A stretch of DNA of 53,534 nt, from the NCBI GenBank assembly GCA_003140235.1, contig PLJN01000156.1:19456-72989 (forward strand). The letters are read 5' to 3'. Source of the DNA: Acidobacteriaceae bacterium. Its GTDB lineage: Bacteria > Acidobacteriota > Terriglobia > Terriglobales > Acidobacteriaceae. The translations under genes were made by a program, and so were the position numbers. Below the pieces are notes generated by a model. The model searched no databases. It saw nothing but the letters and a program-made list of their open reading frames with translations, and was not told the origin of the DNA. The stretch's first letter is position 1, and each line of letters starts with the position of its first letter. Of the stretch, positions 1 to 53,534 are shown in pieces.

Positions 1-96
1 AGCGGAGGACCCTTGGATGGCCCAGGAATTGAGGCTCAGAATCGTGATAGTCGCAAGGCCCGCGAGCACAGAATGGATCGGTTTCGTCTTCATCAT
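1..96 (-). CDS. Exported protein, N-terminal signal peptide only (cut by window edge)
   Basis: Reading leftwards from an ATG at 96-94 (a second ATG follows at 93-91), 32 codons are open to the window edge. They encode a typical signal peptide: basic start (MMKTK), a hydrophobic core rich in Leu, Ala and Ile, then a small-residue stretch. The start overlaps the stop of the TetR gene in an ATGA arrangement, so the two are cotranscribed. In this layout (repressor first, exported protein next) the product is often an outer-membrane factor or adaptor of a drug efflux system, but nothing in the visible part proves that. The mature protein lies outside the window. Confidence 0.6.
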   Translation of the reverse strand, partial: MMKTKPIHSVLAGLATITILSLNSWAIQGSSA

Positions 97-719
97 TGTC
101 TTGTCTCAAGTCCTTCGCAAAAAAGTTTGATCTCTTGTTTCAAGACCCGTTCTGTGCCCGAAAAAGGTGGGCCATCAATGGCCCACAGTCCGGTCAGCCC
201 GAGGTGAATGGTCTTAAAGACGGGTACCAGGTCGGCGATCGCTATGTCTTTGCGCAGGAGTCCGCGTTCCTGCAAACGGCGAAACAAAATCAGCAGATTG
301 TTGTCAATGGACTTCTGCATTTCGACCAGATACGGGAGCAGTTGCTCGGTGCGAAAAAACATCTGCGCCAGAAACACACGAACAAATTTGTGATATGGCC
401 GCTTCATGCGGAATTGAAACTGAAGAAACTCCGTAAGGATCGCGGCCAGCGAACCCTTGGACGCCGAAAGCCGCGCCACCCTGGCCTGGACGTGGCGCTC
501 TTTTTCGACCATGTAGGCAACCACAATATCTTCTTTCGTCTGAAAGTAGTTATAGATGGTGCCTTTGCCCAGGTCGGCGACATCGGCAATGTGTTCGACC
601 GTCACGCCATCCAGGCCGTGGCGGGAAAACAGGTCCATTGCGGTGGCGATAATCTGATCGCGGGCTTCGGCCTTCTTTCTGTTTCGCCGCGAGTCTGACT
701 TTTTTATGACCATGGTCAT
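93..719 (-). CDS. TetR/AcrR family transcriptional repressor
   Basis: This is a 208-residue TetR-type repressor. Residues about 15-62 form the N-terminal helix-turn-helix, with the family pattern of a DGVTVEHIADVADLGKGTIYNYF stretch around residues 37-60 (recognition helix near GKGTIYNYF). The remainder is a helical ligand-binding domain. It probably binds the two palindromes that overlap its own start codon and therefore autoregulates. It is followed on the same strand by an exported-protein gene, the usual layout of an efflux operon controlled by its first gene. ATG codons at 719 and 713 are both possible starts; no clear Shine-Dalgarno sequence precedes either. Confidence 0.85.
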   Translation of the reverse strand: MTMVIKKSDSRRNRKKAEARDQIIATAMDLFSRHGLDGVTVEHIADVADLGKGTIYNYFQTKEDIVVAYMVEKERHVQARVARLSASKGSLAAILTEFLQFQFRMKRPYHKFVRVFLAQMFFRTEQLLPYLVEMQKSIDNNLLILFRRLQERGLLRKDIAIADLVPVFKTIHLGLTGLWAIDGPPFSGTERVLKQEIKLFCEGLETRQ

Positions 720-734
720 TTATGACTATAGTCA
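706..734. promoter_or_regulatory. Double palindromic operator of the TetR repressor
   Basis: Two perfect palindromes sit side by side: ATGACCATGGTCAT (706-719) and TGACTATAGTCA (723-734). They share the consensus TGACYATRGTCA and their centres are 16 bp apart. The first contains the repressor's own start codon. The second contains, on the minus strand, a TATAGT hexamer 5 nt before that start codon, so a bound repressor would cover both the -10 element and the translation start. The assignment to this repressor is inferred from position. Confidence 0.7.
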
Positions 735-823
735 CAACGCGAGACAGCGTCAACTTAAGCACCGAGGCACTTCATGGTTGGATTGTCCACATTCTGACGC
801 CATATGCCATAATCGTGCTCACA

Positions 824-1663
824 ATGGAAGTTTTCATCAGTTGGTCTGGCGAACGTAGCCGTGCTGCGGCAGAAGCCCTACGAAGTTGGTTGCCTAAGAT
901 CATCAACGCAATCAAGCCTTGGCTTTCTTCCGCCGATATTGACAAGGGTGCGCGATGGAGTGCAGATGTGGCTTCCCGGCTAGAGACTGCCAAAGCAGGC
1001 ATCATCTGTCTAACACCGAGCAATCTTCATTCGGAGTGGATTCTTTTTGAAGCTGGCGCACTTTCGAAGACTCTCCAAAACACGTTTGTGTGCCCGTTTT
1101 TGATTGGTTTGGAACCGTCTGATGTTAAGCCACCCTTATCGCAATTCCAGGCTACAAAGGCACATAAACATGACGTTCTAAAACTGCTCAAGACTCTCAA
1201 CAGTGCATTAGGCGAGAATGCTTTGGCGGAAAGTCACATTGAAGAAGCGTTTGACCTTTGGTGGCCGAAGCTGGAGTCGCGGTTGAAGGATTTGCCTTCC
1301 GAAGATGCAAAAGCGAAGGCCCATAGGCCTGATCGCGAATTGCTAGAGGAGCTCTTGTCCCTGGTTAGAAACCAAGCCCGGATCGGCGACCAAATGCGAC
1401 CTTCATCGCAGACTCGTACGCTGTCGCTCGCCAAAAGGATTAGGGAAAATGTCATACGACAAGAAGTCGAAAGGGTCGCTGAAACCTCAGGAAAACCAAT
1501 TGGAGCTTTGTCGTTTGGCCACGGAGAGGATGAGATTACGGTAGTTGCTAATTTCGCCGATGCCGGGAGCCTCGTCATGGGAGTCTCAAACAAGATACCG
1601 ATCGGTGAACTTCCAAAGAACGTAGGCGCCAGGATGAGAGCAATGCTTGACTTACCGGAATAA
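824..1663 (+). CDS. Orphan TIR-domain protein
   Basis: From the ATG at 824 the protein is 279 residues and opens directly with a bacterial TIR fold (MEVFISWSGERS). A WSADV segment lies near residue 45, and the NLHSEWILFEAGAL motif places the putative catalytic NADase glutamate at about residue 76. The rest (about 120-279) matches nothing I recognise and ends in a short alpha/beta region. An upstream ATG at 722 lies inside the operator and would add residues before the first TIR strand, so 824 is preferred; a CATAAT hexamer ends 10 nt before it. The codons are visibly more AT-rich than those of the neighbours, which suggests acquisition by transfer. TIR proteins of this type often act in anti-phage defence by degrading NAD+. 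No partner gene is seen here. Confidence 0.8.
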   Translation: MEVFISWSGERSRAAAEALRSWLPKIINAIKPWLSSADIDKGARWSADVASRLETAKAGIICLTPSNLHSEWILFEAGALSKTLQNTFVCPFLIGLEPSDVKPPLSQFQATKAHKHDVLKLLKTLNSALGENALAESHIEEAFDLWWPKLESRLKDLPSEDAKAKAHRPDRELLEELLSLVRNQARIGDQMRPSSQTRTLSLAKRIRENVIRQEVERVAETSGKPIGALSFGHGEDEITVVANFADAGSLVMGVSNKIPIGELPKNVGARMRAMLDLPE

Positions 1664-1677
1664 TTGGGCTCTCACGC

Positions 1678-1690
1678 TACAATATCCCTG
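1678..1690 (+). promoter_or_regulatory. -10 box placed for leaderless transcription of the XdhC gene
   Basis: TACAAT at 1678-1683 is followed by exactly 6 nt and then the GTG start at 1690. No Shine-Dalgarno sequence fits in that space. Initiation 7 nt after the hexamer would begin the mRNA at the start codon itself. Confidence 0.5.
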
Positions 1691-2517
1691 TGGACATCTA
1701 CGAAGAGATCATCCAACTCCGGCGCGAGGGCCGGAAAGGCGCGCTGGCCACCATCATCAACGTGCGCGGCTCGATTCCCTCGTTTGAGACGGCCAAAATG
1801 CTGGTTCGCGATGACGGCACCATTGCCGGCACCATCGGCGGCGGCTGCGTGGAAGCCGAGGTGTGGGAAGCGGCGCGTGAGGTCATGAAAACGGAAAAGC
1901 CGCAGACTCTCACGTTTAATCTGAACAATAATCCCAAGTACGATACCGGGCTGGTCTGTGGCGGGACGCTGGAAATCTTTGTCGAGCCGGTGTTGCCCGT
2001 CAACACCCTCTATATCTTCGGCGCCGGACACATTGCCTGGAGCCTCTACAAAGTCGCGCGCATTGCCGGGTTCGAAGTCGTCGTCACCGATGATCGTGAG
2101 ACCTACGCCAACCGCGAGCGATTCCCCGAAGCCCGCGACGTCTATGCCGATGAATACGAGCAAGTCATGCCTCAGCTCGCGCCCACCGAATCTTCTTATA
2201 TTGTGATCGTCACCCGCGGGCATCGCGACGACATGCGCGTACTGCGCTGGGCGGCGGAGACTCCGGCCAGCTACATCGGAATGATCGGCTCGCAGCGCAA
2301 GGTAATTGCCATCTATAAGGAACTGGAGAAAGAAGGCATTTCGCCGGAGAAGCTGGCGCGCGTCTATGCACCGGTGGGAATCAACATTGGCGCCATCACG
2401 CCGGAAGAGATTGCGGTGGCAATCGTCGCCGAGTTGATCGCCAAGCGGCGCAAGTCCGACGCCGCCCTGCCTCACATGAAGAGCGTGAAAGCTTCTGAAG
2501 TCCTCAAGCAGTTTTAG
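1690..2517 (+). CDS. XdhC/CoxI family molybdenum hydroxylase maturation protein
   Basis: This 275-residue protein has both XdhC/CoxI parts. The N-terminal domain carries GTIGGGCVEAEVWEA (about residues 47-61), and the C-terminal Rossmann-like domain carries the YIFGAGHIA nucleotide-binding loop (about 113-121) plus SYIGMIGSQRK (about 195-205). Family members handle or sulfurate molybdenum cofactor before it is inserted into xanthine dehydrogenase-type enzymes; they act in the cytoplasm. It begins with GTG. A cofactor cytidylyltransferase-like gene starts 13 bp downstream, which fits a cofactor-maturation run. The hydroxylase itself is not in the window. Confidence 0.88.
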   Translation: MDIYEEIIQLRREGRKGALATIINVRGSIPSFETAKMLVRDDGTIAGTIGGGCVEAEVWEAAREVMKTEKPQTLTFNLNNNPKYDTGLVCGGTLEIFVEPVLPVNTLYIFGAGHIAWSLYKVARIAGFEVVVTDDRETYANRERFPEARDVYADEYEQVMPQLAPTESSYIVIVTRGHRDDMRVLRWAAETPASYIGMIGSQRKVIAIYKELEKEGISPEKLARVYAPVGINIGAITPEEIAVAIVAELIAKRRKSDAALPHMKSVKASEVLKQF

Positions 2518-2530
2518 CTATACTTTCCGT

Positions 2531-3142
2531 ATGGCACTCTCACCTTCGTTCGCAGGCGTAATTCTGGCCGCCGGGGCATCTTCACGCATGGGGCGCGATA
2601 AGGCACTTCTGCCCTGGCTAGGAAGCACGTTTCTCCTCTCGGCGATCCAGGCATTGCAGCCTCTCACGGAATTTGTGATCGTGGTCGCAGGTGAGAACGA
2701 AAACAATCTGGCCCCGACTGTGAACGCGCAAGCGGCGTTTCTGGTCCGCAACCCTGATCCCAATCAGGGACAATTCAGCTCTCTGGTCTGCGGCCTGGAA
2801 AACGTACTCGATCGCGGACGCGACGCCGCCATTCTCACTCTGGTGGACCGTCCGGCGCCTGCGCTCGCGACCATTGAAATGCTCAAGAACACATTCGTGC
2901 AGGCCAATGACAACGTATGGGCCGTGGTGCCGGAATTTGGCGGTAAACATGGCCATCCCATTGTGATCGGGCGCGAGATGATGAATGCTTTTCTGCGCGC
3001 TCCCGCTTCCAGTTCCGCTCGTGACGTGGAACACGCCAACCAGAGTCATATTCTTTACGTGCCTGTTACTGATCCGCTGGTAACGGCGAACGTTGACACT
3101 CCCGAAGACCTGCAAAAACTCACGGCAGGAACCACCGTTTGA
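2531..3142 (+). CDS. MocA-like molybdenum cofactor cytidylyltransferase (NTP transferase)
   Basis: A 203-residue MobA-like nucleotidyltransferase. The signature loop GVILAAGASSRMGRDKALLPW starts near residue 9 and its lysine binds the nucleotide triphosphate; the LTLVDRP motif near residue 100 supplies the metal-binding Asp. Members of this branch (MocA) attach CMP to molybdopterin; related proteins attach GMP or act on other substrates, so the base specificity is inferred from the XdhC neighbour. A TATACT hexamer at 2519-2524 lies exactly 6 nt before the ATG, so it may also have its own leaderless transcript. Its TGA overlaps the TTG start of the next gene. Confidence 0.82.
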   Translation: MALSPSFAGVILAAGASSRMGRDKALLPWLGSTFLLSAIQALQPLTEFVIVVAGENENNLAPTVNAQAAFLVRNPDPNQGQFSSLVCGLENVLDRGRDAAILTLVDRPAPALATIEMLKNTFVQANDNVWAVVPEFGGKHGHPIVIGREMMNAFLRAPASSSARDVEHANQSHILYVPVTDPLVTANVDTPEDLQKLTAGTTV

Positions 3143-3867
3143 ACGCAGAGATCAAAATCTCCCCAGCCGCGAGCGAGTTTGTGGAGTCCGTGCTGGCGCT
3201 GAAGCCTCGCGTGGCGGTCTTTGATTGTGACGACACGCTATGGCTCGGCGATTCCGGCGCCGACTTCTTTTACTGGGAAATCGAGCGCGGCATCATTCCG
3301 GCTGACCTGGGCAAGTGGGCCGTGGCGCGCTACGCCGACTACAAAGCCGGCAAAGTAGACGAAGAAACCATGTGCGGCGAAATGGTCACCATCAACGCCG
3401 GGGTCCCGGTGACGATTCTGGAAGAAGCAGCAGAAGAGTTCTTCACGAGCGTGGTTGAACGCCACGGACGCATCTTCTCCGAAATGCAGCAACTCACGCA
3501 GGACCTGAACAATGCCGGGTGTGAACTGTGGGCGGTTTCTTCCACCAACGTCTGGTCCATACGCGCCGGCATGTCGCGTTTTGGGATTGCTGCTGATCAC
3601 GTGCTCGGCGCGAGCGTCGAAATTGAAAACGGGTTGGCCACGAATCGCCTGGTCCGCGTTCCCACGGATGAAGGCAAAGCCAAGGCGATCCAGGAGTGCG
3701 TGAACAATCCGGTTGACGTGTGCTGCGGTAATTCAATTCACGATGCAGCCATGCTGGAGTTGGCGCGGCATCCGTTTGCTGTGAATGCCAATCCTGATCT
3801 GGAGTTGATCGCGCGGGAAAAAGGATGGAGGATTTACATGCCGATGAGGACTAACAAACATCCCTGA
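3139..3867 (+). CDS. HAD family phosphatase (SerB-like)
   Basis: A 242-residue haloacid dehalogenase-type phosphatase. Motif I is FDCDDTLW (about residues 29-36, nucleophile Asp31), motif II is AVSSTN (about 133-138), the conserved Lys is in DEGKAKAI, and the last motif is GNSIHDAAM (about 198-206) with its acidic residue. This arrangement belongs to the phosphoserine phosphatase / HAD-IB group, but the substrate cannot be read from the sequence. It starts with TTG at 3139, overlapping the TGA of the cytidylyltransferase gene, so it is translationally coupled to that molybdenum-related gene. Confidence 0.8.
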   Translation: MNAEIKISPAASEFVESVLALKPRVAVFDCDDTLWLGDSGADFFYWEIERGIIPADLGKWAVARYADYKAGKVDEETMCGEMVTINAGVPVTILEEAAEEFFTSVVERHGRIFSEMQQLTQDLNNAGCELWAVSSTNVWSIRAGMSRFGIAADHVLGASVEIENGLATNRLVRVPTDEGKAKAIQECVNNPVDVCCGNSIHDAAMLELARHPFAVNANPDLELIAREKGWRIYMPMRTNKHP

Positions 3868-3876
3868 CGCTCGTCG

Positions 3877-3923
3877 CGGCTGTAGGGATCCCTCTCCCGC
3901 GTTGCGGGATCGCGATGTTTCAG
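3877..3923 (+). repeat. Dispersed AGGGATCCCT repeat, copy A
   Basis: The copy has a palindromic core AGGGATCCCT (3884-3893) followed by a perfect TCCCGC-gtt-GCGGGA hairpin (3895-3909), and it ends in TTTCAG. It fills most of the gap between two convergent genes and could end transcription from either side. A separate ATGTTTC/GAAACAT stem (3915-3937) reaches into the end of the next gene. Confidence 0.65.
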
Positions 3924-3925
3924 TC

Positions 3926-4804
3926 TTATCGAAACATGTCTGAAAGCTTCTCTTTAAACCACTCCCAACCGGTCTGCTGGCGCGGCAGTGGTGCTGGTGC
4001 GGGACTGTAGGCCCTCAGTCTTTCCACTTGCCGAAAGTCGGGCGGCACTTCAAACAGCGATGCGTCGAGCGGGCCGGAGCGGAACTCCACGACTTCCGAG
4101 CCCCATGTGGATACCAGCATTTTGGGCGCCCCGCGCTCTTTGATTTCGCTTTGCAGGGTGGTGCTGGCTTTGAGCGGAAAGCCTGGCTCATCACCCACGC
4201 GGTGCACGTCAATTTTATCTACTTTGTTCAGGCAGTTGCCGTTCGCGTTGTTGGACACGGCGGAGGCCACGACCACGCCGCCCACGCCCTTCTTTAGCGG
4301 GCGCCATTGCGGTACTACGGCCGTGTCAACATACCAACCGTCCGTCTGGCTTTCCGAACTGCCGGAACATGCTCCCGGGCTGGCGATGCGCTTTTCGCGC
4401 GTGATGATGTGGCGCGCCAGATGTCCGAATATTTCTTTGCGCTCTCCGGTATCGACGTAATCAAGCCAAATCTGTAGAGTGCCGCCGGAATCGCCGGTTG
4501 GTTTGGGCCTGACGCCGAGCGCGAGTCCGCGCGCGTCCGTTTCGTAGGTCACAAACTCATGGGCCTGCAAGTCGAGCACAAAAACTTTCTGTCGTTCCCC
4601 GCCCAGGATGATGTTGGCCATGGTTGACCCGGGCCGGTCGGGCACGCTTTGCCATTCGCTTCTGAGACGGTCCGCGGTCACGTAGTCGATTCGCGTGTCT
4701 GCCATGCCTGCGGTCATTTGCCGCGTGACAATCTTTACACCGTTGACGGTTGGCCCCGGCAACGCAAGTGAAATCACCAAAAATAGCAGCAGCCCCATTT
4801 GCAT
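3926..4804 (-). CDS. Secreted hypothetical protein
   Basis: A 292-residue protein with an N-terminal hydrophobic signal segment (about residues 3-22), so it is probably exported. I recognise no domain. It has a beta-rich composition, and a stretch around residues 70-95 (FVLDLQAHEFVTYETDARG) resembles the lipoprotein-localisation-like or DUF4412-like proteins common in Acidobacteria. Two cysteines near residues 146 and 192 could form a disulfide. It is transcribed towards the preceding operon with the repeat between them. No functional claim is made. Confidence 0.65.
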   Translation of the reverse strand: MQMGLLLFLVISLALPGPTVNGVKIVTRQMTAGMADTRIDYVTADRLRSEWQSVPDRPGSTMANIILGGERQKVFVLDLQAHEFVTYETDARGLALGVRPKPTGDSGGTLQIWLDYVDTGERKEIFGHLARHIITREKRIASPGACSGSSESQTDGWYVDTAVVPQWRPLKKGVGGVVVASAVSNNANGNCLNKVDKIDVHRVGDEPGFPLKASTTLQSEIKERGAPKMLVSTWGSEVVEFRSGPLDASLFEVPPDFRQVERLRAYSPAPAPLPRQQTGWEWFKEKLSDMFR

Positions 4805-4914
4805 ATTCTCTGCTCTTTTCCCCCAAAAGACGAATAGTGTGCATTATTGTACTCGCAGACAATCGCATTGAAAGGAAGTTTTTAGCAGGAAAAAGCACGT
4901 GAGTGAATGGCCGT

Positions 4915-5274
4915 TCATTTCAGCTTATCTAACACTGCCGCGAGGGTATCCAGGGCAAGATGAGTCGCATGGACTGAAGCGTTGGGGAGACCACCCAGGG
5001 CGTCCAGCAATTGCTCGCGCTTGAGCGCAGTGGCTTCCGGAACAGACTTTCCCAATACCAACTCGGTAAGGCATGAGCCTGCGGCAATCGAGGCCACGCA
5101 ACCGCGCACGCGGTAGCGGACTTCGGCCACCTTGCCGTCGGAAAGCTTGACGGCCAACGTCATGATGTCTCCGCACACAGGGTGCTCAATGCGGGCTTCG
5201 GCATCCGCGTTCGGCAGATCGCCAACGTTGCGCGGATGCTCAAAATGATCGAGAACTGTGTCGGAGTAACTCAT
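4915..5274 (-). CDS. IscU/SufU/NifU-N-like iron-sulfur cluster scaffold protein
   Basis: The ATG at 5274 gives a 119-residue protein that starts with MSYSDTVLDHFEHPRNVG, the classical beginning of IscU/NifU N-terminal domains. Cys34 lies in HPVCGD (with the conserved Asp36) and Cys59 in RGCVASIAAGS, the first two cluster-ligand cysteines. The third ligand position, normally Cys in an H-C motif, reads VHATHLAL here, so that cysteine is missing. Extra Cys68 and two histidines (102 and 105) are nearby. No cysteine desulfurase is adjacent. The gene diverges from the BtuF-like gene. Confidence 0.8.
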   Translation of the reverse strand: MSYSDTVLDHFEHPRNVGDLPNADAEARIEHPVCGDIMTLAVKLSDGKVAEVRYRVRGCVASIAAGSCLTELVLGKSVPEATALKREQLLDALGGLPNASVHATHLALDTLAAVLDKLK

Positions 5275-5306
5275 GCTGGAATAGAGTTCTGTAATGGCGC
5301 TCCTTC

Positions 5307-5321
5307 TATAATCCCATGATG
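5307..5321 (+). promoter_or_regulatory. -10 box placed for leaderless transcription of the BtuF-like gene
   Basis: TATAAT at 5307-5312 lies exactly 6 nt before the ATG at 5319 and 3 nt before the ATG at 5316. There is no room for a ribosome binding site, which favours 5319 as the true start. Confidence 0.5.
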
Positions 5322-6134
5322 CCAGAAGACTACCTTCCACGGCGAGTCGCGTCGTTGCAGCCCAGCATCACGATCACCATGCGCGATCTCGGTGTGCTGC
5401 ACCGGCTCGCGGCCTGTACCAAGTATTGTCTGGAGGCATGTCCTGAGATTGCTGACCTGGGCTGCGCCATCATCGAGGACTCATGGACCGCGGACGCGGC
5501 TGAAATTCTGGCTGCCAAGCCCGATCTGGTAATTGCTTCCGTCCCCTACCGGATGGAAGCGCTGGCCGAGATTATGAAATGTGGTGTGCCTTTTCTGGGA
5601 TTTGCGCCCAAGTCGTTGCGCGACGTTTACACCGACATCGCCACCATCGCCCGAACCCTTGGCGAACCCGAACGCGGCGCGGCGTTGATCGTCCGGATAC
5701 AAGCTGGGATTGAAGCCGTGCGGGAACGAGTCGCCGGTGCTGATCGTCCATTGGTTTATTGCGAAGAGTGGGGCAATCCTTTGATCTTCTCTCAGCGCTG
5801 GGTTGCGGAAATGGTGGAAGCATCTGGCGGACGCTTTCTGGGCGAACCAGGCAAGCAGACTACCGCTGAGGAAATATTGGCCGCCGAACCGGACATCATG
5901 ATTGCTGCCTGGTGCGGCGCTGGTGATCGCGTGCCGCTGGAAAAAACCATTGCTCGTCGCGGTTGGGAGAACACCAAGGCAGCGAAGGCTGGTCGCGTGT
6001 ATTGTGTTCAGGATGAATTCTTGAACACTCCGGCCAGTAATTTACTGGACGGACTGCGGGCGCTAGCGGCTGCTATTCATCCGGAGTTGTTTGGCGATGC
6101 TGTTGGGTTACGCCGTCTAACATTCCGAGCGTAG
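5316..6134 (+). CDS. BtuF-like substrate-binding protein without signal peptide
   Basis: A protein of about 272 residues in the helical-backbone periplasmic binding fold used for vitamin B12 and iron complexes. It shows an early RRVASLQPSITI strand, SWTADAAEILAAKPDLVIA, and a second-lobe TTAEEILAAEPDIMIAAWCG. It lacks any signal peptide or lipobox: the first strand begins about 8 residues after the start, so it appears to be cytoplasmic. Family members without export signals are known next to B12-related genes, but no corrinoid transporter is nearby, so the ligand is unknown. Starts at 5316 and 5319 are both possible; the promoter position favours 5319. Confidence 0.78.
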   Translation: MMPEDYLPRRVASLQPSITITMRDLGVLHRLAACTKYCLEACPEIADLGCAIIEDSWTADAAEILAAKPDLVIASVPYRMEALAEIMKCGVPFLGFAPKSLRDVYTDIATIARTLGEPERGAALIVRIQAGIEAVRERVAGADRPLVYCEEWGNPLIFSQRWVAEMVEASGGRFLGEPGKQTTAEEILAAEPDIMIAAWCGAGDRVPLEKTIARRGWENTKAAKAGRVYCVQDEFLNTPASNLLDGLRALAAAIHPELFGDAVGLRRLTFRA

Positions 6135-6195
6135 TGAGGAATCCCTACCTTCTGCTGAATCTACGAGGCGACGCGCGCTTGGCTGTGAGTCGTAA

Positions 6196-6245
6196 GGCTA
6201 TAGGGATCCCTCACCCCGCAAAGAACGCGGAGTTCGGGGTTTCAG
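6196..6245 (+). repeat. Dispersed AGGGATCCCT repeat, copy B
   Basis: The palindrome AGGGATCCCT (6202-6211) is followed by an ACCCCG...CGGGGT stem and ends in TTTCAG (6240-6245). A second partial tail, TTCGGGATTTTAGGAAAAAG, follows immediately and supplies the AGGA ribosome binding site of the next gene. Confidence 0.65.
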
Positions 6246-6271
6246 AGAAGTTCGGGATTTTAGGAAAAAGC

Positions 6272-7285
6272 ATGAAAGTAGATAAAGGCACAGTTCGCGC
6301 ACCGGAGATTGGACGCATCTGGTTCAACTCGCCGCCACTCTCCATGCGTCAGCTGCGCGGGCGCGTGGCACTGGTTGATTTCTGGGATTACACGTGCGTG
6401 AACTGTATACGTACGCTGCCCTATGTCAAAGAATGGCACGCGCGTTACCAGGACAAAGGCCTCACGGTAATCGGCATACACACGGCGGAGTTTCTGTTTG
6501 CCCGCTATGAGAGCAACGTCGAGCGCGGGATTGAAGAGTTTGGAATCGAGTATCCCGTGGTGGTCGACAGCAACAGCGAACTCTGGGACGCGTTCGCCAA
6601 CCGCTACTGGCCCACGAAATATCTGATTGATGGCGAAGGCTACCTTCGCTACGCCCATTTCGGCGAGGGCGCTTATCGCGAAACGGAAGAGACCATCCAG
6701 GAGCTGCTGCGGGAGATCAACCCTGGCGTCCAACTTCCGCCGGTCATGGATCCGCTGCGGGACACTGATGCGGCGGGCGCAGTCTGCTATCAGCCCAGCG
6801 CGGAACTATATCTCGGGCACCGCCGCGGACGCATCGGCAACAAGAGCGGATTTGTGGAAGACACCTCGGCCCAGTACTCGCACACCGGCGAAATGAAAGA
6901 CGGCTTCTTTTATGCCGAAGGCAACTGGACAGCCACGGGCGACCACATTGAATCCCCCGACGAGAAGGAAGCTAAGATCACGATTCGCTATTCCGCCGCG
7001 GCCGTGAATCTGGTGATGGCGTCCTTCAATCCTCAGCCACGCGAGGTTGAAATTCTTCAGGACGGCCAATCGATTCCACCGGCCATCGCAACCCGGGATT
7101 GGCGCTTCCGCGACGGGCGCAGTTACATTCAGGTGGCTCGTCCGCGCATGTACTCGCTGGTCAACAATAAAACTTTCGGCACGCATACGCTGGAACTGAT
7201 CACCCGTCAGCCGGAAGTTGCCATGTTTGCTTTTACGTTTACCAGCTGTTTGGACCGCGAATTCTCTGAGGCCCCTAAAGCATGA
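6272..7285 (+). CDS. Thioredoxin-fold protein, DipZ-like soluble part
   Basis: The ATG at 6272, preceded by TTAGGAAAAAGC, gives a 337-residue protein. Residues about 20-160 are a TlpA/AhpC-like thioredoxin fold with the redox motif WDYTCVNCIRTLP (CxxC near residues 45-48) and the cis-proline region YWPTKYLID. The C-terminal half (about 190-330) is a beta-rich domain like the one found at the end of DipZ proteins, with GFFYAEGNW near its start. DipZ also has a membrane CcdA-type part, which is absent here. There is no signal peptide, so it is probably a cytoplasmic thiol-disulfide protein. It overlaps the Nudix gene by ATGA. Confidence 0.8.
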   Translation: MKVDKGTVRAPEIGRIWFNSPPLSMRQLRGRVALVDFWDYTCVNCIRTLPYVKEWHARYQDKGLTVIGIHTAEFLFARYESNVERGIEEFGIEYPVVVDSNSELWDAFANRYWPTKYLIDGEGYLRYAHFGEGAYRETEETIQELLREINPGVQLPPVMDPLRDTDAAGAVCYQPSAELYLGHRRGRIGNKSGFVEDTSAQYSHTGEMKDGFFYAEGNWTATGDHIESPDEKEAKITIRYSAAAVNLVMASFNPQPREVEILQDGQSIPPAIATRDWRFRDGRSYIQVARPRMYSLVNNKTFGTHTLELITRQPEVAMFAFTFTSCLDREFSEAPKA

Positions 7286-7698
7286 AACAAGTTGTGGCAG
7301 CAATCATCGTGCGCGATGAGCAAATCCTGATATGCCAGCGCACGCGGCACCAGCCCATGCCGCTGAAGTGGGAATTTCCCGGCGGCAAAGTCGAGCCAAA
7401 AGAGCAGCCCGTGGACGCGTTGCGCCGCGAACTCGACGAAGAACTGGGCATCCACGCGAAAATCGGTCCGCAAGTGGCTGTAGTGCAGCACGCTTATGGC
7501 AATGGTACGTCCGTGGAACTGCGGTTTTATCTGGTCCAGCAGTTTGAGGGTGAAATCCAAAACCGTATTTTCCGCGATGTGCGCTGGGTCAGCCGGAAAG
7601 AACTTCCGACTTATGACTTTCTGGAAGCCGACGTCGGACTGGTCAGGGACATTGCCAAAGGGACCATCGAGCTTACTGGCCCACGATCGCCAAAGTAA
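7282..7698 (+). CDS. Nudix hydrolase, MutT-like
   Basis: A 138-residue Nudix protein with a complete Nudix box: GGKVEPKEQPVDALRRELDE and following EELG (about residues 34-57). The early VVAAIIVRDEQILICQR strand and the short size match MutT / 8-oxo-dGTP diphosphatase-type enzymes, which cleanse oxidised nucleotides in the cytoplasm; the substrate is inferred. The start overlaps the previous stop (ATGA), so it is coupled to the thioredoxin-fold gene, and both could serve oxidative stress. Its last 26 bp overlap the 3' end of the convergent transporter gene. Confidence 0.87.
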   Translation: MKQVVAAIIVRDEQILICQRTRHQPMPLKWEFPGGKVEPKEQPVDALRRELDEELGIHAKIGPQVAVVQHAYGNGTSVELRFYLVQQFEGEIQNRIFRDVRWVSRKELPTYDFLEADVGLVRDIAKGTIELTGPRSPK

Positions 7699-8920
7699 CG
7701 GTCAACGCAATCACAATCGCAACTGTGATCCAGGCAATCCAATTAAAAGTCCGGCTGTTCACGTATTTTCCCATCAGGCTGCGCTTGTTGATCAGTAACA
7801 GCATATAGATGAGGACCGGTGGCAGCAGAACTCCGTTCAACACTTGGGAAAGGACAGACACTTTCGTCCGCAGGTGGTCTGGAATGAACATTCCAACGGC
7901 AGCCCCGGCCCCCACCAGGAGCGTGTAGAGCCAGTAAAAAACCGGGGCTTCGCTGAACTTCTTATCGAGTCCGGATTCAACGCCCAGACCTTCGCACACG
8001 GTGTAAGCGGTGGACAGCGGCAGAATCGAGGCAGCGAAGAGTGACGCGTTGAACAGTCCGGCTCCAAACAGCAGGAACGCAAATCTGCCGGCAAGGGGCT
8101 CAAGAGCTTGAGCAGCATCGGCCCCAGTATCAACGTTGTGGATCCCATAGACAAACAATGTTGCGCCGCAGGCCACAATAATGAACCAGGCCACCACATC
8201 CGTGAAGATACAGCCCAGAATCACGTCCAGCCGGGAAGCTTTGTACTCGCGCGCCGTAACTCCTTTTTCCACGACAGACGCCTGGAGATAAAACTGCATC
8301 CAGGGAGCAATCGTCGTACCGACGGTAGCGATCAACATGTAGATGTATTCCTTGCGGAACATGATGTGACGCGAAGGGGGTACGACTGTGGCGTGCAAGG
8401 CATCTTTCCAATTGGGGTGGGCCAAAAAGCCGGCGACAATGTAGCAGATATAGAAAAAAGAAGCCGTCAGGAATATTTTCTCGACCGATTTGTAATTGCC
8501 TTTGATGACCATCAGCCACACCAGCAAGGCCGCAATCGGGACGCTGATGTACTTGGAGACATAAAACAAATCCACGCTATTGGCTATGCCGATGAACTCG
8601 GTTATCACGTTCGTGAAATTGACGGCCACGAGCATGAGCATTACGAGAAAAGTCGCGCGGAACCCGTACTCTTCCCGAATCAGATCGCTGAGTCCTTTGC
8701 CGGTGACCGCGCCCATGCGGGCACACATTTCCTGGATCACAATCAGGGCAATGGTGATGGGAACGAGGCTCCACAGAAGCTGGTATTGAAATTGAGCGCC
8801 CGCCTGGGAATAGGTGATGATGCCGCCGGCATCATTGTCAACATTGGCGGTGATGAACCCCGGGCCGACGACGGCGAGGATCAGCAGGGTCCGGGCTTTC
8901 CAACTCTTGAGCCATTTCAT
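7673..8920 (-). CDS. Nramp-family metal transporter with non-canonical binding motifs
   Basis: A 415-residue integral membrane protein with about 11 helices and Nramp hallmarks such as VGPGFITANVD in TM1. The canonical TM1 DPGN reads DAGG (residues 30-33) and the TM6 MPHN reads APWM. The Asp is kept, but the Asn and the transition-metal-selective Met are lost. From memory, loss of that Met is a feature of the Nramp-related magnesium transporters, so Mg2+ or another hard cation is a better guess than Mn2+ or Fe2+. The gene 92 bp upstream encodes MgtE_N and CBS domains, which agrees with this. Confidence 0.85.
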   Translation of the reverse strand: MKWLKSWKARTLLILAVVGPGFITANVDNDAGGIITYSQAGAQFQYQLLWSLVPITIALIVIQEMCARMGAVTGKGLSDLIREEYGFRATFLVMLMLVAVNFTNVITEFIGIANSVDLFYVSKYISVPIAALLVWLMVIKGNYKSVEKIFLTASFFYICYIVAGFLAHPNWKDALHATVVPPSRHIMFRKEYIYMLIATVGTTIAPWMQFYLQASVVEKGVTAREYKASRLDVILGCIFTDVVAWFIIVACGATLFVYGIHNVDTGADAAQALEPLAGRFAFLLFGAGLFNASLFAASILPLSTAYTVCEGLGVESGLDKKFSEAPVFYWLYTLLVGAGAAVGMFIPDHLRTKVSVLSQVLNGVLLPPVLIYMLLLINKRSLMGKYVNSRTFNWIAWITVAIVIALTVTLAIVGQ

Positions 8921-9012
8921 TGGGCACGTTCAGACGGAATTTCATACCGAACTTGCAGAATAAACGAGAGTGGAAGCGAGAACAACCGCCGACGGCAAGA
9001 ATTCTCGAAAAT

Positions 9013-10260
9013 TTACAATTTGCTGCGCAGGATGCTGATCACGTCGTCTGCCGTGATGATGCCGGTGAGCCGCATTTGCTCGTCCACGACTGCCAAAGTA
9101 AGCAGGTTGTACTTATCGAACATCTCTGCGACTTCTTTTTCGCTGGCGCCGGCCGGGCAGTAGATCAGATGGTCGGGAGCCAGCGCGGTAAGCTTTGTGG
9201 CCGCCGGTGCCAGCACCAGGGACACCAGCGGTACCGATCCCTTCAGGATTTCGTGGGCGTCCACCAGGTAGATGTTGCTGATCGTCTCGCGGTCTCCTTC
9301 AAAGGACCCCAGCCTCTCGATGGCATCGCCCACCGTCGCTTCCGGAGGGAGGGCGATATAGTCGGTGGTCATGTGACCGGCTGCGGTGTGTTCTTCAAAT
9401 GCCAGTAACTCGGAGACTTCCTGCCGCTCTTCCGGCTCCATCTCTTCCAGGATTTCGTCTGACGTTTCCTGCGGCATGTCGCCCAACAGGTTGGCGGCGG
9501 CATCCGGGTCCATCTCTTCGACAATGTCCGCGGCTTTGTCGGAATCGATCGAGCTCATCAGGTCCACTTGCATCCTGGGATTGATCTCTTCCAGAGCTTC
9601 CGCGGCCACTCCTTCCTCTAAGGACCCAAAGACAGCTTCGCGCTCGGCGGGAGCCAGGTCTTCCAGAATGTCGGCAATGTCCGCAGGATGGAGCTTCGAC
9701 AGCCGCGAATACGCCAGCTTGAGCCGCACGCGCCGCGTGGGATCGGTCTCGATCAGATCAACGACTTCCCAAGGAATGCTCTTGTCCGGCATGCGGCTGG
9801 CCAGAGCTTCCACTGCCTTCATTGGCGCCAGCCCGCGCAGCAAGCGGCGAACGGCGCCGCGCAGTCCAATGTCCACGCGGCCCAGCTTTAACCTGAGAGT
9901 GCCGTTGATCTGCTCGGGATGAATGTCCACGTCATTCACCCGCACCACTTTGCGTCCGGAGACGTCAATAATCTGCTGGTCGAGCAGGTCGCGCTCCAGC
10001 AGCAGCAGGCCGTCGGAGCTGACCAGGGGCGGCCACTCGTCCACTTTTCCCTTGACGGTGATTACGCCACGTTCCAGCGAACTCATTTCTTTGGCCAGGA
10101 GCAAGCGGTCGCCGTCGGCCGTCTTGATGACCAGTTCAGAAATGTACGAAGAATCGTCTTGCGGAGAGAGCGCCACTTCGCGCACATGTCCGGCCAGCTT
10201 CCCTGATCCATCGTGGACGGGAGCGCCGAGAAGGCTCGAGAGTGCGATTTCGCCAGACAT
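9013..10260 (-). CDS. PRC-barrel / MgtE N-domain / CBS-pair protein, putative Mg2+ sensor
   Basis: A soluble 415-residue protein without membrane segments. Residues about 1-160 look like two PRC-barrel segments (LLGAPVHDGSGKLAGHVREV and later DQQIIDVSGRKVVRVNDVDI). Residues about 195-295 are an acidic MgtE intracellular N domain with repeated LHPADIADILEDL- and MDPDAAANLLGDMP-type helices. Residues about 290-415 are a CBS pair (HMTTDYIALPPEATV; TGIITADDVISIL). In MgtE channels these domains sense Mg2+ and gate the pore. Here the pore is absent and an Nramp-like transporter follows 92 bp downstream on the same strand. A regulatory role for that transporter is inferred. Confidence 0.82.
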   Translation of the reverse strand: MSGEIALSSLLGAPVHDGSGKLAGHVREVALSPQDDSSYISELVIKTADGDRLLLAKEMSSLERGVITVKGKVDEWPPLVSSDGLLLLERDLLDQQIIDVSGRKVVRVNDVDIHPEQINGTLRLKLGRVDIGLRGAVRRLLRGLAPMKAVEALASRMPDKSIPWEVVDLIETDPTRRVRLKLAYSRLSKLHPADIADILEDLAPAEREAVFGSLEEGVAAEALEEINPRMQVDLMSSIDSDKAADIVEEMDPDAAANLLGDMPQETSDEILEEMEPEERQEVSELLAFEEHTAAGHMTTDYIALPPEATVGDAIERLGSFEGDRETISNIYLVDAHEILKGSVPLVSLVLAPAATKLTALAPDHLIYCPAGASEKEVAEMFDKYNLLTLAVVDEQMRLTGIITADDVISILRSKL

Positions 10261-10348
10261 ATTTACGCCTGACGGCAGAATACCGGATGTGGTTTGCTCG
10301 TGCCATAAAGAAATGAAAAACGGCGAGCGAATCCGGCGTCAGTCGCGG

Positions 10349-10924
10349 TTAATCGATACCGCAGTGTTGGCAAAGAACAATCATTAGACCGAACGTCACT
10401 CTGATGTCACCTCTGTGCAGCGGGTCATTCATGGGAAACCGCCGCTGAAACTCCACGAACGGAGATGGCTTGTTGAGACCCATGCGATGGTCCGAGAGCA
10501 GAGCAATCATCACTTTCGCACTGCCATAGGCGCCATCGTGCCCTCCCCAGCGATAGCCGCCTCCCGGCTCGGCGTAGATTCTCAGATAGTTTCCTGACTC
10601 GTCTTTCCGGGGTCCGGGAAACCTGAAAACGGGCAACATCGCAGAGAATTCTGTTGAGAACCCGTTCCGGGCTTGCTTGCGGTCATATCCGAGATCCAAG
10701 GTGACGGGCCCGAGGAACCCAAGCTTGACTCCGGCGAAGACAGTTGGCTGGCGCTTAGGATTGGAATCCCATCCCCCGCTTCCCTCGGCCGCCGCCAGCA
10801 TGTCAAACCACTTGGAATCGTCCGAAGGGGCTGGAGCGGGTTTGGTCGTGTCGCCTGTTTGTCCACTCACTTGCAAGCACAGCGCGATCAGCAGCACCAT
10901 GAATGTCCCGATCATTCTTTTCAC
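10349..10924 (-). CDS. Secreted hypothetical protein, possible outer-membrane barrel
   Basis: A GTG at 10924 preceded by GGAGG (5 nt spacing) gives 191 residues. The first 20 or so are a signal peptide (MKRMIGTFMVLLIALCLQVSG). The mature part alternates polar and hydrophobic residues and is rich in Gly, Tyr and Phe (for example FAGVKLGFLGPVTLDLGYD and GGGYRWGGHDGAYG). This resembles a small beta-barrel outer-membrane protein. An in-frame extension further upstream is open but lacks a ribosome binding site. The function is unknown. Confidence 0.6.
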   Translation of the reverse strand: MKRMIGTFMVLLIALCLQVSGQTGDTTKPAPAPSDDSKWFDMLAAAEGSGGWDSNPKRQPTVFAGVKLGFLGPVTLDLGYDRKQARNGFSTEFSAMLPVFRFPGPRKDESGNYLRIYAEPGGGYRWGGHDGAYGSAKVMIALLSDHRMGLNKPSPFVEFQRRFPMNDPLHRGDIRVTFGLMIVLCQHCGID

Positions 10925-11093
10925 AAATACCTCCATCAGGAATGTGTCCGCTGTCTGGACGGTAGGCTGCGGTGGTCCTCGCCACAAGCGACAATGCCTG
11001 CCATGCTCGCTCCGCCGCACAATGTCGCGTCCCGGCGTGTAGTAGACTTAGCGATGAGTGAGCCCGCTGTCACCTTGCGGGCCGTTGCTGCGT

Positions 11094-11122
11094 TTGACAT
11101 TTCCGGTCAGGGCAGGCAAACT
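11094..11122 (+). promoter_or_regulatory. Sigma-70-type promoter upstream of the anti-sigma gene
   Basis: A perfect -35 TTGACA (11094-11099) is followed by a 17-bp spacer and a weak -10 CAAACT (11117-11122). Initiation near 11129 would leave a leader of about 50-65 nt. Confidence 0.4.
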
Positions 11123-11177
11123 ACGTTCTTCGCCCAGCCGCGACATGCGCCCCTAGATCATTAAGAAGCCCGGCTAT

Positions 11178-11648
11178 GTGCGGGCAGGAATTGTGAACCA
11201 ACGCGTGACAAACCGGGTTTCATATTCGCTGGACTCGACGCTGGAAAGCGTCAACACGGCTGAGCAGAAGGCCTTTGAAGTGGCCGCCAAAGCGGGCTTC
11301 GGCGAAGACGAGCAGCACCATATCGGGATGGCCGTGCGGGAAGCAGCGGTGAATGCCGTGTTACACGGCAACGCCTATGATCCCAAGAAGAAATTTCTGG
11401 TGGCGTATGAGACGACCGCGAAGTCACTGGTCATTACCATTACCGACCAGGGCAGCGGGCTCGATCTCAATACCGTTCCCGACCCGCTCGCGCCGGACAA
11501 TTTGATGAAGCAAACCGGGCGGGGTATTTTCCTGATTCGTTCGTTTATGGACGAAGTCCGGATCAGAAACACCGACCCGGGCACAGAGATAACATTAATC
11601 AAACACGTAGGCGGCAACGCCGCGAATGCCAAGGAGGAAACACAGTGA
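11178..11648 (+). CDS. Anti-sigma regulatory factor (RsbW/SpoIIAB-like serine kinase)
   Basis: A protein of about 156 residues with a GHKL ATPase fold. The N box is REAAVNAVLHGNAYD (about residues 54-68), the G1 box is ITDQGSGLD (about 92-100), and the G2 region is GRGIFLIRSFMDEV (about 116-129). Such kinases bind a sigma factor or a partner and phosphorylate the STAS protein encoded next to them. GTG codons at 11178 and 11193 are possible starts; CAGGAA precedes the second at good spacing. The stop overlaps the GTG start of the STAS gene. The target sigma factor is not in the window. Confidence 0.85.
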   Translation: MRAGIVNQRVTNRVSYSLDSTLESVNTAEQKAFEVAAKAGFGEDEQHHIGMAVREAAVNAVLHGNAYDPKKKFLVAYETTAKSLVITITDQGSGLDLNTVPDPLAPDNLMKQTGRGIFLIRSFMDEVRIRNTDPGTEITLIKHVGGNAANAKEETQ

Positions 11649-11992
11649 GCATGAAAGCTAGCAACCGGCAGGTGGATGGGATCACCATCGTAGACCTGAG
11701 TGGCCGTATAACCCTTGGGGAAGGCAGCGTAGTGTTGCGCGATACCATCCGCGACTTGGTCAGCAAGGGCAACATTAAGATCCTGCTGAATCTCGGCGAC
11801 GTGACGTACATTGACAGCTCCGGCATTGGAGAACTGGTCAGCGCCTTCACTACCGTCCGCAACCAGAATGGCGAGTTGAAGCTCCTGAAACTCACCAAGA
11901 AGGTCCACGACCTGCTCCAGATCACCAAGCTGTACACCGTCTTTGATATCAAGGACGACGAAGCAGTTGCGATCCAGTCCTTCGCGAAATAG
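11645..11992 (+). CDS. Anti-anti-sigma factor (STAS domain)
   Basis: A 115-residue STAS protein. The phosphorylated serine is expected in the VTYIDSSGIGELVSA motif (about residues 55-69). It forms a partner-switching pair with the preceding kinase: unphosphorylated STAS protein sequesters the kinase. The GTG at 11645 overlaps the kinase TGA (GTGA); an ATG at 11651 is an alternative, with GGAGG about 11-15 nt upstream of it. A strong GC hairpin follows the stop. Confidence 0.88.
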   Translation: MSMKASNRQVDGITIVDLSGRITLGEGSVVLRDTIRDLVSKGNIKILLNLGDVTYIDSSGIGELVSAFTTVRNQNGELKLLKLTKKVHDLLQITKLYTVFDIKDDEAVAIQSFAK

Positions 11993-12002
11993 TTTCCTGA
12001 CT

Positions 12003-12024
12003 CAGGCGGGAGTATTCCCGCCTG
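12003..12024 (+). terminator. Hairpin after the anti-sigma operon
   Basis: A perfect 9-bp stem, CAGGCGGGA-gtat-TCCCGCCTG, starts 11 bp after the STAS stop. Only a weak T-rich stretch follows, so it may be an incomplete intrinsic terminator or an mRNA-stabilising hairpin. Confidence 0.5.
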
Positions 12025-12037
12025 CACGCGTCTTTGT

Positions 12038-12586
12038 ATGCCCAGAATCTCACGCCTTGACCGCTCCCAGGTAACGGATGAAGTGGCGCATATCTACGAC
12101 CACTTCATGAAAGTGCGCGGCAACATCCCTAACATGTTCCGCACCGTGGCCCATCGCCCGGAGATTCTCACGACAATGATTGCGCATTTCCGCGCGGTCC
12201 TGGAGACCGGCACGGTCCCGGTCAAACTGAAAGAACTGGTGATCGTCCGCACCAGCCAGATCAACTCCTGCCAGTATTGACTCGCGTCACACACCGTCTT
12301 GGCAAGACGGCTGGGATGGACCGACGACCAACTCCAAAATCTCGCGGACTTTGAAAAGCGCTCCGACTTTACCGATCAGGAAAAAATCGCTCTCCGGCTG
12401 GCAGAACACGTCACCCACGACGCCCGCACTGTGGACGACCAGCTATGGATCGAACTGCGCCGGCACTTTGATGAAGGCGAGATCGTCGAGCTGCTCTGCT
12501 CCATCGGACTCTTCAACTATTTCAATCGCTTCAATGACGCGCTGACCATGGAGCCGACTGCCTCTCCAGCCCCCGAACGGCAGTGA
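12038..12586 (+). CDS. AhpD/CMD-family selenoprotein (in-frame TGA read as Sec)
   Basis: One reading frame runs from the ATG at 12038 to the TGA at 12586 and is broken only by a TGA at 12278-12280. The family's redox motif is normally C-x-x-C-x-x-x-H. Here the residues are NSCQY, then TGA, then LASHTVLARRLG: Cys78, the TGA at 81 and His85. The TGA therefore falls exactly on the resolving or catalytic cysteine. Residues after it continue the carboxymuconolactone-decarboxylase/AhpD fold without interruption to 182. A SECIS-like hairpin follows the TGA at bacterial spacing. Reading it as selenocysteine gives a CxxU peroxidase-type protein; the alternative is a single TGC-to-TGA nonsense mutation. 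The selenocysteine genes are not in the window. Confidence 0.75.
12278..12310 (+). promoter_or_regulatory. Putative bacterial SECIS element
   Basis: Downstream of the in-frame TGA (12278-12280), CCGTCTT (12294-12300) pairs perfectly with AAGACGG (12304-12310) around a GGC loop. The loop begins 20 nt after the TGA and starts with G, which matches the known bacterial SECIS rules (short stem, G among the first loop bases, about 16-25 nt from the UGA). The stem lies inside coding sequence, as bacterial SECIS elements do. Confidence 0.65.
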
Positions 12587-12602
12587 GGGGCCCCTATAGC
12601 CT
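12584..12602 (-). repeat. Dispersed repeat, copy F (degenerate, reversed)
   Basis: On the minus strand this reads GGCTATAGGGGCCCCTCAC, a variant of the family's head with palindrome AGGGGCCCCT (12586-12595). It overlaps the stop codon of the selenoprotein gene. It points away from copy C, which lies 60 bp further on. Confidence 0.45.
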
Positions 12603-12663
12603 CAGAAATGTTGGGTCGCGCAAGTTTTATCCAGCCTCTTCATTTACCCATCCGAGATTGCCG

Positions 12664-12702
12664 TTGCAATAGGGATCCCTCGCTGACGCTCGGGATGTCT
12701 AG
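12664..12702 (+). repeat. Dispersed AGGGATCCCT repeat, copy C
   Basis: The palindrome AGGGATCCCT (12671-12680) is followed by CGCTGACGCTCGGGATG and a diverged TCTAG tail. It lies between two convergent genes. Confidence 0.6.
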
Positions 12703-12709
12703 ACGTAGC

Positions 12710-13111
12710 TTATTGCGTCACAACCTTGTCTCTTATCGCTGCATATTGGTCCGCAGGTAAAACGTGCCTGCTCCGTAAAGAGTCGCGTGTGCGATAGGGA
12801 CGGCCGGCGATAATGCGGTCCGCCGTGTCCCCATCCACGCCGGGAAGCGTTTCCAGCCTGATCTTGGAAGCGGAATTCACGTTGACCGGCTTATCCGGCG
12901 CTTGCCAGCCTTGCTTTACACCTTCGACGGCCGCTTTGGTGTGCTTGGCCGCCTCATTCACGTCTTTCTTCAGTTCGATGCCTGCGGCTTTGCCTTCTGC
13001 TTTGACCTTTTCCGTGGCTTGCGCCGCCTTCTCGCGGGTCTGCTCGGGGGTCTGGTTGCAGCTGGTTGCCAGCGCCAGGGCTAAAATCGAGATTCCTGTC
13101 AGCACTTTCAT
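12710..13111 (-). CDS. Lipoprotein with a ComEA-like helix-hairpin-helix domain
   Basis: A 133-residue protein. Its signal peptide ends in a lipobox (LATSC, lipidated Cys18). Residues about 25-75 are a charged amphipathic helix rich in Ala, Lys and Glu. Residues about 78-110 form a helix-hairpin-helix of the ComEA type (VNVNSASKIRLETLPGVDG, then ADRIIAGRPY). ComEA-type domains bind DNA in the periplasm, but the motif also occurs in lipoproteins of unknown role. GAAGGATG precedes the ATG. It is transcribed towards the selenoprotein gene. Confidence 0.75.
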   Translation of the reverse strand: MKVLTGISILALALATSCNQTPEQTREKAAQATEKVKAEGKAAGIELKKDVNEAAKHTKAAVEGVKQGWQAPDKPVNVNSASKIRLETLPGVDGDTADRIIAGRPYRTRDSLRSRHVLPADQYAAIRDKVVTQ

Positions 13112-13231
13112 AAATCAACATCCTTCGTAAATCTGTGGGGAATCAATTTCCCTTTACTTAGAATTGGAGTCCGAGAAACACCGCAAGGTTGCTAGGGGAA
13201 TGCCTTCTTACGTCTCAAGCGAGCCCTTCAG

Positions 13232-14404
13232 CTAATTAGAAACCTTCTTCCGCAGTTCCGCCAGTGGATATTTCGTACCGCGCCAAGTGACGGTTCCGTC
13301 TCGCACCGCTACAAACGCCGAGCGCAGCACAGCAAACATAAATAGCAACGCGCCGATGGGGCAGGTAATAAAGAAAAGCGGAGCAACCCTGGTATAGCGC
13401 GAAGTCATGGAATAACTGATCGCAATCATGGTGACGGCGAAGGCGAAACCTGCGCGTGCCCAGCCCGGCGCCAGCGCCAGACCCACAAACGGCCACACGC
13501 ACAGAAAACCCACAACGCAGCAGGCAGCGACCGCCAGACTGACCCGGAACTTGAGAAGCGCAAACAGGTTCTTCTCCAGGTTCCGGACCACTCCAAAAGC
13601 GCCGACGGCCCAGCGCAAAGCAACGAGGTCCGGGCCAAAGACGATATCTGAATGCAATCCCGTTTGTTTTACAATCTCTCCCCACCTGAGGTCATCCACA
13701 ACTTCCAGGCGCAGCTTCTCGTACGTTCCAATCGCTACATAGGCTGAGCGGCGCATCAGATTAAACGCGCCCACGCCGACGTAGTCTCGCGCTTTCGGAT
13801 CGCGCACCTTCCATGGCCGCAGAATGAAGTTGGCCATCACCTGCGGGAAAGAGATGATGATCCGCTCACCCACGGTCCGAAACAGCATGGTAGGAAAAAG
13901 AGCCAGATGGTCAACGCTGGTCTTTGTGGCGTAATGCAGCGCCCGGCGCAGCGAGTCAGGATGAAAAATGCAATCGGCATCAGTAAACAACACCCACTCA
14001 CTGGTGCTCTGCTGCGCGCCCAGCCACATGGCATGGACTTTGCCCAGCCATCCGGGCGGCAATTCACGGATGTGGACGACCCGCAATCTGCCGGAAGATT
14101 CTGGCTCCGCAGCAACCCGGTCCATGATTTCGCCCGTGCGATCTGTGGAGCGGTCATCAACCGCGACGACTTCATAGCCCGGATAATTCAGTTGGAGAAG
14201 AGATCGCAACGCCGGTTCAATATCCGCTTCCTCATTGCGCGCCGGCACAACAATGCTGAGTGACGGCAACGCCGCGTTTTCCTCCGGCTCCCATTCCGGT
14301 TGGGTGATATCTGCAATTTCATGGAGATGAAGCAGTGCCTGCAACACAGGCACAAACCAGATCAACGCGAGCAGCAATCCGGAAATCCAATAAAACCAGA
14401 TCAT
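13232..14404 (-). CDS. Membrane glycosyltransferase, family 2
   Basis: A 390-residue protein with an N-terminal membrane helix (about 1-25), a GT-A domain and two or three C-terminal helices (about 285-360). The donor-site motifs are SIVVPARNEEADIE (about 49-62), VAVDDRSTDRTG (about 79-90) and FTDADCIF (about 139-146). The layout resembles hopene-associated HpnB-like and ceramide-type glycosyltransferases, so the acceptor is probably a lipid, by inference. Its ATG overlaps the stop of the upstream MFS gene (14401-14404), so the two are cotranscribed. Confidence 0.8.
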   Translation of the reverse strand: MIWFYWISGLLLALIWFVPVLQALLHLHEIADITQPEWEPEENAALPSLSIVVPARNEEADIEPALRSLLQLNYPGYEVVAVDDRSTDRTGEIMDRVAAEPESSGRLRVVHIRELPPGWLGKVHAMWLGAQQSTSEWVLFTDADCIFHPDSLRRALHYATKTSVDHLALFPTMLFRTVGERIIISFPQVMANFILRPWKVRDPKARDYVGVGAFNLMRRSAYVAIGTYEKLRLEVVDDLRWGEIVKQTGLHSDIVFGPDLVALRWAVGAFGVVRNLEKNLFALLKFRVSLAVAACCVVGFLCVWPFVGLALAPGWARAGFAFAVTMIAISYSMTSRYTRVAPLFFITCPIGALLFMFAVLRSAFVAVRDGTVTWRGTKYPLAELRKKVSN

Positions 14405-15615
14405 GTTTGAGTCTTGAATCGAGGCGCGAATTTTGCGCCGTAGATGAGAATACCCCCCGACAGCGCCGCGGCAACAAACGCCGCCCAGAACCCTTTTTGC
14501 AGAGACCCCGTCTTATTCGAGATTGTGCCGATCAAGGTCGGCGAAAATGCGTCTCCCAGCAAGTGAATGATAAAGATATTCACGGCCAGCGCTGTGGAGC
14601 GGATCTTCGGACCCACGGAATTTACCAGCGCGGCATTCGTCGGCGCTGTACCGATGAGTAGAAGAAAGATGGCCGTAAACATCGCGGCATACATCGGCTT
14701 CCCGGTCACATAGACCGTCATCACCATCAGCGGAACGGCCACAAACATGGCGATGCCGGGGAAAGTGTAATAAGCGCCGAAGTAGCGTTTGAGCAGACGG
14801 TCGCCAATCCAGCCACCGATCAGCGTGGCCACAATGCCGTTGAAGCCGGCCATGCCGCCGAAAATGAGACCCGCCCTGTCCAGGGGAACGTGACGCACGC
14901 GCCAAAGAAATGTTGGGATCCATTGCAGCAGTCCGCCCGCGGCAAATGTGTACATGGCCATCCCGAGGGTCGCGGTAAGAAACGCTCCGTTTTTTGCGAG
15001 ACCAAGGACGGTCGAACGCGCCGGGGAAGAGTCCTCGCCTTCAGACAATCCTCGGGGCGGCTCAGGCAGAAACCAAAGCACGATCGCCAGCACAAAGCCG
15101 GGAACGCCGGCGATCATGAAAGGCACGCGCCATCCCCAGTGCTGCCCGGCAACACCTCCCAGGATCAGCCCCAACGCGTTGCCCAGGGGCAGTCCTAAAA
15201 AGAAAATGGAAAGCATGCGCCCGCGGCGCTCAATGGGAAACGAGTCCGCAATCAGCGTGGGAGCAATGGCGGCATAACTTGCTTCCCCGATCCCCACGAT
15301 GGTGTGCCGGAACATCAGCTCGCCAAACGTATGCGTCACCCAGGTGAGCAGAGTAAATCCGCTCCAGATCAGTATGCCGACAGCCATGATCTTCTTGCGG
15401 GAAAAGCGGTCTCCCATCCACCCTACACAAGGGGCCGCAACCATGTATGCAATGAAAAACGCAAACGTCAGCAGCCCATAGTCCCTGTCACTGCGGGGAA
15501 ACTCCTTCTGGATCAGCGGCTGAACACCGAACAAAACGCCGCGATCAACGTAGTTGAGAATGTTCAGTCCGGTCAGCACCGCCAGCAAAAGGCGAGGATA
15601 AAGTTTCGGCGGCAT
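14401..15615 (-). CDS. MFS transporter, Spinster-like
   Basis: A 404-residue major facilitator with about 12 hydrophobic segments. The loop 2-3 signature GWMGDRFSRKKIM occurs at about residues 65-77 and is partly repeated as GGWIGDRLLKRYFG in the second half. An early NYVDRG motif in TM1 is typical of the Spinster (Spns-like) branch, which exports lipids such as sphingosine-1-phosphate in animals. In this genome the overlapping glycosyltransferase gene suggests a shared lipid-related substrate, which is inference. A TATAAT on the minus strand (15634-15629) would give a leader of only a few nucleotides. Confidence 0.82.
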   Translation of the reverse strand: MPPKLYPRLLLAVLTGLNILNYVDRGVLFGVQPLIQKEFPRSDRDYGLLTFAFFIAYMVAAPCVGWMGDRFSRKKIMAVGILIWSGFTLLTWVTHTFGELMFRHTIVGIGEASYAAIAPTLIADSFPIERRGRMLSIFFLGLPLGNALGLILGGVAGQHWGWRVPFMIAGVPGFVLAIVLWFLPEPPRGLSEGEDSSPARSTVLGLAKNGAFLTATLGMAMYTFAAGGLLQWIPTFLWRVRHVPLDRAGLIFGGMAGFNGIVATLIGGWIGDRLLKRYFGAYYTFPGIAMFVAVPLMVMTVYVTGKPMYAAMFTAIFLLLIGTAPTNAALVNSVGPKIRSTALAVNIFIIHLLGDAFSPTLIGTISNKTGSLQKGFWAAFVAAALSGGILIYGAKFAPRFKTQT

Positions 15616-15628
15616 GAGGTTGCGCGTA

Positions 15629-15665
15629 ATTATACGTTGACCGGTTCCGGGGTTCAGAGTAAATT
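15629..15665. promoter_or_regulatory. Divergent promoters for the MFS gene and the duplicated membrane protein
   Basis: On the minus strand TATAAT (15634-15629) lies 13 nt before the MFS start. On the plus strand TTGACC (15637-15642), a 17-bp spacer and TAAATT (15660-15665) form a good promoter for the gene starting at 15736. The two elements are almost back to back, so they may compete. Confidence 0.45.
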
Positions 15666-15735
15666 GACTCGGTTCAACGAATGCCCTGCAAGTGCGAGCT
15701 TGCCGGTTGCGGAAATCACTCTCGGAAGTAGCTTA

Positions 15736-16899
15736 ATGTCTCCATGGACGCGTCGCGTAGGAATCGCATTGGCTTCGGCAGTCTCGGCAGCTTTGGCCGT
15801 GTGGCTGGTTCCCGGCATTGCCGCACAGGCGGTCCCCGCGCAGCAGGCGCCTCCAACTCAGCAGACTACGGCGCAGCAACCTGCGCCACCGCCGCAACCC
15901 AGGACCGACGTGAAGCTTGTTGTGGAATGCGTTCTGGACGAGCACGATAACTGCAGCACCACGGCCACCATCAAGCTAAGGCACGAGCTCACACTTCGGG
16001 TCTCGAACCTTGCAGAGTGGACCGCGCAACACAACTCTCCCTGGGACCTGATTCTGTATCTCAATGGCCAACCCTTTCCGGGACTGCATCCGATTTCCAT
16101 CGATTCCCAAAAGAACGAACTGACCTTCAGGCTGAAACGGACCAGTGAGACCGCTGCCACCTGGAATGACTTGATGACGCGCCAGAACAATTGGAAGTTG
16201 AAAGGAATCTTGCAAGAGGTGCAGCCCAGCGTGGGACTTACTGCGGGTACCGCATCCCAGACCAAAGCGACTTGCGAGCTGGTGTTTTTGTCGTGGGTGT
16301 GGGTCTTAGTGTGCTTCGGGTTCGCACTTTGCACCCTGGTTGCATTGCTTGTCCTCTCTCGTAGAACAGCGCTGCTGCGGAACGGCGCCGACGGGCCTTT
16401 CAGCCTGGCCCGGACACAAATGGCAATCTGGACGTGGCTTATCATCAACAGCTATTTCGCCCTTTATGTGATGACCTGGGACCCTGGAGTTGATATTCCG
16501 GTGTCCGTGCTGGGACTTCTGGGGATCAGTACCGGGACTTCTCTTGCCGCGGGGTTGGTGGACCAGGCTTCTGGTGGAACGCAAGGTCCGGCTTCCAAGG
16601 GCTTCTGGAAAGATATTACCGGCGGTGACTCCATCTCCTTGCATCGCATGCAGTTGATTGCCTGGACTGTCGTGCTGGTTTTCGTGTTTGTGGTCCAGGT
16701 CGTGACCAAGCTGACCATTCCGGATTTCAACCCCACATTGCTGGGACTGCTCGGATTGAGCGCGGGCACGTATGTCGGATTCAAGTTCCCGGAGAACCAG
16801 AAATCGTCGATGGTTCAAACCTTTACCAATCCGCAGCCTCCCACTACGCCACCGCCGTCTCCAACGATTCCAACCGCGCCTCCGGGACCGAGGGTGTAA
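15736..16899 (+). CDS. Membrane protein with two homologous two-helix units
   Basis: The ATG at 15736 gives 387 residues; the open frame upstream lacks protein character. Residues about 8-35 are a signal or anchor, about 60-175 a periplasmic domain with two cysteines, and about 180-215 a first membrane segment. Two related units follow: FSLARTQMAIWTWLII...VLGLLGISTGTSLAAGLVD and ISLHRMQLIAWTVVLV...LLGLLGLSAGTYVGFKFPE. Each has an R-x-Q-M/L amphipathic entry, a Trp-containing helix and a GxSxGT helix. I recall similar FSLARxQMxxW membrane proteins in other bacteria, but no assigned function. The tail is proline-rich. Confidence 0.7.
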   Translation: MSPWTRRVGIALASAVSAALAVWLVPGIAAQAVPAQQAPPTQQTTAQQPAPPPQPRTDVKLVVECVLDEHDNCSTTATIKLRHELTLRVSNLAEWTAQHNSPWDLILYLNGQPFPGLHPISIDSQKNELTFRLKRTSETAATWNDLMTRQNNWKLKGILQEVQPSVGLTAGTASQTKATCELVFLSWVWVLVCFGFALCTLVALLVLSRRTALLRNGADGPFSLARTQMAIWTWLIINSYFALYVMTWDPGVDIPVSVLGLLGISTGTSLAAGLVDQASGGTQGPASKGFWKDITGGDSISLHRMQLIAWTVVLVFVFVVQVVTKLTIPDFNPTLLGLLGLSAGTYVGFKFPENQKSSMVQTFTNPQPPTTPPPSPTIPTAPPGPRV

Positions 16900-16972
16900 C
16901 TCCGTCAACGTCCCTACATTGTTTTTACAAATTCAGCGGAAGTCTCTGACAACCGCTTCCGCAAGAAGCCGC

Positions 16973-18223
16973 ATGATTGCGGCCATGACAACACTTTCTA
17001 GTCTCACCTCAACCATCCTGATTGCCCTTTTCAGCGGTATTGCCTCGGCCCAGTCCAAGGGCCCATCGGCCGATCTGGCGGAGCAGTCAATATCGTCCGA
17101 CCAAAGCATTGCTGTGAAAGCCCAGGACCAACTGCGCCTGACCGGGCCGCAGGGCCTTGAGCTGCTGCAGCAGCTCTTTGCCAAAGAAATCATGCAGCAT
17201 CGCCGGGGTATGCCTGCCGACGCGCGCTGGAAAAGAATTGGCGCCGCGCTGGACCGCGTAGCCCGACAGTATGACGACTACTCGAGCGGTCTGTACTGGT
17301 ATACCGATTTGGAAAAAGCAAAAGCTGCGGCGCACGCGTCCGGAAGACCCATCTTGTCGTTGCGGCTGCTCGGTCGTCTGGATGAAGACCTGAGTTGCGC
17401 CAACAGCCGGTTCTTTCGCACCACGTTGTATCCCGACGCGGAAATCAGCGGGCTTCTCAAAGACCAATTCATTCTGCATTGGGAATCGGTGCGTCCGGCG
17501 CCACGTATCACCATTGACTTTGGCGACGGCCGCAAGCTGGAACGCACGATCACCGGCAACAGTATCCATTACATCCTCGACGCCGACGGCAAAGTCATGG
17601 ACGTCTTGCCCGGACTCTACAGCGCCGACGTCTTCACCACTGAACTGAAACTGACGCTCAACGCAGCCAAAGAGATTCCGCGAAACGGAAACGGCAGCTA
17701 CGTGCAGCACATGAGAGCCACACACGTGCGACTGTTGAATGCCTGGGCAGCCGATCTCGCGGAAATCAAATGGCGGCCGATGTCTGGCCCACCCGATCTA
17801 TTCCCGATTGAACAGGACCTCGAAAAACTTACGGATGATCCCACGTGGCAGCAGATCGCAAGTATGCACACTTCCACGGTCGCGTTCGATGGCCGCGTCC
17901 GGGAACTTATGGCCCGGAAATTTCCCGATGCGCGAACGGCCGCCCCGCTGGCAGTGTCGAAGTCCGCAGTCGAGATTCCCATGCTGCGCGCGTTCCCTAC
18001 CCTGACCAACTCGATTGCGCTGGACACGGTGCGCAATAACTACATGCTGCGCACAAGAATTCTCGCCTACCTGTCCGGCGGGGAAATGCAGTCATTGTCA
18101 CTCCGCCAGATCAACGACTGGGTCTACACCGTGGTCTTCCTGACTCCGAAAGACGATCCGTGGCTGGGACTGGCGCCGCAGAATGTTTTTGCCGCGCTTG
18201 ATGGAAACGGGCTAACGCGGTAA
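16973..18223 (+). CDS. Secreted thioredoxin-like hypothetical protein
   Basis: A protein of about 416 residues (starts at 16973 and 16985 are equally plausible). It has a signal peptide ending near IASAQ. The central region (about 120-230) has a thioredoxin-like pattern: GLYWYTDLEKAKAAAHASGRPILSL, then CANSRFFRTTLY, an FILHW strand and GNSIHYILDADGKVMDVLPG. The single Cys before NSRFFR sits where thioredoxins place a redox motif, but no CxxC is seen. I recall this as a widespread uncharacterised family. It follows the duplicated membrane protein by 73 bp and may share its transcript. The function is unknown. Confidence 0.65.
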   Translation: MIAAMTTLSSLTSTILIALFSGIASAQSKGPSADLAEQSISSDQSIAVKAQDQLRLTGPQGLELLQQLFAKEIMQHRRGMPADARWKRIGAALDRVARQYDDYSSGLYWYTDLEKAKAAAHASGRPILSLRLLGRLDEDLSCANSRFFRTTLYPDAEISGLLKDQFILHWESVRPAPRITIDFGDGRKLERTITGNSIHYILDADGKVMDVLPGLYSADVFTTELKLTLNAAKEIPRNGNGSYVQHMRATHVRLLNAWAADLAEIKWRPMSGPPDLFPIEQDLEKLTDDPTWQQIASMHTSTVAFDGRVRELMARKFPDARTAAPLAVSKSAVEIPMLRAFPTLTNSIALDTVRNNYMLRTRILAYLSGGEMQSLSLRQINDWVYTVVFLTPKDDPWLGLAPQNVFAALDGNGLTR

Positions 18224-18261
18224 TCCGCATATCTTAGAAAACGACATTGGAGAAAGCCGTG

Positions 18262-18959
18262 AAACTAAGTCGATTCGTGAGCGTGCTGCTTTTCCTTGCC
18301 AGCATTGCCGTCGCACAAGACAAATTGCCGCCGAGAGTCGTACGGGTTATTGGAGCCGCAGATGTGAGAGCGGTTCCCGACCGCGCGGTAATCGAGATTG
18401 GCGTGGAGAAGCAAGACGCCAGCGCGACAGTGGCCAAACGGGCCGCGGATGATGCCGCTCGGCGCATTCTCGCCGACCTTCGCGCCAGCGGAATTGAGGA
18501 AAAAGATATTCAGACCACCTTCCTCTCTCTCCAGCCCCAGTTCAATTACCGCAAAGGCATGAAGATGTCCTATTTCGTGGCCTCGCAAACCCTGTCGATC
18601 ACCCTGCGGGATATTTCCAGGCTCGACGTGATTGTGGGTTCGTTGATTAAGGCCGGCGGCAATCGTATCGACTCGATCGAATACGGAACCAGCGACCTGC
18701 GAAAGTATCGCGACCAGGCACGCGATCTTGCCGTAAAGGCCGCTCGCGAAAAAGCTCAGGCCCTGGCGCATGCACTTGGCCAGGAAATTGGAAAAGCGTA
18801 TTCCATTGACGAAGTGGCGGAGCCTGCCAATTCCTACTCGGCGGGGCTTATGAGCAACTCGAGCATTGAATTGACAAGGGCAAGACAGACGGGACCTACA
18901 ACGGCTGCTGGAGAAAAAAGATTTCCGCTTCGGTCGTGGTGTCATTCGACTTGAATTGA
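18262..18959 (+). CDS. SIMPL-domain (DUF541) secreted protein, frameshifted near its end
   Basis: The GTG at 18262, preceded by TTGGAGAAAG, starts an exported protein with a signal peptide (to about residue 20) and a SIMPL/DUF541 domain (VVRVIGAADVRAVPDRAVIEIGVE onwards). The uninterrupted frame ends at 18954 with an atypical tail. In the next frame the family's characteristic end, KISASVVVSFDLN, is encoded and stops at 18959. The switch maps to the A6 run at 18914-18919; one extra A would restore the canonical protein. This is either a sequence error or a true single-base deletion. SIMPL proteins are periplasmic or outer-membrane proteins linked to stress; the biochemical role is unclear. 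Confidence 0.75.
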
Positions 18960-19026
18960 TGGCGCATCAGCCGGCCAGATATGCGAGATTAGCAGCCGCT
19001 GGCAGCACAGAATCCGGCATAATAAC

Positions 19027-19590
19027 GTGACTCGCACGCGACAAGGTCATTCTCTCATGCGCCGTTCTGCCTGGATCTTTCTCGCCGCCATCCTTCTGCC
19101 CAGCCTGGCGCTGGCCTGGATGGCGGTGCGCTCGGCCCGCGATCAGCAGGTAATTCTCGAGCATCAGCAGGCGATCATCAGCCAGAACATCACGGATACA
19201 CTGGCCAAAAAAGTACAGGACCAGATGGAGGCGTCGCGGTCCACCTTCGTCCAGACCACGCAACGGCTGCTGAAGCAGAATCCGTCGCCGCGCGTCCTGG
19301 CCGACAATTTCGACCATCAACTAAAAGGCGCGTGGGACCTGGCCGAGATTGGTTTTGCGGTTGACCTGAATGGCACCATCTATTCTCCCAAACCGCAGCA
19401 GAACACCGTGGCCAAAGTATTCCGTAAGGAAAACGACCGTTTTCTTAGTAACCGCGAAAACGTGCCGGTGTTTGCGCAAAATTCTCAACAGCTTTTTCCC
19501 TCAACAGGAACAAAAACAATTCCAATTCCAATGCCGGCCCCGAAGCAACCGCGCAGATACCGCAGACAAACGAGATCAACAACTCCGTAA
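19027..19590 (+). CDS. Sensor histidine kinase, N-terminal part (frameshifted)
   Basis: This frame encodes a first membrane helix (about residues 14-33) and the beginning of a periplasmic sensor domain with a long helix rich in Gln. It is in register up to about VFAQNSQQLF (19500) and then runs into an unrelated tail. The rest of the protein continues in the frame one base earlier, which is open across the T5 run at 19492-19496. One extra T there would join both parts into a single kinase of about 618 residues. GTG at 19027 and ATG at 19057 are possible starts. It pairs with the response regulator at 20879. Confidence 0.6.
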   Translation: MTRTRQGHSLMRRSAWIFLAAILLPSLALAWMAVRSARDQQVILEHQQAIISQNITDTLAKKVQDQMEASRSTFVQTTQRLLKQNPSPRVLADNFDHQLKGAWDLAEIGFAVDLNGTIYSPKPQQNTVAKVFRKENDRFLSNRENVPVFAQNSQQLFPSTGTKTIPIPMPAPKQPRRYRRQTRSTTP

Positions 19591-19607
19591 ATCAAACGGC
19601 GCAGCCC

Positions 19608-20882
19608 ATGCAGCAGGCAGCACAAATGCCGCAAGTCCAGCGCCAGGTCATCCCGCAGCAGAGTGTCACAAATGATGACGCGCGTTCGCGGGCGCCTTCC
19701 AATACCCTGCCCGCCGAATCCGATTTTCGCAAGCTGATTGGTTCCGCAACCAGCGGCGCACTGGCGCGTTTTCTGGAGAACAAGCTGCGTTTGATGGTGT
19801 GGTACAGACCGCCCAGCGCGGGACCTCTTGTCTTCGGCGCACAGGTTAGTCAGAAAGATCTTGTTCGTGGTCTTCAGACCCTGCCGCAGTCCCCTGATCT
19901 CGCGAGCGACGGCGGTACCGCGTATTGTCTCGCTATTCTCGACGATCGTGGAAAGCCGGTTGCGCTTTCGCGGCCCGGTTTCAGCGCGGACTGGAAACAT
20001 CCGCTCGTGGCCACGGAAATCGGCGAATCTCTGCCCCACTGGGAGGCCGCTCTCTATCTGGTGGACCCGCAGCAACTCAGCCGCTCGGCTTCCACCCTGC
20101 GACTGACGCTCGGACTTATCGTTGTGACGCTAGTAGCGGCCATTCTTCTTGGCGGCTGGTTCATGGCGGCCGACGTCCGACGGCAAATGCGGCTGGCGCA
20201 GCAGAAGACGGACTTCGTCAGCAACGTGTCTCATGAACTTAAGACGCCGCTCACTTCCATCCGCATGTTTGCCGATATGCTGGCCGAAGGCCGCGTGACG
20301 GAACCTGATCGCCAGGCCAACTATCTGCGCATTATTTCCGCTGAGTCCGCTCGCTTGACGCGGCTCATCAACAACGTACTCGATTTCGCGCGCATGCAGC
20401 GCGGCGCGCCGGCCCGTGGCCGTCAGGCCTGCGATCTGGTCGACGTTGTTCAGGAAGTCGTAGACACCTGCCGTCCACATCTGGAGACTATTGCCATTTC
20501 GCTGACGCTGGAACGCGACGCCGCAAAGCTTCCTCTCCTTGGCGACCGTGATGCCCTGGCGCAGATCGTGATGAATCTACTTTCCAACGCGGAAAAATAT
20601 GGTGGGAAGGAGATTCTCGTCCGCGTGCGCCAGCAGGATGGTCATGGTTACGTGGACGTAATGGACCGCGGGCCGGGTATTCCCGCAAAGAAGCTGGAGA
20701 CAATCTTCCAACCGTTTACGCGCCTCGATGAGTCGCAAGCCAGCGGAGTTTCCGGTTCCGGTCTGGGGCTCACACTCGCGCGCGGCATGGCCCACGCCCA
20801 TGGCGGAGACGTAACCTATTCGGCCCGCGAAAGCGGCGGCAGTTGCTTCACTTTATCCATTCCGCTAAGCGAGGTCCAATGA
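19608..20882 (+). CDS. Sensor histidine kinase, catalytic part (frameshifted)
   Basis: This is the continuation of the preceding reading frame. The in-frame sequence actually opens upstream, near 19500, with an Asn/Gln-rich linker. It holds the rest of the sensor domain, the second membrane helix (about residues 166-188 of this part), the HisKA box VSNVSHELKTPLTSIRMF (phosphorylated His), and the ATPase with N box QIVMNLLSNAEKYG, D box VMDRGPGIP and G box GSGLGLTLARG. All catalytic motifs are intact. Its stop overlaps the start of the OmpR-type regulator gene (ATGA), so a working two-component pair is expected once the frame is repaired. Confidence 0.8.
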   Translation: MQQAAQMPQVQRQVIPQQSVTNDDARSRAPSNTLPAESDFRKLIGSATSGALARFLENKLRLMVWYRPPSAGPLVFGAQVSQKDLVRGLQTLPQSPDLASDGGTAYCLAILDDRGKPVALSRPGFSADWKHPLVATEIGESLPHWEAALYLVDPQQLSRSASTLRLTLGLIVVTLVAAILLGGWFMAADVRRQMRLAQQKTDFVSNVSHELKTPLTSIRMFADMLAEGRVTEPDRQANYLRIISAESARLTRLINNVLDFARMQRGAPARGRQACDLVDVVQEVVDTCRPHLETIAISLTLERDAAKLPLLGDRDALAQIVMNLLSNAEKYGGKEILVRVRQQDGHGYVDVMDRGPGIPAKKLETIFQPFTRLDESQASGVSGSGLGLTLARGMAHAHGGDVTYSARESGGSCFTLSIPLSEVQ

Positions 20883-21577
20883 AAACATCAGCCACAAAAA
20901 TCCTGGTGGTTGAAGATGACGCGAACATTCGCTTCGGCCTGGTTGAGCTTCTCACCAGCGAAGGCTTCGCCGTGGAATCGTGCGCGCGGGGTGACGAAGC
21001 GCTGGCCGCCGTGGACCAGCACCGCCCCACTCTGATCGTCCTCGATATCATGCTGCCCGGTTTGAGCGGATACGATGTCTGCAAGCAGCTTCGCGCCAAG
21101 GCTTACCAGGGACTCATCCTGATGCTCACCGCCAAAGGCCAGGAGATTGACAAGGTCGTAGGCCTGGATCTGGGCGCAGACGACTACGTGACCAAACCAT
21201 TCGGCTTGCGCGAGCTGACCGCCCGCGTACATGCGCTGCTGCGCCGGAACCGACCGTCGGATTCGTCAGATGACGGCGAAGCGGCATTCGGCGATTGTGT
21301 TGTTGATCCACGGAAATTTGAGTTGCGACGCGGGTACAAGTCTCTTCCGCTCTCCGCTCGCGAAGTGAAACTTTTTCAGCTCTTCATCAGGCATCCCGAC
21401 GAAGTCCTTTCACGCGATCGCATCCTCAATGAAATCTGGGGCTATGAGTATTACGGAACCACGCGCACGCTCGACCAGGCGATTGTTCAATTGAGAAAAA
21501 AATTGTCTGATGTGGGCGCCGACCCCATGCAAATCGCTACCGTGCATACGGTCGGGTACCGGTGGACCTGCCGGTAG
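20879..21577 (+). CDS. OmpR/PhoB-family response regulator
   Basis: A 232-residue regulator. The receiver domain (about 1-120) has the acidic pair VVEDDAN, the phosphoacceptor Asp in VLDIMLPG (near residue 56), Thr in MLTAKGQ and Lys in VTKPFG. A winged-helix OmpR-type DNA-binding domain covers about 135-232 (LSAREVKLFQLFIRHPDEVLSRDRI; VGYRW at the end). GAGG precedes the ATG, which overlaps the kinase stop. The partner is the upstream histidine kinase. Its operator sites are not identifiable here. Confidence 0.92.
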   Translation: MKTSATKILVVEDDANIRFGLVELLTSEGFAVESCARGDEALAAVDQHRPTLIVLDIMLPGLSGYDVCKQLRAKAYQGLILMLTAKGQEIDKVVGLDLGADDYVTKPFGLRELTARVHALLRRNRPSDSSDDGEAAFGDCVVDPRKFELRRGYKSLPLSAREVKLFQLFIRHPDEVLSRDRILNEIWGYEYYGTTRTLDQAIVQLRKKLSDVGADPMQIATVHTVGYRWTCR

Positions 21578-21679
21578 ACTCTGCTGAAAAGACCTTAAGA
21601 TCGCTGGCTGCCCGCCGATAAATCTAATGGATGGACGTACCTCGTTTAGCGGTGCGCTTCACCCGAGGCTTTTCCATAG

Positions 21680-22615
21680 ATGAGATATTCAGAGATTGCA
21701 CGAATAGGTTTGCTCGTTGTTTGCGCAACGGCCTCCACGGCAGCGTGGGCACAGGCAGATCCACCCGTATTCGATGATGCACCGCCCCCACAGAAATCCC
21801 AGGCGTCTGGTCCCGCTGCAGAAACAAAATTCAAGCTTCCGGTGGATGTGGCCGGCTACTTCGGTGTGCGTTACACCAATGCCGACGACCTGAGTTTGCA
21901 TAGCTCGTATCTGGAATATTCTGCAAGCCTATTTCTCAGCAAGACGATCGGCCGCTGGCGCTTTCACTCCGAATTGAATGTCACTAGCTCTCCGGAGTTC
22001 GCTAGCGAGGGCATTCTTCTGACGCCGCGCCAGGGTAATTGGAGTGCCAAGCTGGATACCCTGTCCCTGAACTACAACCTGCGGGACTGGCTACAAGTAC
22101 AGGCGGGTTTCGTGTTTGTCCCGACGTACTGGCGCGAGCACCGCTACCAGTCCACTGCGCTGCCCGTGGACGACCCGCTGATCGACGAAACCGTTTTCCC
22201 CTCGGCCTTCAAGGGGGTTGCGATTCACGGTGACAAATACTTCAAAGACGGAGGTTTCAGCTACGAGGTTTATGGCGGAGTCGACCAGCAATCTAATTTC
22301 GACCGATCGAAGATGACAATCGAGCGATCACGAGCTTTGGGCGGCAAGTTTGTGGCGCATTTGCCCTCCCGGCATTTCTTCGAGGTGCTCGATATTGGCT
22401 TCCACCGGCTGCGCAGGGCCGCTCAAGACGGCAGCATCGATCAACTTTATGGCGTGGAGTTTCACCTAGAGAAGGGCCGGATAGGAGTGCTTGCTGAGTT
22501 TGCCCACGCGTCCATGGACATCGTGAACGGGCGCCCGCGACCATATCCGCCAGGGGTATTACGTCCAGCCCTCATTCCGAATCAATCGCAAGCTGTTTGC
22601 CGTCGCCAATTTTGA
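21680..22615 (+). CDS. Outer-membrane beta-barrel (porin-like) protein, frameshifted
   Basis: The ATG at 21680 starts an exported protein with a signal peptide ending at about AAWAQA (residue 26), then a short Pro-rich linker and repeated amphipathic strands (VDVAGYFGVRY; SYLEYSASLFLSK; DTLSLNYNL). It resembles a phosphate-selective-porin or DcaP-type barrel. After MDIVNG the frame leaves the family pattern. The barrel's last strands continue in another frame (22530-22805). The gene starts a four-gene operon with a periplasmic binding protein and two kinases, so it may deliver that system's ligand. Confidence 0.65.
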   Translation: MRYSEIARIGLLVVCATASTAAWAQADPPVFDDAPPPQKSQASGPAAETKFKLPVDVAGYFGVRYTNADDLSLHSSYLEYSASLFLSKTIGRWRFHSELNVTSSPEFASEGILLTPRQGNWSAKLDTLSLNYNLRDWLQVQAGFVFVPTYWREHRYQSTALPVDDPLIDETVFPSAFKGVAIHGDKYFKDGGFSYEVYGGVDQQSNFDRSKMTIERSRALGGKFVAHLPSRHFFEVLDIGFHRLRRAAQDGSIDQLYGVEFHLEKGRIGVLAEFAHASMDIVNGRPRPYPPGVLRPALIPNQSQAVCRRQF

Positions 22616-22805
22616 CCGCCTAGTCCGCGACAACCGCTTGGCCGTTAACACCGCTTTCGCCCGGCAGTCGGTGGGGTTCACGTACCGGCCGATACCAGCG
22701 CTTTCGCTGAAGCTCGAAGGCGCTCGCTACGAGCCGCAGGCGGGCCGGCTGCCCGCGTACTATGGTCCCGCCTTCAGCGTTGTCTATTTCTTCCACCTGC
22801 CATGA
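22530..22805 (+). pseudogene. C-terminal strands of the porin-like protein in the shifted frame
   Basis: From 22530 the second frame reads GARDHIRQGYYVQPSFRI and ends in FSVVYFFHLP before a TGA at 22803-22805. A terminal aromatic residue near the end is typical of outer-membrane barrels. Removing one G from the run at 22529-22531 joins it to the upstream frame. The repaired stop overlaps the next start (ATGA), which argues that the full-length gene is the functional form and that the break is recent or a sequence error. Confidence 0.65.
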
Positions 22806-23236
22806 AGCGCTTCTGTTTCACTCTCGCTCTGGTTTTCTTTCTGGCGCTGGGTAGCGCCGATGGGAAACGCGAGGAGAAGTTTGTCGTAATCGTCAACCCA
22901 TCGAACCACTTTGACGCCCTCAGTCGATCGAAACTCAGCTACCTGTTTCTCCGGAAAGTATCACGATGGCCGTGGGGTGCGGAAGTTGATCCCATTGATT
23001 TGAAGGCACAAGAACCCGCCCGTCAACAGTTCACCAAGGAGGTCCTAGGGACCACCGAGGAGCAGTTGGCACAATATTGGATCGACCAGAGAGTGACGCG
23101 CGGTGTGGGCCCGCCGGTCGAGGCCCGGGATGTGGCTACAGCCAAGGCCCTGGTGGCGGCGCGCCCCGGAGCCATCGCCTACATTCCGGCGTCGGCGGTA
23201 GATGGCACGGTAAAGGTCATCCAGGTGCAACCATGA
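22802..23236 (+). CDS. Small PstS-like periplasmic binding protein
   Basis: A 144-residue exported protein with a signal peptide of about 20 residues. It carries the half-domain fold of phosphate-type binding proteins (VIVNPSNHFDALSRSKLSYLFLRKVSRWPWG, then the GAIAYIPASAVDGTVKVI strand near the end). It is half the length of a transporter PstS and no ABC transporter follows. Instead it lies between the barrel gene and a membrane kinase with overlapping starts and stops (ATGA on both sides). A role as ligand receptor for the kinase is inferred. The ligand may be phosphate or another oxyanion. Confidence 0.75.
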   Translation: MKRFCFTLALVFFLALGSADGKREEKFVVIVNPSNHFDALSRSKLSYLFLRKVSRWPWGAEVDPIDLKAQEPARQQFTKEVLGTTEEQLAQYWIDQRVTRGVGPPVEARDVATAKALVAARPGAIAYIPASAVDGTVKVIQVQP

Positions 23237-25698
23237 TCTTCCCATCTTTCTTCCGCTCGATCCGGACCAGGTTCCTGGTGGCAGGATTGGCGGCCGTGCT
23301 GCTGTCGGGAGGACTGGGCGTTTTTCTCGCCGCCACGGCACAACGCCAGATTCACCGGCAGTTGCGCGCGAACGCAGCGAGTATCGCCCAGCAAACGGCG
23401 TTTGTAATGGCGCCACTGGTTGCGTTCGACAGTCGCAATGAGATCAACAAGGCATTGTCACTGCTTCAGGCAAACCCCGATTTTGCCTATGCCCAAGTGT
23501 CCGATGAGGAGGGTACTCGATTGGCGTCAGTCGGAAACGTACCTTCAGGACCATGCGGGAAGGACGGCCCCTGGCAAATACTGGAACAAGGGCGCCTGCT
23601 GAATCTCAAGACGCCCATCGTAGATGGTGGCAAGACGTGGGGATGTCTTCAGCTTGGCATTTCTCGGGAACGCGCCTACCACGATGCCGCCCAGATTTGG
23701 ATGACTATGCTCGGGGCTGCGGCATTAGCCATGCTGTTGACGCTGGTAGGCAGCCTGTATCTGTCCCGCTCGATTGCCTATCCCATTGCCCGGCTGGCGG
23801 ATGCCGTGTCCCGTGCGCGGAACGGTGATTGGGAGGCGCCGATCGACGTCCACAACCGTGACGAAATCGGCCGGCTGGCCGAAAATTTTCAGCACACGCT
23901 GAGCGAGCTACGCCGGACCACAGTTTCCAAAACCTATGTAGACGACATCATCCAATCCATGGTTGAGTCGCTGATAGTGATCGATGCCCAGCGGACCATC
24001 CGCACCGCCAACCACTCAACCTGTTCCCTTCTTGGATATCAGCAGCACGAAATGATCGGGTTGCCCATCGAGCGGATCACCAGCGACCTGCGGTTCTTTG
24101 ATGCAGCGGGCCTGAAGAAGTCTTCATGGAACAACGAAGAGGTTGAATACATCACTCGCGAAGGACAGCGAATTCCGGTGGCGATTTCCGTGGCGCCGAT
24201 GCGGTCTGGGGGAAACGGCATGATCTGTGTGGCGCAGGATATGCGTGAACGCAAGCGCGTGGAACGCGAGCTTCTGCACGCAAAAGAGACCGCCGAGGCC
24301 GCGAACCGCGCCAAGAGTGTGTTCCTGGCCAATATGTCGCACGAAATCCGCACGCCGCTAAACGCGATTCTTGGTTACTCCCAACTCATGCTGCGCGATC
24401 CGTCCCTGCGGCCGGAAACCAAAGAAAACCTCAACATCATCAACCGCAGTGGCAGCCACCTGCTGACGGTCATCAACGACGTTCTTGATATGTCCAAGAT
24501 CGAGGCTGGCCGCGTGCAGCTTCATCCTGTCGCCTTCGATCTCGGCGGCCTGCTTGAGGACCTGGCTGCAATGTTCCGCCTGCGTGCTCATGACAAAGGT
24601 CTCACCTTCGAGGTGCTTGTAGATGAAGGACATGCGCTTTCCATCGTTGCCGATGAGGGGAAGATTCGGCAGGTATTAATGAATCTTCTGGGCAACGCAG
24701 TTAAGTTCACAGAACGGGGCGGGATCAAACTGCAGGCTTCGCTGACCGAACGCGAAGGCTGGATGTGGCTTTCGGTCGCGGTCGAAGACACGGGCGTCGG
24801 AGTGGCAGAGGCGGAACAGAGCAAACTTTTCCAGCCGTTCGCGCAGACCCAAAGCGGCCTGGATACGCAAGCGGGAACGGGTCTGGGGCTGGCCATCAGC
24901 CGCGAGTTCAGCCGCGCTATGGGCGGGAACGTCACAATGAGGAGTACGGTTGGTGAAGGTTCCGTCTTCCACTTCGAGGTCCCCGTTCAGTGGAGTGATT
25001 CGAGCGCATTCTCAAGAAAGACCATCAACCGTCGCGTCACCGGACTGCAGCTTGACAAGCCAGCTCCACGCATTCTGATTGTCGACGATGAACCAAATAA
25101 TCGTGGCTGGCTCAGCAAGCTGCTGGTCGCACTGGGATTCCTGGTGCGGAACGCAGAGAACGGTGAAGCTGCCGTCCGGCTCTGGCAGGAATGGAAGCCA
25201 CAGCTCATCCTGATGGATGTCCGCATGCCTGTCATGAACGGACTGGAAGCAACGCGGAAAATCAGGGCGCATCCCGAGGGGACAAAACCAGTGATCATCG
25301 CTCTGAGCGCGAGCGCTCTGGACCAGGACAAAAGCAGCGTCATGCAGAGTGGAATGGACGGCTTCCTTTCCAAACCCTGCAGGGAGGACGAGCTGCTCCG
25401 GACACTTCAGGCCCATCTGCGCCTTGACTATATATATGCCGATGAACAGCCGGATCCGCATGCGAAATCGGTCGGAACCGCAAAACCGTCCCACGATTTT
25501 GAATCACTCAAGTCACTGGGACCCGAGTTGATTAGCAAACTGCAGCAGGCAATCCTGAATGGTGAGAAACACGCAATCGACGAACTGATACTAAGGGCTG
25601 CAAAGAGCGATGCACAATCTGCGTCCACCTTGAAAGGGCTCGCGGACCGGTACGAATACGATGCCCTGCTTCACTTATTGGAGGAAGTATGCACATGA
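23233..25698 (+). CDS. Hybrid sensor histidine kinase (HAMP-PAS-HisKA-HATPase-REC)
   Basis: An 821-residue kinase. TM1 is at about 12-33, a small periplasmic domain follows to about 155, and TM2 is at about 158-178. After these come HAMP (SRSIAYPIARLADAVSRARNGDW), PAS (about 240-350), HisKA with His in NMSHEIRTPLN (about 368), the ATPase with QVLMNLLGNAVKFT and GTGLGLAISREF, a receiver with Asp in LILMDVRMP (about 659) and a helical tail (about 755-821) that could be a diverged phosphotransfer domain. The start codon overlaps the binding-protein stop. The small periplasmic loop is the likely docking surface for that protein. Confidence 0.88.
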   Translation: MIFPSFFRSIRTRFLVAGLAAVLLSGGLGVFLAATAQRQIHRQLRANAASIAQQTAFVMAPLVAFDSRNEINKALSLLQANPDFAYAQVSDEEGTRLASVGNVPSGPCGKDGPWQILEQGRLLNLKTPIVDGGKTWGCLQLGISRERAYHDAAQIWMTMLGAAALAMLLTLVGSLYLSRSIAYPIARLADAVSRARNGDWEAPIDVHNRDEIGRLAENFQHTLSELRRTTVSKTYVDDIIQSMVESLIVIDAQRTIRTANHSTCSLLGYQQHEMIGLPIERITSDLRFFDAAGLKKSSWNNEEVEYITREGQRIPVAISVAPMRSGGNGMICVAQDMRERKRVERELLHAKETAEAANRAKSVFLANMSHEIRTPLNAILGYSQLMLRDPSLRPETKENLNIINRSGSHLLTVINDVLDMSKIEAGRVQLHPVAFDLGGLLEDLAAMFRLRAHDKGLTFEVLVDEGHALSIVADEGKIRQVLMNLLGNAVKFTERGGIKLQASLTEREGWMWLSVAVEDTGVGVAEAEQSKLFQPFAQTQSGLDTQAGTGLGLAISREFSRAMGGNVTMRSTVGEGSVFHFEVPVQWSDSSAFSRKTINRRVTGLQLDKPAPRILIVDDEPNNRGWLSKLLVALGFLVRNAENGEAAVRLWQEWKPQLILMDVRMPVMNGLEATRKIRAHPEGTKPVIIALSASALDQDKSSVMQSGMDGFLSKPCREDELLRTLQAHLRLDYIYADEQPDPHAKSVGTAKPSHDFESLKSLGPELISKLQQAILNGEKHAIDELILRAAKSDAQSASTLKGLADRYEYDALLHLLEEVCT

Positions 25699-26981
25699 AA
25701 CAGACAACTACACATTCTGGGATGCACGGCGATCCAGCACATCTGGAAGGCCAGCGCGGGCCGGTCCGAAGCAGCGAGGGAAAGAGCAGTAGCATCATGG
25801 TCGTCGATGATCAGCCGGCCAATCTGAAACTGCTGGAAGACATGCTGCAACAGCTCGGCTATGTGGTGCGCTCCTTTCCTCGCGGCCGGCTGGCGCTGGC
25901 AGCTGCTACTCAGTGCCCTCCGGACTTGCTGCTGCTGGATATCAATATGCCGGAGATGGATGGGTTTGAGGTGTGCCGGGAATTCAAGTCCCGGCCGGAG
26001 GTGCACGGCGTTCCAGTGATTTTTCTCAGCGCGCTGAATGACATCGAAGACAAAGTCAAGGCCTTCCATTCTGGTGGCTTGGATTACATCACGAAGCCGT
26101 TCCAGCTTGAAGAAGTGCAAGCCCGCGTCGAGACCCACCTCCAGTTGCAGGAGCTGCGAAGGGCCTTGCGGCGCCATGCGGACGAGCTTGAGGAAATGGT
26201 GCGCGTCCGTACACGTGAGCTCGCGGACGCGCACGCGCGATTGAAGATTCTCGACCTAGCTAAGAGCGACTTTCTGAACCTCATCTCGCATGAGTTCCGC
26301 ACCCCATTGAACGGCATTTTGGGAGTAGGAGAACTCTTGCTCGACGAGTTGGACTCCGGCCCGGCCGCCGGGGAACTGGGCGATATGTTTGAACAGTCCC
26401 GCAGACGGATTCTTTCGATCCTGGAGGATGCACTGTTGTTGACCCAGATCGAAGTGGAGGCGGAGAGATTTGTCTCCCAACCCGTGCTCGCACAGGCTGT
26501 GGTGAGTGCCGCCATCGCACAGGCTTCGGAGTTGGCGCAGTCTTGCGGGGTAGAGCTTGAGCTTGCGCCCTTCGAACTTCCGGCCGGCGCTCCGCCCGAT
26601 TTCGACCTCATTCTCGGTGGAAAAGATCTGATGGTGAAGGCACTACGAACGCTATCGGAAGCTGTGGTCCGGCTCTCCGCACCCGGCCAAAAGGTGCGGG
26701 TCGAGTGCAGTTTTGATTCCCGGAACATTCAAATCTTGATTCGGAACAGTATTGTGACCATTGCGCCATCTGCTCTTGCCCGGTTCTTTGAAATTTTCTC
26801 CATCGGCGAAGTGGATACGCTCGGTGGAAACCTCGGCCTGGGACCGGCCGTCGCCTATCGCATTCTGTCTTTGTTTGGAGGTTCCGTTACGATTGAAAAT
26901 CGGACGCCTGCTGGAATTGAAATTGCAGTGTCCCTCAGGCGTGCTGAGTCCGTAACCGCCGCGCCTGCCCTGGCTTCTTAG
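25695..26981 (+). CDS. Receiver plus degenerate histidine kinase
   Basis: A 428-residue cytoplasmic protein. The receiver (about 35-155) has Asp82 in LLLLDINMPEMDG and Lys in ITKPF. A coiled-coil (about 155-190) leads to a HisKA box NLISHEFRTPLNGIL (His199). The ATPase domain is eroded: the N-box asparagine is missing (KALRTLSEAVVRLS), no DxGxG is seen, and only GGNLGLGPAVAYRIL recalls the G box. It probably cannot phosphorylate itself and may instead accept phosphate from, or dimerise with, the preceding kinase. The ATG at 25695 overlaps the previous stop; an ATG at 25689 is in frame. Confidence 0.8.
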   Translation: MKQTTTHSGMHGDPAHLEGQRGPVRSSEGKSSSIMVVDDQPANLKLLEDMLQQLGYVVRSFPRGRLALAAATQCPPDLLLLDINMPEMDGFEVCREFKSRPEVHGVPVIFLSALNDIEDKVKAFHSGGLDYITKPFQLEEVQARVETHLQLQELRRALRRHADELEEMVRVRTRELADAHARLKILDLAKSDFLNLISHEFRTPLNGILGVGELLLDELDSGPAAGELGDMFEQSRRRILSILEDALLLTQIEVEAERFVSQPVLAQAVVSAAIAQASELAQSCGVELELAPFELPAGAPPDFDLILGGKDLMVKALRTLSEAVVRLSAPGQKVRVECSFDSRNIQILIRNSIVTIAPSALARFFEIFSIGEVDTLGGNLGLGPAVAYRILSLFGGSVTIENRTPAGIEIAVSLRRAESVTAAPALAS

Positions 26982-27141
26982 TACGTACCTTCGCCAGATT
27001 CTTTGCCGCTGCGAGCTCGGGTTCAGCATCACGGGGTCTGGCTTTGCAAACCCTGACCATTCCTTACAACTCTTGAGTTTTCACTCACCGAACTAATACT
27101 AGACTCGTCGTGTCCAAAATTTCTCCAGTCAGGAGTGCACC

Positions 27142-27540
27142 ATGATGATGATGAGAAGCAGGAAAGCAACAAACCTCAGAATGATGATTGCAGGTTCCGC
27201 CCTTGCGCTGCTTTGGGTCGTGTCCGGAGCTTCGGCGCAAGACGCCACTCAAGAGAAGTCGTATCCCGTGCGTGGCAAGGTCATTTCCGCGCATGTCGGG
27301 GGCGAAGCCGTGGGCAGTGCGGGCATCGTTGGCACGATCAAGAGATGGATCTTTCGCGTTGATTGCGGTGACTTGTACTACGATCTTCAGGGCAAGGGCA
27401 AGCCGACTCTCACCATCGGACAGGACATTGATTTCCGAATCGAAAAACAAAAGGCGTATATGAAGGGTGAGAATAATAAAGAAACAAAATTTCCCATCGT
27501 CGGGATGGGTAAGCCAGACCCGAAACCGAAGTCGGACTAG
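27142..27540 (+). CDS. Small secreted hypothetical protein
   Basis: A 132-residue exported protein starting in a run of four ATG codons, with AGGAG 6 nt upstream of the first. The signal peptide ends near ASAQ (residue 33). The mature part is beta-rich with one cysteine (FRVDCGDLYYDLQGKG) and the charged tail KPDPKPKSD. No family recognised. It follows the kinase operon by 160 bp and has its own leader, so it is probably a separate unit. Confidence 0.6.
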   Translation: MMMMRSRKATNLRMMIAGSALALLWVVSGASAQDATQEKSYPVRGKVISAHVGGEAVGSAGIVGTIKRWIFRVDCGDLYYDLQGKGKPTLTIGQDIDFRIEKQKAYMKGENNKETKFPIVGMGKPDPKPKSD

Positions 27541-27658
27541 GCGCTCCCCAAAGAAATACAGCCGTGTGCTCGCGCGATTGTTCGCATGATCTTTGAAACA
27601 ATTCGAACTGCGATACACTGAGAGCTACTTCCCTGAACTCAGCTCATCATGGAGCAAC

Positions 27659-28441
27659 ATGGCTGAAATCGTAGTCGAAACTGTTTCCCTGCGCCGGACG
27701 TTTAGCACCCTGGTGGCCGTGGACAACCTTGACCTGAAAGTTGAAAAGCAGCAGTTCTACGGCTTCCTGGGTCCGAACGGCGCCGGTAAATCCACCACCA
27801 TCAAAATGCTTACCGGACTGCTGAAGCCCACCAGGGGCCAGATCCGCATTCTGGGTCTGGACCTGGAGCAAAACAGCGTGGCGGTGAAAGGCCGCATCGG
27901 AGTGGTACCGGAAGGGCTGGCGCTGTTTGAGAGATTAACCGGCGCTCAGCTATTGAACTTTGTGGGACGCATGTATGGATTGAACCGCGACGTTGCGGCC
28001 GAGCGCACCGCCGAACTGCTGGAGTTCATGGACCTGAAAGATTCAGCGGACAAGCTGGTGGCCGACTACTCCCATGGCATGAAGAAGAAAACAGCGCTGG
28101 CAGCGGCGGTGATTCACGGTCCAGCCGTCCTGTTTCTCGACGAGCCTTTCGAAGGCGTGGACGCGATTGCCGCCACTACACTCAAGCGTCTGTTACAGCG
28201 CTTCATCACCCATGGCGGCACCATCTTCCTGACGTCTCACGTGCTCGAAGTGGTGGAACGTCTCTGCACGCACATTGGCATCATCCGTCAGGGACGCCTC
28301 GTGGCTTCCGGCTCGCTCGAAGAATTGCGAGCCGGAGTAAAGGTGGCCGGGCATGAACAATCGGCGCTGACGCTCGAAGAAATTTTTATCAACGTGGTGG
28401 GCGGAAGCAAGCAAGATGCAGAGGTGCTCTCCTGGCTCTAG
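27659..28441 (+). CDS. ABC transporter ATP-binding protein (ABC-2 type)
   Basis: From the ATG at 27659 (GGAG upstream) the protein is 260 residues with the complete ATPase set: Walker A GPNGAGKST (about 40-48), a Q-loop, the modified signature YSHGMKKKTALAAA (about 138-151), Walker B AVLFLDEPFEG and the switch His in FLTSHVLEVVERL. This is the CcmA/DrrA type that serves ABC-2 exporters. The membrane partner follows 23 bp downstream. Possible promoter elements TTGAAA (27593) and TACACT (27614-27619) have a short 15-bp spacer. The substrate is unknown. Confidence 0.88.
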   Translation: MAEIVVETVSLRRTFSTLVAVDNLDLKVEKQQFYGFLGPNGAGKSTTIKMLTGLLKPTRGQIRILGLDLEQNSVAVKGRIGVVPEGLALFERLTGAQLLNFVGRMYGLNRDVAAERTAELLEFMDLKDSADKLVADYSHGMKKKTALAAAVIHGPAVLFLDEPFEGVDAIAATTLKRLLQRFITHGGTIFLTSHVLEVVERLCTHIGIIRQGRLVASGSLEELRAGVKVAGHEQSALTLEEIFINVVGGSKQDAEVLSWL

Positions 28442-28464
28442 CCGATTCCAATAATCACTTTAAG

Positions 28465-30045
28465 TTGCTGCTCTGGCTTCGCTGGCGGCTCTTTCTCAAT
28501 TCCATGCGCTCGCGCAAAAAGCAGGCGGAACTGGCAATCGGTGCCGTCGGATTCGTGCTGGGCGCCATGTTCGTCCTCGGCGCTACTTTCGGCCTGTACT
28601 TCGGCGCGATTTTTGCGGTGCGCGCGGGGAACATGGTGATCCTGGAGCTTATGTTATGGGGCGTGTTCCTCTTCTGGCAGCTTGTACCCATTTTGTTTGA
28701 AGGCTACTCGCCCGGTTTGAATTTTCGCGAAGTAGCGCGTTACCCCGTCTCGCTTCGTCTTTATCTGCTGCTCAACGCCACCTACGGACTCTCTGATCCG
28801 GCCGCAATCGCCGGTTTGCTTTGGCTGCTGAGCATATGGATGGGCATCCTGTCCGAACGGCCAGCATGGGCGTTGCCCGCAGCGGGCCTGTTCGTGGTCT
28901 TTGTGGCACTCAACGTCTTTTGCAACCGGATTGTCATTGGTCTCTTCGAGCGTTTCCAAAGCACGCGCAAAGGACGCGAACGGCTGGTGGCGGTCTTGCT
29001 GCTTCTCATGTTCGTGCCGCAAATGATCAACATGTTTGCCAACGGATGGATCAAAGTCCACCGTTTCCCTCTCCCGTCATGGCTCTCCGATGCGGTCGCT
29101 ATGGTGCGCAACATTTCTCCGCCAAGACTGGTTCTGCAGGTACTCAGCCCTGGTGAAACACAACTGCTGCTCCCGCTGGCCTTGCTGCTGGCTTATACGC
29201 TCTTGGCGGCCCTGTTGCAGTACAGACAATTGCGCGCTGTATATCAGGGCGAGATTTATGCGGAGAGTTTCAAAGTCCAGCGCGAACTGAAAGTGAAGCG
29301 CGGATGGCAACTCCCCGGAATGGATGCGGCCGTCAGCGCCATTTTCGAAAAAGAACTGCGCTACATACGGCAGAATTCCCGGCTCCTGGTGGCGTTGGTG
29401 TATCCGCTGATTGTCTGGGGATTCCTGCTCATCGGCGGACCCGGTAAAAGAATTTTTTCTTTGAGCCACGCCGGAAACCTGCTCGGCGCTTTCGCCGGCT
29501 TTCTGGCGCTGTCAGTCTCCAATGTCGCGTACAACACGTTCGGCATGGACGACCAGGGCTTTGGCCGCTGGCTCCTCTCGCCCTTGCCACTGGAGAAAGT
29601 CATGCGGGCCAAGAACCTTGCGCAGGGCGCACTCATGTTCGCAATTTATCTGGTCGGCACTACCGTGATCCTGACCGTAGGACACGTGTCACTGGACATG
29701 CTTGTCGCTGTGACTACCGGGTTCCTGGCTTTGCTCGTCATCCACCTTGGAGCGGGCAACGTGATTTCGGTGTATTGGCCCCGGCGCATTGACTTCACGA
29801 AAATGACCACCCGCATGACTTCCAGCGCATCCGGATTCGCCGCTCTGGCAATTCTGCTGCCCATGGCGGCGGTTATCGGAATGGTGGTTTTAGCAACCTC
29901 GATTTGGGAGCTCAGATGGCTGCCTCTGGTGGCCGGGCTGACCGGACTCGCCCTTTCACTCAAGATTCATTCCTGGCTCTCGAAGTGGGCCGTGCGCCAT
30001 GCGGATAAACATCTGGAAGAAATTGCTGGACAGCTGGGGGCGTGA
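28465..30045 (+). CDS. Large ABC-2-like membrane protein
   Basis: A 526-residue integral membrane protein with about 10-12 hydrophobic segments and one long cytoplasmic loop (around residues 260-300), as in ABC-2-type permeases of twice the normal size. The TTG at 28465 is the first plausible start in the frame, but no ribosome binding site is clear, so the true start is uncertain. It lies 23 bp after the ATPase and is its likely partner for export of lipids, polysaccharide or drugs. No substrate evidence is visible. Confidence 0.75.
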   Translation: MLLWLRWRLFLNSMRSRKKQAELAIGAVGFVLGAMFVLGATFGLYFGAIFAVRAGNMVILELMLWGVFLFWQLVPILFEGYSPGLNFREVARYPVSLRLYLLLNATYGLSDPAAIAGLLWLLSIWMGILSERPAWALPAAGLFVVFVALNVFCNRIVIGLFERFQSTRKGRERLVAVLLLLMFVPQMINMFANGWIKVHRFPLPSWLSDAVAMVRNISPPRLVLQVLSPGETQLLLPLALLLAYTLLAALLQYRQLRAVYQGEIYAESFKVQRELKVKRGWQLPGMDAAVSAIFEKELRYIRQNSRLLVALVYPLIVWGFLLIGGPGKRIFSLSHAGNLLGAFAGFLALSVSNVAYNTFGMDDQGFGRWLLSPLPLEKVMRAKNLAQGALMFAIYLVGTTVILTVGHVSLDMLVAVTTGFLALLVIHLGAGNVISVYWPRRIDFTKMTTRMTSSASGFAALAILLPMAAVIGMVVLATSIWELRWLPLVAGLTGLALSLKIHSWLSKWAVRHADKHLEEIAGQLGA

Positions 30046-30069
30046 GGGCAGAATACTCAGATCCACGCG

Positions 30070-30840
30070 CTACTTCTTCTTGTCCTGCCTCAGCGCAAAA
30101 TAGGTATCGATCACCACTTTGCCCTTGTTGGTCTCAATCGTGGTGATGGACCGCTTGGGAATGAGAAACGGTTTGGGGTCTCCCTCCAGCAGTTCGGTCT
30201 GGAACTCCACGTTCATACGATACGACAGCAGCGTACATTTCCCGAACGGCTCGACTTTGGTGTTGATGGGCAGGCCCGTGGCTTCAAGGATGTAACCATG
30301 GAGGCTGAGGTCCTCTTTTTCAAACTCAAAATTCATCACGCCGCCCAGCTTGTTGGGTAGCTGGTCCTGCGTGCTCCAGTCGAACGGCTGAACCTCCGCG
30401 GCATTCGGCCGGGCTTTGAGTCCAACGTATGAATTGGCCCCTTTTGCTTCCGTCACATCGAAGGTGTAATGCTCTGCCAACCCATGGTCCACCACGATGA
30501 TCGGCCCAATCACGAACAAGCTGCTGTTCATGGCCGCATCTGTAGTGCTCCGGTTTCCGTGAAGCTTCCATGAGCTGTTGCCCGACCGTGGATTGAACCC
30601 GTGAAAATCAAACTGGAAAGAGCCGTTCTTGAGCTTGCGAATGCTGCCTGTAGCGTCAGAGGCTACGAGGGAAACCTTCATTTCCATGGGCAGCTCAGCA
30701 GAATCCCGCAGAGTGACTCTGGTGGCTTTGATTAAATTCTCAAACGTAAGTTTTTCAGGCGGCGCAGAAGGAGTCTGGCATTCCAGACCTGCAATTCCCA
30801 CCAGCAGTAGAACCAGGATCGTGGCTTTCAAGTGGACCAT
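30070..30840 (-). CDS. Secreted hypothetical protein
   Basis: A 256-residue protein with an N-terminal hydrophobic signal (about 5-19). A cysteine at about residue 21 sits in a poor lipobox context (GLEC). The remainder alternates short beta strands, with no recognised motif. The last segment (KRSITTIETNKGKVVIDTYFALRQDKKK) resembles the ends of outer-membrane-lipoprotein-like carrier proteins. The gene immediately follows the VOC gene on the same strand with no gap. The function is unknown. Confidence 0.6.
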   Translation of the reverse strand: MVHLKATILVLLLVGIAGLECQTPSAPPEKLTFENLIKATRVTLRDSAELPMEMKVSLVASDATGSIRKLKNGSFQFDFHGFNPRSGNSSWKLHGNRSTTDAAMNSSLFVIGPIIVVDHGLAEHYTFDVTEAKGANSYVGLKARPNAAEVQPFDWSTQDQLPNKLGGVMNFEFEKEDLSLHGYILEATGLPINTKVEPFGKCTLLSYRMNVEFQTELLEGDPKPFLIPKRSITTIETNKGKVVIDTYFALRQDKKK

Positions 30841-31158
30841 TTAGCTCCTCAGGTTGTAAATCAAGCCGAACGGGTCCTTGATGTAGCATCGCGGAAAATC
30901 CGGCTCATCCTTGACGATCTCGCACCCGTTCTTTACGAGCCGAAGTTTGGCTCCTTCCACGCTGTCCACAGTCACTTCCAGGACCGGCCCCAGCGCCGGG
31001 CCCCGCTCGATGAACAAGTTGATGTGCTCACCGTGAAGGCTGATCATGTTCGGATTCTCGTCAGTGATCTTGAACCCGAGTTGCTCGACGTAGAAGAGTG
31101 CGGCCTTCTTTGGATCTTGCGCTTGAATCAGAATATCTGTGCCAAAGGTGTTTGCCAT
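30841..31158 (-). CDS. VOC-superfamily (glyoxalase/dioxygenase fold) protein
   Basis: A 105-residue single-domain vicinal-oxygen-chelate protein. It starts DILIQAQDPKKAALFYVEQLGFK and ends CYIKDPFGLIYNLRS, the typical first and last strands of the fold. The metal-ligand positions are only partly recognisable, so it may bind a ligand rather than catalyse. It directly precedes the secreted hypothetical gene on the same strand (no gap). The substrate cannot be inferred. Confidence 0.78.
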   Translation of the reverse strand: MANTFGTDILIQAQDPKKAALFYVEQLGFKITDENPNMISLHGEHINLFIERGPALGPVLEVTVDSVEGAKLRLVKNGCEIVKDEPDFPRCYIKDPFGLIYNLRS

Positions 31159-31164
31159 AATGAA

Positions 31165-31377
31165 TCATCCTTCGCAGTGTTTTTGCCACAATCCCGCCGC
31201 CGCAAGTTGCCTGGAGAAGAATACGTGCTCCCGATTCTGGTCGAAGAAGTCGCGAAGCTTCCCCTGTACCTCGCGTTGCCGGGGATCGGTTGGCCTCTCT
31301 TCCCCCGGCTCATCCTCGTAGTCGGAATAGTCATATCCAGACAGAATTGACTCCTCGGAACCCTGCCGCAACCTCAA
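31165..31377 (-). pseudogene. Truncated remnant of an acidobacterial hypothetical protein
   Basis: A 70-residue frame from a TTG at 31377 with an acidic N-terminal stretch (SGYDYSDYEDEPGEERPTDPR) and a FFDQNREHVFFSRQL segment. It resembles the beginning of a larger protein family I recall from Acidobacteria, where FFSRQ continues for more than 200 residues. Here the similarity stops abruptly after FFSRQL and the frame ends just before the VOC gene. It is best read as a 3'-truncated gene. The frame could also be a small genuine protein. Confidence 0.4.
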
Positions 31378-31408
31378 GGTATTTCGTCAGGCTGCGGAAA
31401 ACCGGGTC

Positions 31409-31807
31409 CTATCTCTTCGGCCGTGGCCGTCTTGCTTCCACCGTGGTCCCAATTCCGCCGCGCGGACGAAACACGCCTTTGACCACCATCCATTTCGGTT
31501 TGGCGGCGCGGGCCGCGTCTTCCAGCACCTGGTTGACGATGTTCTCCTGAAAAATACCCAGGTTGCGATAGTGGAGTAAATATTCTTTCAGCGACTTCAA
31601 CTCCAGGCAGAGCTTGTTGGGCATGTAGCGAATTTCCAGAATGCCAAAGTCCGGCAGTCCGGTCTTGGGACACACCGAGGTAAACTCCGGAACGTCAACG
31701 ACGATTTCGTACGCGGGAAACTGGTTGGGCCACGTGTCAATTTCCGGAAACTTGTGGTCCAGTCCGGACTTCGCATGATCGTCGGTATAGCCTGTGCGGT
31801 GCGCCAT
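31409..31807 (-). CDS. queF: NADPH-dependent 7-cyano-7-deazaguanine reductase QueF
   Basis: A 132-residue protein with the short (unimodular) QueF fold. Catalytic Cys46 is in EFTSVCPKTG and the conserved Asp53 follows in LPDFG. The substrate-binding ELKSLKEYL and the QEN motif (IFQENIVNQ, Glu near residue 88) are present. QueF reduces the nitrile preQ0 to preQ1 in queuosine biosynthesis in the cytoplasm. No other queuosine genes are adjacent. A TACAAT on the minus strand (31821-31816) ends 8 nt before the ATG, so the leader is very short. Confidence 0.92.
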   Translation of the reverse strand: MAHRTGYTDDHAKSGLDHKFPEIDTWPNQFPAYEIVVDVPEFTSVCPKTGLPDFGILEIRYMPNKLCLELKSLKEYLLHYRNLGIFQENIVNQVLEDAARAAKPKWMVVKGVFRPRGGIGTTVEARRPRPKR

Positions 31808-31909
31808 TGATTTCTATTGTAACAATGGTCTTTCGATGTCATGCAGACCGGCGCGTCTTCCGACATGCGCGTTCCGGCGAGCTTGTTTATACTGAATGTT
31901 TCGATAAAC

Positions 31910-33160
31910 ATGGCGACAAATAACTCAAATGGCACTCTGGGACGAGGCCGCCTGATCGGCGGGATTGCAATCGCCATCATTGCAGTCGTGCTGCTTTCTC
32001 TATGGCTGGTGCGCCGGGCGCCGGTACAGGTGCATGCGGAAAAAGTTGTTCGCCAGGACATTGCCAGCACTATCTCGACCAATGGCAAGATCGAGCCGGT
32101 GGCCAACTTTGAAGCGCACGCTCCCGCTCCGGCAACGGTGAAACGCGTGATGGTCCAGCTCGGCGACCGCGTCAAGCAAGGGCAGCTCCTGCTCCAGCTT
32201 GACGATGCCGAAGCGCGCTCGCAGGCGTCCCGGGCACGCGCCCAGTTGACGGTGGCGGAGTCGGATCTTCAGTCCCTACAGTCCGGCGGCACGCAGGAAG
32301 AAGTGCTGACCACTCGGTCTGATCTCATCAAGGCCCAGACGGAGCGAGACGAAGCGCAGCGCCGTCTGCAGGCCACGCGGCGTCTGCAGCAAAACGGCGC
32401 GGCTTCACCCGCTGAGGTCCAGGAGGCACAAAGCCGGCTCACCAAGGCTGAAGCCGAAGTGCAGCTGCTGCAATCGCGGCAGACGGGGCGCTTTTCCAAA
32501 CCGGAGATTGCCAAAGTCCAGGCCGCCGCGGACCAGGCACGTGCAGCATACGCGGCCGCGCAGGAATTGCTGGGCACCACCAACGTCCGCGCTCCTTTTA
32601 GCGGGACTGTGTATCAACTGCCGGTCAAGACGGGATCTTATGTGGACGGCGGCGCTTTGCTGGTCCAGATGGCCGATCTCGACAAACTCCAGGTCCGCGC
32701 TTTTGTGGACGAGCCGGAAATCGGAAGGCTGGCGCTGCATCAAAAAGTGAACATCACCTGGGACGCTGTGCCCGGCCACACATGGGACGGCGCCGTTACC
32801 CGCGTGCCGACTGTGGTCACCACTCTGGGGAACCGCTCGGTGGGCGAAGTCACTTGCGAGATCCCGAACTCCGACCGCCGGCTGCTGCCCAACGTAAACG
32901 TGAACGTGAGTATCATCACCGCGCGGCACGAAAATGCCCTGACCATCTCCCGTGAGTCCGTGCATGAACTGGACGGCAAACGATTCGTCTACCAAATCGT
33001 GGACAACAAAGTCCGCATCCAAGAAGTCGAAATCGATCTTTCCAGCCTGACCCGGGTTGAAGTAGTCAAAGGCCTTGCTCCCGACGCGGAGGTGGTCCGC
33101 GGCATCGTCAATGGGCGGCTACTGCAAAGCGGAATGGAAGTAAAGGTGGTCCAGCCTTGA
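31910..33160 (+). CDS. HlyD/MacA-type efflux periplasmic adaptor
   Basis: From the ATG at 31910 the protein is 416 residues; upstream in-frame ATG codons would place non-coding-like sequence before the membrane anchor. TM helix about 12-34, then a split lipoyl domain (IEPVANFEAHAPAPATVKRVMVQLGDRVKQGQLLLQLDD and its return LGTTNVRAPFSGTVYQLPVKTGSYVDGG), a long coiled-coil hairpin (about 100-200), a beta-barrel domain and a membrane-proximal domain. It bridges an inner-membrane pump and TolC. The operon continues with a TPR gene and a TolC gene but has no pump gene. Confidence 0.85.
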   Translation: MATNNSNGTLGRGRLIGGIAIAIIAVVLLSLWLVRRAPVQVHAEKVVRQDIASTISTNGKIEPVANFEAHAPAPATVKRVMVQLGDRVKQGQLLLQLDDAEARSQASRARAQLTVAESDLQSLQSGGTQEEVLTTRSDLIKAQTERDEAQRRLQATRRLQQNGAASPAEVQEAQSRLTKAEAEVQLLQSRQTGRFSKPEIAKVQAAADQARAAYAAAQELLGTTNVRAPFSGTVYQLPVKTGSYVDGGALLVQMADLDKLQVRAFVDEPEIGRLALHQKVNITWDAVPGHTWDGAVTRVPTVVTTLGNRSVGEVTCEIPNSDRRLLPNVNVNVSIITARHENALTISRESVHELDGKRFVYQIVDNKVRIQEVEIDLSSLTRVEVVKGLAPDAEVVRGIVNGRLLQSGMEVKVVQP

Positions 33161-34128
33161 AGGTTGGCCGGGGCCTTAGTTCAGTCTTTTTTTTTCTGGT
33201 CGCCCTGGCAGCGACTTCGCTCGCCCAGCAGGATGCAGCGCGGTTCGTCCAGGCCGGCAGACCCGATGAAGCGCTGGCCGCCTTGCAGCTTCGCGTGCAA
33301 ACCAATCCCAATGACGCGCAAGCCTTCAATTTGATCTGCCGCGCGTATTTCCAGATGGATCGCTGGGAAGACGCGATCCACGCTGCCGAACAATCCGTCA
33401 GCCTGAAACCAGGCAGCAGTGAATATCACCAGTGGCTGGGCCGGGCTTACGGACGCAAGGCGGAAGCCGGTGGTCCAGTGGGAGCGCTGTTCCTGGTGCG
33501 CAAGTTAAAAGGTGAATTTGAGCGCGCGGTTGCGCTCGACGCGGAGAACCTGTCCGCTCGCGCCGATCTGGCGGACTTTTACACTGAGGCGCCCTCCATC
33601 ATGGGCGGCGACAAATCCAAAGCCAGACAAATGGCCGCATACGTGGCACAGCGCAACCCGGTCCAGGGCCATGCCATCCTCGCCCATATCGAAGAAAAAG
33701 GAAATAAGACCGCAGCGGAAGCAGAATTCAAGGCCGCCACCCGCGAGAGCAGCAAGCCTGCCGAGCCATGGGTGGATCTGGCGTCGTTTTACCGGCGCAC
33801 CGGACGACTCGACGACATGCAGTCCGCCGTGGACCAGGCCATGTCTTCTCCTCAACACGAGGGCATTGCTTTGTTCAACGCAGCCCGACTTCTGCTGGCG
33901 GCCGGACGCAATTTCTCCGGCGCCATCCAGATGCTGCGCACCTATCTGGCTCTGCCCGTCGACCGTCTTTCAGAAGAAGGGCCAGCATTCGAGGCTCATT
34001 ATTCCCTCGGCCTGTTGCTCGAAAAACAAGGAAACATGCAGGCTGCCGTCGGCGAGTTTCGCGCCGCTCTGTCTCTGGCTTCAGAATACAAGCCGGCGCA
34101 AGATGCGCTGGCGCGTGTTTCCCGATAG
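33157..34128 (+). CDS. Secreted TPR-repeat protein
   Basis: Starts with TTG at 33157, overlapping the adaptor stop. The 323-residue product has a signal peptide ending at about residue 22 (TSLAQ). About six helix-turn-helix TPR-like units follow (for example ALAALQLRVQTNPNDAQAFNLICRAYFQ and DAIHAAEQSVSLKPGSSEYHQWLG), and it ends with EGPAFEAHYSLGLLLEKQGNMQAAVGEFRAAL. TPR proteins scaffold other proteins. Its place between adaptor and TolC genes suggests a periplasmic accessory of this export system, which is inference. Confidence 0.82.
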   Translation: MKVGRGLSSVFFFLVALAATSLAQQDAARFVQAGRPDEALAALQLRVQTNPNDAQAFNLICRAYFQMDRWEDAIHAAEQSVSLKPGSSEYHQWLGRAYGRKAEAGGPVGALFLVRKLKGEFERAVALDAENLSARADLADFYTEAPSIMGGDKSKARQMAAYVAQRNPVQGHAILAHIEEKGNKTAAEAEFKAATRESSKPAEPWVDLASFYRRTGRLDDMQSAVDQAMSSPQHEGIALFNAARLLLAAGRNFSGAIQMLRTYLALPVDRLSEEGPAFEAHYSLGLLLEKQGNMQAAVGEFRAALSLASEYKPAQDALARVSR

Positions 34129-34168
34129 AATCAGCTCTTTCTACGCCATCTAACTTCGCAGGTGAATC

Positions 34169-35485
34169 ATGAAATTACGAACCAGTGTGATCGCTGTTTT
34201 CATTCTCGTTGCGGCCACGTTCGCAGCTAGTCAGTCGCCCCAAGAACCGCAGGCGCCGCTTCCCTTCCGCACGGCCATCGAACTGGCATTGAAGAATAGT
34301 GTCACCACCGGCATTGCCGCGGCAGATCTGCAGCGGGCCCGCGCCACGTACGCGCAATCGCGCGACCTCTTTCTGCCCTCAATGGTGCTCGGGTCGGGCC
34401 TGGCATATTCCAATGGATTTCCCCTGAGCCTGGAGGGCTCCGCTCCGTCTCTGTTCAATGTGAACGTGCAAAGTTTCTTGTTTAACCCGGCGCAGCGGCA
34501 GTACGTGAAGGCGGCACGGAGCGGCATTGAGCAAACGACATCCCAAAACGCCGAACGTCGCAATGACGTCATTATGGAAACCGCACTCGACTACATACAG
34601 CTTGACGTGCTTCAGTCTTCCATCATCGTGGCGCGCGAGCAGCATCTGATGTCGGCCAAGCTGCAAGACATTGTCAGCCAGCGCGTGCAGGCGGGACTCG
34701 ACAGCCCGGTGGACCTGAAGCGCGCACAATTGGCTGCCGCGCGCACCCGCTTGCAGTTAGGACAGGCCCAGGCCGCTGCCGACCAGTTGCGGCAACGGCT
34801 CTCACAGCTTACGGGCCTGCCCGCGAATTCCATTGTCACGTCTGCGGAGACCATTCCGTCGCTGCCTGTGGTCTCGCAGGACGACGATCTGGCCGCCCAG
34901 TTCGCTGCGAAAAGTCCTGCTTTCAAGATGGCGGAGCAGTTCGCCGAAAGCAAAGTGTTGCGCGCCAAAGGGGAAAAAAGCCAGCTTTACCCCACCGTTG
35001 ATCTCGTGGCGCAATACGCTGTGCTCGCGCGCTACAACAACTATGACCTGTTCTTCAATAAGTTTCAGAGACACAACCTGACCATTGGCGCTGCCATCCG
35101 TATTCCGTTTTTCAATCCTTCGCAGCACGCTGCCGCGCAGGCAGCTGCGGCCGACGCCGCCAAAGCCACGAAAGAAGCCCAGAACGTCAAAGACCAGATC
35201 AGCGCCGAGACGTTGCGCCTGCAGCGTTCCGTACGGGAATTGGCGGAGGCGCGCGATATTTCCAAACTGGAACACCAACTCGCCGAATCCGACATTGAAA
35301 CCGCGCATGCCAGAATTGAATCCGGTACCGCTACACTGAAAGATGAGCAAAGCGCCAAGATTACCTTGCAGCAGCGTTATGCCGCGTATCTGGATTCCAG
35401 TTTTCAGGTCGACAAAGCCCAGATCCAGCTTCTGCGCCAGGTCGGAGAACTGGAAAACTGGGCGCTCGGGCCGACAAAACGATAG
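34169..35485 (+). CDS. TolC-family outer-membrane efflux protein
   Basis: A 438-residue OEP protein with a 22-residue signal peptide (to about TFAASQ). The two-fold TolC architecture is visible: long helical hairpins (about 70-230 and 260-420) with heptads rich in Ala, Gln and Lys. AGGTGA precedes the ATG. It is the third gene of the adaptor-TPR-TolC run and forms the outer-membrane exit duct. Confidence 0.88.
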   Translation: MKLRTSVIAVFILVAATFAASQSPQEPQAPLPFRTAIELALKNSVTTGIAAADLQRARATYAQSRDLFLPSMVLGSGLAYSNGFPLSLEGSAPSLFNVNVQSFLFNPAQRQYVKAARSGIEQTTSQNAERRNDVIMETALDYIQLDVLQSSIIVAREQHLMSAKLQDIVSQRVQAGLDSPVDLKRAQLAAARTRLQLGQAQAAADQLRQRLSQLTGLPANSIVTSAETIPSLPVVSQDDDLAAQFAAKSPAFKMAEQFAESKVLRAKGEKSQLYPTVDLVAQYAVLARYNNYDLFFNKFQRHNLTIGAAIRIPFFNPSQHAAAQAAAADAAKATKEAQNVKDQISAETLRLQRSVRELAEARDISKLEHQLAESDIETAHARIESGTATLKDEQSAKITLQQRYAAYLDSSFQVDKAQIQLLRQVGELENWALGPTKR

Positions 35486-35493
35486 GAGAGCCA

Positions 35494-35976
35494 ATGTCCA
35501 CAACACCTGCACCGAATCCCTTCGCACCCACGCAAGACGAAAAGACCATGGCCATCTTCGCGCATGTCTTCCAGATATTCGGCGGATGGATTGCGCCGCT
35601 GGTCATCTTTCTGGTCAAGCGGCAGTCGCGCTTCGTTTCATTTCACGCGTTGCAGGTTCTGCTGTTCCAGATTGTCCATGTAGTCATAACGATCATCGTG
35701 GTGATGATTTGGATGGCGGTGATTTTTGGGACCATCTTCACGTCAGTGGCGCACGGGGCCAGCCGCCCCGCCCCACCGCCCGTGGCGATTTTTGTGGTGT
35801 TTCCGTTCATATGGCTGTTCCTGATGGGCTACTGGGTCACCATTTTGATAGTGGCGATCGTCTATGGCGTGAAAGCCAGCCACGGAGAATGGGCTGAATA
35901 CCCGATCTTCGGACGCTGGGCGCGCAAGATCCTGAAGATTGGCCCGGGTGGTACAACGCTCCCCGGATCGAATTGA
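35494..35976 (+). CDS. DUF4870-domain membrane protein
   Basis: A 160-residue protein with three hydrophobic segments (about 27-45, 50-80, 95-125) and the DUF4870 signature TMAIFAHVFQIFGGWIAPLVIFLVKRQ followed by FVSFHALQVLLFQ. Family members are small membrane proteins of unknown function. AGGAG lies 5 nt before the ATG. Only 8 bp separate it from the TolC gene, so it is probably part of the same transcript. Confidence 0.85.
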   Translation: MSTTPAPNPFAPTQDEKTMAIFAHVFQIFGGWIAPLVIFLVKRQSRFVSFHALQVLLFQIVHVVITIIVVMIWMAVIFGTIFTSVAHGASRPAPPPVAIFVVFPFIWLFLMGYWVTILIVAIVYGVKASHGEWAEYPIFGRWARKILKIGPGGTTLPGSN

Positions 35977-36002
35977 CGCGGAAGATCTTTACCACGCACA
36001 CG

Positions 36003-36044
36003 GCATGAGCGCAACGAGACTCCTGGTCCAAGCTGCGCTCATGC
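36003..36044. terminator. Bidirectional hairpin between convergent genes
   Basis: A perfect 11-bp stem, GCATGAGCGCA...TGCGCTCATGC, encloses a 20-nt loop. It lies between the DUF4870 gene and the small membrane protein on the other strand. No long T-tract is present on either side. Confidence 0.5.
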
Positions 36045-36078
36045 GTTCTGGCGGAAGGAACTGCGGTGCCATTACTCC

Positions 36079-36291
36079 TTAGCCGCGGAGGGCCAGTACT
36101 GTCAGGATGGATGCGACTAAGGCAGTGGCGCCGACAAGCGCAAACACGATTGCCGCGGATACCACTAGCAGCGGACTAAGTTCCACGTCTCGCCAAGTCT
36201 TGATCTGCCCTGCATTGGGAACGAGTACCAGAGGCTTTCTTAAGTCTTCCTTTTTCATCTCTCGTAGGATTGGATTGATTGCTGCGCTCAT
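36079..36291 (-). CDS. Small membrane protein
   Basis: The ATG at 36291, preceded by AGGGGG at good spacing, gives a 70-residue protein. It has a charged N-terminus with several Lys, then a single long hydrophobic segment (about residues 42-68, VVSAAIVFALVGATALVASILTV). It is probably a single-pass or hairpin inner-membrane protein. It converges on the DUF4870 gene. No family recognised. Confidence 0.55.
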   Translation of the reverse strand: MSAAINPILREMKKEDLRKPLVLVPNAGQIKTWRDVELSPLLVVSAAIVFALVGATALVASILTVLALRG

Positions 36292-36404
36292 GATGTGTCC
36301 CCCTGTAGAGATAGCATCGCAGAATGACGCGTGCTGTGATGTGACGGCCGTCACAAGCGCGTGTGACGAAGACGCAGGCGGCAAGCCAGAAACCAGAACC
36401 GAAA

Positions 36405-36487
36405 CCACAGAGGACACGAAGGAACACAAAGAAAAAACCAAAAAACTGACAGATTCTTCCCTTCGTGTTCCTTTGTGTCCTTTGTGG
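36405..36487. repeat. Long imperfect inverted repeat, intergenic
   Basis: Two 27-nt arms (36405-36431 and 36461-36487) pair with only 3 mismatches around a 29-nt A-rich spacer. The arms are built on CCACA-AGGACAC-AAGGAACAC-AAG. It sits 51 bp upstream of the M28 peptidase start, in its probable leader. I recall this CCACAAAGGACAC type of repeat in intergenic regions of several phyla. It could be a mobile miniature element, an RNA hairpin or a terminator. Confidence 0.65.
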
Positions 36488-36538
36488 TTAAGGTTTGGTT
36501 GTCTTTCCAGAAATCGTGGCGATCGAGCGAGGAGTGAT

Positions 36539-38260
36539 ATGAAGAAATTTGCATCGGTGGCGGCATTGTTGGCGGCGTCGTTGTTGAGCGCGCAAACGCT
36601 GATCGCGCAGAACAAACAGTCTGGCGGTCTGGACGACGCGATGAAGGCGATTGATTCGGAGAGAATGCGCGCTACCGTCAAATATCTTTCTGACGACGCG
36701 CTGGAAGGCCGTGGCACTGGGCAAAAGGGTGGTGATCTGGCGGCTGACTGGATTGCTGTGCAGTTCAAGAGCTATGGTCTGCAACCGGCCGGCGACAACG
36801 GTACGTATTTCCAGAACATCAACTTCTTCGGAGTCACGACCGACGCCACGAAGACCCGGTTTTCCTTCAAGCCCAAGTCCGGGTCGGAGATGACGCTGCG
36901 TTTTGCCGATGATTTTGTCGCCACCGACCAGACACATTCGGAGAAATCAGTCATCGATGCTCCCATTGTTTTTGTGGGCTATGGCATTGATGCTCCGGAA
37001 TACACATGGAACGACTACAAGGGCGCTGACCTGAAAGGGAGAGTGCTGCTCATGCTGGTGAACGAGCCGCCGTCGGACGATCCTAAGTTTTTCAAAGGCG
37101 CCGCGCTCACCTATTACGGCCGCTGGACTTACAAATTTGAAGAAGCGGCGCGGCGTGGCGCGGTGGGCGTGATTCTGATTCACAAAAAAGAAATGGCCAG
37201 CTATGGCTGGGAAGTCGTGCGCAACTCCTGGGGCGGAGAGACTTCGCTGCTGGCGAATGACCGTGATCCTAAACTGAAATCCGCGGGATGGATCCAGCTT
37301 GAAGTTGCCCGCAAACTCGCCACGGCCTCGGGCATGGACCTGAACAAGATGATGCACGACGCCACTTCGCGCAGCTTCCAGCCCGTGGAACTTTCGGTGC
37401 GGCTGAATGCGACCATCGTGAGCCACGTGCGCGAGTTTTCTTCACGGAACGTGATTGGCAAAGTTGCCGGAACCAGTGCCGAACCATCACCTAAAGCCGT
37501 GATCTACACCGCGCACTACGACCATCTGGGCATCCATCCCAACGAGCCGGGAGACAATATCTACAACGGCGCCGCGGACAACGGCACCGGCTGCGGCATT
37601 GTGCTGGAACTGGCGCGGGTGGTGGCTGCCGCGAAGCATCCGCCGAAGGACACCATGTTCTTTGCCACCGTCACTGCGGAAGAGCAAGGGCTGCTGGGGT
37701 CGAAATATCTGGGACAACATCCGCCCATTCCTGCGCGCGATATTTCGCTGAACCTGAATTTTGACCAGCTCGTGCCTATAGGCGAGCCGCAGGAACTTGT
37801 CGCCACCGGCGCTGAGAGGACCACGGCTTTCCCGTTGGTCCAGAAATTGGCCAGGGAATTTGGCATGAGCATCGCGCCGGACGACAATCCTGGAGCTGGG
37901 CACTACTATCGGTCAGATCACTTCAGCATGGCGCGGGTCGGAGTGCCGGCGTTTAGCGTCAACCAGGGCGTGCTTTTCAAAGGACACGACCGGGCCTGGG
38001 GCCAAGCGAAGACCGATGACTTCGAGGCCCACCATTATCATCAGCCCTCCGATGAGTACCATGCGGAGATGGATTTCACCGGCAACGCGAAAATGGCGCG
38101 GTTTGGCCTGGCGCTGGGCTGGCAAGTCGCCAATCTTCCTCAAGTCGTCCAGTGGCAGCCAGGTGACGAGTTCGAGAAAGCGCGGAAAACGGCAGGGCTC
38201 GGACTTTCTAATGGGCTTCGGGGAAGGAATAATGACCAGGAAATTGATGGTGCTAATTGA
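36539..38260 (+). CDS. Secreted M28-family metallopeptidase
   Basis: An ATG at 36539 with GAGGAG upstream gives 573 residues with a signal peptide (to about SAQTLIAQ). A PA-type inserted domain lies around residues 130-250 (VFVGYGIDAPEYTWNDYKG). The M28 zinc centre follows: YTAHYDHLG (His and Asp), GAADNGTG (bridging Asp), TAEEQGLLGSKYL (Glu base and ligand), NLNFDQL and YRSDHFSMARVGVPAFSV (His). It is a di-zinc aminopeptidase of the periplasm or cell surface, cleaving N-terminal residues. No neighbour shares its role. Confidence 0.88.
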   Translation: MKKFASVAALLAASLLSAQTLIAQNKQSGGLDDAMKAIDSERMRATVKYLSDDALEGRGTGQKGGDLAADWIAVQFKSYGLQPAGDNGTYFQNINFFGVTTDATKTRFSFKPKSGSEMTLRFADDFVATDQTHSEKSVIDAPIVFVGYGIDAPEYTWNDYKGADLKGRVLLMLVNEPPSDDPKFFKGAALTYYGRWTYKFEEAARRGAVGVILIHKKEMASYGWEVVRNSWGGETSLLANDRDPKLKSAGWIQLEVARKLATASGMDLNKMMHDATSRSFQPVELSVRLNATIVSHVREFSSRNVIGKVAGTSAEPSPKAVIYTAHYDHLGIHPNEPGDNIYNGAADNGTGCGIVLELARVVAAAKHPPKDTMFFATVTAEEQGLLGSKYLGQHPPIPARDISLNLNFDQLVPIGEPQELVATGAERTTAFPLVQKLAREFGMSIAPDDNPGAGHYYRSDHFSMARVGVPAFSVNQGVLFKGHDRAWGQAKTDDFEAHHYHQPSDEYHAEMDFTGNAKMARFGLALGWQVANLPQVVQWQPGDEFEKARKTAGLGLSNGLRGRNNDQEIDGAN

Positions 38261-38272
38261 GACGACGTCGCT

Positions 38273-38291
38273 GTTCCGCAGTTTGCGGAAC
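38273..38291 (+). terminator. Hairpin after the M28 peptidase gene
   Basis: A perfect 8-bp stem, GTTCCGCA-gtt-TGCGGAAC, starts 13 bp after the stop codon. No T-tract follows, so its terminator role is uncertain. Confidence 0.4.
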
Positions 38292-38438
38292 GGGCCAGAC
38301 CGCGGTAGATAGTTTTGGCAGCATTGCCGCCGGGTGAACCACGAAAGTTACGGGTACCCCGGTGAAAACAGAATGAACAACCGGGGGCGTGGGTATAAAA
38401 TTCCATCTTCCCCCAAAGATTAAAGATCACTGATCGTT

Positions 38439-40685
38439 ATGGCATTTCCGTTTCTCCAACGCGGGAACCTTACGGAGTTCGCCCGCCATCTCTCGCTGGC
38501 GAGTGATACGCCGTCTATTGCCCTGGAGAACCTGGTTGCGGGAATTGATAACGTTCGCCATGACGTCGTCCTGAGCCCAAAATTTTCTGAAGTTGTGCAG
38601 CAGCACATCTTCCGGCTCATTTCCAAATACGGGGCCGTGGAAGACCTTGCGTCCGACCAGCTCTCGGTGCCTAAGGGCCCGCCGCGCGCTGGAGGGCCGC
38701 CGGCCACCATCATGGCGCAGATGCCGAAGGTTGCTGATCCGGCTGACTACCGGCGCATGCTCGGCGAGTTGCATCTTGCAGCGATGGGCCGGGCGAAGAA
38801 GGAAAACAGCGTGGCCCTGGACCTGCTGTTCCGTCTGGCCGTCGCCAAGTTTCAGCGGGCAGAACTGGTCAACCAATACGGTCGTGTGCTGGAGCGTTGT
38901 CGCGCGCGCGTCAGGCTCTTTGAGGGTCCACGGCAGCCGGTGACTGCCAAAGCTCTCGAGACGCGTGACCGTCTGGCCAGTTTTCAGATCAACAAAAAGT
39001 CAGTCATGCGGCGCACGGGGCAGGACCTGTTCCAGACTCTGCGTGAGACGGAAAAAGAACAATTAGCCAAGACCCGGCGCTCCCTGTTTGGGGAAACGCA
39101 GGCCGCGGCCCATGACTATTTTTTGAACCGCCTGATTTTTGCCGAAGACGCCCGTGACGACTATTTGAATGCCGAGCACTACGTGATGCTGGGCAACTAC
39201 GAGCGCGATCCGGACCGCTACCTGACCATGCATGGAATCGCTGTGGCTTATCTTAAGAGCTTAGGCGTGGTCGGCGAGGGCGAAGAGTTTGCCGCGGACG
39301 CTCTGCTGAACTGTCCGGAGAACGCGCAGGAAATCATGGCCGGAGGCACGCCGGACGATTCCACGCCCAAAGGCAAAAACCAGCGGGCGTTACTGAACGC
39401 CTGGGTGGACCGGCTGGAGCGCGACAGCGTGATGGAACACGTGATTGCGTCTTATGAAGCGGCGCCGCTGCTGGCGCAGTACTCGCCGCCGATTAATCCG
39501 CAGCAATTGAAGAATGCGCTCATCACCCGCAGCGAACGCAAGCGCGTGGAAGGCTTGCTGGAAGAGCACGGAAAGATATCGCCGGAACATCTCCAGCATG
39601 CAGTGCGGCGCGTGGAAAGTTGCCGCGGAGCGGACCGCGCAAAGGTTGCGGGCAGGTTCTTTTCGGACTTCACTCGCTACCACCGCGATTTGCGGCGCAT
39701 GGAAGCCCTATTGGCGGCCATGGACTCTGTGAACGTCATCAGCAATGAGAAGTTCCGAGCACTCTCCGCCATCAACAATACTTTGTACGAATTTCTGCTG
39801 CCGGAAGAACAGAAGCCGGCGGAAGACAAAGTGATACATCATGTGATTCTCAAAGCAGACATTCGCGAATCCACAACACTTACGCGGACTCTGTCGGAGA
39901 GAGGGCTGAATCCTGCGTCCTACTTCAGCTTGAATTTCTACGATCCCATCAATAAGCTGCTGCCGAAATACGAAGCAAAAAAAGTTTTCATTGAAGGCGA
40001 CGCCATCATTCTTGCGCTCTTCGAACATGAAGGCGAGCCCGGACTCGGCGTAGCGCGCTCCTGCGTGCTAGCGAAAGAAATTATTGAGATCGTCACCGCA
40101 TACAACGAACGCTCTCGCTCGGCGGGGCTGCCGAGCCTGGAACTGGGGATTGGAATTTCTTATCAGGATTCGGCGCCGCTCTATCTGATGGACGGGAACC
40201 AGCAGATCATGATTTCCCGCGCGCTCAACGAGAGTGACCGCTTGTCGTCATGCAGTAAAGGCATACGCAAATTGCTCGAAGACCGCGAACTGCTGTTTAA
40301 CGTGTTTTCTTTCAAGACCGTCGAAGACGCCGATACCGGAGGTAATCCCGATGAGTTTCTGCTGCGCTACAACATTGGCGGCATTCACATCAACGAAGCA
40401 GCGTTTCAGAAACTGCGCCGCGAAGTTTCTCTCCAGGGCTACGACTTGCAGGTGCCGATGATCTGGAGCAAGACGAAAGTCCGCGTGTATAGCGGCGTTG
40501 TTCCCGTGGGTCAGGGACTGTTTCATCGCATTGTGGTCCGGCAAGGGAAGGTGGCCCACATTGACGCGCGCGATTTCAGCCTGAAGCAGCAGACCGATCG
40601 TTCTTACTATGAAGTCTGCACGAACCCCAAGATTTACGAAGCCATCGAGAAAGCTCAGGTCACCGCAGAAGCGGTCGCGCGATAA
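38439..40685 (+). CDS. Class III nucleotidyl cyclase-domain protein
   Basis: A 748-residue cytoplasmic protein without membrane helices. Residues 1-450 are mostly helical and unassigned. Residues about 468-615 form a class III cyclase homology domain: metal-binding Asp474 in LKADIREST, the second Asp in FIEGDAIILALFE, a dimerisation strand LELGIGISYQ, and an Asn-x-x-x-Arg-like ALNESDRLSS that matches the transition-state pair. The substrate-specifying residues are not readable by eye, so cAMP or cGMP synthesis is only suggested. A TATAAAAT element lies about 40 nt upstream of the ATG. Confidence 0.72.
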   Translation: MAFPFLQRGNLTEFARHLSLASDTPSIALENLVAGIDNVRHDVVLSPKFSEVVQQHIFRLISKYGAVEDLASDQLSVPKGPPRAGGPPATIMAQMPKVADPADYRRMLGELHLAAMGRAKKENSVALDLLFRLAVAKFQRAELVNQYGRVLERCRARVRLFEGPRQPVTAKALETRDRLASFQINKKSVMRRTGQDLFQTLRETEKEQLAKTRRSLFGETQAAAHDYFLNRLIFAEDARDDYLNAEHYVMLGNYERDPDRYLTMHGIAVAYLKSLGVVGEGEEFAADALLNCPENAQEIMAGGTPDDSTPKGKNQRALLNAWVDRLERDSVMEHVIASYEAAPLLAQYSPPINPQQLKNALITRSERKRVEGLLEEHGKISPEHLQHAVRRVESCRGADRAKVAGRFFSDFTRYHRDLRRMEALLAAMDSVNVISNEKFRALSAINNTLYEFLLPEEQKPAEDKVIHHVILKADIRESTTLTRTLSERGLNPASYFSLNFYDPINKLLPKYEAKKVFIEGDAIILALFEHEGEPGLGVARSCVLAKEIIEIVTAYNERSRSAGLPSLELGIGISYQDSAPLYLMDGNQQIMISRALNESDRLSSCSKGIRKLLEDRELLFNVFSFKTVEDADTGGNPDEFLLRYNIGGIHINEAAFQKLRREVSLQGYDLQVPMIWSKTKVRVYSGVVPVGQGLFHRIVVRQGKVAHIDARDFSLKQQTDRSYYEVCTNPKIYEAIEKAQVTAEAVAR

Positions 40686-40690
40686 TTGAT

Positions 40691-42451
40691 CTAGTACGCG
40701 TTGCGGGGAGCGTTGCGTGGAACTCGGAAGGGAATGTGGACGACGGCTTCCACGTCCACCGGAACGCCGCCTTTATTTCCCGGGCGAAATTTCCAGCGTT
40801 TCAAAGCAGCCATGGCGTTTTCGTCGAGTTGCGATTCCACGCCCTCAAGGACGCGGACTTCGCCGACGCTTCCGTCGCTGTGGATCACGGCGTACAGCAC
40901 GACTGTGCCTTCGACTCGGAAACTCATCAGCTCCTGCGGATACGCGGGATCAACCTTGCTGATGGCCACTGGTCCGCTGAGAGTTTCTTCAGAGCGATGC
41001 AGCACGTCGGGATTCAATTCGGCAAAGCGGATGGTCCAACTGCCGCCGCCGGAATTCAGGTTCGGCATGCTGAGCAGCATGGAGTAGTATTTGCGTCCGG
41101 AGAATACGTTGTCTTCGATCCGGCCGTTGTTGGGTGCCCGAGTCGGGTTGTTCGTAGGTGAATCAGCGCGGCTCTTGGTCGCCGGTTTCGGAGGTGCTGC
41201 CGCTGCGACCACTATGTTGCCGGTTGGACCTGTAGTCGTACCTGTAAACGGAGGCGCGCTCACATACACGCCAGTTGGACCGCCGCCGCTTCCTGGTCCG
41301 CCAGCGGGAGCGCTCGCGCCTTGTGTGAACTCCGGTTTGCCCGAGGCGCCAGGGCGGCCATCGGGACCAGCAGCGAATTCTCCACGGCGATTTCCCTCAG
41401 GCACCGTAACCGGACCATTGGGTGCCGAAGGGTTCGCGCTCAAAGCCAGTAATTGTCCGATCTGCTGTCCCTGGGTTCTGCTGGTTCCGCTCGCTACCGG
41501 CGCGGAAGGAGCGATCGCTTGCTGCTGTCCCTGGCCGAGCGACGGAAGACTGCGAGCATCGCGCTGAGCGGCAGAAGACGGTGGCGCAACAGCAGACGCG
41601 CTGCCGAAAAGAGCACCACCCGAAGTCGAGTCCAGATTGTTGAGCGGACGCTTCACCGGATCAGCCGCTGGCGGAATCACGGCGACCGAGCCTTCCGGGA
41701 CCAGCAGAAGATGGTTTGCGGCGATCGGACTCGGTGGCGCGACAACTTGCGGGCGTTCGCCAAACGGTAGATTGTTGAGCGCGCGCCTCGCTGTCTGTGA
41801 CGAAGGCGGAACAACCTGCGGCGCGCCGGAAGGAACGTATTGCGACATCGTGGTTCTTGGCGCCACAGGCGCGGGACTGGGAATGGGAGTCCAGATCACC
41901 ATGTTGGGAAGAGCAACGTCCTGGTTCAACAGCTTCAACGTGGGTTGAATGATTGTCTGCTGCGTGCTGTTGTGGTCCGGTTGAATGGAGATAATTTCCT
42001 GCGGCGCATACGCCGGGTCAGCTTTCTGCGCGTGCTCGCGGACGGGAGCGGTCTTCCTTTGAGCCTTGGAGTTTACCGGTGGAAGATACGGAGTGATTTG
42101 AAAGTCCGAAATGGTCCGCGTGGACAACTTCACCACTTGGGCTTGATCGGGCCAGATCAGTCCAAGTACGTAAATGGCGGCGAACGCCAGCACGTGGACC
42201 AGGAACGACCGTCCCATCGACATCCATGCAATCGGGCGTTCCACCCATGCGTCTGCCCAGTATTTTCCTGGCTGGCTGGTAACGGGAAGTGGCGGAAGAG
42301 GAGGGCGAAACAAGTCGGTAAAATTGCGCAGAAATGTCTTGAGCCACGGTTCGTGCTCAACCACAAACTTGAGCTTGTAACGAACCGGCGGCTTGGACGG
42401 GACCGGATTGAGCACCGTCGCCATTCTTCGCTTGGGCTTCTGGGCAAGCAA
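40691..42451 (-). CDS. TonB-like energy-transducing protein with long linker
   Basis: A 586-residue protein. A single membrane helix at about 80-100 (SFLVHVLAFAAIYVLGLIW) follows a cytoplasmic stretch. A long Pro/Ala/Gly/Thr/Gln-rich periplasmic linker (about 130-470) leads to a TonB C-terminal domain (about 500-580, AISKVDPAYPQELMSFRVEGTVVLYAVIHSDG...). It couples the inner-membrane ExbB-ExbD motor to outer-membrane receptors, but neither is nearby. The start is a TTG; the minus-strand TATAAT upstream ends 5 nt before it. A downstream in-frame ATG is also possible. Confidence 0.82.
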   Translation of the reverse strand: MLAQKPKRRMATVLNPVPSKPPVRYKLKFVVEHEPWLKTFLRNFTDLFRPPLPPLPVTSQPGKYWADAWVERPIAWMSMGRSFLVHVLAFAAIYVLGLIWPDQAQVVKLSTRTISDFQITPYLPPVNSKAQRKTAPVREHAQKADPAYAPQEIISIQPDHNSTQQTIIQPTLKLLNQDVALPNMVIWTPIPSPAPVAPRTTMSQYVPSGAPQVVPPSSQTARRALNNLPFGERPQVVAPPSPIAANHLLLVPEGSVAVIPPAADPVKRPLNNLDSTSGGALFGSASAVAPPSSAAQRDARSLPSLGQGQQQAIAPSAPVASGTSRTQGQQIGQLLALSANPSAPNGPVTVPEGNRRGEFAAGPDGRPGASGKPEFTQGASAPAGGPGSGGGPTGVYVSAPPFTGTTTGPTGNIVVAAAAPPKPATKSRADSPTNNPTRAPNNGRIEDNVFSGRKYYSMLLSMPNLNSGGGSWTIRFAELNPDVLHRSEETLSGPVAISKVDPAYPQELMSFRVEGTVVLYAVIHSDGSVGEVRVLEGVESQLDENAMAALKRWKFRPGNKGGVPVDVEAVVHIPFRVPRNAPRNAY

Positions 42452-42481
42452 AGGCGATTATATCGTGTAAACTGAGCATTC

Positions 42482-43003
42482 ATGAGCGTGATCAACAAAG
42501 CGGCGGTGCTGGTTCTGTGGCTGGCGGCCATTGGCCTCGCACAAAAACCAGGGCAGAATCCGCCCGTTATTCCAAAGTCCGGCGCCGGCAATCCTGCCGC
42601 GGAAGATATTTCCGGAATCTACAGCTTTTTGAAAGAGGGCGAGCTTCTGCAAATCAACCTGGAAGCAGACGGCGTCACGGGAAACATCTCGCGCCATGGC
42701 GACATGGATAGCGACCGCGGTGTTTTTCTCGACTATTTCTTCAGCAGCGCGTCGGTCCAGGGGCATGATGTGACTTTTGCCACTAAACCTGTGCATGGTA
42801 TGTGGTTCGAATTCAAAGGCCGGTTTGATCGCGGCAAGGCGAAAGACAAAACCGAAGACGGCTACTATGTGCTGCGAGGAACGCTCACGGAATTCGTCAC
42901 CGACGCTGCCAAGAAAACCAAATCACAATCGCGCGAGACAGAGTTCAAGTGGCTCGCGCAGCCTGACGATGGAACGCCATCCGCTCCCGCAAAGCCGAAG
43001 TAA
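42482..43003 (+). CDS. Secreted hypothetical protein
   Basis: A 173-residue protein with a short signal (hydrophobic residues about 5-20, cleavage near GLAQ). The mature domain is beta-rich, with GIYSFLKEGELLQINLEADGVTGNIS and FEFKGRFDRGK repeating a lipocalin-like strand pattern. No family recognised. TAAACT ends 8 nt before the ATG, so its mRNA is nearly leaderless. It diverges from the TonB-like gene. Confidence 0.6.
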   Translation: MSVINKAAVLVLWLAAIGLAQKPGQNPPVIPKSGAGNPAAEDISGIYSFLKEGELLQINLEADGVTGNISRHGDMDSDRGVFLDYFFSSASVQGHDVTFATKPVHGMWFEFKGRFDRGKAKDKTEDGYYVLRGTLTEFVTDAAKKTKSQSRETEFKWLAQPDDGTPSAPAKPK

Positions 43004-43087
43004 CCGGCTGCGGACTGCTTTTCCTCGCTTTTGAACAAGAAAGCTATTTTCTCCACAGCTTATCCACCACACCGGACCACTCAACTC

Positions 43088-43116
43088 TTGCAATGCCTTG
43101 CCGCGTGATTGATAGT
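43088..43116 (+). promoter_or_regulatory. Promoter of the putative small RNA
   Basis: TTGCAA (43088-43093), a 17-bp spacer and GATAGT (43111-43116) form a sigma-70-like promoter. The predicted start (about 43123) lies 6 nt before the first base pair of the RNA fold. Confidence 0.5.
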
Positions 43117-43122
43117 GCTTGC

Positions 43123-43374
43123 ACACGAGCGTGAGATGTTCAATGATAGGAAGCGCTTCGATGTGAATCGAAGGCGCGCTCTAGCGAGTAGCGTCAGGAC
43201 TTAATCTGCGAGATGGCTTGGCGGCCCCTGGGTCGCTGCCTCATTTTCATCCCAGTTGAGATGAAGCGCCAGAGAAGTCCAGCGTAACCTGAAGGCGCCG
43301 CGCGGCAACACGCGGCGACGAACATCCACACCACGCCCGGTCTGTATGGCTGGTACAGACCGGGTTGATTTTTT
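43123..43374 (+). ncRNA. Putative structured small RNA upstream of dnaB
   Basis: This non-coding stretch of about 250 nt has its own promoter and an intrinsic terminator. A long-range stem closes it: GCGTG (43129-43133) with CACGC (43332-43336) and GATGTTC (43135-43141) with GAACATC (43320-43326). Inside are a hairpin CTTCGAT-gtga-ATCGAAG (43156-43173), a subdomain closed by GGACTT (43197-43202) with AAGTCC (43275-43280) that contains TGGCG/CGCCA and CTGGG/CCCAG stems, and a CGCCGCG/CGCGGCG hairpin near 43296-43317. It matches no RNA family I can name; 6S RNA was considered, but the branched fold does not fit. A riboswitch-like leader of dnaB is the main alternative. Confidence 0.5.
43336..43374 (+). 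terminator. Strong intrinsic terminator
   Basis: A perfect 11-bp stem, CCCGGTCTGTA-tggctgg-TACAGACCGGG, is followed by TTGATTTTTTC. It ends the putative small RNA and isolates dnaB from upstream transcription. Confidence 0.85.
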
Positions 43375-43496
43375 CTGAAAAACTACCGACCGGAAGGCCG
43401 CAAACGGGGGCTGGGCCTAAAGGGATATTTTCGCCCGTTTTCGCCCCCAAATTACCCGTTGTCTTGGATTAAAATATAGCATCAGGGATTTTAGAA

Positions 43497-44885
43497 ATGG
43501 CCACAACCGAATACAGCCTTGACCGCGGTTTGCCGGCCAGCATTGATGCTGAGCGCGCCATTCTGGGCGCCATTCTCCTCGACAATCTTGCCTACCACCA
43601 GGCCGCGCAGGCAACGCTGCTGGCCGAGGATTTCTCTCTCGATTCCCATCGCCGCATTTACCTGCGAATCTCGGAGTTGTCGGAGAGTGGCCGCGCGGTG
43701 GATTTCGTCACGCTCACGGAACAGCTCGGACAGAACAAGGAGATTGAATCCGTCGGCGGCGTTGCCTATGTGACTTCGCTTACCGACGGTCTGCCGCGCG
43801 TCAAGAACATTGAGCAGTACGTCAAGATCGTCAAAGACAAAGCTTTGCTCCGCGGCCTGATTCACGCCGCGACCAGCGCAATCCAAAGCGCATACGAGCA
43901 GGAAGCCCCGGCGGAAGAGATTGTTGATTCCGCAGAGTCGGCGATTTTCCAGATCGCGGAGAAGCGCATTGGCCAGGGATTTCTCGGAGTGCGCGAAATT
44001 GTGGAAGGCTCGTTCGGCAACATCGAGAAACTTCTCGAGCAAGGCCAGCGGATCACCGGGCTCCGTACCTACTTTGACGACTTCGACGAAAAAACCAGCG
44101 GCTTGCAAAAATCTGATCTGATCATCGTTGCCGCGCGGCCTTCCATGGGCAAGACGGCGTTCGCCGTCAACATCGCCGAAAATGCGGCGGTGCGCGACAA
44201 GAAAGTTGTGGGCCTGTTCTCGCTCGAAATGTCGCGCGAGTCGCTCATCATGCGCATGCTGTGTTCGCAAGCCATGGTTGATTCCCATAAGGTCCGCACC
44301 GGATTCCACTCACGCGAAGACCGCTCCCGTTTGGTCGATGGCTTGGCCGCGCTGATGGAAGCGCCGATTTTTATTGATGACACGCCAGGAATTTCGATCT
44401 CCGAAATGCGCGCCAAATGCCGCCGCTTGCAGCAGGCGCGAGGCAGGCTGGACCTGATCATCGTCGACTATCTGCAATTGGTGGCCGCCGCACCCGCCGG
44501 CGGCGGACGCCGTTATGAAAATCGCACCACGGAAGTTTCCGCCATCTCGCGCGGCCTCAAGATGATGGCCAAAGAAATGCGCTGCCCGGTCGTGGCGCTC
44601 TCCCAGCTAAGCCGCGCTCCCGAAGCCCGCACCGGCAACAATCGTCCGCAGCTTTCTGATCTGCGTGAGTCCGGCGCAATTGAACAGGACGCCGATGTGG
44701 TGGCCTTTATTTTCCGCGAAGAAGTCTACAAGCCCGACGACCCTGATCTTGAAGGCAAGGCTGAATTGATCATCGCCAAGCAACGCAACGGCCCTACGGG
44801 GCTCGTGCGTCTCGCGTTTATCAAACGCTCCACGCGTTTTGAGAATCTCGCGAATGAGGCTGGACCGCCACCGAGTGAGTACTAA
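43497..44885 (+). CDS. dnaB: Replicative DNA helicase DnaB
   Basis: A 462-residue hexameric helicase. The N-terminal helical domain (about 10-110, LPASIDAERAILGAILLDN) interacts with primase. The RecA-like domain (about 175-455) has Walker A AARPSMGKTAFAVN (about 213-226), the LFSLEMS motif, Walker B LIIVDYLQL and the ALSQLSRAPEAR motif. It unwinds DNA at the fork. AGGGA lies 9 nt before the ATG; TTACCC/TATAGC elements (near 43452 and 43475) may be its promoter. No intein is present. The length is normal for the family. Confidence 0.95.
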   Translation: MATTEYSLDRGLPASIDAERAILGAILLDNLAYHQAAQATLLAEDFSLDSHRRIYLRISELSESGRAVDFVTLTEQLGQNKEIESVGGVAYVTSLTDGLPRVKNIEQYVKIVKDKALLRGLIHAATSAIQSAYEQEAPAEEIVDSAESAIFQIAEKRIGQGFLGVREIVEGSFGNIEKLLEQGQRITGLRTYFDDFDEKTSGLQKSDLIIVAARPSMGKTAFAVNIAENAAVRDKKVVGLFSLEMSRESLIMRMLCSQAMVDSHKVRTGFHSREDRSRLVDGLAALMEAPIFIDDTPGISISEMRAKCRRLQQARGRLDLIIVDYLQLVAAAPAGGGRRYENRTTEVSAISRGLKMMAKEMRCPVVALSQLSRAPEARTGNNRPQLSDLRESGAIEQDADVVAFIFREEVYKPDDPDLEGKAELIIAKQRNGPTGLVRLAFIKRSTRFENLANEAGPPPSEY

Positions 44886-44906
44886 GTTGTTGACGTCTTT
44901 AGATCA

Positions 44907-45230
44907 TCAAGCCAGATCAAGCGCCATCTTTAGAGCGCGGTTTACCTCGGCAAGGGTCGGTGGCGGGAGCAAACTGACGTATCGTGTAAGGTCGGATTTG
45001 CGTACACTGACCAAGTTGTCGCACATAATCCAGCTTGGGTGCTTCAGTCCATGCTCGGGGCCTATGGCAACCTGAGTGGTCAGCCCCTGGCCGCTGGAAA
45101 AAACCGGCGCACAGACAATGCTTGAGAACTTGGAATCAATGAGCGCTTGGCGGCTTACCACCACAAAGAGGCGATACTCTCTTGGATCGCCTCCCGGCTT
45201 GTGGACGCGGTACACTTCTCCGCGCTTCAC
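44907..45230 (-). CDS. MazF/PemK-family toxin
   Basis: A 107-residue protein with the MazF fold: MKRGEVYRVHKPGGDPREYRLFVVVSRQ, then APVFSSGQGLTTQVAIGPEHGL and CDNLVSVRKSDLTRYV. The positions of RNA-binding Arg and Ser are kept in the strand after the first loop. Such toxins are sequence-specific mRNA endonucleases. The start overlaps the stop of the antitoxin gene (ATGA), the usual layout. It lies between dnaB and murF-alr, a housekeeping context, so it is a small inserted module. Confidence 0.85.
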   Translation of the reverse strand: MKRGEVYRVHKPGGDPREYRLFVVVSRQALIDSKFSSIVCAPVFSSGQGLTTQVAIGPEHGLKHPSWIMCDNLVSVRKSDLTRYVSLLPPPTLAEVNRALKMALDLA

Positions 45231-45481
45231 TGTGGCTCCAAGTCCGTAGTTTCCACCGATGCCTGATAGCCCAGGACATCAGCAGCTTCTGCATTCAATT
45301 GCTCGGCCGCCCGGTTGATTAATTTCAGATCGTGCGCATGGGCCTCAGCCCGCTTACGCTCCCGCAGATAGCGTCGAAGCACACTCTCAATGACAGCAGA
45401 ACGGGAGTTTCCTGATCCGGTCAGCTGGTCGATGCCAGCCAGTACGTCCTTTGAAAGTGTGATAGATGTCTTCTCTTTCAT
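45227..45481 (-). CDS. Ribbon-helix-helix antitoxin
   Basis: An 84-residue protein. Residues about 4-42 form a CopG/MetJ-type ribbon-helix-helix (TSITLSKDVLAGIDQL...SRSAVIESVLRRYLRE) that binds DNA as a dimer. The acidic and Glu-rich C-terminal tail (about 50-84) would wrap and inhibit the MazF toxin. It is the first gene of the module, as expected for a repressor. A minus-strand TATAAT lies exactly 6 nt before its ATG. Confidence 0.83.
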   Translation of the reverse strand: MKEKTSITLSKDVLAGIDQLTGSGNSRSAVIESVLRRYLRERKRAEAHAHDLKLINRAAEQLNAEAADVLGYQASVETTDLEPQ

Positions 45482-45499
45482 ACTACTATTATACTACCA
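45480..45499 (-). promoter_or_regulatory. Operator/promoter of the toxin-antitoxin operon
   Basis: On the minus strand two direct GTAGTAT repeats are spaced 11 bp apart (plus-strand 45480-45486 and 45491-45497), one helical turn, as expected for two RHH dimers. They flank TATAAT (45493-45488). Binding would block the promoter and cover the first codon. Confidence 0.6.
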
Positions 45500-45500
45500 A

Positions 45501-48017
45501 CTATGGTTCGAGGTATATCCTATGCACTCTCTCACCCAACCGGGTGAGTAGTTCATGCGCGATGGCGCCCGCGCTTTCTGCAACCTGTTCCGGGCGAAGC
45601 GTGTAGCCGTTGTGCGTTCCGTAGAGCAGGACTTCGGCGCCGACGTTAATGCCCGGAATCCCGGTGATATCAACCTGCATCTGGTCCATGCTGATTCGGC
45701 CCACGATGGGCGCGGGATTGCCTTCGACCAGAACGTGTCCTTTGCCGGAGAGTCCCCAGGGCAGGCCGTCGTCGTAGCCAAAGGGGACCACGCCGACTTT
45801 TATTTTTTGCGTTGCGGTGTACGTGCGGTTGTAGCCCAGCGTGGCGCCCGGCGCGAACTCATGAATACTGGTAATGCGGCTGGTCACGCCGATGGCCAGT
45901 TCCAGGTCCATGGCGCGCCGCACCGCTTCAGAGGGGTACATCCCGTACAGGCCCAGACCGATGCGTACCATGTTGTAGTGCGCTTCGGGAAAACGAACGG
46001 CAGCCGCGGTGTTAGAGGCGTGGACTTGTAGATCGTTGAACCCGTCGGCCTTTAACTGGTTGACTACCTGGTCGAACGCGGCGATCTGTTGCCGGGTAAA
46101 CTCGTCCGCTTGCGGATCTTCGGCGGAGGCAAAGTGCGTGCAAACGCCGGTCAGGCGCATGACGCCGCTGGCCCGGATACTGCGCGCCAACTCGAGTGCA
46201 TGTTCCGGTGCAACGCCCAGACGATGCATTCCAGTATCGACTTTGAGGTGAACATCCAGCGTGCGTCCGCTTCCGTCGAGTGACCGGGCGAATACGTCCA
46301 CAAGTTCAGCTGAGTAGATGACCGGCGTGAGCCGGTAGCGGAGAAGGTTATCAACGTCCTCGCGGTCGGCGAGGAAGACAAAAATATCTTGATCGGCGCC
46401 GGTCTTGCGGACCGCGACTCCTTCGTTGGCGGACGACACGCCAATATTGTGAATGCCCAGGCGCGACATCCAGGAAGCAAGCTGGACGAGATCAGTGCCG
46501 TAGGCCATGGCTTTGAGCATGGCCAGAATGTGTGTGCCGCTGCCGCAGTGGCGGCGGAAACGCGCAATGTTTCCTTCGATTGCCGCCAGGTTGATCCACT
46601 GGCAGCGCTGCGCGATGGCGCCGGAAAGATCGCGCACTGCCTTGACCATGCCTGCATTGCGTGGACCTTTGAAGAGCACAGTGTCACCGGAGCGCAGCAG
46701 CGGCAGTAATTGGTCTTTAAGTTCGCCGGGAGTCTGCACGCGGACCACCTGGCCATCCGGCTGGGTGGACATGAATCCTTCCGCGGTGCTTTGCAATTCT
46801 CCGTTGCCGACGAGGAACAGTTGGTCGAATCCGCACTCGCCGGCCTGCGCGCCTACTTGCCGGTGTTCGCGTTCCGAACTGGCTCCCAACTCGCGCATGC
46901 CGGCGAACGCGAAAATCTTTTTGCCGCCGCTTGCCGTTCCCAACGCGGCCGAGCGCAAAGCTGCATGAACAGAGATGGGGTCAGAGCTGTGTCCGTCATT
47001 GATCAGCCGTACGCCCTGTGGCGACGACCACAGTTCCATGCGGGTTGACGCCGGCGTGTAACCTTCGAGCGCCGTGGCGATCTCGTCCAGTGTCACGCCC
47101 AGCAGCCGAGCGGCGCAGGCGGCGAAATGCAAGTCAGAAATGATCTCCGCCGAGCGGGTCTTGACCGTCACGGTACGGACGCCGACAGACGCGATCCGCA
47201 GCTCCAGCAGTTGACCTTCTTCTGTATAGGAAATAGGCGTGAGCGAAAGAGCCTGCGAGTCCGGACCAACTTGATGGACAGCGCACTTCAGATTGTGGGC
47301 CATCTGTTCAATCGTCGGCTCATTCGATGGCAAGAGCACCCAGCCGTCTTGTTCGATGTTCGCGAAAAGGGCCATCTTTTCCTTCGCAATGGCCTCGCGG
47401 CTTCCGAACGAGGCAAAGTGCGCCATGCCGATGTTGGTAAGAATTCCATAGTTGGGCGCGGCAATCTGTTCCAGCGGCGCCATCTCTCCCGGAGCGGACA
47501 CACCCACTTCCAGGATCGCGAGCGGCTCCGGTTTTTCCGCGGACAGCACCGCGAGCGGAAGTCCCAACTGACTGTTGTAGCTTCCCGGTGAAGCCAGGAA
47601 CTGCTGGCCGGCAAGCAAAGCGCGCAAGGCATCTTTGACTATTGTCTTTCCGTTACTGCCGGTAATGGCCAGGACTTTGCCGAAGAATTCCCGGCGCTGC
47701 CAGCGGGCCAGTGCCTGGAGCGCGCGCAAGGAGTCGGAGACAACGATCAGGGGCCACTCCGGCTGCAAAGCCAGACTACTGATGGCATCCTGCGCTGCCA
47801 CATTCTGAGCAACCATGGCCGCGGACGCACCATTGCGGAAGGCGTCCGCGAGAAAGCGGTGGCCGTCCGTCTGGTGGCCTTGCAACGCAACAAAAAGCGA
47901 TCCCGGCGAAGCGCCGCGCGAGTCTGTGCTAACGCGCTCGACCGTCGTGGACGCAGACGGGCCGCGCAATTCGCCGCCCACAGCATGAGCGATTTGATCG
48001 AGTTTCGCTGGGACCAA
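45501..48017 (-). CDS. murF-alr: Bifunctional MurF ligase / alanine racemase fusion
   Basis: An 838-residue fusion. Residues about 1-455 are MurF (UDP-MurNAc-tripeptide:D-Ala-D-Ala ligase) with ATP-binding ITGSNGKT (118-125) and the domain 3 substrate motifs (NDGHSSDPISV; FAGMRELG). Residues about 465-838 are a fold-III alanine racemase: PLP lysine in AMLKAMAYG (about residue 502), the Tyr in ATLGYNRTYTA, and MDQMQVDITG. One protein thus makes D-Ala and adds D-Ala-D-Ala to peptidoglycan precursor. The start is TTG at 48017. Similar fusions are known in Bacteroidetes. Confidence 0.9.
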   Translation of the reverse strand: MVPAKLDQIAHAVGGELRGPSASTTVERVSTDSRGASPGSLFVALQGHQTDGHRFLADAFRNGASAAMVAQNVAAQDAISSLALQPEWPLIVVSDSLRALQALARWQRREFFGKVLAITGSNGKTIVKDALRALLAGQQFLASPGSYNSQLGLPLAVLSAEKPEPLAILEVGVSAPGEMAPLEQIAAPNYGILTNIGMAHFASFGSREAIAKEKMALFANIEQDGWVLLPSNEPTIEQMAHNLKCAVHQVGPDSQALSLTPISYTEEGQLLELRIASVGVRTVTVKTRSAEIISDLHFAACAARLLGVTLDEIATALEGYTPASTRMELWSSPQGVRLINDGHSSDPISVHAALRSAALGTASGGKKIFAFAGMRELGASSEREHRQVGAQAGECGFDQLFLVGNGELQSTAEGFMSTQPDGQVVRVQTPGELKDQLLPLLRSGDTVLFKGPRNAGMVKAVRDLSGAIAQRCQWINLAAIEGNIARFRRHCGSGTHILAMLKAMAYGTDLVQLASWMSRLGIHNIGVSSANEGVAVRKTGADQDIFVFLADREDVDNLLRYRLTPVIYSAELVDVFARSLDGSGRTLDVHLKVDTGMHRLGVAPEHALELARSIRASGVMRLTGVCTHFASAEDPQADEFTRQQIAAFDQVVNQLKADGFNDLQVHASNTAAAVRFPEAHYNMVRIGLGLYGMYPSEAVRRAMDLELAIGVTSRITSIHEFAPGATLGYNRTYTATQKIKVGVVPFGYDDGLPWGLSGKGHVLVEGNPAPIVGRISMDQMQVDITGIPGINVGAEVLLYGTHNGYTLRPEQVAESAGAIAHELLTRLGERVHRIYLEP

Positions 48018-48132
48018 AGGCGTTTACTCCGCTGGCTGGTTGGACTTGCAGCCAGGACAAGCCACAAGCAAAACCTTACCACTGATTCAGGCTGATGACA
48101 CTTATTCAGAGAAATGGTCTAATCCAAATATC

Positions 48133-50532
48133 ATGTACACCCTGTTGCAAGACGTTCGCTACGCGCTACGCATGATGCGCAAGTCACCTGCCTTCTCTTT
48201 GGCCGCCATTCTGACGCTGGCTCTGGGCATGGGCGCGAATACCGTGATGTTCAGCGTTCTGAATACTGTTTTGCTGCGTCCTCTTCCTTACCCGCATCCC
48301 GACCGGTTGGTGCAGATTTGGGAGACCGACTCCCGGCGTGGCGACACACATGGCGTGGTCTCGGCTTATAACTTCGTGGACTGGCGCAATCAAAGCCAAA
48401 CTTTAGCGCAGATGGCGACCTATGATTCCAATAGTGCCGTGCTCACCGGGCAGAAAGCGCCCCGGCGAGTCTACATTTCTTTCGTTTCCGCTGGTTTTTT
48501 CGATGTGCTTCAAATCACCCCCCTTAAGGGCCGTACTTTCCTGGCCGGCGAAGACGACCCGGGCAAAGACCGCGTGGTGGTCCTGAGCTATGGGGCATGG
48601 CAGCGGCATTTTGGCAGTGATCCAGGCATTGTGGGAAAAACCATTACTCTCGATGGCAACACGTATTCGGTTGTCGGCGTGATGCCTGGATCTTTTGCGT
48701 TTCCCGGACCCGGCACGGAAATGTGGTGCCTGCCGGGATTTGACTTGACCAAAGTCGGGCGTAGGCACCACGGTCTTCTCGCAGTCGGGCGGATGAAGCC
48801 CGGCATTCCTCTTGACCAGGCACAAGCTGAGATGAACACCATAGCTGACGGTCTGGACAAGCAGTATGGAACATTCGGCGGCGTCAGGTTGGTCGGGCTG
48901 CAAGACGAGACGGTAGGCAATGCGCGGCGTAGTCTGCTGGTGTTGTGGGCCGCCGTAATTGCCGTGCTGCTGATTGCCTGCGCCAATGTGGCCGGACTGC
49001 TTCTGGCCCGCGCGATCTCGCGACAAAAAGAAGTCGCCATTCGAGTCGCGCTAGGTGGTACCCGGACGCGTCTCATCCGGCAGTTTCTCACCGAGAGTGT
49101 CTTGCTGGCGCTTGCCGGAGGCGGTCTGGGTGTGCTGCTGGCACTCGGGGCAGGGCGGTTTGTGATCGCCAGCAGCAACGGAGCGATACCGCGCCTGCGC
49201 GACCTCCAGATCAACGCCTGGGTACTGGCATTTAGCGGTGCCGTTTGCATTGTCACCGGCGTGATGTTTGGCCTGGCTCCGGCTTTACATGCCTTGCGGT
49301 CTGCGTTGAACACTTCACTGAAGGAAGGAGGTTCAAGGTCTTCGCAACTCTCAGACCGGTTGCACTTGCGCAGCTTCTTCGTGGTATCTGAGCTTGCTCT
49401 CGCTGTGGTTCTGCTGGTCAGCGCCGGGCTGCTCACGAAGACTCTGTGGCGACTGCAACATGTCGATACGGGGTTCCAGTCCGAGAACATTCTTAGTTTC
49501 CGCTTCGCCCTGCCGCAAGCGAAATATCCGGAACCTCGTCAGCGAGCGGATTTGTATCAGCGGATTGAAGAGCGGCTGGCAGCCTTGCCCGGCGTTGAGT
49601 CGGTGGGCGCGACCAGCGGTCTGCCCTTCGGCGGCTCACGCTCCGCTACCTCTTTTGACATCGAGGGGCGCCCCTACGATGCGGCGCATATGCCCCTGCC
49701 CCACGCCGATTACCGCACCGTCAGCCCGGCTTATTTCCAGACAATGCGCATGCCTCTTCTCGAGGGTCGGGAGTTTACGCTGCACGACAGCCAGAGCGCG
49801 CCTTCTGTGACCGTTGTCAGCCAGGCCTTTGTCAGGAAATTTTTTCCTGACCGCGGACCCATCGGGCAGCGCCTGAAAATCCATGATCAATTCTTTGAAA
49901 TTGTCGGCGTGGTCGCCGACATTAAGCAGGATGATCTGGCTGCGCCCGGTATCCCGGAAATGTACGCGTCGCATCTGCAAGCGGACGCGTCACCGACGGC
50001 ATTTTTTGTTGTGCGCAGCCGCACTGAGTTGCGCGCGCTGGCGGCTTCCGTCCGCAGCGCGGTTCAAGAGATCACACCCGATGAGCCTATCTACAGCCCG
50101 AGCAGCATGAATGACCTCCTCTCTCTCGCTATAGCGCCGCAAAAATTCAGCAGCCTGTTGCTCGGAATCTTTGCCGGGCTGGCTTTGCTGCTGGCGGCCA
50201 TCGGGATTTATGGAGTGATCTCGTACATGGTCGCCCAGCGCACGCACGAAATCGGCATTCGCATGGCTTTAGGTGCGGACAGGAAAGACGTGCTGCGCCT
50301 GATCCTGCGCCAGGGCGCTCGGATCGCGGCCATAGGCTTGACGCTGGGGACGGTCGCCGCGCTGGTGGCAACTCAGGCCCTTTCCAGTCTGCTATTTGGA
50401 GTGAACGCCAAAGACCCAGGCATCTTTCTGGGCGTGGGAGTTTTATTGGCGCTCGTCGTCCTAATGGCCAGCTATGTTCCCGCTCGCCGGGCTGCTAAGG
50501 TCGATCCGCTTGTGGCGCTACGCTGCGAGTAG
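48133..50532 (+). CDS. MacB/FtsX-type permease, acidobacterial duplicated orphan (ADOP) family
   Basis: The ATG at 48133 gives 799 residues. Two FtsX-MacB modules are each preceded by a periplasmic MacB_PCD-like domain. Helices occur at about 20-45, 280-305, 335-360, 375-400, 425-450 and three near the C-terminus (about 690-790). The start (MYTLLQDVRYALRMMRKSPAFSLAAILTLALGMGAN) and the repeated GIGMALGA-type motif are the ADOP signature. No ATPase is adjacent, which is what orphan means. The substrate is unknown; MacB relatives export peptides or act as mechanotransmitters. It diverges from murF-alr. Confidence 0.85.
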   Translation: MYTLLQDVRYALRMMRKSPAFSLAAILTLALGMGANTVMFSVLNTVLLRPLPYPHPDRLVQIWETDSRRGDTHGVVSAYNFVDWRNQSQTLAQMATYDSNSAVLTGQKAPRRVYISFVSAGFFDVLQITPLKGRTFLAGEDDPGKDRVVVLSYGAWQRHFGSDPGIVGKTITLDGNTYSVVGVMPGSFAFPGPGTEMWCLPGFDLTKVGRRHHGLLAVGRMKPGIPLDQAQAEMNTIADGLDKQYGTFGGVRLVGLQDETVGNARRSLLVLWAAVIAVLLIACANVAGLLLARAISRQKEVAIRVALGGTRTRLIRQFLTESVLLALAGGGLGVLLALGAGRFVIASSNGAIPRLRDLQINAWVLAFSGAVCIVTGVMFGLAPALHALRSALNTSLKEGGSRSSQLSDRLHLRSFFVVSELALAVVLLVSAGLLTKTLWRLQHVDTGFQSENILSFRFALPQAKYPEPRQRADLYQRIEERLAALPGVESVGATSGLPFGGSRSATSFDIEGRPYDAAHMPLPHADYRTVSPAYFQTMRMPLLEGREFTLHDSQSAPSVTVVSQAFVRKFFPDRGPIGQRLKIHDQFFEIVGVVADIKQDDLAAPGIPEMYASHLQADASPTAFFVVRSRTELRALAASVRSAVQEITPDEPIYSPSSMNDLLSLAIAPQKFSSLLLGIFAGLALLLAAIGIYGVISYMVAQRTHEIGIRMALGADRKDVLRLILRQGARIAAIGLTLGTVAALVATQALSSLLFGVNAKDPGIFLGVGVLLALVVLMASYVPARRAAKVDPLVALRCE

Positions 50533-50689
50533 TCTTCCTGCCCGGCCAGCGCGGCTGACGCTGTTCACAATTCCGCCAGCCTAACAATGGCAATGATCGC
50601 CGTTGAACCCGCCCTAAGCGCAGTTGAATGCTCCAGAATATGTGCATCCGCGATGATCTTCTAGAATCAATGTTCACATAAAATTTCAA

Positions 50690-51790
50690 ATGCTCAGCCT
50701 CTACCAGAAGTGGATGTATTCGTGGGAGACGCGTCTCACCAGCCGCGACACCAATCGTGTGGTGCGTCCGCTGGAATGGGGACTGGACTGGGCGCGCCGC
50801 TGGCCGCTGGTGAACGGCGACTGTCCGCAGTCGGAAGAGGGCTGCGAACCCTACCTGCATGGATTGAACGACCGCATTGTGGCCCGCAGTGACGACTTTT
50901 ACGCCTACGACACACCGACTGATTTTCGCCTGGAAACACGCAAGATTGAACTCTTCCCGACCGGCAGCAATGCGGCAGACAAAGTACCCAAGGGTGACGG
51001 AGAATTCCTGCGCTTTACCTCGCCGGCGACTACGCCCTATCCGGAAAATGATCTGGTCAACGCTCGCTGGTTCCCGGCCGAAGGCAAGCGCGCTGTAATA
51101 GTGCTGCCGCACTGGAACGCCAATGGCATCGCCTACAACGCGCTCGGTCCCATGCTGAACCGTTTTGGCGTGTCCATGTTGCGGCTGAGCAAACCTTACC
51201 ATGACATTCGCCGTCCGCGCGAGACGGTGCGGTCGGACTACGCTGTGTCGCCCAACATTTGCCGCACGATTGACGCCGCTCGCCAGGCGGTGGTTGATGT
51301 GCGTTCTTGCATCGACTGGCTGGAATCGCAAGGAAAAGAAAGCGTAGGGATTCTCGGAACCAGCCTCGGATCGTGCTATGCGTTCATCGCCGCAGCGCAT
51401 GACAAGCGGCTCAAGGTCAATGTGTTTAACCACGCGTCAACCTACGTGGCTGACGTTTGCTGGACCGGACAATCGACTCGCCACGTGCGTGAAGGCTTTG
51501 AAAACCATGGCTTAACGCTCGACCGTCTGCGCCAGATGTGGCTGAGCATCAGCCCCATGGCCTATTTCGACAAGTTTGCGCGCTTCCCGAAAAAGTGTCT
51601 GATGATCTACGCCAAATACGACCTGACATTTCTGCCCGAATTCTCACTCCAGGTCGCCCATGAATTCCGCAGCCGTGGCACCGATGTGAAGACTGTTGTT
51701 CTCCCGTGCGGTCACTACACAACAGGTGAGACGCCGTTCAAGTTTTTAGATGCGTATCACATGGTCAGGTTTCTAGTGAAGAATCTGTGA
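50690..51790 (+). CDS. Alpha/beta-hydrolase
   Basis: A 366-residue cytoplasmic protein with an alpha/beta-hydrolase fold. The nucleophile elbow is GILGTSLGSCYA (Ser near residue 224), the acid is in IYAKYDLTFLPEF (Asp) and the base His in PCGHYTTGE. The oxyanion strand is AVIVLPHWNANG. The N-terminal 120 residues (WMYSWETRLTSRDTNRVVRPLEWG) form a cap-like extension. No substrate can be inferred. TAAAAT (50679-50684) ends 5 nt before the ATG with no Shine-Dalgarno, another nearly leaderless start. It lies alone between convergent and divergent neighbours. Confidence 0.75.
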   Translation: MLSLYQKWMYSWETRLTSRDTNRVVRPLEWGLDWARRWPLVNGDCPQSEEGCEPYLHGLNDRIVARSDDFYAYDTPTDFRLETRKIELFPTGSNAADKVPKGDGEFLRFTSPATTPYPENDLVNARWFPAEGKRAVIVLPHWNANGIAYNALGPMLNRFGVSMLRLSKPYHDIRRPRETVRSDYAVSPNICRTIDAARQAVVDVRSCIDWLESQGKESVGILGTSLGSCYAFIAAAHDKRLKVNVFNHASTYVADVCWTGQSTRHVREGFENHGLTLDRLRQMWLSISPMAYFDKFARFPKKCLMIYAKYDLTFLPEFSLQVAHEFRSRGTDVKTVVLPCGHYTTGETPFKFLDAYHMVRFLVKNL

Positions 51791-51800
51791 CGTTCTTTTT

Positions 51801-51836
51801 CTAACATCCCGACCGGAGGGAGGGAGCCCTATCAGC
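51801..51836 (-). repeat. Dispersed repeat, copy E (variant palindrome, reversed)
   Basis: On the minus strand it reads GATAGGGCTCCCTC, then CCTCCGGTCGGGATG and TTAG. The palindrome is AGGGCTCCCT on that strand (51830-51821). It faces copy D head to head, 45 bp away. Confidence 0.5.
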
Positions 51837-51881
51837 TTCAATAATCTCTTGGGACCGACCGGCCAACCCTGAGCTTGTGAC

Positions 51882-51918
51882 ATAGGGTAGGGATCCCTCG
51901 CAACGCTCGGGATTTCAG
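51882..51918 (+). repeat. Dispersed AGGGATCCCT repeat, copy D
   Basis: The palindrome AGGGATCCCT (51889-51898) is followed by CGCAACGCTCGGGA and TTTCAG (51913-51918). A second TTTCAGAAAAAA occurs 12 bp later (near 51930). It lies between convergent genes. Confidence 0.65.
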
Positions 51919-51946
51919 AAAAAACAGGCTTTCAGAAAAAAGAAGC

Positions 51947-52726
51947 TTACCGTTTGCTCACCTCGTAATTGCCGAATGTTATTTCAACGGCAATGACTTG
52001 TGTGGGAAGCGTGACTCTAATCGAGACCTGGCCCGGCAGGCTGATACCCTGAATCTCCTGATACTTAATTTCAAATGCGACTCGCTGTTGGCCGTGATTG
52101 ATGTCTGAATCGATACTGGTCATCAGCAAGCCTTTGTCGGTTTTTGCAAACTTGGGGAACATGTCGATGATTGAGCCTTCTATGGTAGCTTTCATCTCGG
52201 TGATCAAATAGTCCCTGGTCAGCTTGATCTCAACATCAGAACCGCCGTCCTTTCCCAGGATGCGATAGTTATCGCCCTCTTGCTGGAGCGTCAAGCCGCT
52301 CTCGCTCTCCGAGAAAGGCCCGCTGAGCACCATCGACGTCCAGGTCTGATAGAAGCCGGACAGCATGTCCTGAAATCCACTGATCATCTGATCAAGGCTG
52401 GGATCAATCTTCTCGCCGGTCGTGGTGAAGGGCGTTATCTTCGACTGGCCCTGTTCATCAATCGAAACGGAGAAGCGCACCGGTTTTAGCAGCTTTAGCT
52501 TGGGGTTGTCCGGGGCGAGAGGCTTATGTTCAACGTCTTCCAAAAACTTTTGCCAGTTGGGAGTAACCGTGCACTTGAACGTCCTGAGGCCCTGCCCCTG
52601 AAGAGTGTAGTAAGAGGCCTTCGCGTTCTTAACGACCTCCTTAATGTCGGCGGCAAATACGGTGACGCTCAGGAACGCGCACAGGAACGCTGCGAACACG
52701 CTCTTACGGGCAAGGTATTTACTCAT
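51947..52726 (-). CDS. Secreted hypothetical protein
   Basis: A 259-residue exported protein with signal peptide to about residue 25 (VTVFAADIK). The mature part resembles LolA-like, outer-membrane lipoprotein carrier-type beta sheets: alternating strands with LKLLKPVRFSVSIDEQGQ and ISLPGQVSIRVTLPTQVIAVEITFGNYEVSKR at the end. AAGGA precedes the ATG. The gene ends just beyond copy D of the repeat. Function unknown. Confidence 0.65.
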   Translation of the reverse strand: MSKYLARKSVFAAFLCAFLSVTVFAADIKEVVKNAKASYYTLQGQGLRTFKCTVTPNWQKFLEDVEHKPLAPDNPKLKLLKPVRFSVSIDEQGQSKITPFTTTGEKIDPSLDQMISGFQDMLSGFYQTWTSMVLSGPFSESESGLTLQQEGDNYRILGKDGGSDVEIKLTRDYLITEMKATIEGSIIDMFPKFAKTDKGLLMTSIDSDINHGQQRVAFEIKYQEIQGISLPGQVSIRVTLPTQVIAVEITFGNYEVSKR

Positions 52727-52754
52727 TGCAGTCCTTCTTTCTGGGAGGCGAAGT

Positions 52755-53534
52755 CTATTTGTTTTTCCAAACCGGCTTGCGTTTCTCGATCACCGCGCGC
52801 AGGCCTTCCTGAACGTCTTCCAGGTTCATCAACTCGTTGAGGTAGAGGTCGTGGGATTTCTTCATGGCTTCTTTCAGCGGCAAACCCATGGCCCCTCCGA
52901 TCACCCGCTTGATGACTTCCAGCACCGGGCCGCTGAATTCGGAGATCCGCGCCATCAGAGACTCAACTTGCTGCGCCAGCTCGGCTTCCGGCACCAGTTT
53001 GTTCACAAAGCCGAAGCGCAGGGCCTCTTCTGCGGAGAGCGCTTCGCCGGTGAGGATAAGTTCATACGTTTTCTTCGGCCCGATGAGTTGCGGAAGCATG
53101 ACGGCCGCAAAAGGCGGAAACACCCCCAGCTTTACCTCGGGCTGCGCGAACTTGGCTTTCGGAGTGGCCAGGACCACGTCGGCAAATCCGACCAACTCCG
53201 AGCCGGCCCCGATCGCCGGGCCGTTCACCACCACGATGACCGGTTTGGAAATGTCGATCATCGCCTGGAAAACGCGCGTGAATGCGTCCAGGGTTTGGAA
53301 GACGCGGTCGGGGCGCGAGTCTTCCAGTGAAATGCCGGCGGAGAACGCCGCTTGTGACGACTGCAACAGAATGGCCTTAACCTCGCCCTGGCCGTTGAGA
53401 CCCTCAATGGCCTCGGCCATCTCTTTCATCATCGGCACGGTGAGCACGTTGTGCGGCGGATGGTTCAGCGTAAGGCGCGCCACGAACCCGGAAATCTCAA
53501 ACTGGATGTACTTATAGCTTTGTGAAGGCTTCTG
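52755..53534 (-). CDS. Enoyl-CoA hydratase/isomerase family protein (N-terminus outside window)
   Basis: The frame is open to the window edge: 17 codons precede the GTG at 53483 with no ATG, and they read like genuine N-terminal strand residues (KYIQFEISGF), so the start lies outside. The crotonase fold is complete from there: LNHPPHNVL, AFSAGISLED, then NGPAIGAGSELVGFADVVLA with the first catalytic Glu and FAQPEVKLGVFPPFA with the second. It probably hydrates or isomerises an acyl-CoA. The LNHPP start resembles cyclohexadienoyl-CoA hydratases, but the substrate is not certain. It ends 28 bp from the secreted protein start. Confidence 0.85.
   Translation of the reverse strand, partial: QKPSQSYKYIQFEISGFVARLTLNHPPHNVLTVPMMKEMAEAIEGLNGQGEVKAILLQSSQAAFSAGISLEDSRPDRVFQTLDAFTRVFQAMIDISKPVIVVVNGPAIGAGSELVGFADVVLATPKAKFAQPEVKLGVFPPFAAVMLPQLIGPKKTYELILTGEALSAEEALRFGFVNKLVPEAELAQQVESLMARISEFSGPVLEVIKRVIGGAMGLPLKEAMKKSHDLYLNELMNLEDVQEGLRAVIEKRKPVWKNK

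Follow-up and report, generated by a model that had tools for sequence, protein, structure and literature searches.

A hairpin family dispersed through the genome

What is the short sequence that recurs between genes in a stretch of an acidobacterial contig, and what could it be doing there? We addressed this question for positions 19,456-72,989 of contig PLJN01000156.1 of an Acidobacteriaceae bacterium (GCA_003140235.1); this whole stretch of 53,534 nt is referred to as the window. A preliminary description of the window had proposed a dispersed, intergenic family of structured repeats, to be checked by a genome-wide covariance-model search and to be doubted should further copies fail to appear. 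We built such a model of the hairpin arm on 30 short-form arms only, and with it recovered at least 147 arms from the source genome of 4.9 Mb (150 of 1664 candidates scored). The density is ~1 cluster per 48 kb (103 clusters). An exact-pattern search of the same genome gave 42 distinct sites (45 rows) and none with the reversed control, and the pattern was also found in seven of eight same-genus relatives. The proposed family is thus real, and larger than reported. Across the phylum its occurrence was patchy (15 of 297 genomes).

Within the window, the model found three head-to-head pairs (B, C and D) and a single arm, A (Table 1). The shared AGGGATCCCT was confirmed as four perfect cores, at 3884, 6202, 12671 and 51889; allowing up to one mismatch, the window holds six cores where 1.35 are expected, a number reached in 0 of 100 shuffles. 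The reversed relatives said to stand head to head with copies C and D were likewise detected, while the reversed partner of copy B had been overlooked, so that three of the four copies are paired.

Table 1. Arms of the hairpin family detected in the window (positions are those of the window)
Feature	Position	Strand	Score (bits)	Site and remarks
Copy A, single arm, long form (inner helix TCCCGC/GCGGGA)	3875..3923	-	21.6	In the gap of the convergent genes 3139-3867(+) and 3926-4804(-), immediately after the minus-strand stop; GA strand on minus
Copy B, left arm, core AGGAATCCCT	6115..6155	+	44.4	Holds the TAG stop of the gene ending at 6134
Copy B, right arm (6196 in the preliminary description), long form	6193..6247	-	41	Model match 6193-6265, hand-trimmed; upstream of the redoxin-like gene 6272-7285
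Copy C, left arm (12584 in the preliminary description)	12563..12604	+	45.3	Includes the stop of the gene ending at 12586
Copy C, right arm	12662..12703	-	52.4	Immediately follows the stop codon of HHH-motif gene 12710-13111(-)
Copy D, left arm (51801 in the preliminary description), inner pairs CC/GG not GC/GC	51799..51839	+	49	
Copy D, right arm	51880..51920	-	46	~32 nt behind the stop of gene 51947-52726(-)

The analyses of units described below cover 167 of 171 model matches (85 sequences of the source genome); left out were two duplicates from overlapping loci (L024), the partial match L203, and L229, which lies near a locus end. The ends of two matches (window 6193 and L015) were reset by hand before counting. 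These matches include those from 60 of 71 additional merged regions (76 in the full list), the omitted ones being nine weak or partial regions and two stronger ones (C136 and C195). Counts of tags and T-runs rest on the 164 of 167 arms that were long enough.

None of the Rfam 15 models matched the window at the gathering score. Literature searches by sequence string returned nothing, or unrelated papers among those listed, and in the titles and abstracts listed we recognised no description of this hairpin family, although the acidobacterial repeats reported from Solibacter and Koribacter may include it.

The conserved element is a stem-loop

Read in the sense of the gene, an arm comprises, often after a T-tract, a CTGA/CTAA-like foot followed by ATCCC-GA-(GC-GNA-GC)-GA-GGGAT and CCCTAT, of which the stem-loop ATCCC-GA-GC-GNA-GC-GA-GGGAT and the subsequent CCCTAT constitute the conserved element. 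The TTTCAG-like tail of the preliminary description does exist, but as this outer flank, located before the hairpin. On the opposite strand, an RTAG tag stands two bases before the hairpin, being ATAG in 120 of 164 arms and GTAG in 25. A CTGA foot was found one base before the hairpin in 33 of the 164 arms. Among 148 parsed arms, GA/GA flanks were present in 137 and the inner stem measured 2 bp in 106, 5 or 6 bp in 21, and, by simple count, 0, 1, 3 or 4 bp in the remaining 21. Triloops capped 81 of the 106 two-base-pair stems, and 78 of these 81 were GNA; none was seen in the 21 arms with a 5 or 6 bp inner stem.

Compensatory changes had previously been ascribed to the palindromic core. When two-sided changes were counted in 30 aligned arms, however, the stem-loop (ATCCC..GGGAT plus the inner GC/GC) displayed 11, a number reached in 0 of 500 shuffles, whereas the palindrome displayed a single one, which 57 of 500 shuffles equalled, i.e., chance level. 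The palindrome was therefore rejected as the conserved structure. Nor is AGGGCTCCCT a perfect palindrome. A larger set (the best 150 of 171 matches) gave 85 compensatory cells in the stem-loop against 13.9 in shuffles (reached in 0 of 500), in an alignment that was itself fitted to the covariance model.

These counts also bear on whether the TAGGGATCCCTA palindrome is the site of a dimeric DNA-binding protein. Its highly conserved TAGGG/CCCTA tag and the perfect palindromy of the commonest core would suit such a site, but its central two positions are variable, and a change in GGG tracks the hairpin partner rather than the palindrome partner, which makes a protein site highly improbable. Taken together, the compensatory changes and the GNA-loop rule imply that it is the fold which is kept, and the need of a transposase for this fold would also explain this. 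As predicted RNA, the GA strand folded 2-3 kcal/mol better than the opposite strand in all four arm types.

Arms are arranged as head-to-head pairs

The arms fell into 99 clusters, comprising 63 '+-' head-to-head pairs, 33 singles, two '++-' and one '-+', such that simple head-to-head pairs account for 63 of 66 multi-arm clusters. Inverted doublets, predicted to fold upon themselves, predominate, as in REPINs. The middle between the two arms is variable: one of the 63 pairs has 235 nt, the other 62 have 6-107 nt. In 59 of 62 units the predicted RNA fold, favoured by energy, paired the two arms with each other, yet these arms did not clearly co-vary, and we rejected inter-arm pairing as a conserved fold. 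Arms of the same unit were only slightly more similar to each other (0.788) than to arms of other units (0.766; 5 of 300 shuffles reach this), which weakens the idea that whole units move.

Units lie directly behind stop codons

We next located the units relative to genes, called with our own ORF scorer rather than an annotation pipeline. The clusters were intergenic in 92 of 99 cases, and 81 of the 89 with both neighbours lay behind at least one gene end, in agreement with the earlier placement of the window copies at gene 3' ends. Such abundance outside genes, with most copies downstream of one, characterises REPs in general. By gap type, 38 units were found in convergent, 43 in tandem and eight in divergent gaps, while the unit-free gaps of at least 60 nt at the same loci included four convergent, 77 tandem and 26 divergent ones; were convergent and divergent gaps equally likely, 38 versus eight units would have p = 9e-6. 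In tandem gaps, the distance from the upstream stop to the start of the unit was at most 16 nt in 37 of 43 cases, against a permutation mean of 13.7. In convergent gaps, closeness to both stops may reflect no more than insertion into an already short gap. Stop codons were located in the unit or at its foot at 26 of 105 gene ends, and at two loci, comparison with relatives indicated that the unit had altered the protein end. Where a gene 3' end lies no more than 60 nt from a unit, it meets the GA-sense strand in 102 of 105 cases, an orientation that for pairs is forced by their form. Two other genera share this hairpin, and in them the bias towards stop codons and towards one strand was weak or absent (one place in G008 was counted twice in this comparison).

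Could this distribution simply reflect selfish or neutral REP-like DNA, with insertions into coding or promoter DNA having been removed? The avoidance of divergent gaps (8 of 89 units), the patchy occurrence in the phylum, the stops located in units or at their foot and the two changed protein ends all accord with this possibility. However, where a tandem gap left 60 nt or more free, 18 of 24 units still began within 16 nt of the upstream stop, while 0 of 24 ended within 16 nt of the downstream start; single arms in tandem gaps were GA-sense in 15 cases and antisense in three; and the fold appears to be kept, with the caveat on transposases given above. Purely selfish DNA is a possible account, and a clearly less probable one than a role at mRNA ends.

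A second possibility is that the units are bidirectional intrinsic (Rho-independent) terminators, kept by selection between convergent genes. Enrichment between such genes, GC hairpins right behind stops, and the retention of hairpins in orthologous units fit this proposal, as do the nine of 164 arms with four or more T after the hairpin on the non-GA strand (e.g., L015, L018 and L232). On the GA (sense) strand, by contrast, four T within 15 nt behind the hairpin were found in one of 164 arms, whereas a four-T run precedes the hairpin in 71 of 164; moreover, many units lie in tandem gaps, and the orthologous place is empty in some relatives. Given how few arms carry a T-run behind the hairpin, intrinsic termination was rejected as a general role, and we consider the terminator proposal quite unlikely.

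Reportedly, E. coli REPs near a stop codon slow the terminating ribosome. Hairpins within ~15 nt of the stop might here exert a similar, translation-coupled control, for which the tight spacing and the GA-sense hairpins predicted would be appropriate; the three short-form arms folded, however, are only moderately stable as predicted RNA (-6.4 to -10.4 kcal/mol), and we regard such control as unlikely.

Mobility and the search for a transposase

When orthologous gene ends were compared, whole units were present in some genomes and absent in others, whether by gain or by loss, at the same gene end and sometimes with the stop codon within the unit. Where orthologous units were retained, the hairpins were kept and the middle could no longer be aligned. 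Spread would involve a transposase acting in trans on single-stranded hairpins, as has been proposed for RAYTs and REPINs.

The preliminary description had suggested looking for a linked RAYT-like transposase; in the genus, none was linked to the family, and hairpins occur near Y1_Tnp genes at about background density. The five Y1_Tnp genes found in the source genome all carry their own unrelated inverted repeats and not the family hairpin. Hairpins at E <= 0.001 were detected at 0 of 26 genus Y1_Tnp loci in a first set and at 4 of 31 in a second, with weaker matches at L033 (E 0.21) and L131 (E 0.06). The four loci reduce to two places, one in the source genome with the hairpin at 0.8 kb and the other, at ~1.6 kb, shared by three genomes as an orthologous site; since this matches the density of 1 cluster per 48 kb over the ~227 kb searched, the apparent association was dismissed. 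When 62 Y1_Tnp loci were roughly scanned for motifs, none of the 19 proteins listed had the class 3 Y motif. As the source genome is 89% complete, the mobilising enzyme could be missing from the assembly.

In eight genomes of other genera, hairpin matches occurred at 3 of 30 Y1_Tnp loci examined, of 45 places listed: two at ~1.0 and ~1.4 kb from the Y1_Tnp gene and a partial one at ~0.2 kb, in genome G319. The latter (L275; 21.1 bits, E 0.0014) lies within the Y1_Tnp gene's own repeat block of 141 nt and is present in a few copies in G319, where the block has 15 matches, mostly to other parts of it; against the source genome, the block gave a single 25-nt match, to an arm of the hairpin family. 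This Y1_Tnp gene is a weak candidate for a transposase link in another genus.

A REPIN-like family with a probable role at mRNA 3' ends

The repeats are best read as a REPIN-like family that belongs to an acidobacterial genus and carries ATAG in place of GTAG as its tag. We assign a probability of about 0.6 to these being non-coding mobile repeats, spread in trans, whose units now probably act as mRNA 3'-end hairpins. The anatomy of the DNA is established, whereas the RNA role is inferred: units would survive directly behind stop codons, where they would be transcribed as the strand predicted to fold better, and the hairpin would most likely act as a 3' block against exonucleases and thereby fix where the mRNA ends, above all between convergent genes. 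More broadly, TCCCGAGCGNAGCGAGGGA may mark a phylum-wide, patchy hairpin superfamily with genus-specific tags that would multiply by some single-strand mechanism without a dedicated RAYT, and that here would home on gene ends, supplying the stop codon and the mRNA end; we hold this extension to be doubtful, the weak transposase-linked hairpin in G319 having lowered its probability.

If new, the family adds a well-sampled REPIN-like repeat to a poorly studied, abundant soil phylum and raises the question of which enzyme multiplies such a repeat without a RAYT beside it. Owing to the tight placing behind stop codons, the mRNA 3'-end role is directly testable.

Comparison with known repeat families

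GTAG-type REPINs/BIMEs (Bertels and Rainey 2011, PMC3116915; Di Nocera et al. 2013, PMC3733652) resemble the present family in their short stem-loop, one end of which bears a tetranucleotide tag, their many inverted doublets, and their intergenic position between convergent and unidirectional genes, where they sometimes provide the stop codon; GTAG-1 and GTAG-2 also share the spacer dinucleotide between tag and stem. Unlike them, the present family mostly bears ATAG (the GTAG/GTRG foot being limited to GTAG in 25 of 164 arms), combines a basal stem of only 5 bp with a GA/GA internal loop, to which the short form adds a GNA loop, resides in an acidobacterial host, and in this genus does not flank a RAYT. 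According to the second of these sources (PMC3733652), CGTC-type REPs are also mostly head-to-head dimers with no dedicated transposase found nearby, yet their tag is CGTC, rather than ATAG/GTAG, and their stems are 8-9 bp.

Within the Acidobacteria, class 3 TnpA-Y1 hairpins are reported to reach ~600 copies in Solibacter usitatus (PMC6006769). They have a CnGA foot, to which the CTGA of 33 of 164 arms corresponds; CTGA is a minority here, yet the Solibacter hairpins may prove identical to the present family. For Koribacter versatilis, TIRYTs are described, tyrosine transposases flanked by inverted repeats, among which one is a repeated family (PMC3733652). Host phylum, tyrosine transposases and flanking inverted repeats are common to both cases, whereas the Y1_Tnp genes of the source genome are flanked by unrelated inverted repeats of their own and not by the hairpin, a comparison again made by description only.

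An arm with a conserved fold

Read in the sense of the adjoining gene, each short hairpin copy (arm) often runs from a T-tract through a CTGA/CTAA-like foot into ATCCC, GA, an inner helix with its loop, GA, GGGAT and CCCTAT. The preliminary description had seen compensatory changes in the palindrome; however, 30 short arms contained one two-sided change there, a value equalled by 57 of 500 shuffles. When 30 short arms were scored as a stem-loop, standard pairs reached 92.4% and two-sided changes numbered 11, as many as in none of 500 shuffles. The best 150 of 171 matches, in an alignment fitted to the covariance model itself, gave 92.8% and 85 two-sided changes versus 13.9 in shuffles. The outermost stem pair was weak, being unpaired in 56 of 148 distinct sequences.

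The inner helix measured 2 bp in 106 of 148 parsed arms and 5 or 6 bp in 21, and was flanked by GA/GA in 137. Triloops closed 81 of the 106 arms with a 2-bp helix and were GNA in 78 of these 81, while none of the 21 arms with a 5- or 6-bp helix had a GNA loop. d(GCGNAGC) hairpins are unusually stable, and this loop rule is what would be expected if a stable fold were required. On the other strand, the tetranucleotide two bases ahead of the hairpin was ATAG in 120 of 164 arms and GTAG in 25.

Abundance and unit structure

Four perfect cores, more than chance predicts, do lie where the preliminary description had placed them. A covariance model of 41 positions, built from 30 short arms, found seven arms in the window. 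Of 1,664 candidates in the source genome (a 4.9-Mb draft in 204 contigs, 89% complete), 150 were scored, yielding at least 147 arms at E ≤ 0.01. The exact pattern occurred there at 42 distinct sites (45 rows), and its reversed control had no match.

Hairpin copies detected in the window with the covariance model
Feature	Position
Copy A, single arm	3875-3923
Copy B pair	6115-6247
Copy C pair	12563-12703
Copy D pair	51799-51920

The 99 clusters, or units, comprised 167 arms: 63 head-to-head pairs, 33 singles, two '++-' and one '-+'. Unit middles were mosaic, with a second motif, CGCGAAT ... ATTCGCG, in both orientations in 12 of 62 and an ATCAGCG motif in 4 of 62. Inverted CGCGAAT/ATTCGCG is a second dispersed repeat, often lying between arms (fetched loci L006, L008, L012, L017 and L024) and also seen at L035:594-658. 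Predicted RNA folds of whole units paired arm with arm in 59 of 62. The two arms of a unit were barely more similar than shuffled partners, and thus the conserved fold appears to be the single arm.

Placement at gene ends

Genes were called with our own ORF scorer; by these calls, 92 of the 99 clusters were intergenic and the other 7 overlapped an ORF. Clusters flanked by a gene on each side occupied 38 convergent, 43 tandem and 8 divergent gaps; at the same loci, gaps of 60 nt or more that lacked a unit numbered 4, 77 and 26, respectively. In tandem gaps, the distance from the upstream stop to the start of the unit was at most 16 nt in 37 of 43 cases (permutation mean 13.7, maximum 24; 20,000 permutations), and that from the end of the unit to the downstream start was this short in 8 of 43. 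In gaps with 60 nt or more to spare, these figures were 18 of 24 and 0 of 24.

The strand carrying ATCCC-GA (GA strand) was the sense strand at 102 of the 105 gene ends that lay no more than 60 nt from a unit, a count that for pairs is forced by the head-to-head form; single arms in tandem gaps were GA-sense in 15 cases versus 3 antisense. The stop codon lay inside the arm at 13 of the 105 gene ends and at its foot at 13 more. RNA fold prediction favoured the GA strand by 2.0-3.0 kcal/mol in all four arm types; in DNA the strands differed by 0.4-0.8 kcal/mol. A run of four T preceded the hairpin on the GA strand in 71 of 164 arms and followed it in 1 of 164 on the GA strand and 9 of 164 on the other. 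Placement, strand and predicted fold suggest that the hairpins may function as RNA.

Occupied and empty orthologous sites

Presence or absence of units at the loci of copies C and D and at L118 fits either gain or loss. At locus C, the source genome and genomes G005 and G007 carried both arms at the end of the orthologous gene (in G007 the second is weak, at 13 bits), with sequence changes that preserve the stem. No arm was found there in G004 or G006, and the G002 homologue was followed by a partial 17-bit match and nothing more. The protein ended in EPTK* in G004, G005, G006 and the G002 homologue and ran into the arm in the source genome (EPTASPAPERQ*) and G007 (EPTASVTPSR*).

This gene (12038-12586, +) encodes a carboxymuconolactone decarboxylase/AhpD-like protein, with Pfam CMD on the part before an in-frame TGA (12278-12280) in a CxxU-like motif (INSCQY*LASHT). 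Because the TGA keeps its position in five relatives (L066, L067, L068, L069, L071) and a tRNA-Sec match in the source genome scores 73.1 bits (cut-off 47), the product is likely a selenoprotein. Eight of nine genus genomes pass this cut-off; G002 fails.

At locus D, the source genome, G008 and G004 carried both arms, which were conserved around middles not alignable by eye. G002 had a short, unit-free spacer; G001, G003, G005 and G007 gave no match within the stretch read, where a different gene came next. In G003 (L154), about 17 tandem CAGCA(C/T/G)T heptamers follow the orthologous gene, where some genomes carry the unit. At L118, the source genome had a unit between two convergent genes, the left stop within the unit's foot and the right stop adjoining the unit; G008 had 57 nt between matching flanks in its place. 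Another unit was common to G005, G007 and G008 at one orthologous place. The DNA matches of G004 skip the redoxin-like gene that immediately follows copy B (6272-7285), and this gene is apparently absent from the orthologous place there; gene and unit may therefore have been gained or lost together.

Search for a mobilising enzyme

Five genes with the Y1_Tnp domain of REP-associated tyrosine transposases (RAYTs; L031, L032, L033, L034, L035) were found in the source genome. Each has distinct long inverted repeats of its own, e.g., CCCCCGGTGAAACCGGGGG and GCACAGGCACTCTTGCCTGTGC, unrelated to the hairpin family, an arrangement resembling the TIRYTs of Acidobacteria outlined in PMC3733652. Hairpins at E ≤ 0.001 occurred near genus Y1_Tnp genes at 0 of 26 and 4 of 31 loci, about background density. 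With these genes accompanied by other repeats and hairpin density near background, the RAYT link raised in the preliminary description is therefore unsupported in the genus.

In eight hairpin-bearing genomes of other genera, 3 of 30 fetched Y1_Tnp loci (45 places in all) contained model matches. One lay 1.0 kb and another 1.4 kb from the domain. The third, a partial match (21.1 bits) in G319, was situated about 0.2 kb upstream of a Y1_Tnp gene encoding 150 aa and inside that gene's own repeat block, which makes this gene a candidate lead. At L275:1885-2125, this block holds the arm-like hairpin AGGGTTCCCTCGGCTCCGCTCGGGA, and parts of the block occur again in G319.

Distribution beyond the source genome

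The exact pattern was present in 7 of 8 same-genus relatives and 3 of 28 genomes from other genera of the family, and in 0 of 24 sampled from the order and class. The exact short-form repeat also occurred on ten named acidobacterial MAG stretches (Ca. Angelobacter, Ca. Korobacter, Acidobacteriaceae, Terriglobia) and on one further contig labelled Alphaproteobacteria; on this basis the source genome is assigned to an acidobacterium. Across the phylum, 15 of 297 genomes, the source genome included, contained the bare hairpin TCCCGAGCGNAGCGAGGGA, at up to 52 copies per genome; its control had no matches among the 297. Since the flanks differ outside the genus (TGTCAT...CCTGGT, TGTCAT...CCCCGG), the family in this genus appears to be a single branch within a wider hairpin class.

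Counting nearest gene ends within 60 nt, the rest being further away, G008 of the same genus had 8 distinct sense stops, 2 starts and no antisense stop; from other genera, G014 had 5 sense stops, 2 antisense stops and 2 starts, and G340 had 4 sense stops and 5 starts. In this small sample, the stop and strand bias is weak in the two other genera.

Comparison with known repeats

By analogy, the family appears to work like REPINs or BIMEs. GTAG REPs, as described in PMC3733652 and PMC3116915, have a tagged hairpin, inverted doublets, a 3'-end location and an occasional supply of stop codons, and the acidobacterial family shares all four features. Unlike RAYT-type GTAG REPs, its tag is mostly ATAG and no linked RAYT gene was found in the genus. 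We regard it as a variant of the REPIN/BIME-like repeats.

Follow-up and report, generated by a model that had tools for sequence, protein, structure and literature searches.

AhpD-like selenoproteins were already described in 2005, when 27 sequences of COG2128 with a CXXU motif were reported from the Sargasso Sea (PMC1088965). The GOS sequences contain two groups, AhpD-like 1 and AhpD-like 2, with 299 and 70 sequences, respectively, both of them CxxU (PMC2398784), and a 2026 review gives CxxU for TIGR01926, NF041047, PF02627 and NF041238 alike (PMC13188914). An earlier note, made from the letters of the present sequence, had stated that AhpD-like selenoproteins were already described from environmental sequences, and these reports agree (PMC1088965, PMC2398784). 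The note had also counted the CxxU arrangement as novel. This cannot be maintained, since CxxU members of the AhpD-like group were published as early as 2005 and the arrangement is the usual one in the accounts cited here (PMC1088965, PMC2398784, PMC13188914). Concerning the host phylum, three selenoprotein families with four selenoproteins were reported for Acidobacteria in 2006 (PMC1794560), and three known selenoprotein genes for one acidobacterium in 2025 (PMC12013277). In those parts of the selenoprotein literature that were covered, we found no acidobacterial AhpD-like selenoprotein mentioned by name (PMC13188914, PMC2398784, PMC1794560, PMC1088965, PMC9312934, PMC12013277, PMC1242214).

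The gene studied here lies at 12038-12586 on the forward strand of the window, by which we mean the whole 53,534-nucleotide stretch that was analysed (G000:C110:19456-72989). With the AhpD-like selenoproteins of COG2128/YciW (TIGR01926), as they are described, it shares the AhpD core, the CxxU motif and a SECIS-like hairpin following the UGA. Against the TIGR01926 model itself (peroxidase-related enzyme) the window protein scored 79.7 bits, narrowly missing the cut-off of 81.8; a paralogue also stayed below it (81.2), whereas four orthologues scored singly passed (88.6-93.8). The top-scoring NCBIfam model was NF053654 (GroundWater_YciW, YciW-related (seleno)protein), aligned over residues 1-171. 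It represents a different subfamily: its cut-off is 310 bits, and the window protein reached 83. NF041238 (AhpD_rel_CFYUT), an AhpD-related model that is CxxU like the window protein according to the review (PMC13188914), gave 39.8 bits (cut-off 175) over residues 66-169 only, and NF041047 (GSU3128), AhpD-related and CxxU in the same source (PMC13188914), did not match the window protein. The nearest protein of solved structure by sequence was PA0269 from Pseudomonas aeruginosa (2o4d, 2ijc, 7xw1), with 34-35% identity over the core in the structure search and a chain that begins about 29 residues later. What is new is an acidobacterial subfamily lying below the cut-offs of both matched (seleno)protein models, TIGR01926 and NF053654.

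The primary structure of the gene was then examined. A single frame runs from the ATG at 12038 through 80 codons to a TGA at 12278-12280, and continues for 101 codons to the gene's own terminator, also TGA, at 12584-12586. With the internal TGA translated as U, the product has 182 residues containing SCQYU-LASH, that is, C78-Q-Y-U81 followed by H85, with the codons of Cys78 and His85 at 12269-12271 and 12290-12292. The Pfam CMD domain (PF02627; residues 41-123, 55.3 bits, cut-off 23) extends across the TGA, and the AhpD core model TIGR00778 was matched with 50.9 bits (cut-off 27.8). The earlier note had proposed a frame open on both sides of one TGA, the same protein family on both sides, and a TGA at the position where the family has Cys, in C-Q-Y-U followed by a conserved His. 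All of these features were found as proposed, Cys occupying the position in 49 of 79 orthologues. Taken alone, open flanks are weak evidence, because 29 TGAs in the window, that of Sec81 among them, are preceded by at least 80 open codons and followed by at least 95. It is homology across the TGA, together with conservation among relatives, that carries the case for a selenoprotein.

Relatives were collected in two ways. A named collection contained 175 loci encoding a relative, and the best 80 of these, Acidobacteriota to judge by their names, were kept. Codon 81 was TGA in 13 of them and TGC or TGT in the other 67, which comprised 16 CxxC and 51 TxxC loci; Cys78 was present at all 13 TGA loci of the best 80. 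For the second set, 200 genomes were sampled evenly across the order. Of these, 85 had a match at E ≤ 1e-30, and reading all 85 gave 95 genes, of which 79 with more than 50% identity were taken as orthologues and 16 as paralogues. The orthologues were CxxU in 30 cases, CxxC in 12 and TxxC in 37 (codon 81: TGA 30, Cys 49), and the paralogues CxxU in 5, CxxC in 8 and SxxA in 3 (TGA 5, Cys 8, Ala 3). As 34 of the 79 orthologues, including 7 of the 30 CxxU genes, are identical in DNA sequence to a named locus, the two sets are not independent. The note had suggested aligning homologues for Cys or Sec at this codon, and both were found; it had also asked whether other nonsense codons occur there, and neither TAA nor TAG was present in the 95 order genes or in the best 80 of the 175 named loci. 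The portion 3' of the TGA was conserved among relatives in a 33-row alignment. In a wider set of 396 genomes of the phylum, 46 had a match at E ≤ 1e-25; the 33 that were read of the 50 matches listed gave 17 new loci, 16 of them CxxU and one TxxC. A plasmid search with the window protein returned 908 records, every one below 60% identity.

We examined the region following the TGA for an element directing Sec insertion. A predicted bacterial SECIS hairpin, CCGTCTT-GGC-AAGACGG, occupies 12294-12310 of the forward strand. Its 7-bp stem (12294-12300 paired with 12304-12310) begins at the 14th nucleotide after the TGA and covers the codons for VLARR, and its GGC triloop (12301-12303) lies 20 nt from the TGA. 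Recomputing the positions reproduced the 7-bp hairpin, G-starting loop and spacings of 14 and 20 nt given earlier. Among the limits for bacterial SECIS elements stated in the review are a loop of 3-9 nt, an upper stem of 4-16 bp, a spacing of 16-37 nt from the UGA to the apical loop, G in the first two nucleotides of the loop, mostly as G[G|U], and a minimum free energy of at most -7.5 kcal/mol (PMC13188914). The hairpin lies within these limits in loop (3 nt), stem (7 bp) and spacing (20 nt), and GGC agrees with the rule on G. The isolated 17-mer, at -7.4 kcal/mol, falls just short of the -7.5 required; a 45-nt segment starting after the UGA folds with -15.3 kcal/mol. Taken by itself, the fold of this segment does not stand out (z -1.53) and is too weak as a single sequence, so that an alignment of relatives was needed. 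In 35 TGA rows (30 orthologues and 5 paralogues), 98.0% of the stem pair cells were formed, and six of the seven pairs displayed two-sided changes. Covariation was 0.441; shuffled alignments gave 0.207, none of the 500 reaching the observed value, and sliding the stem gave no more than 0.249. The number of further pair types in the same rows did not exceed the shuffles (8 versus 9.2). In the 49 Cys orthologue rows, only 25.6% of the cells were paired, which is not above the shuffled level, and folding of the alignment yielded no consensus structure. The hairpin is therefore kept by compensatory changes in the TGA rows and is absent from the Cys rows. Two TGA rows were exceptional: in G064 the stem is missing in register, with an alternative hairpin CTGCC-AGTT-GGCAG recognizable by eye, and in G151 the loop is GTT and the gene falls into two matches. 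Rfam gave no match over the element. The view that these features fit bacterial Sec insertion has thus held up, with covariation of the hairpin and agreement with the published limits except for the energy of the 17-mer (-7.4 versus -7.5).

The note had named selA, selB, selD and tRNA-Sec as genes to search for in the genome, and all four were present in the host assembly (4.9 Mb, 204 contigs, 89% complete). A tRNA-Sec was detected with 73.1 bits (gathering threshold 47) and was called SeC with anticodon tca by ARAGORN, and SelB was matched with 390 bits. SelA was encoded twice, with nearly equal scores of 541.9 bits (G000:C53:94025-95398) and 540.3 bits (G000:C176:10380-11756); the pair may reflect either a duplicate or a foreign contig. 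SelD (374.5 bits; L017:1405-2454, reverse strand) itself carries a TGA, in frame at codon 21 (AAGU), followed by a hairpin with the loop GGT at nt 21-23. Two other SelD-like matches were observed in this genome. One, with 222.6 bits and no internal stop, lies at G000:C157:1197-2114; the other, a weak match of 21 bits at G000:C53:73316-74194, is inside a 770-residue frame adjoining SelB, which, as guessed from its length, may be a fusion of an oxidoreductase and a SelD-related protein. The host also harbours a second AhpD-like CxxU gene, 34% identical to the first (L196:2995-3522, reverse strand, corresponding to G000:C90 near 13906-14412), which has its own hairpin after the TGA with a GGC loop at nt 21-23. 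A covariance model built from the element (R1), whose training set included both AhpD-like genes, recovered the window gene with 72.9 bits and the second gene with 48.6 bits on searching the host genome. The other six matches all had E of at least 2.45, one being the reverse strand of the window hairpin, and no further selenoprotein was found with this model.

The distribution of the machinery across the order was compared with codon 81. Many tRNA-Sec matches scored 49-58 bits; we counted only those of at least 63 bits, a threshold chosen after the match list had been viewed and because the lower matches in the host (51.2 and 45.3 bits) were tRNAs for Ile and Ser by ARAGORN. SelB (E ≤ 1e-60) was detected in 88 and tRNA-Sec in 84 of the 200 genomes. 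Among the 30 genomes with a CxxU orthologue, SelB was present in 28, tRNA-Sec in 25 and at least one of the two in 29, versus 11 of the 49 with a Cys orthologue (5 CxxC, 6 TxxC). The Fisher p value for this difference, 2e-11, is not a true probability because the genomes are related. Both SelB and tRNA-Sec were present in all five genomes with CxxU paralogues. The CxxU genomes departing from the pattern were G023 (73% complete), which has the TGA and a match to neither, G126, with tRNA-Sec and no SelB, and G189, G101, G188 and G015, in which SelB was matched and no tRNA-Sec reached 63 bits. Across the phylum set, SelB exceeded the cut-off in 17 of 17 genomes with new loci and in 31 of the 33 genomes given, and was matched in 33 of 33 at E ≤ 1e-40; as it occurs in all 33 with or without a TGA, it does not discriminate there. 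As a separate observation, the three SxxA paralogues (L181, L187 and L194) have lost both redox residues, and their genomes retain SelB and tRNA-Sec.

Taken on the evidence of sequence, 12038-12586 is almost certainly a selenoprotein gene, and its best explanation is, with hardly less assurance, that UGA 12278 would be read as Sec81 of an AhpD-like protein by means of SelB, tRNA-Sec and the stem-loop. As for the product, we regard an AhpD-fold peroxidase or oxidoreductase of the thiol/selenol type as most likely. An AlphaFold2 model from 24 rows (pLDDT 91.7) is helical throughout, and its top matches in the PDB were the AhpD-core proteins 2prr, 7xw1, 2pfx, 3c1l and 2ijc, with Bmp8 and 6k40 close behind; AhpD from M. 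tuberculosis (1knc, 1lw1), on which the mechanism is modelled, was a weak match (E 0.2-0.3, TM 0.47-0.58). The relay described for AhpD consists of Glu118, Cys130, His132, Cys133 and His137, and that of PA0269 of Glu36, Cys48, Tyr50, Cys51 and His55 (PMC3141380). The corresponding residues of the window protein are Glu66, Cys78, Tyr80, Sec81 and His85, so that every position of the Glu-Cys-(His/Tyr)-Cys-His relay, as described for AhpD, appears to be filled; the Glu-Cys-Tyr-Cys-His site of PA0269, as described there, is shared, with Sec in place of its second Cys. Glu66, Tyr80 and His85 are invariant in the 33-row alignment, and in the best 80 of the 175 named loci they are found in 79, 79 and 80, respectively.

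These features suggest a mechanism. SelB and Sec-tRNA(Sec), helped by the stem-loop at 12294-12310, would read UGA 12278 and insert Sec as residue 81 of an AhpD-like protein composed of helices. The selenolate, activated through His85 and Glu66, would attack the substrate, either a hydroperoxide or some other oxidised or halogenated compound, and Cys78 would resolve the intermediate as a selenenyl-sulphide. We infer the attacking role of Sec, the resolving role of Cys78 and a hydroperoxide as substrate from these positions, and consider peroxidase or thiol-oxidoreductase chemistry reasonably likely for the predicted protein. Less likely, and still the strongest of the alternatives, is a selenoprotein that is no peroxidase: a reductive dehalogenase, some other thiol oxidoreductase, or an adaptor reducing another peroxidase in the way AhpD serves AhpC. 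The same fold class includes a debrominase, Bmp8 (6ohi, 6ohj; debrominase according to the entry titles, C82A variant), which stands beside the AhpD proteins among the nearest solved folds and shares the fold over about 175 residues (TM 0.79-0.85), and AhpD has been described as an adaptor of AhpC (PMC3141380). On the other hand, Bmp8 is only 20% identical to the window protein, and no gene for AhpC or halogen chemistry was recognized with Pfam in the nine neighbouring frames scanned.

The peroxidase or oxidoreductase could also act together with the two genes upstream, an HATPase_c_2 (RsbW-like) gene at 11178-11648 and a STAS-domain gene at 11645-11992, both on the forward strand and both conserved neighbours whose functional link to it is doubtful. 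A role as the redox input of a partner-switching regulator formed with this kinase and STAS protein would agree with the distribution of STAS: a STAS gene in the same orientation precedes 24 of the 30 order CxxU orthologues and 13 of the 13 named CxxU loci (best 80 of 175; 7 genes are in both), as against 0 of 67 TxxC and 4 of 19 CxxC loci for which 1 kb or more of upstream sequence was available. The search covered 1.5 kb upstream, or 3 kb for the paralogue in the host's own genome. Against such a role, no STAS gene was found upstream of the remaining 6 of 30 order orthologues, 16 of 16 phylum CxxU loci and 5 of 5 CxxU paralogues. By identity, it was present at 37 of the 51 CxxU loci that reach 50% (named 13/13, order 24/30, phylum 0/8; some genes are counted twice) and at 0 of 13 of lower identity. 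A joint function is set back further because STAS was matched in 192 of the 200 order genomes, as against 30 with a CxxU orthologue, and an 8-bp inverted repeat (12004-12023) intervenes between the STAS and AhpD-like genes. The repeat reads AGGCGGGA-GTAT-TCCCGCCT and ends 14 nt upstream of the ATG. We find the regulatory role improbable and read the RsbW/STAS context as an old arrangement of genes, mostly retained around the CxxU gene in this order, which is no proof of joint function.

Two explanations would dispense with selenium altogether. UGA might be decoded as Cys or Trp under a changed code, or be passed by leaky readthrough, and Cys is indeed the usual residue of relatives at codon 81; yet the gene's own terminator is TGA, the host has tRNA-Sec(tca), SelA, SelB and SelD, and a SECIS-type hairpin is conserved. 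We judge this very improbable, while some misreading of the UGA as Cys may occur. Slimmer still is the chance of a sequencing error or of a pseudogene, a Cys gene struck by a nonsense mutation, to which an assembly of 204 contigs at 89% completeness and the 29 TGAs with open flanks in the window might lend credit, for codon 81 is TGA in 30 of 79 order orthologues and 13 of the best 80 of 175 named loci (7 shared), the part 3' of it is conserved among relatives, and the hairpin, missing from Cys rows, shows covariation in TGA rows.

With UGA 12278 read as Sec81, the relatives form a series, CxxU, CxxC and TxxC, which is the second new feature of this acidobacterial group. In the 37 TxxC orthologues of the order (for example L114, L118 and L154), Thr replaces the partner cysteine, and many relatives without Sec machinery are also without that cysteine. 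Residue 154 of the window protein is Cys, and 21 of the 37 likewise have Cys in that column. TxxU is the redox motif of Sec peroxiredoxins as reported (PMC1088965, PMC2398784), so TxxC looks peroxiredoxin-like, a likeness of motif only. In a tree of 83 orthologue rows, restricted to sequences above 50% identity and omitting L176, L201 and L178, which were long or partial, the three labels require four changes. The best tree had two origins of TxxC; a single origin was not rejected (AU p 0.285), and a single clade of all Cys forms was weakly rejected (p 0.03), the tested groups having been defined after the motifs had been viewed. L128, a CxxC gene beside STAS in a genome with Sec machinery, was nested within CxxU. 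A quick tree of 110 rows carried long-branch warnings. Its paralogue outgroup did not fall on one side of a branch, with three rows on the wrong side, so that an ancestral CxxU, and the direction from Sec to Cys, can only be inferred. We tentatively suggest, as a scenario that may well prove wrong, that CxxU is ancestral, that at least two losses of Sec turned CxxU into CxxC, and that the partner Cys then became Thr, giving TxxC with the Glu/Tyr/His relay mostly kept. A (seleno)peroxidase with a resolving cysteine would in this way have turned into a one-cysteine enzyme in answer to the loss of selenium.

Selenoprotein genes are reported to be widely misannotated because UGA is taken as a stop (PMC1088965). 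Here, what began as a guess from one genome has become a well-supported acidobacterial selenoprotein family. Its CxxU, CxxC and TxxC orthologues constitute a natural experiment on what substitutes for selenocysteine after a lineage has lost it.
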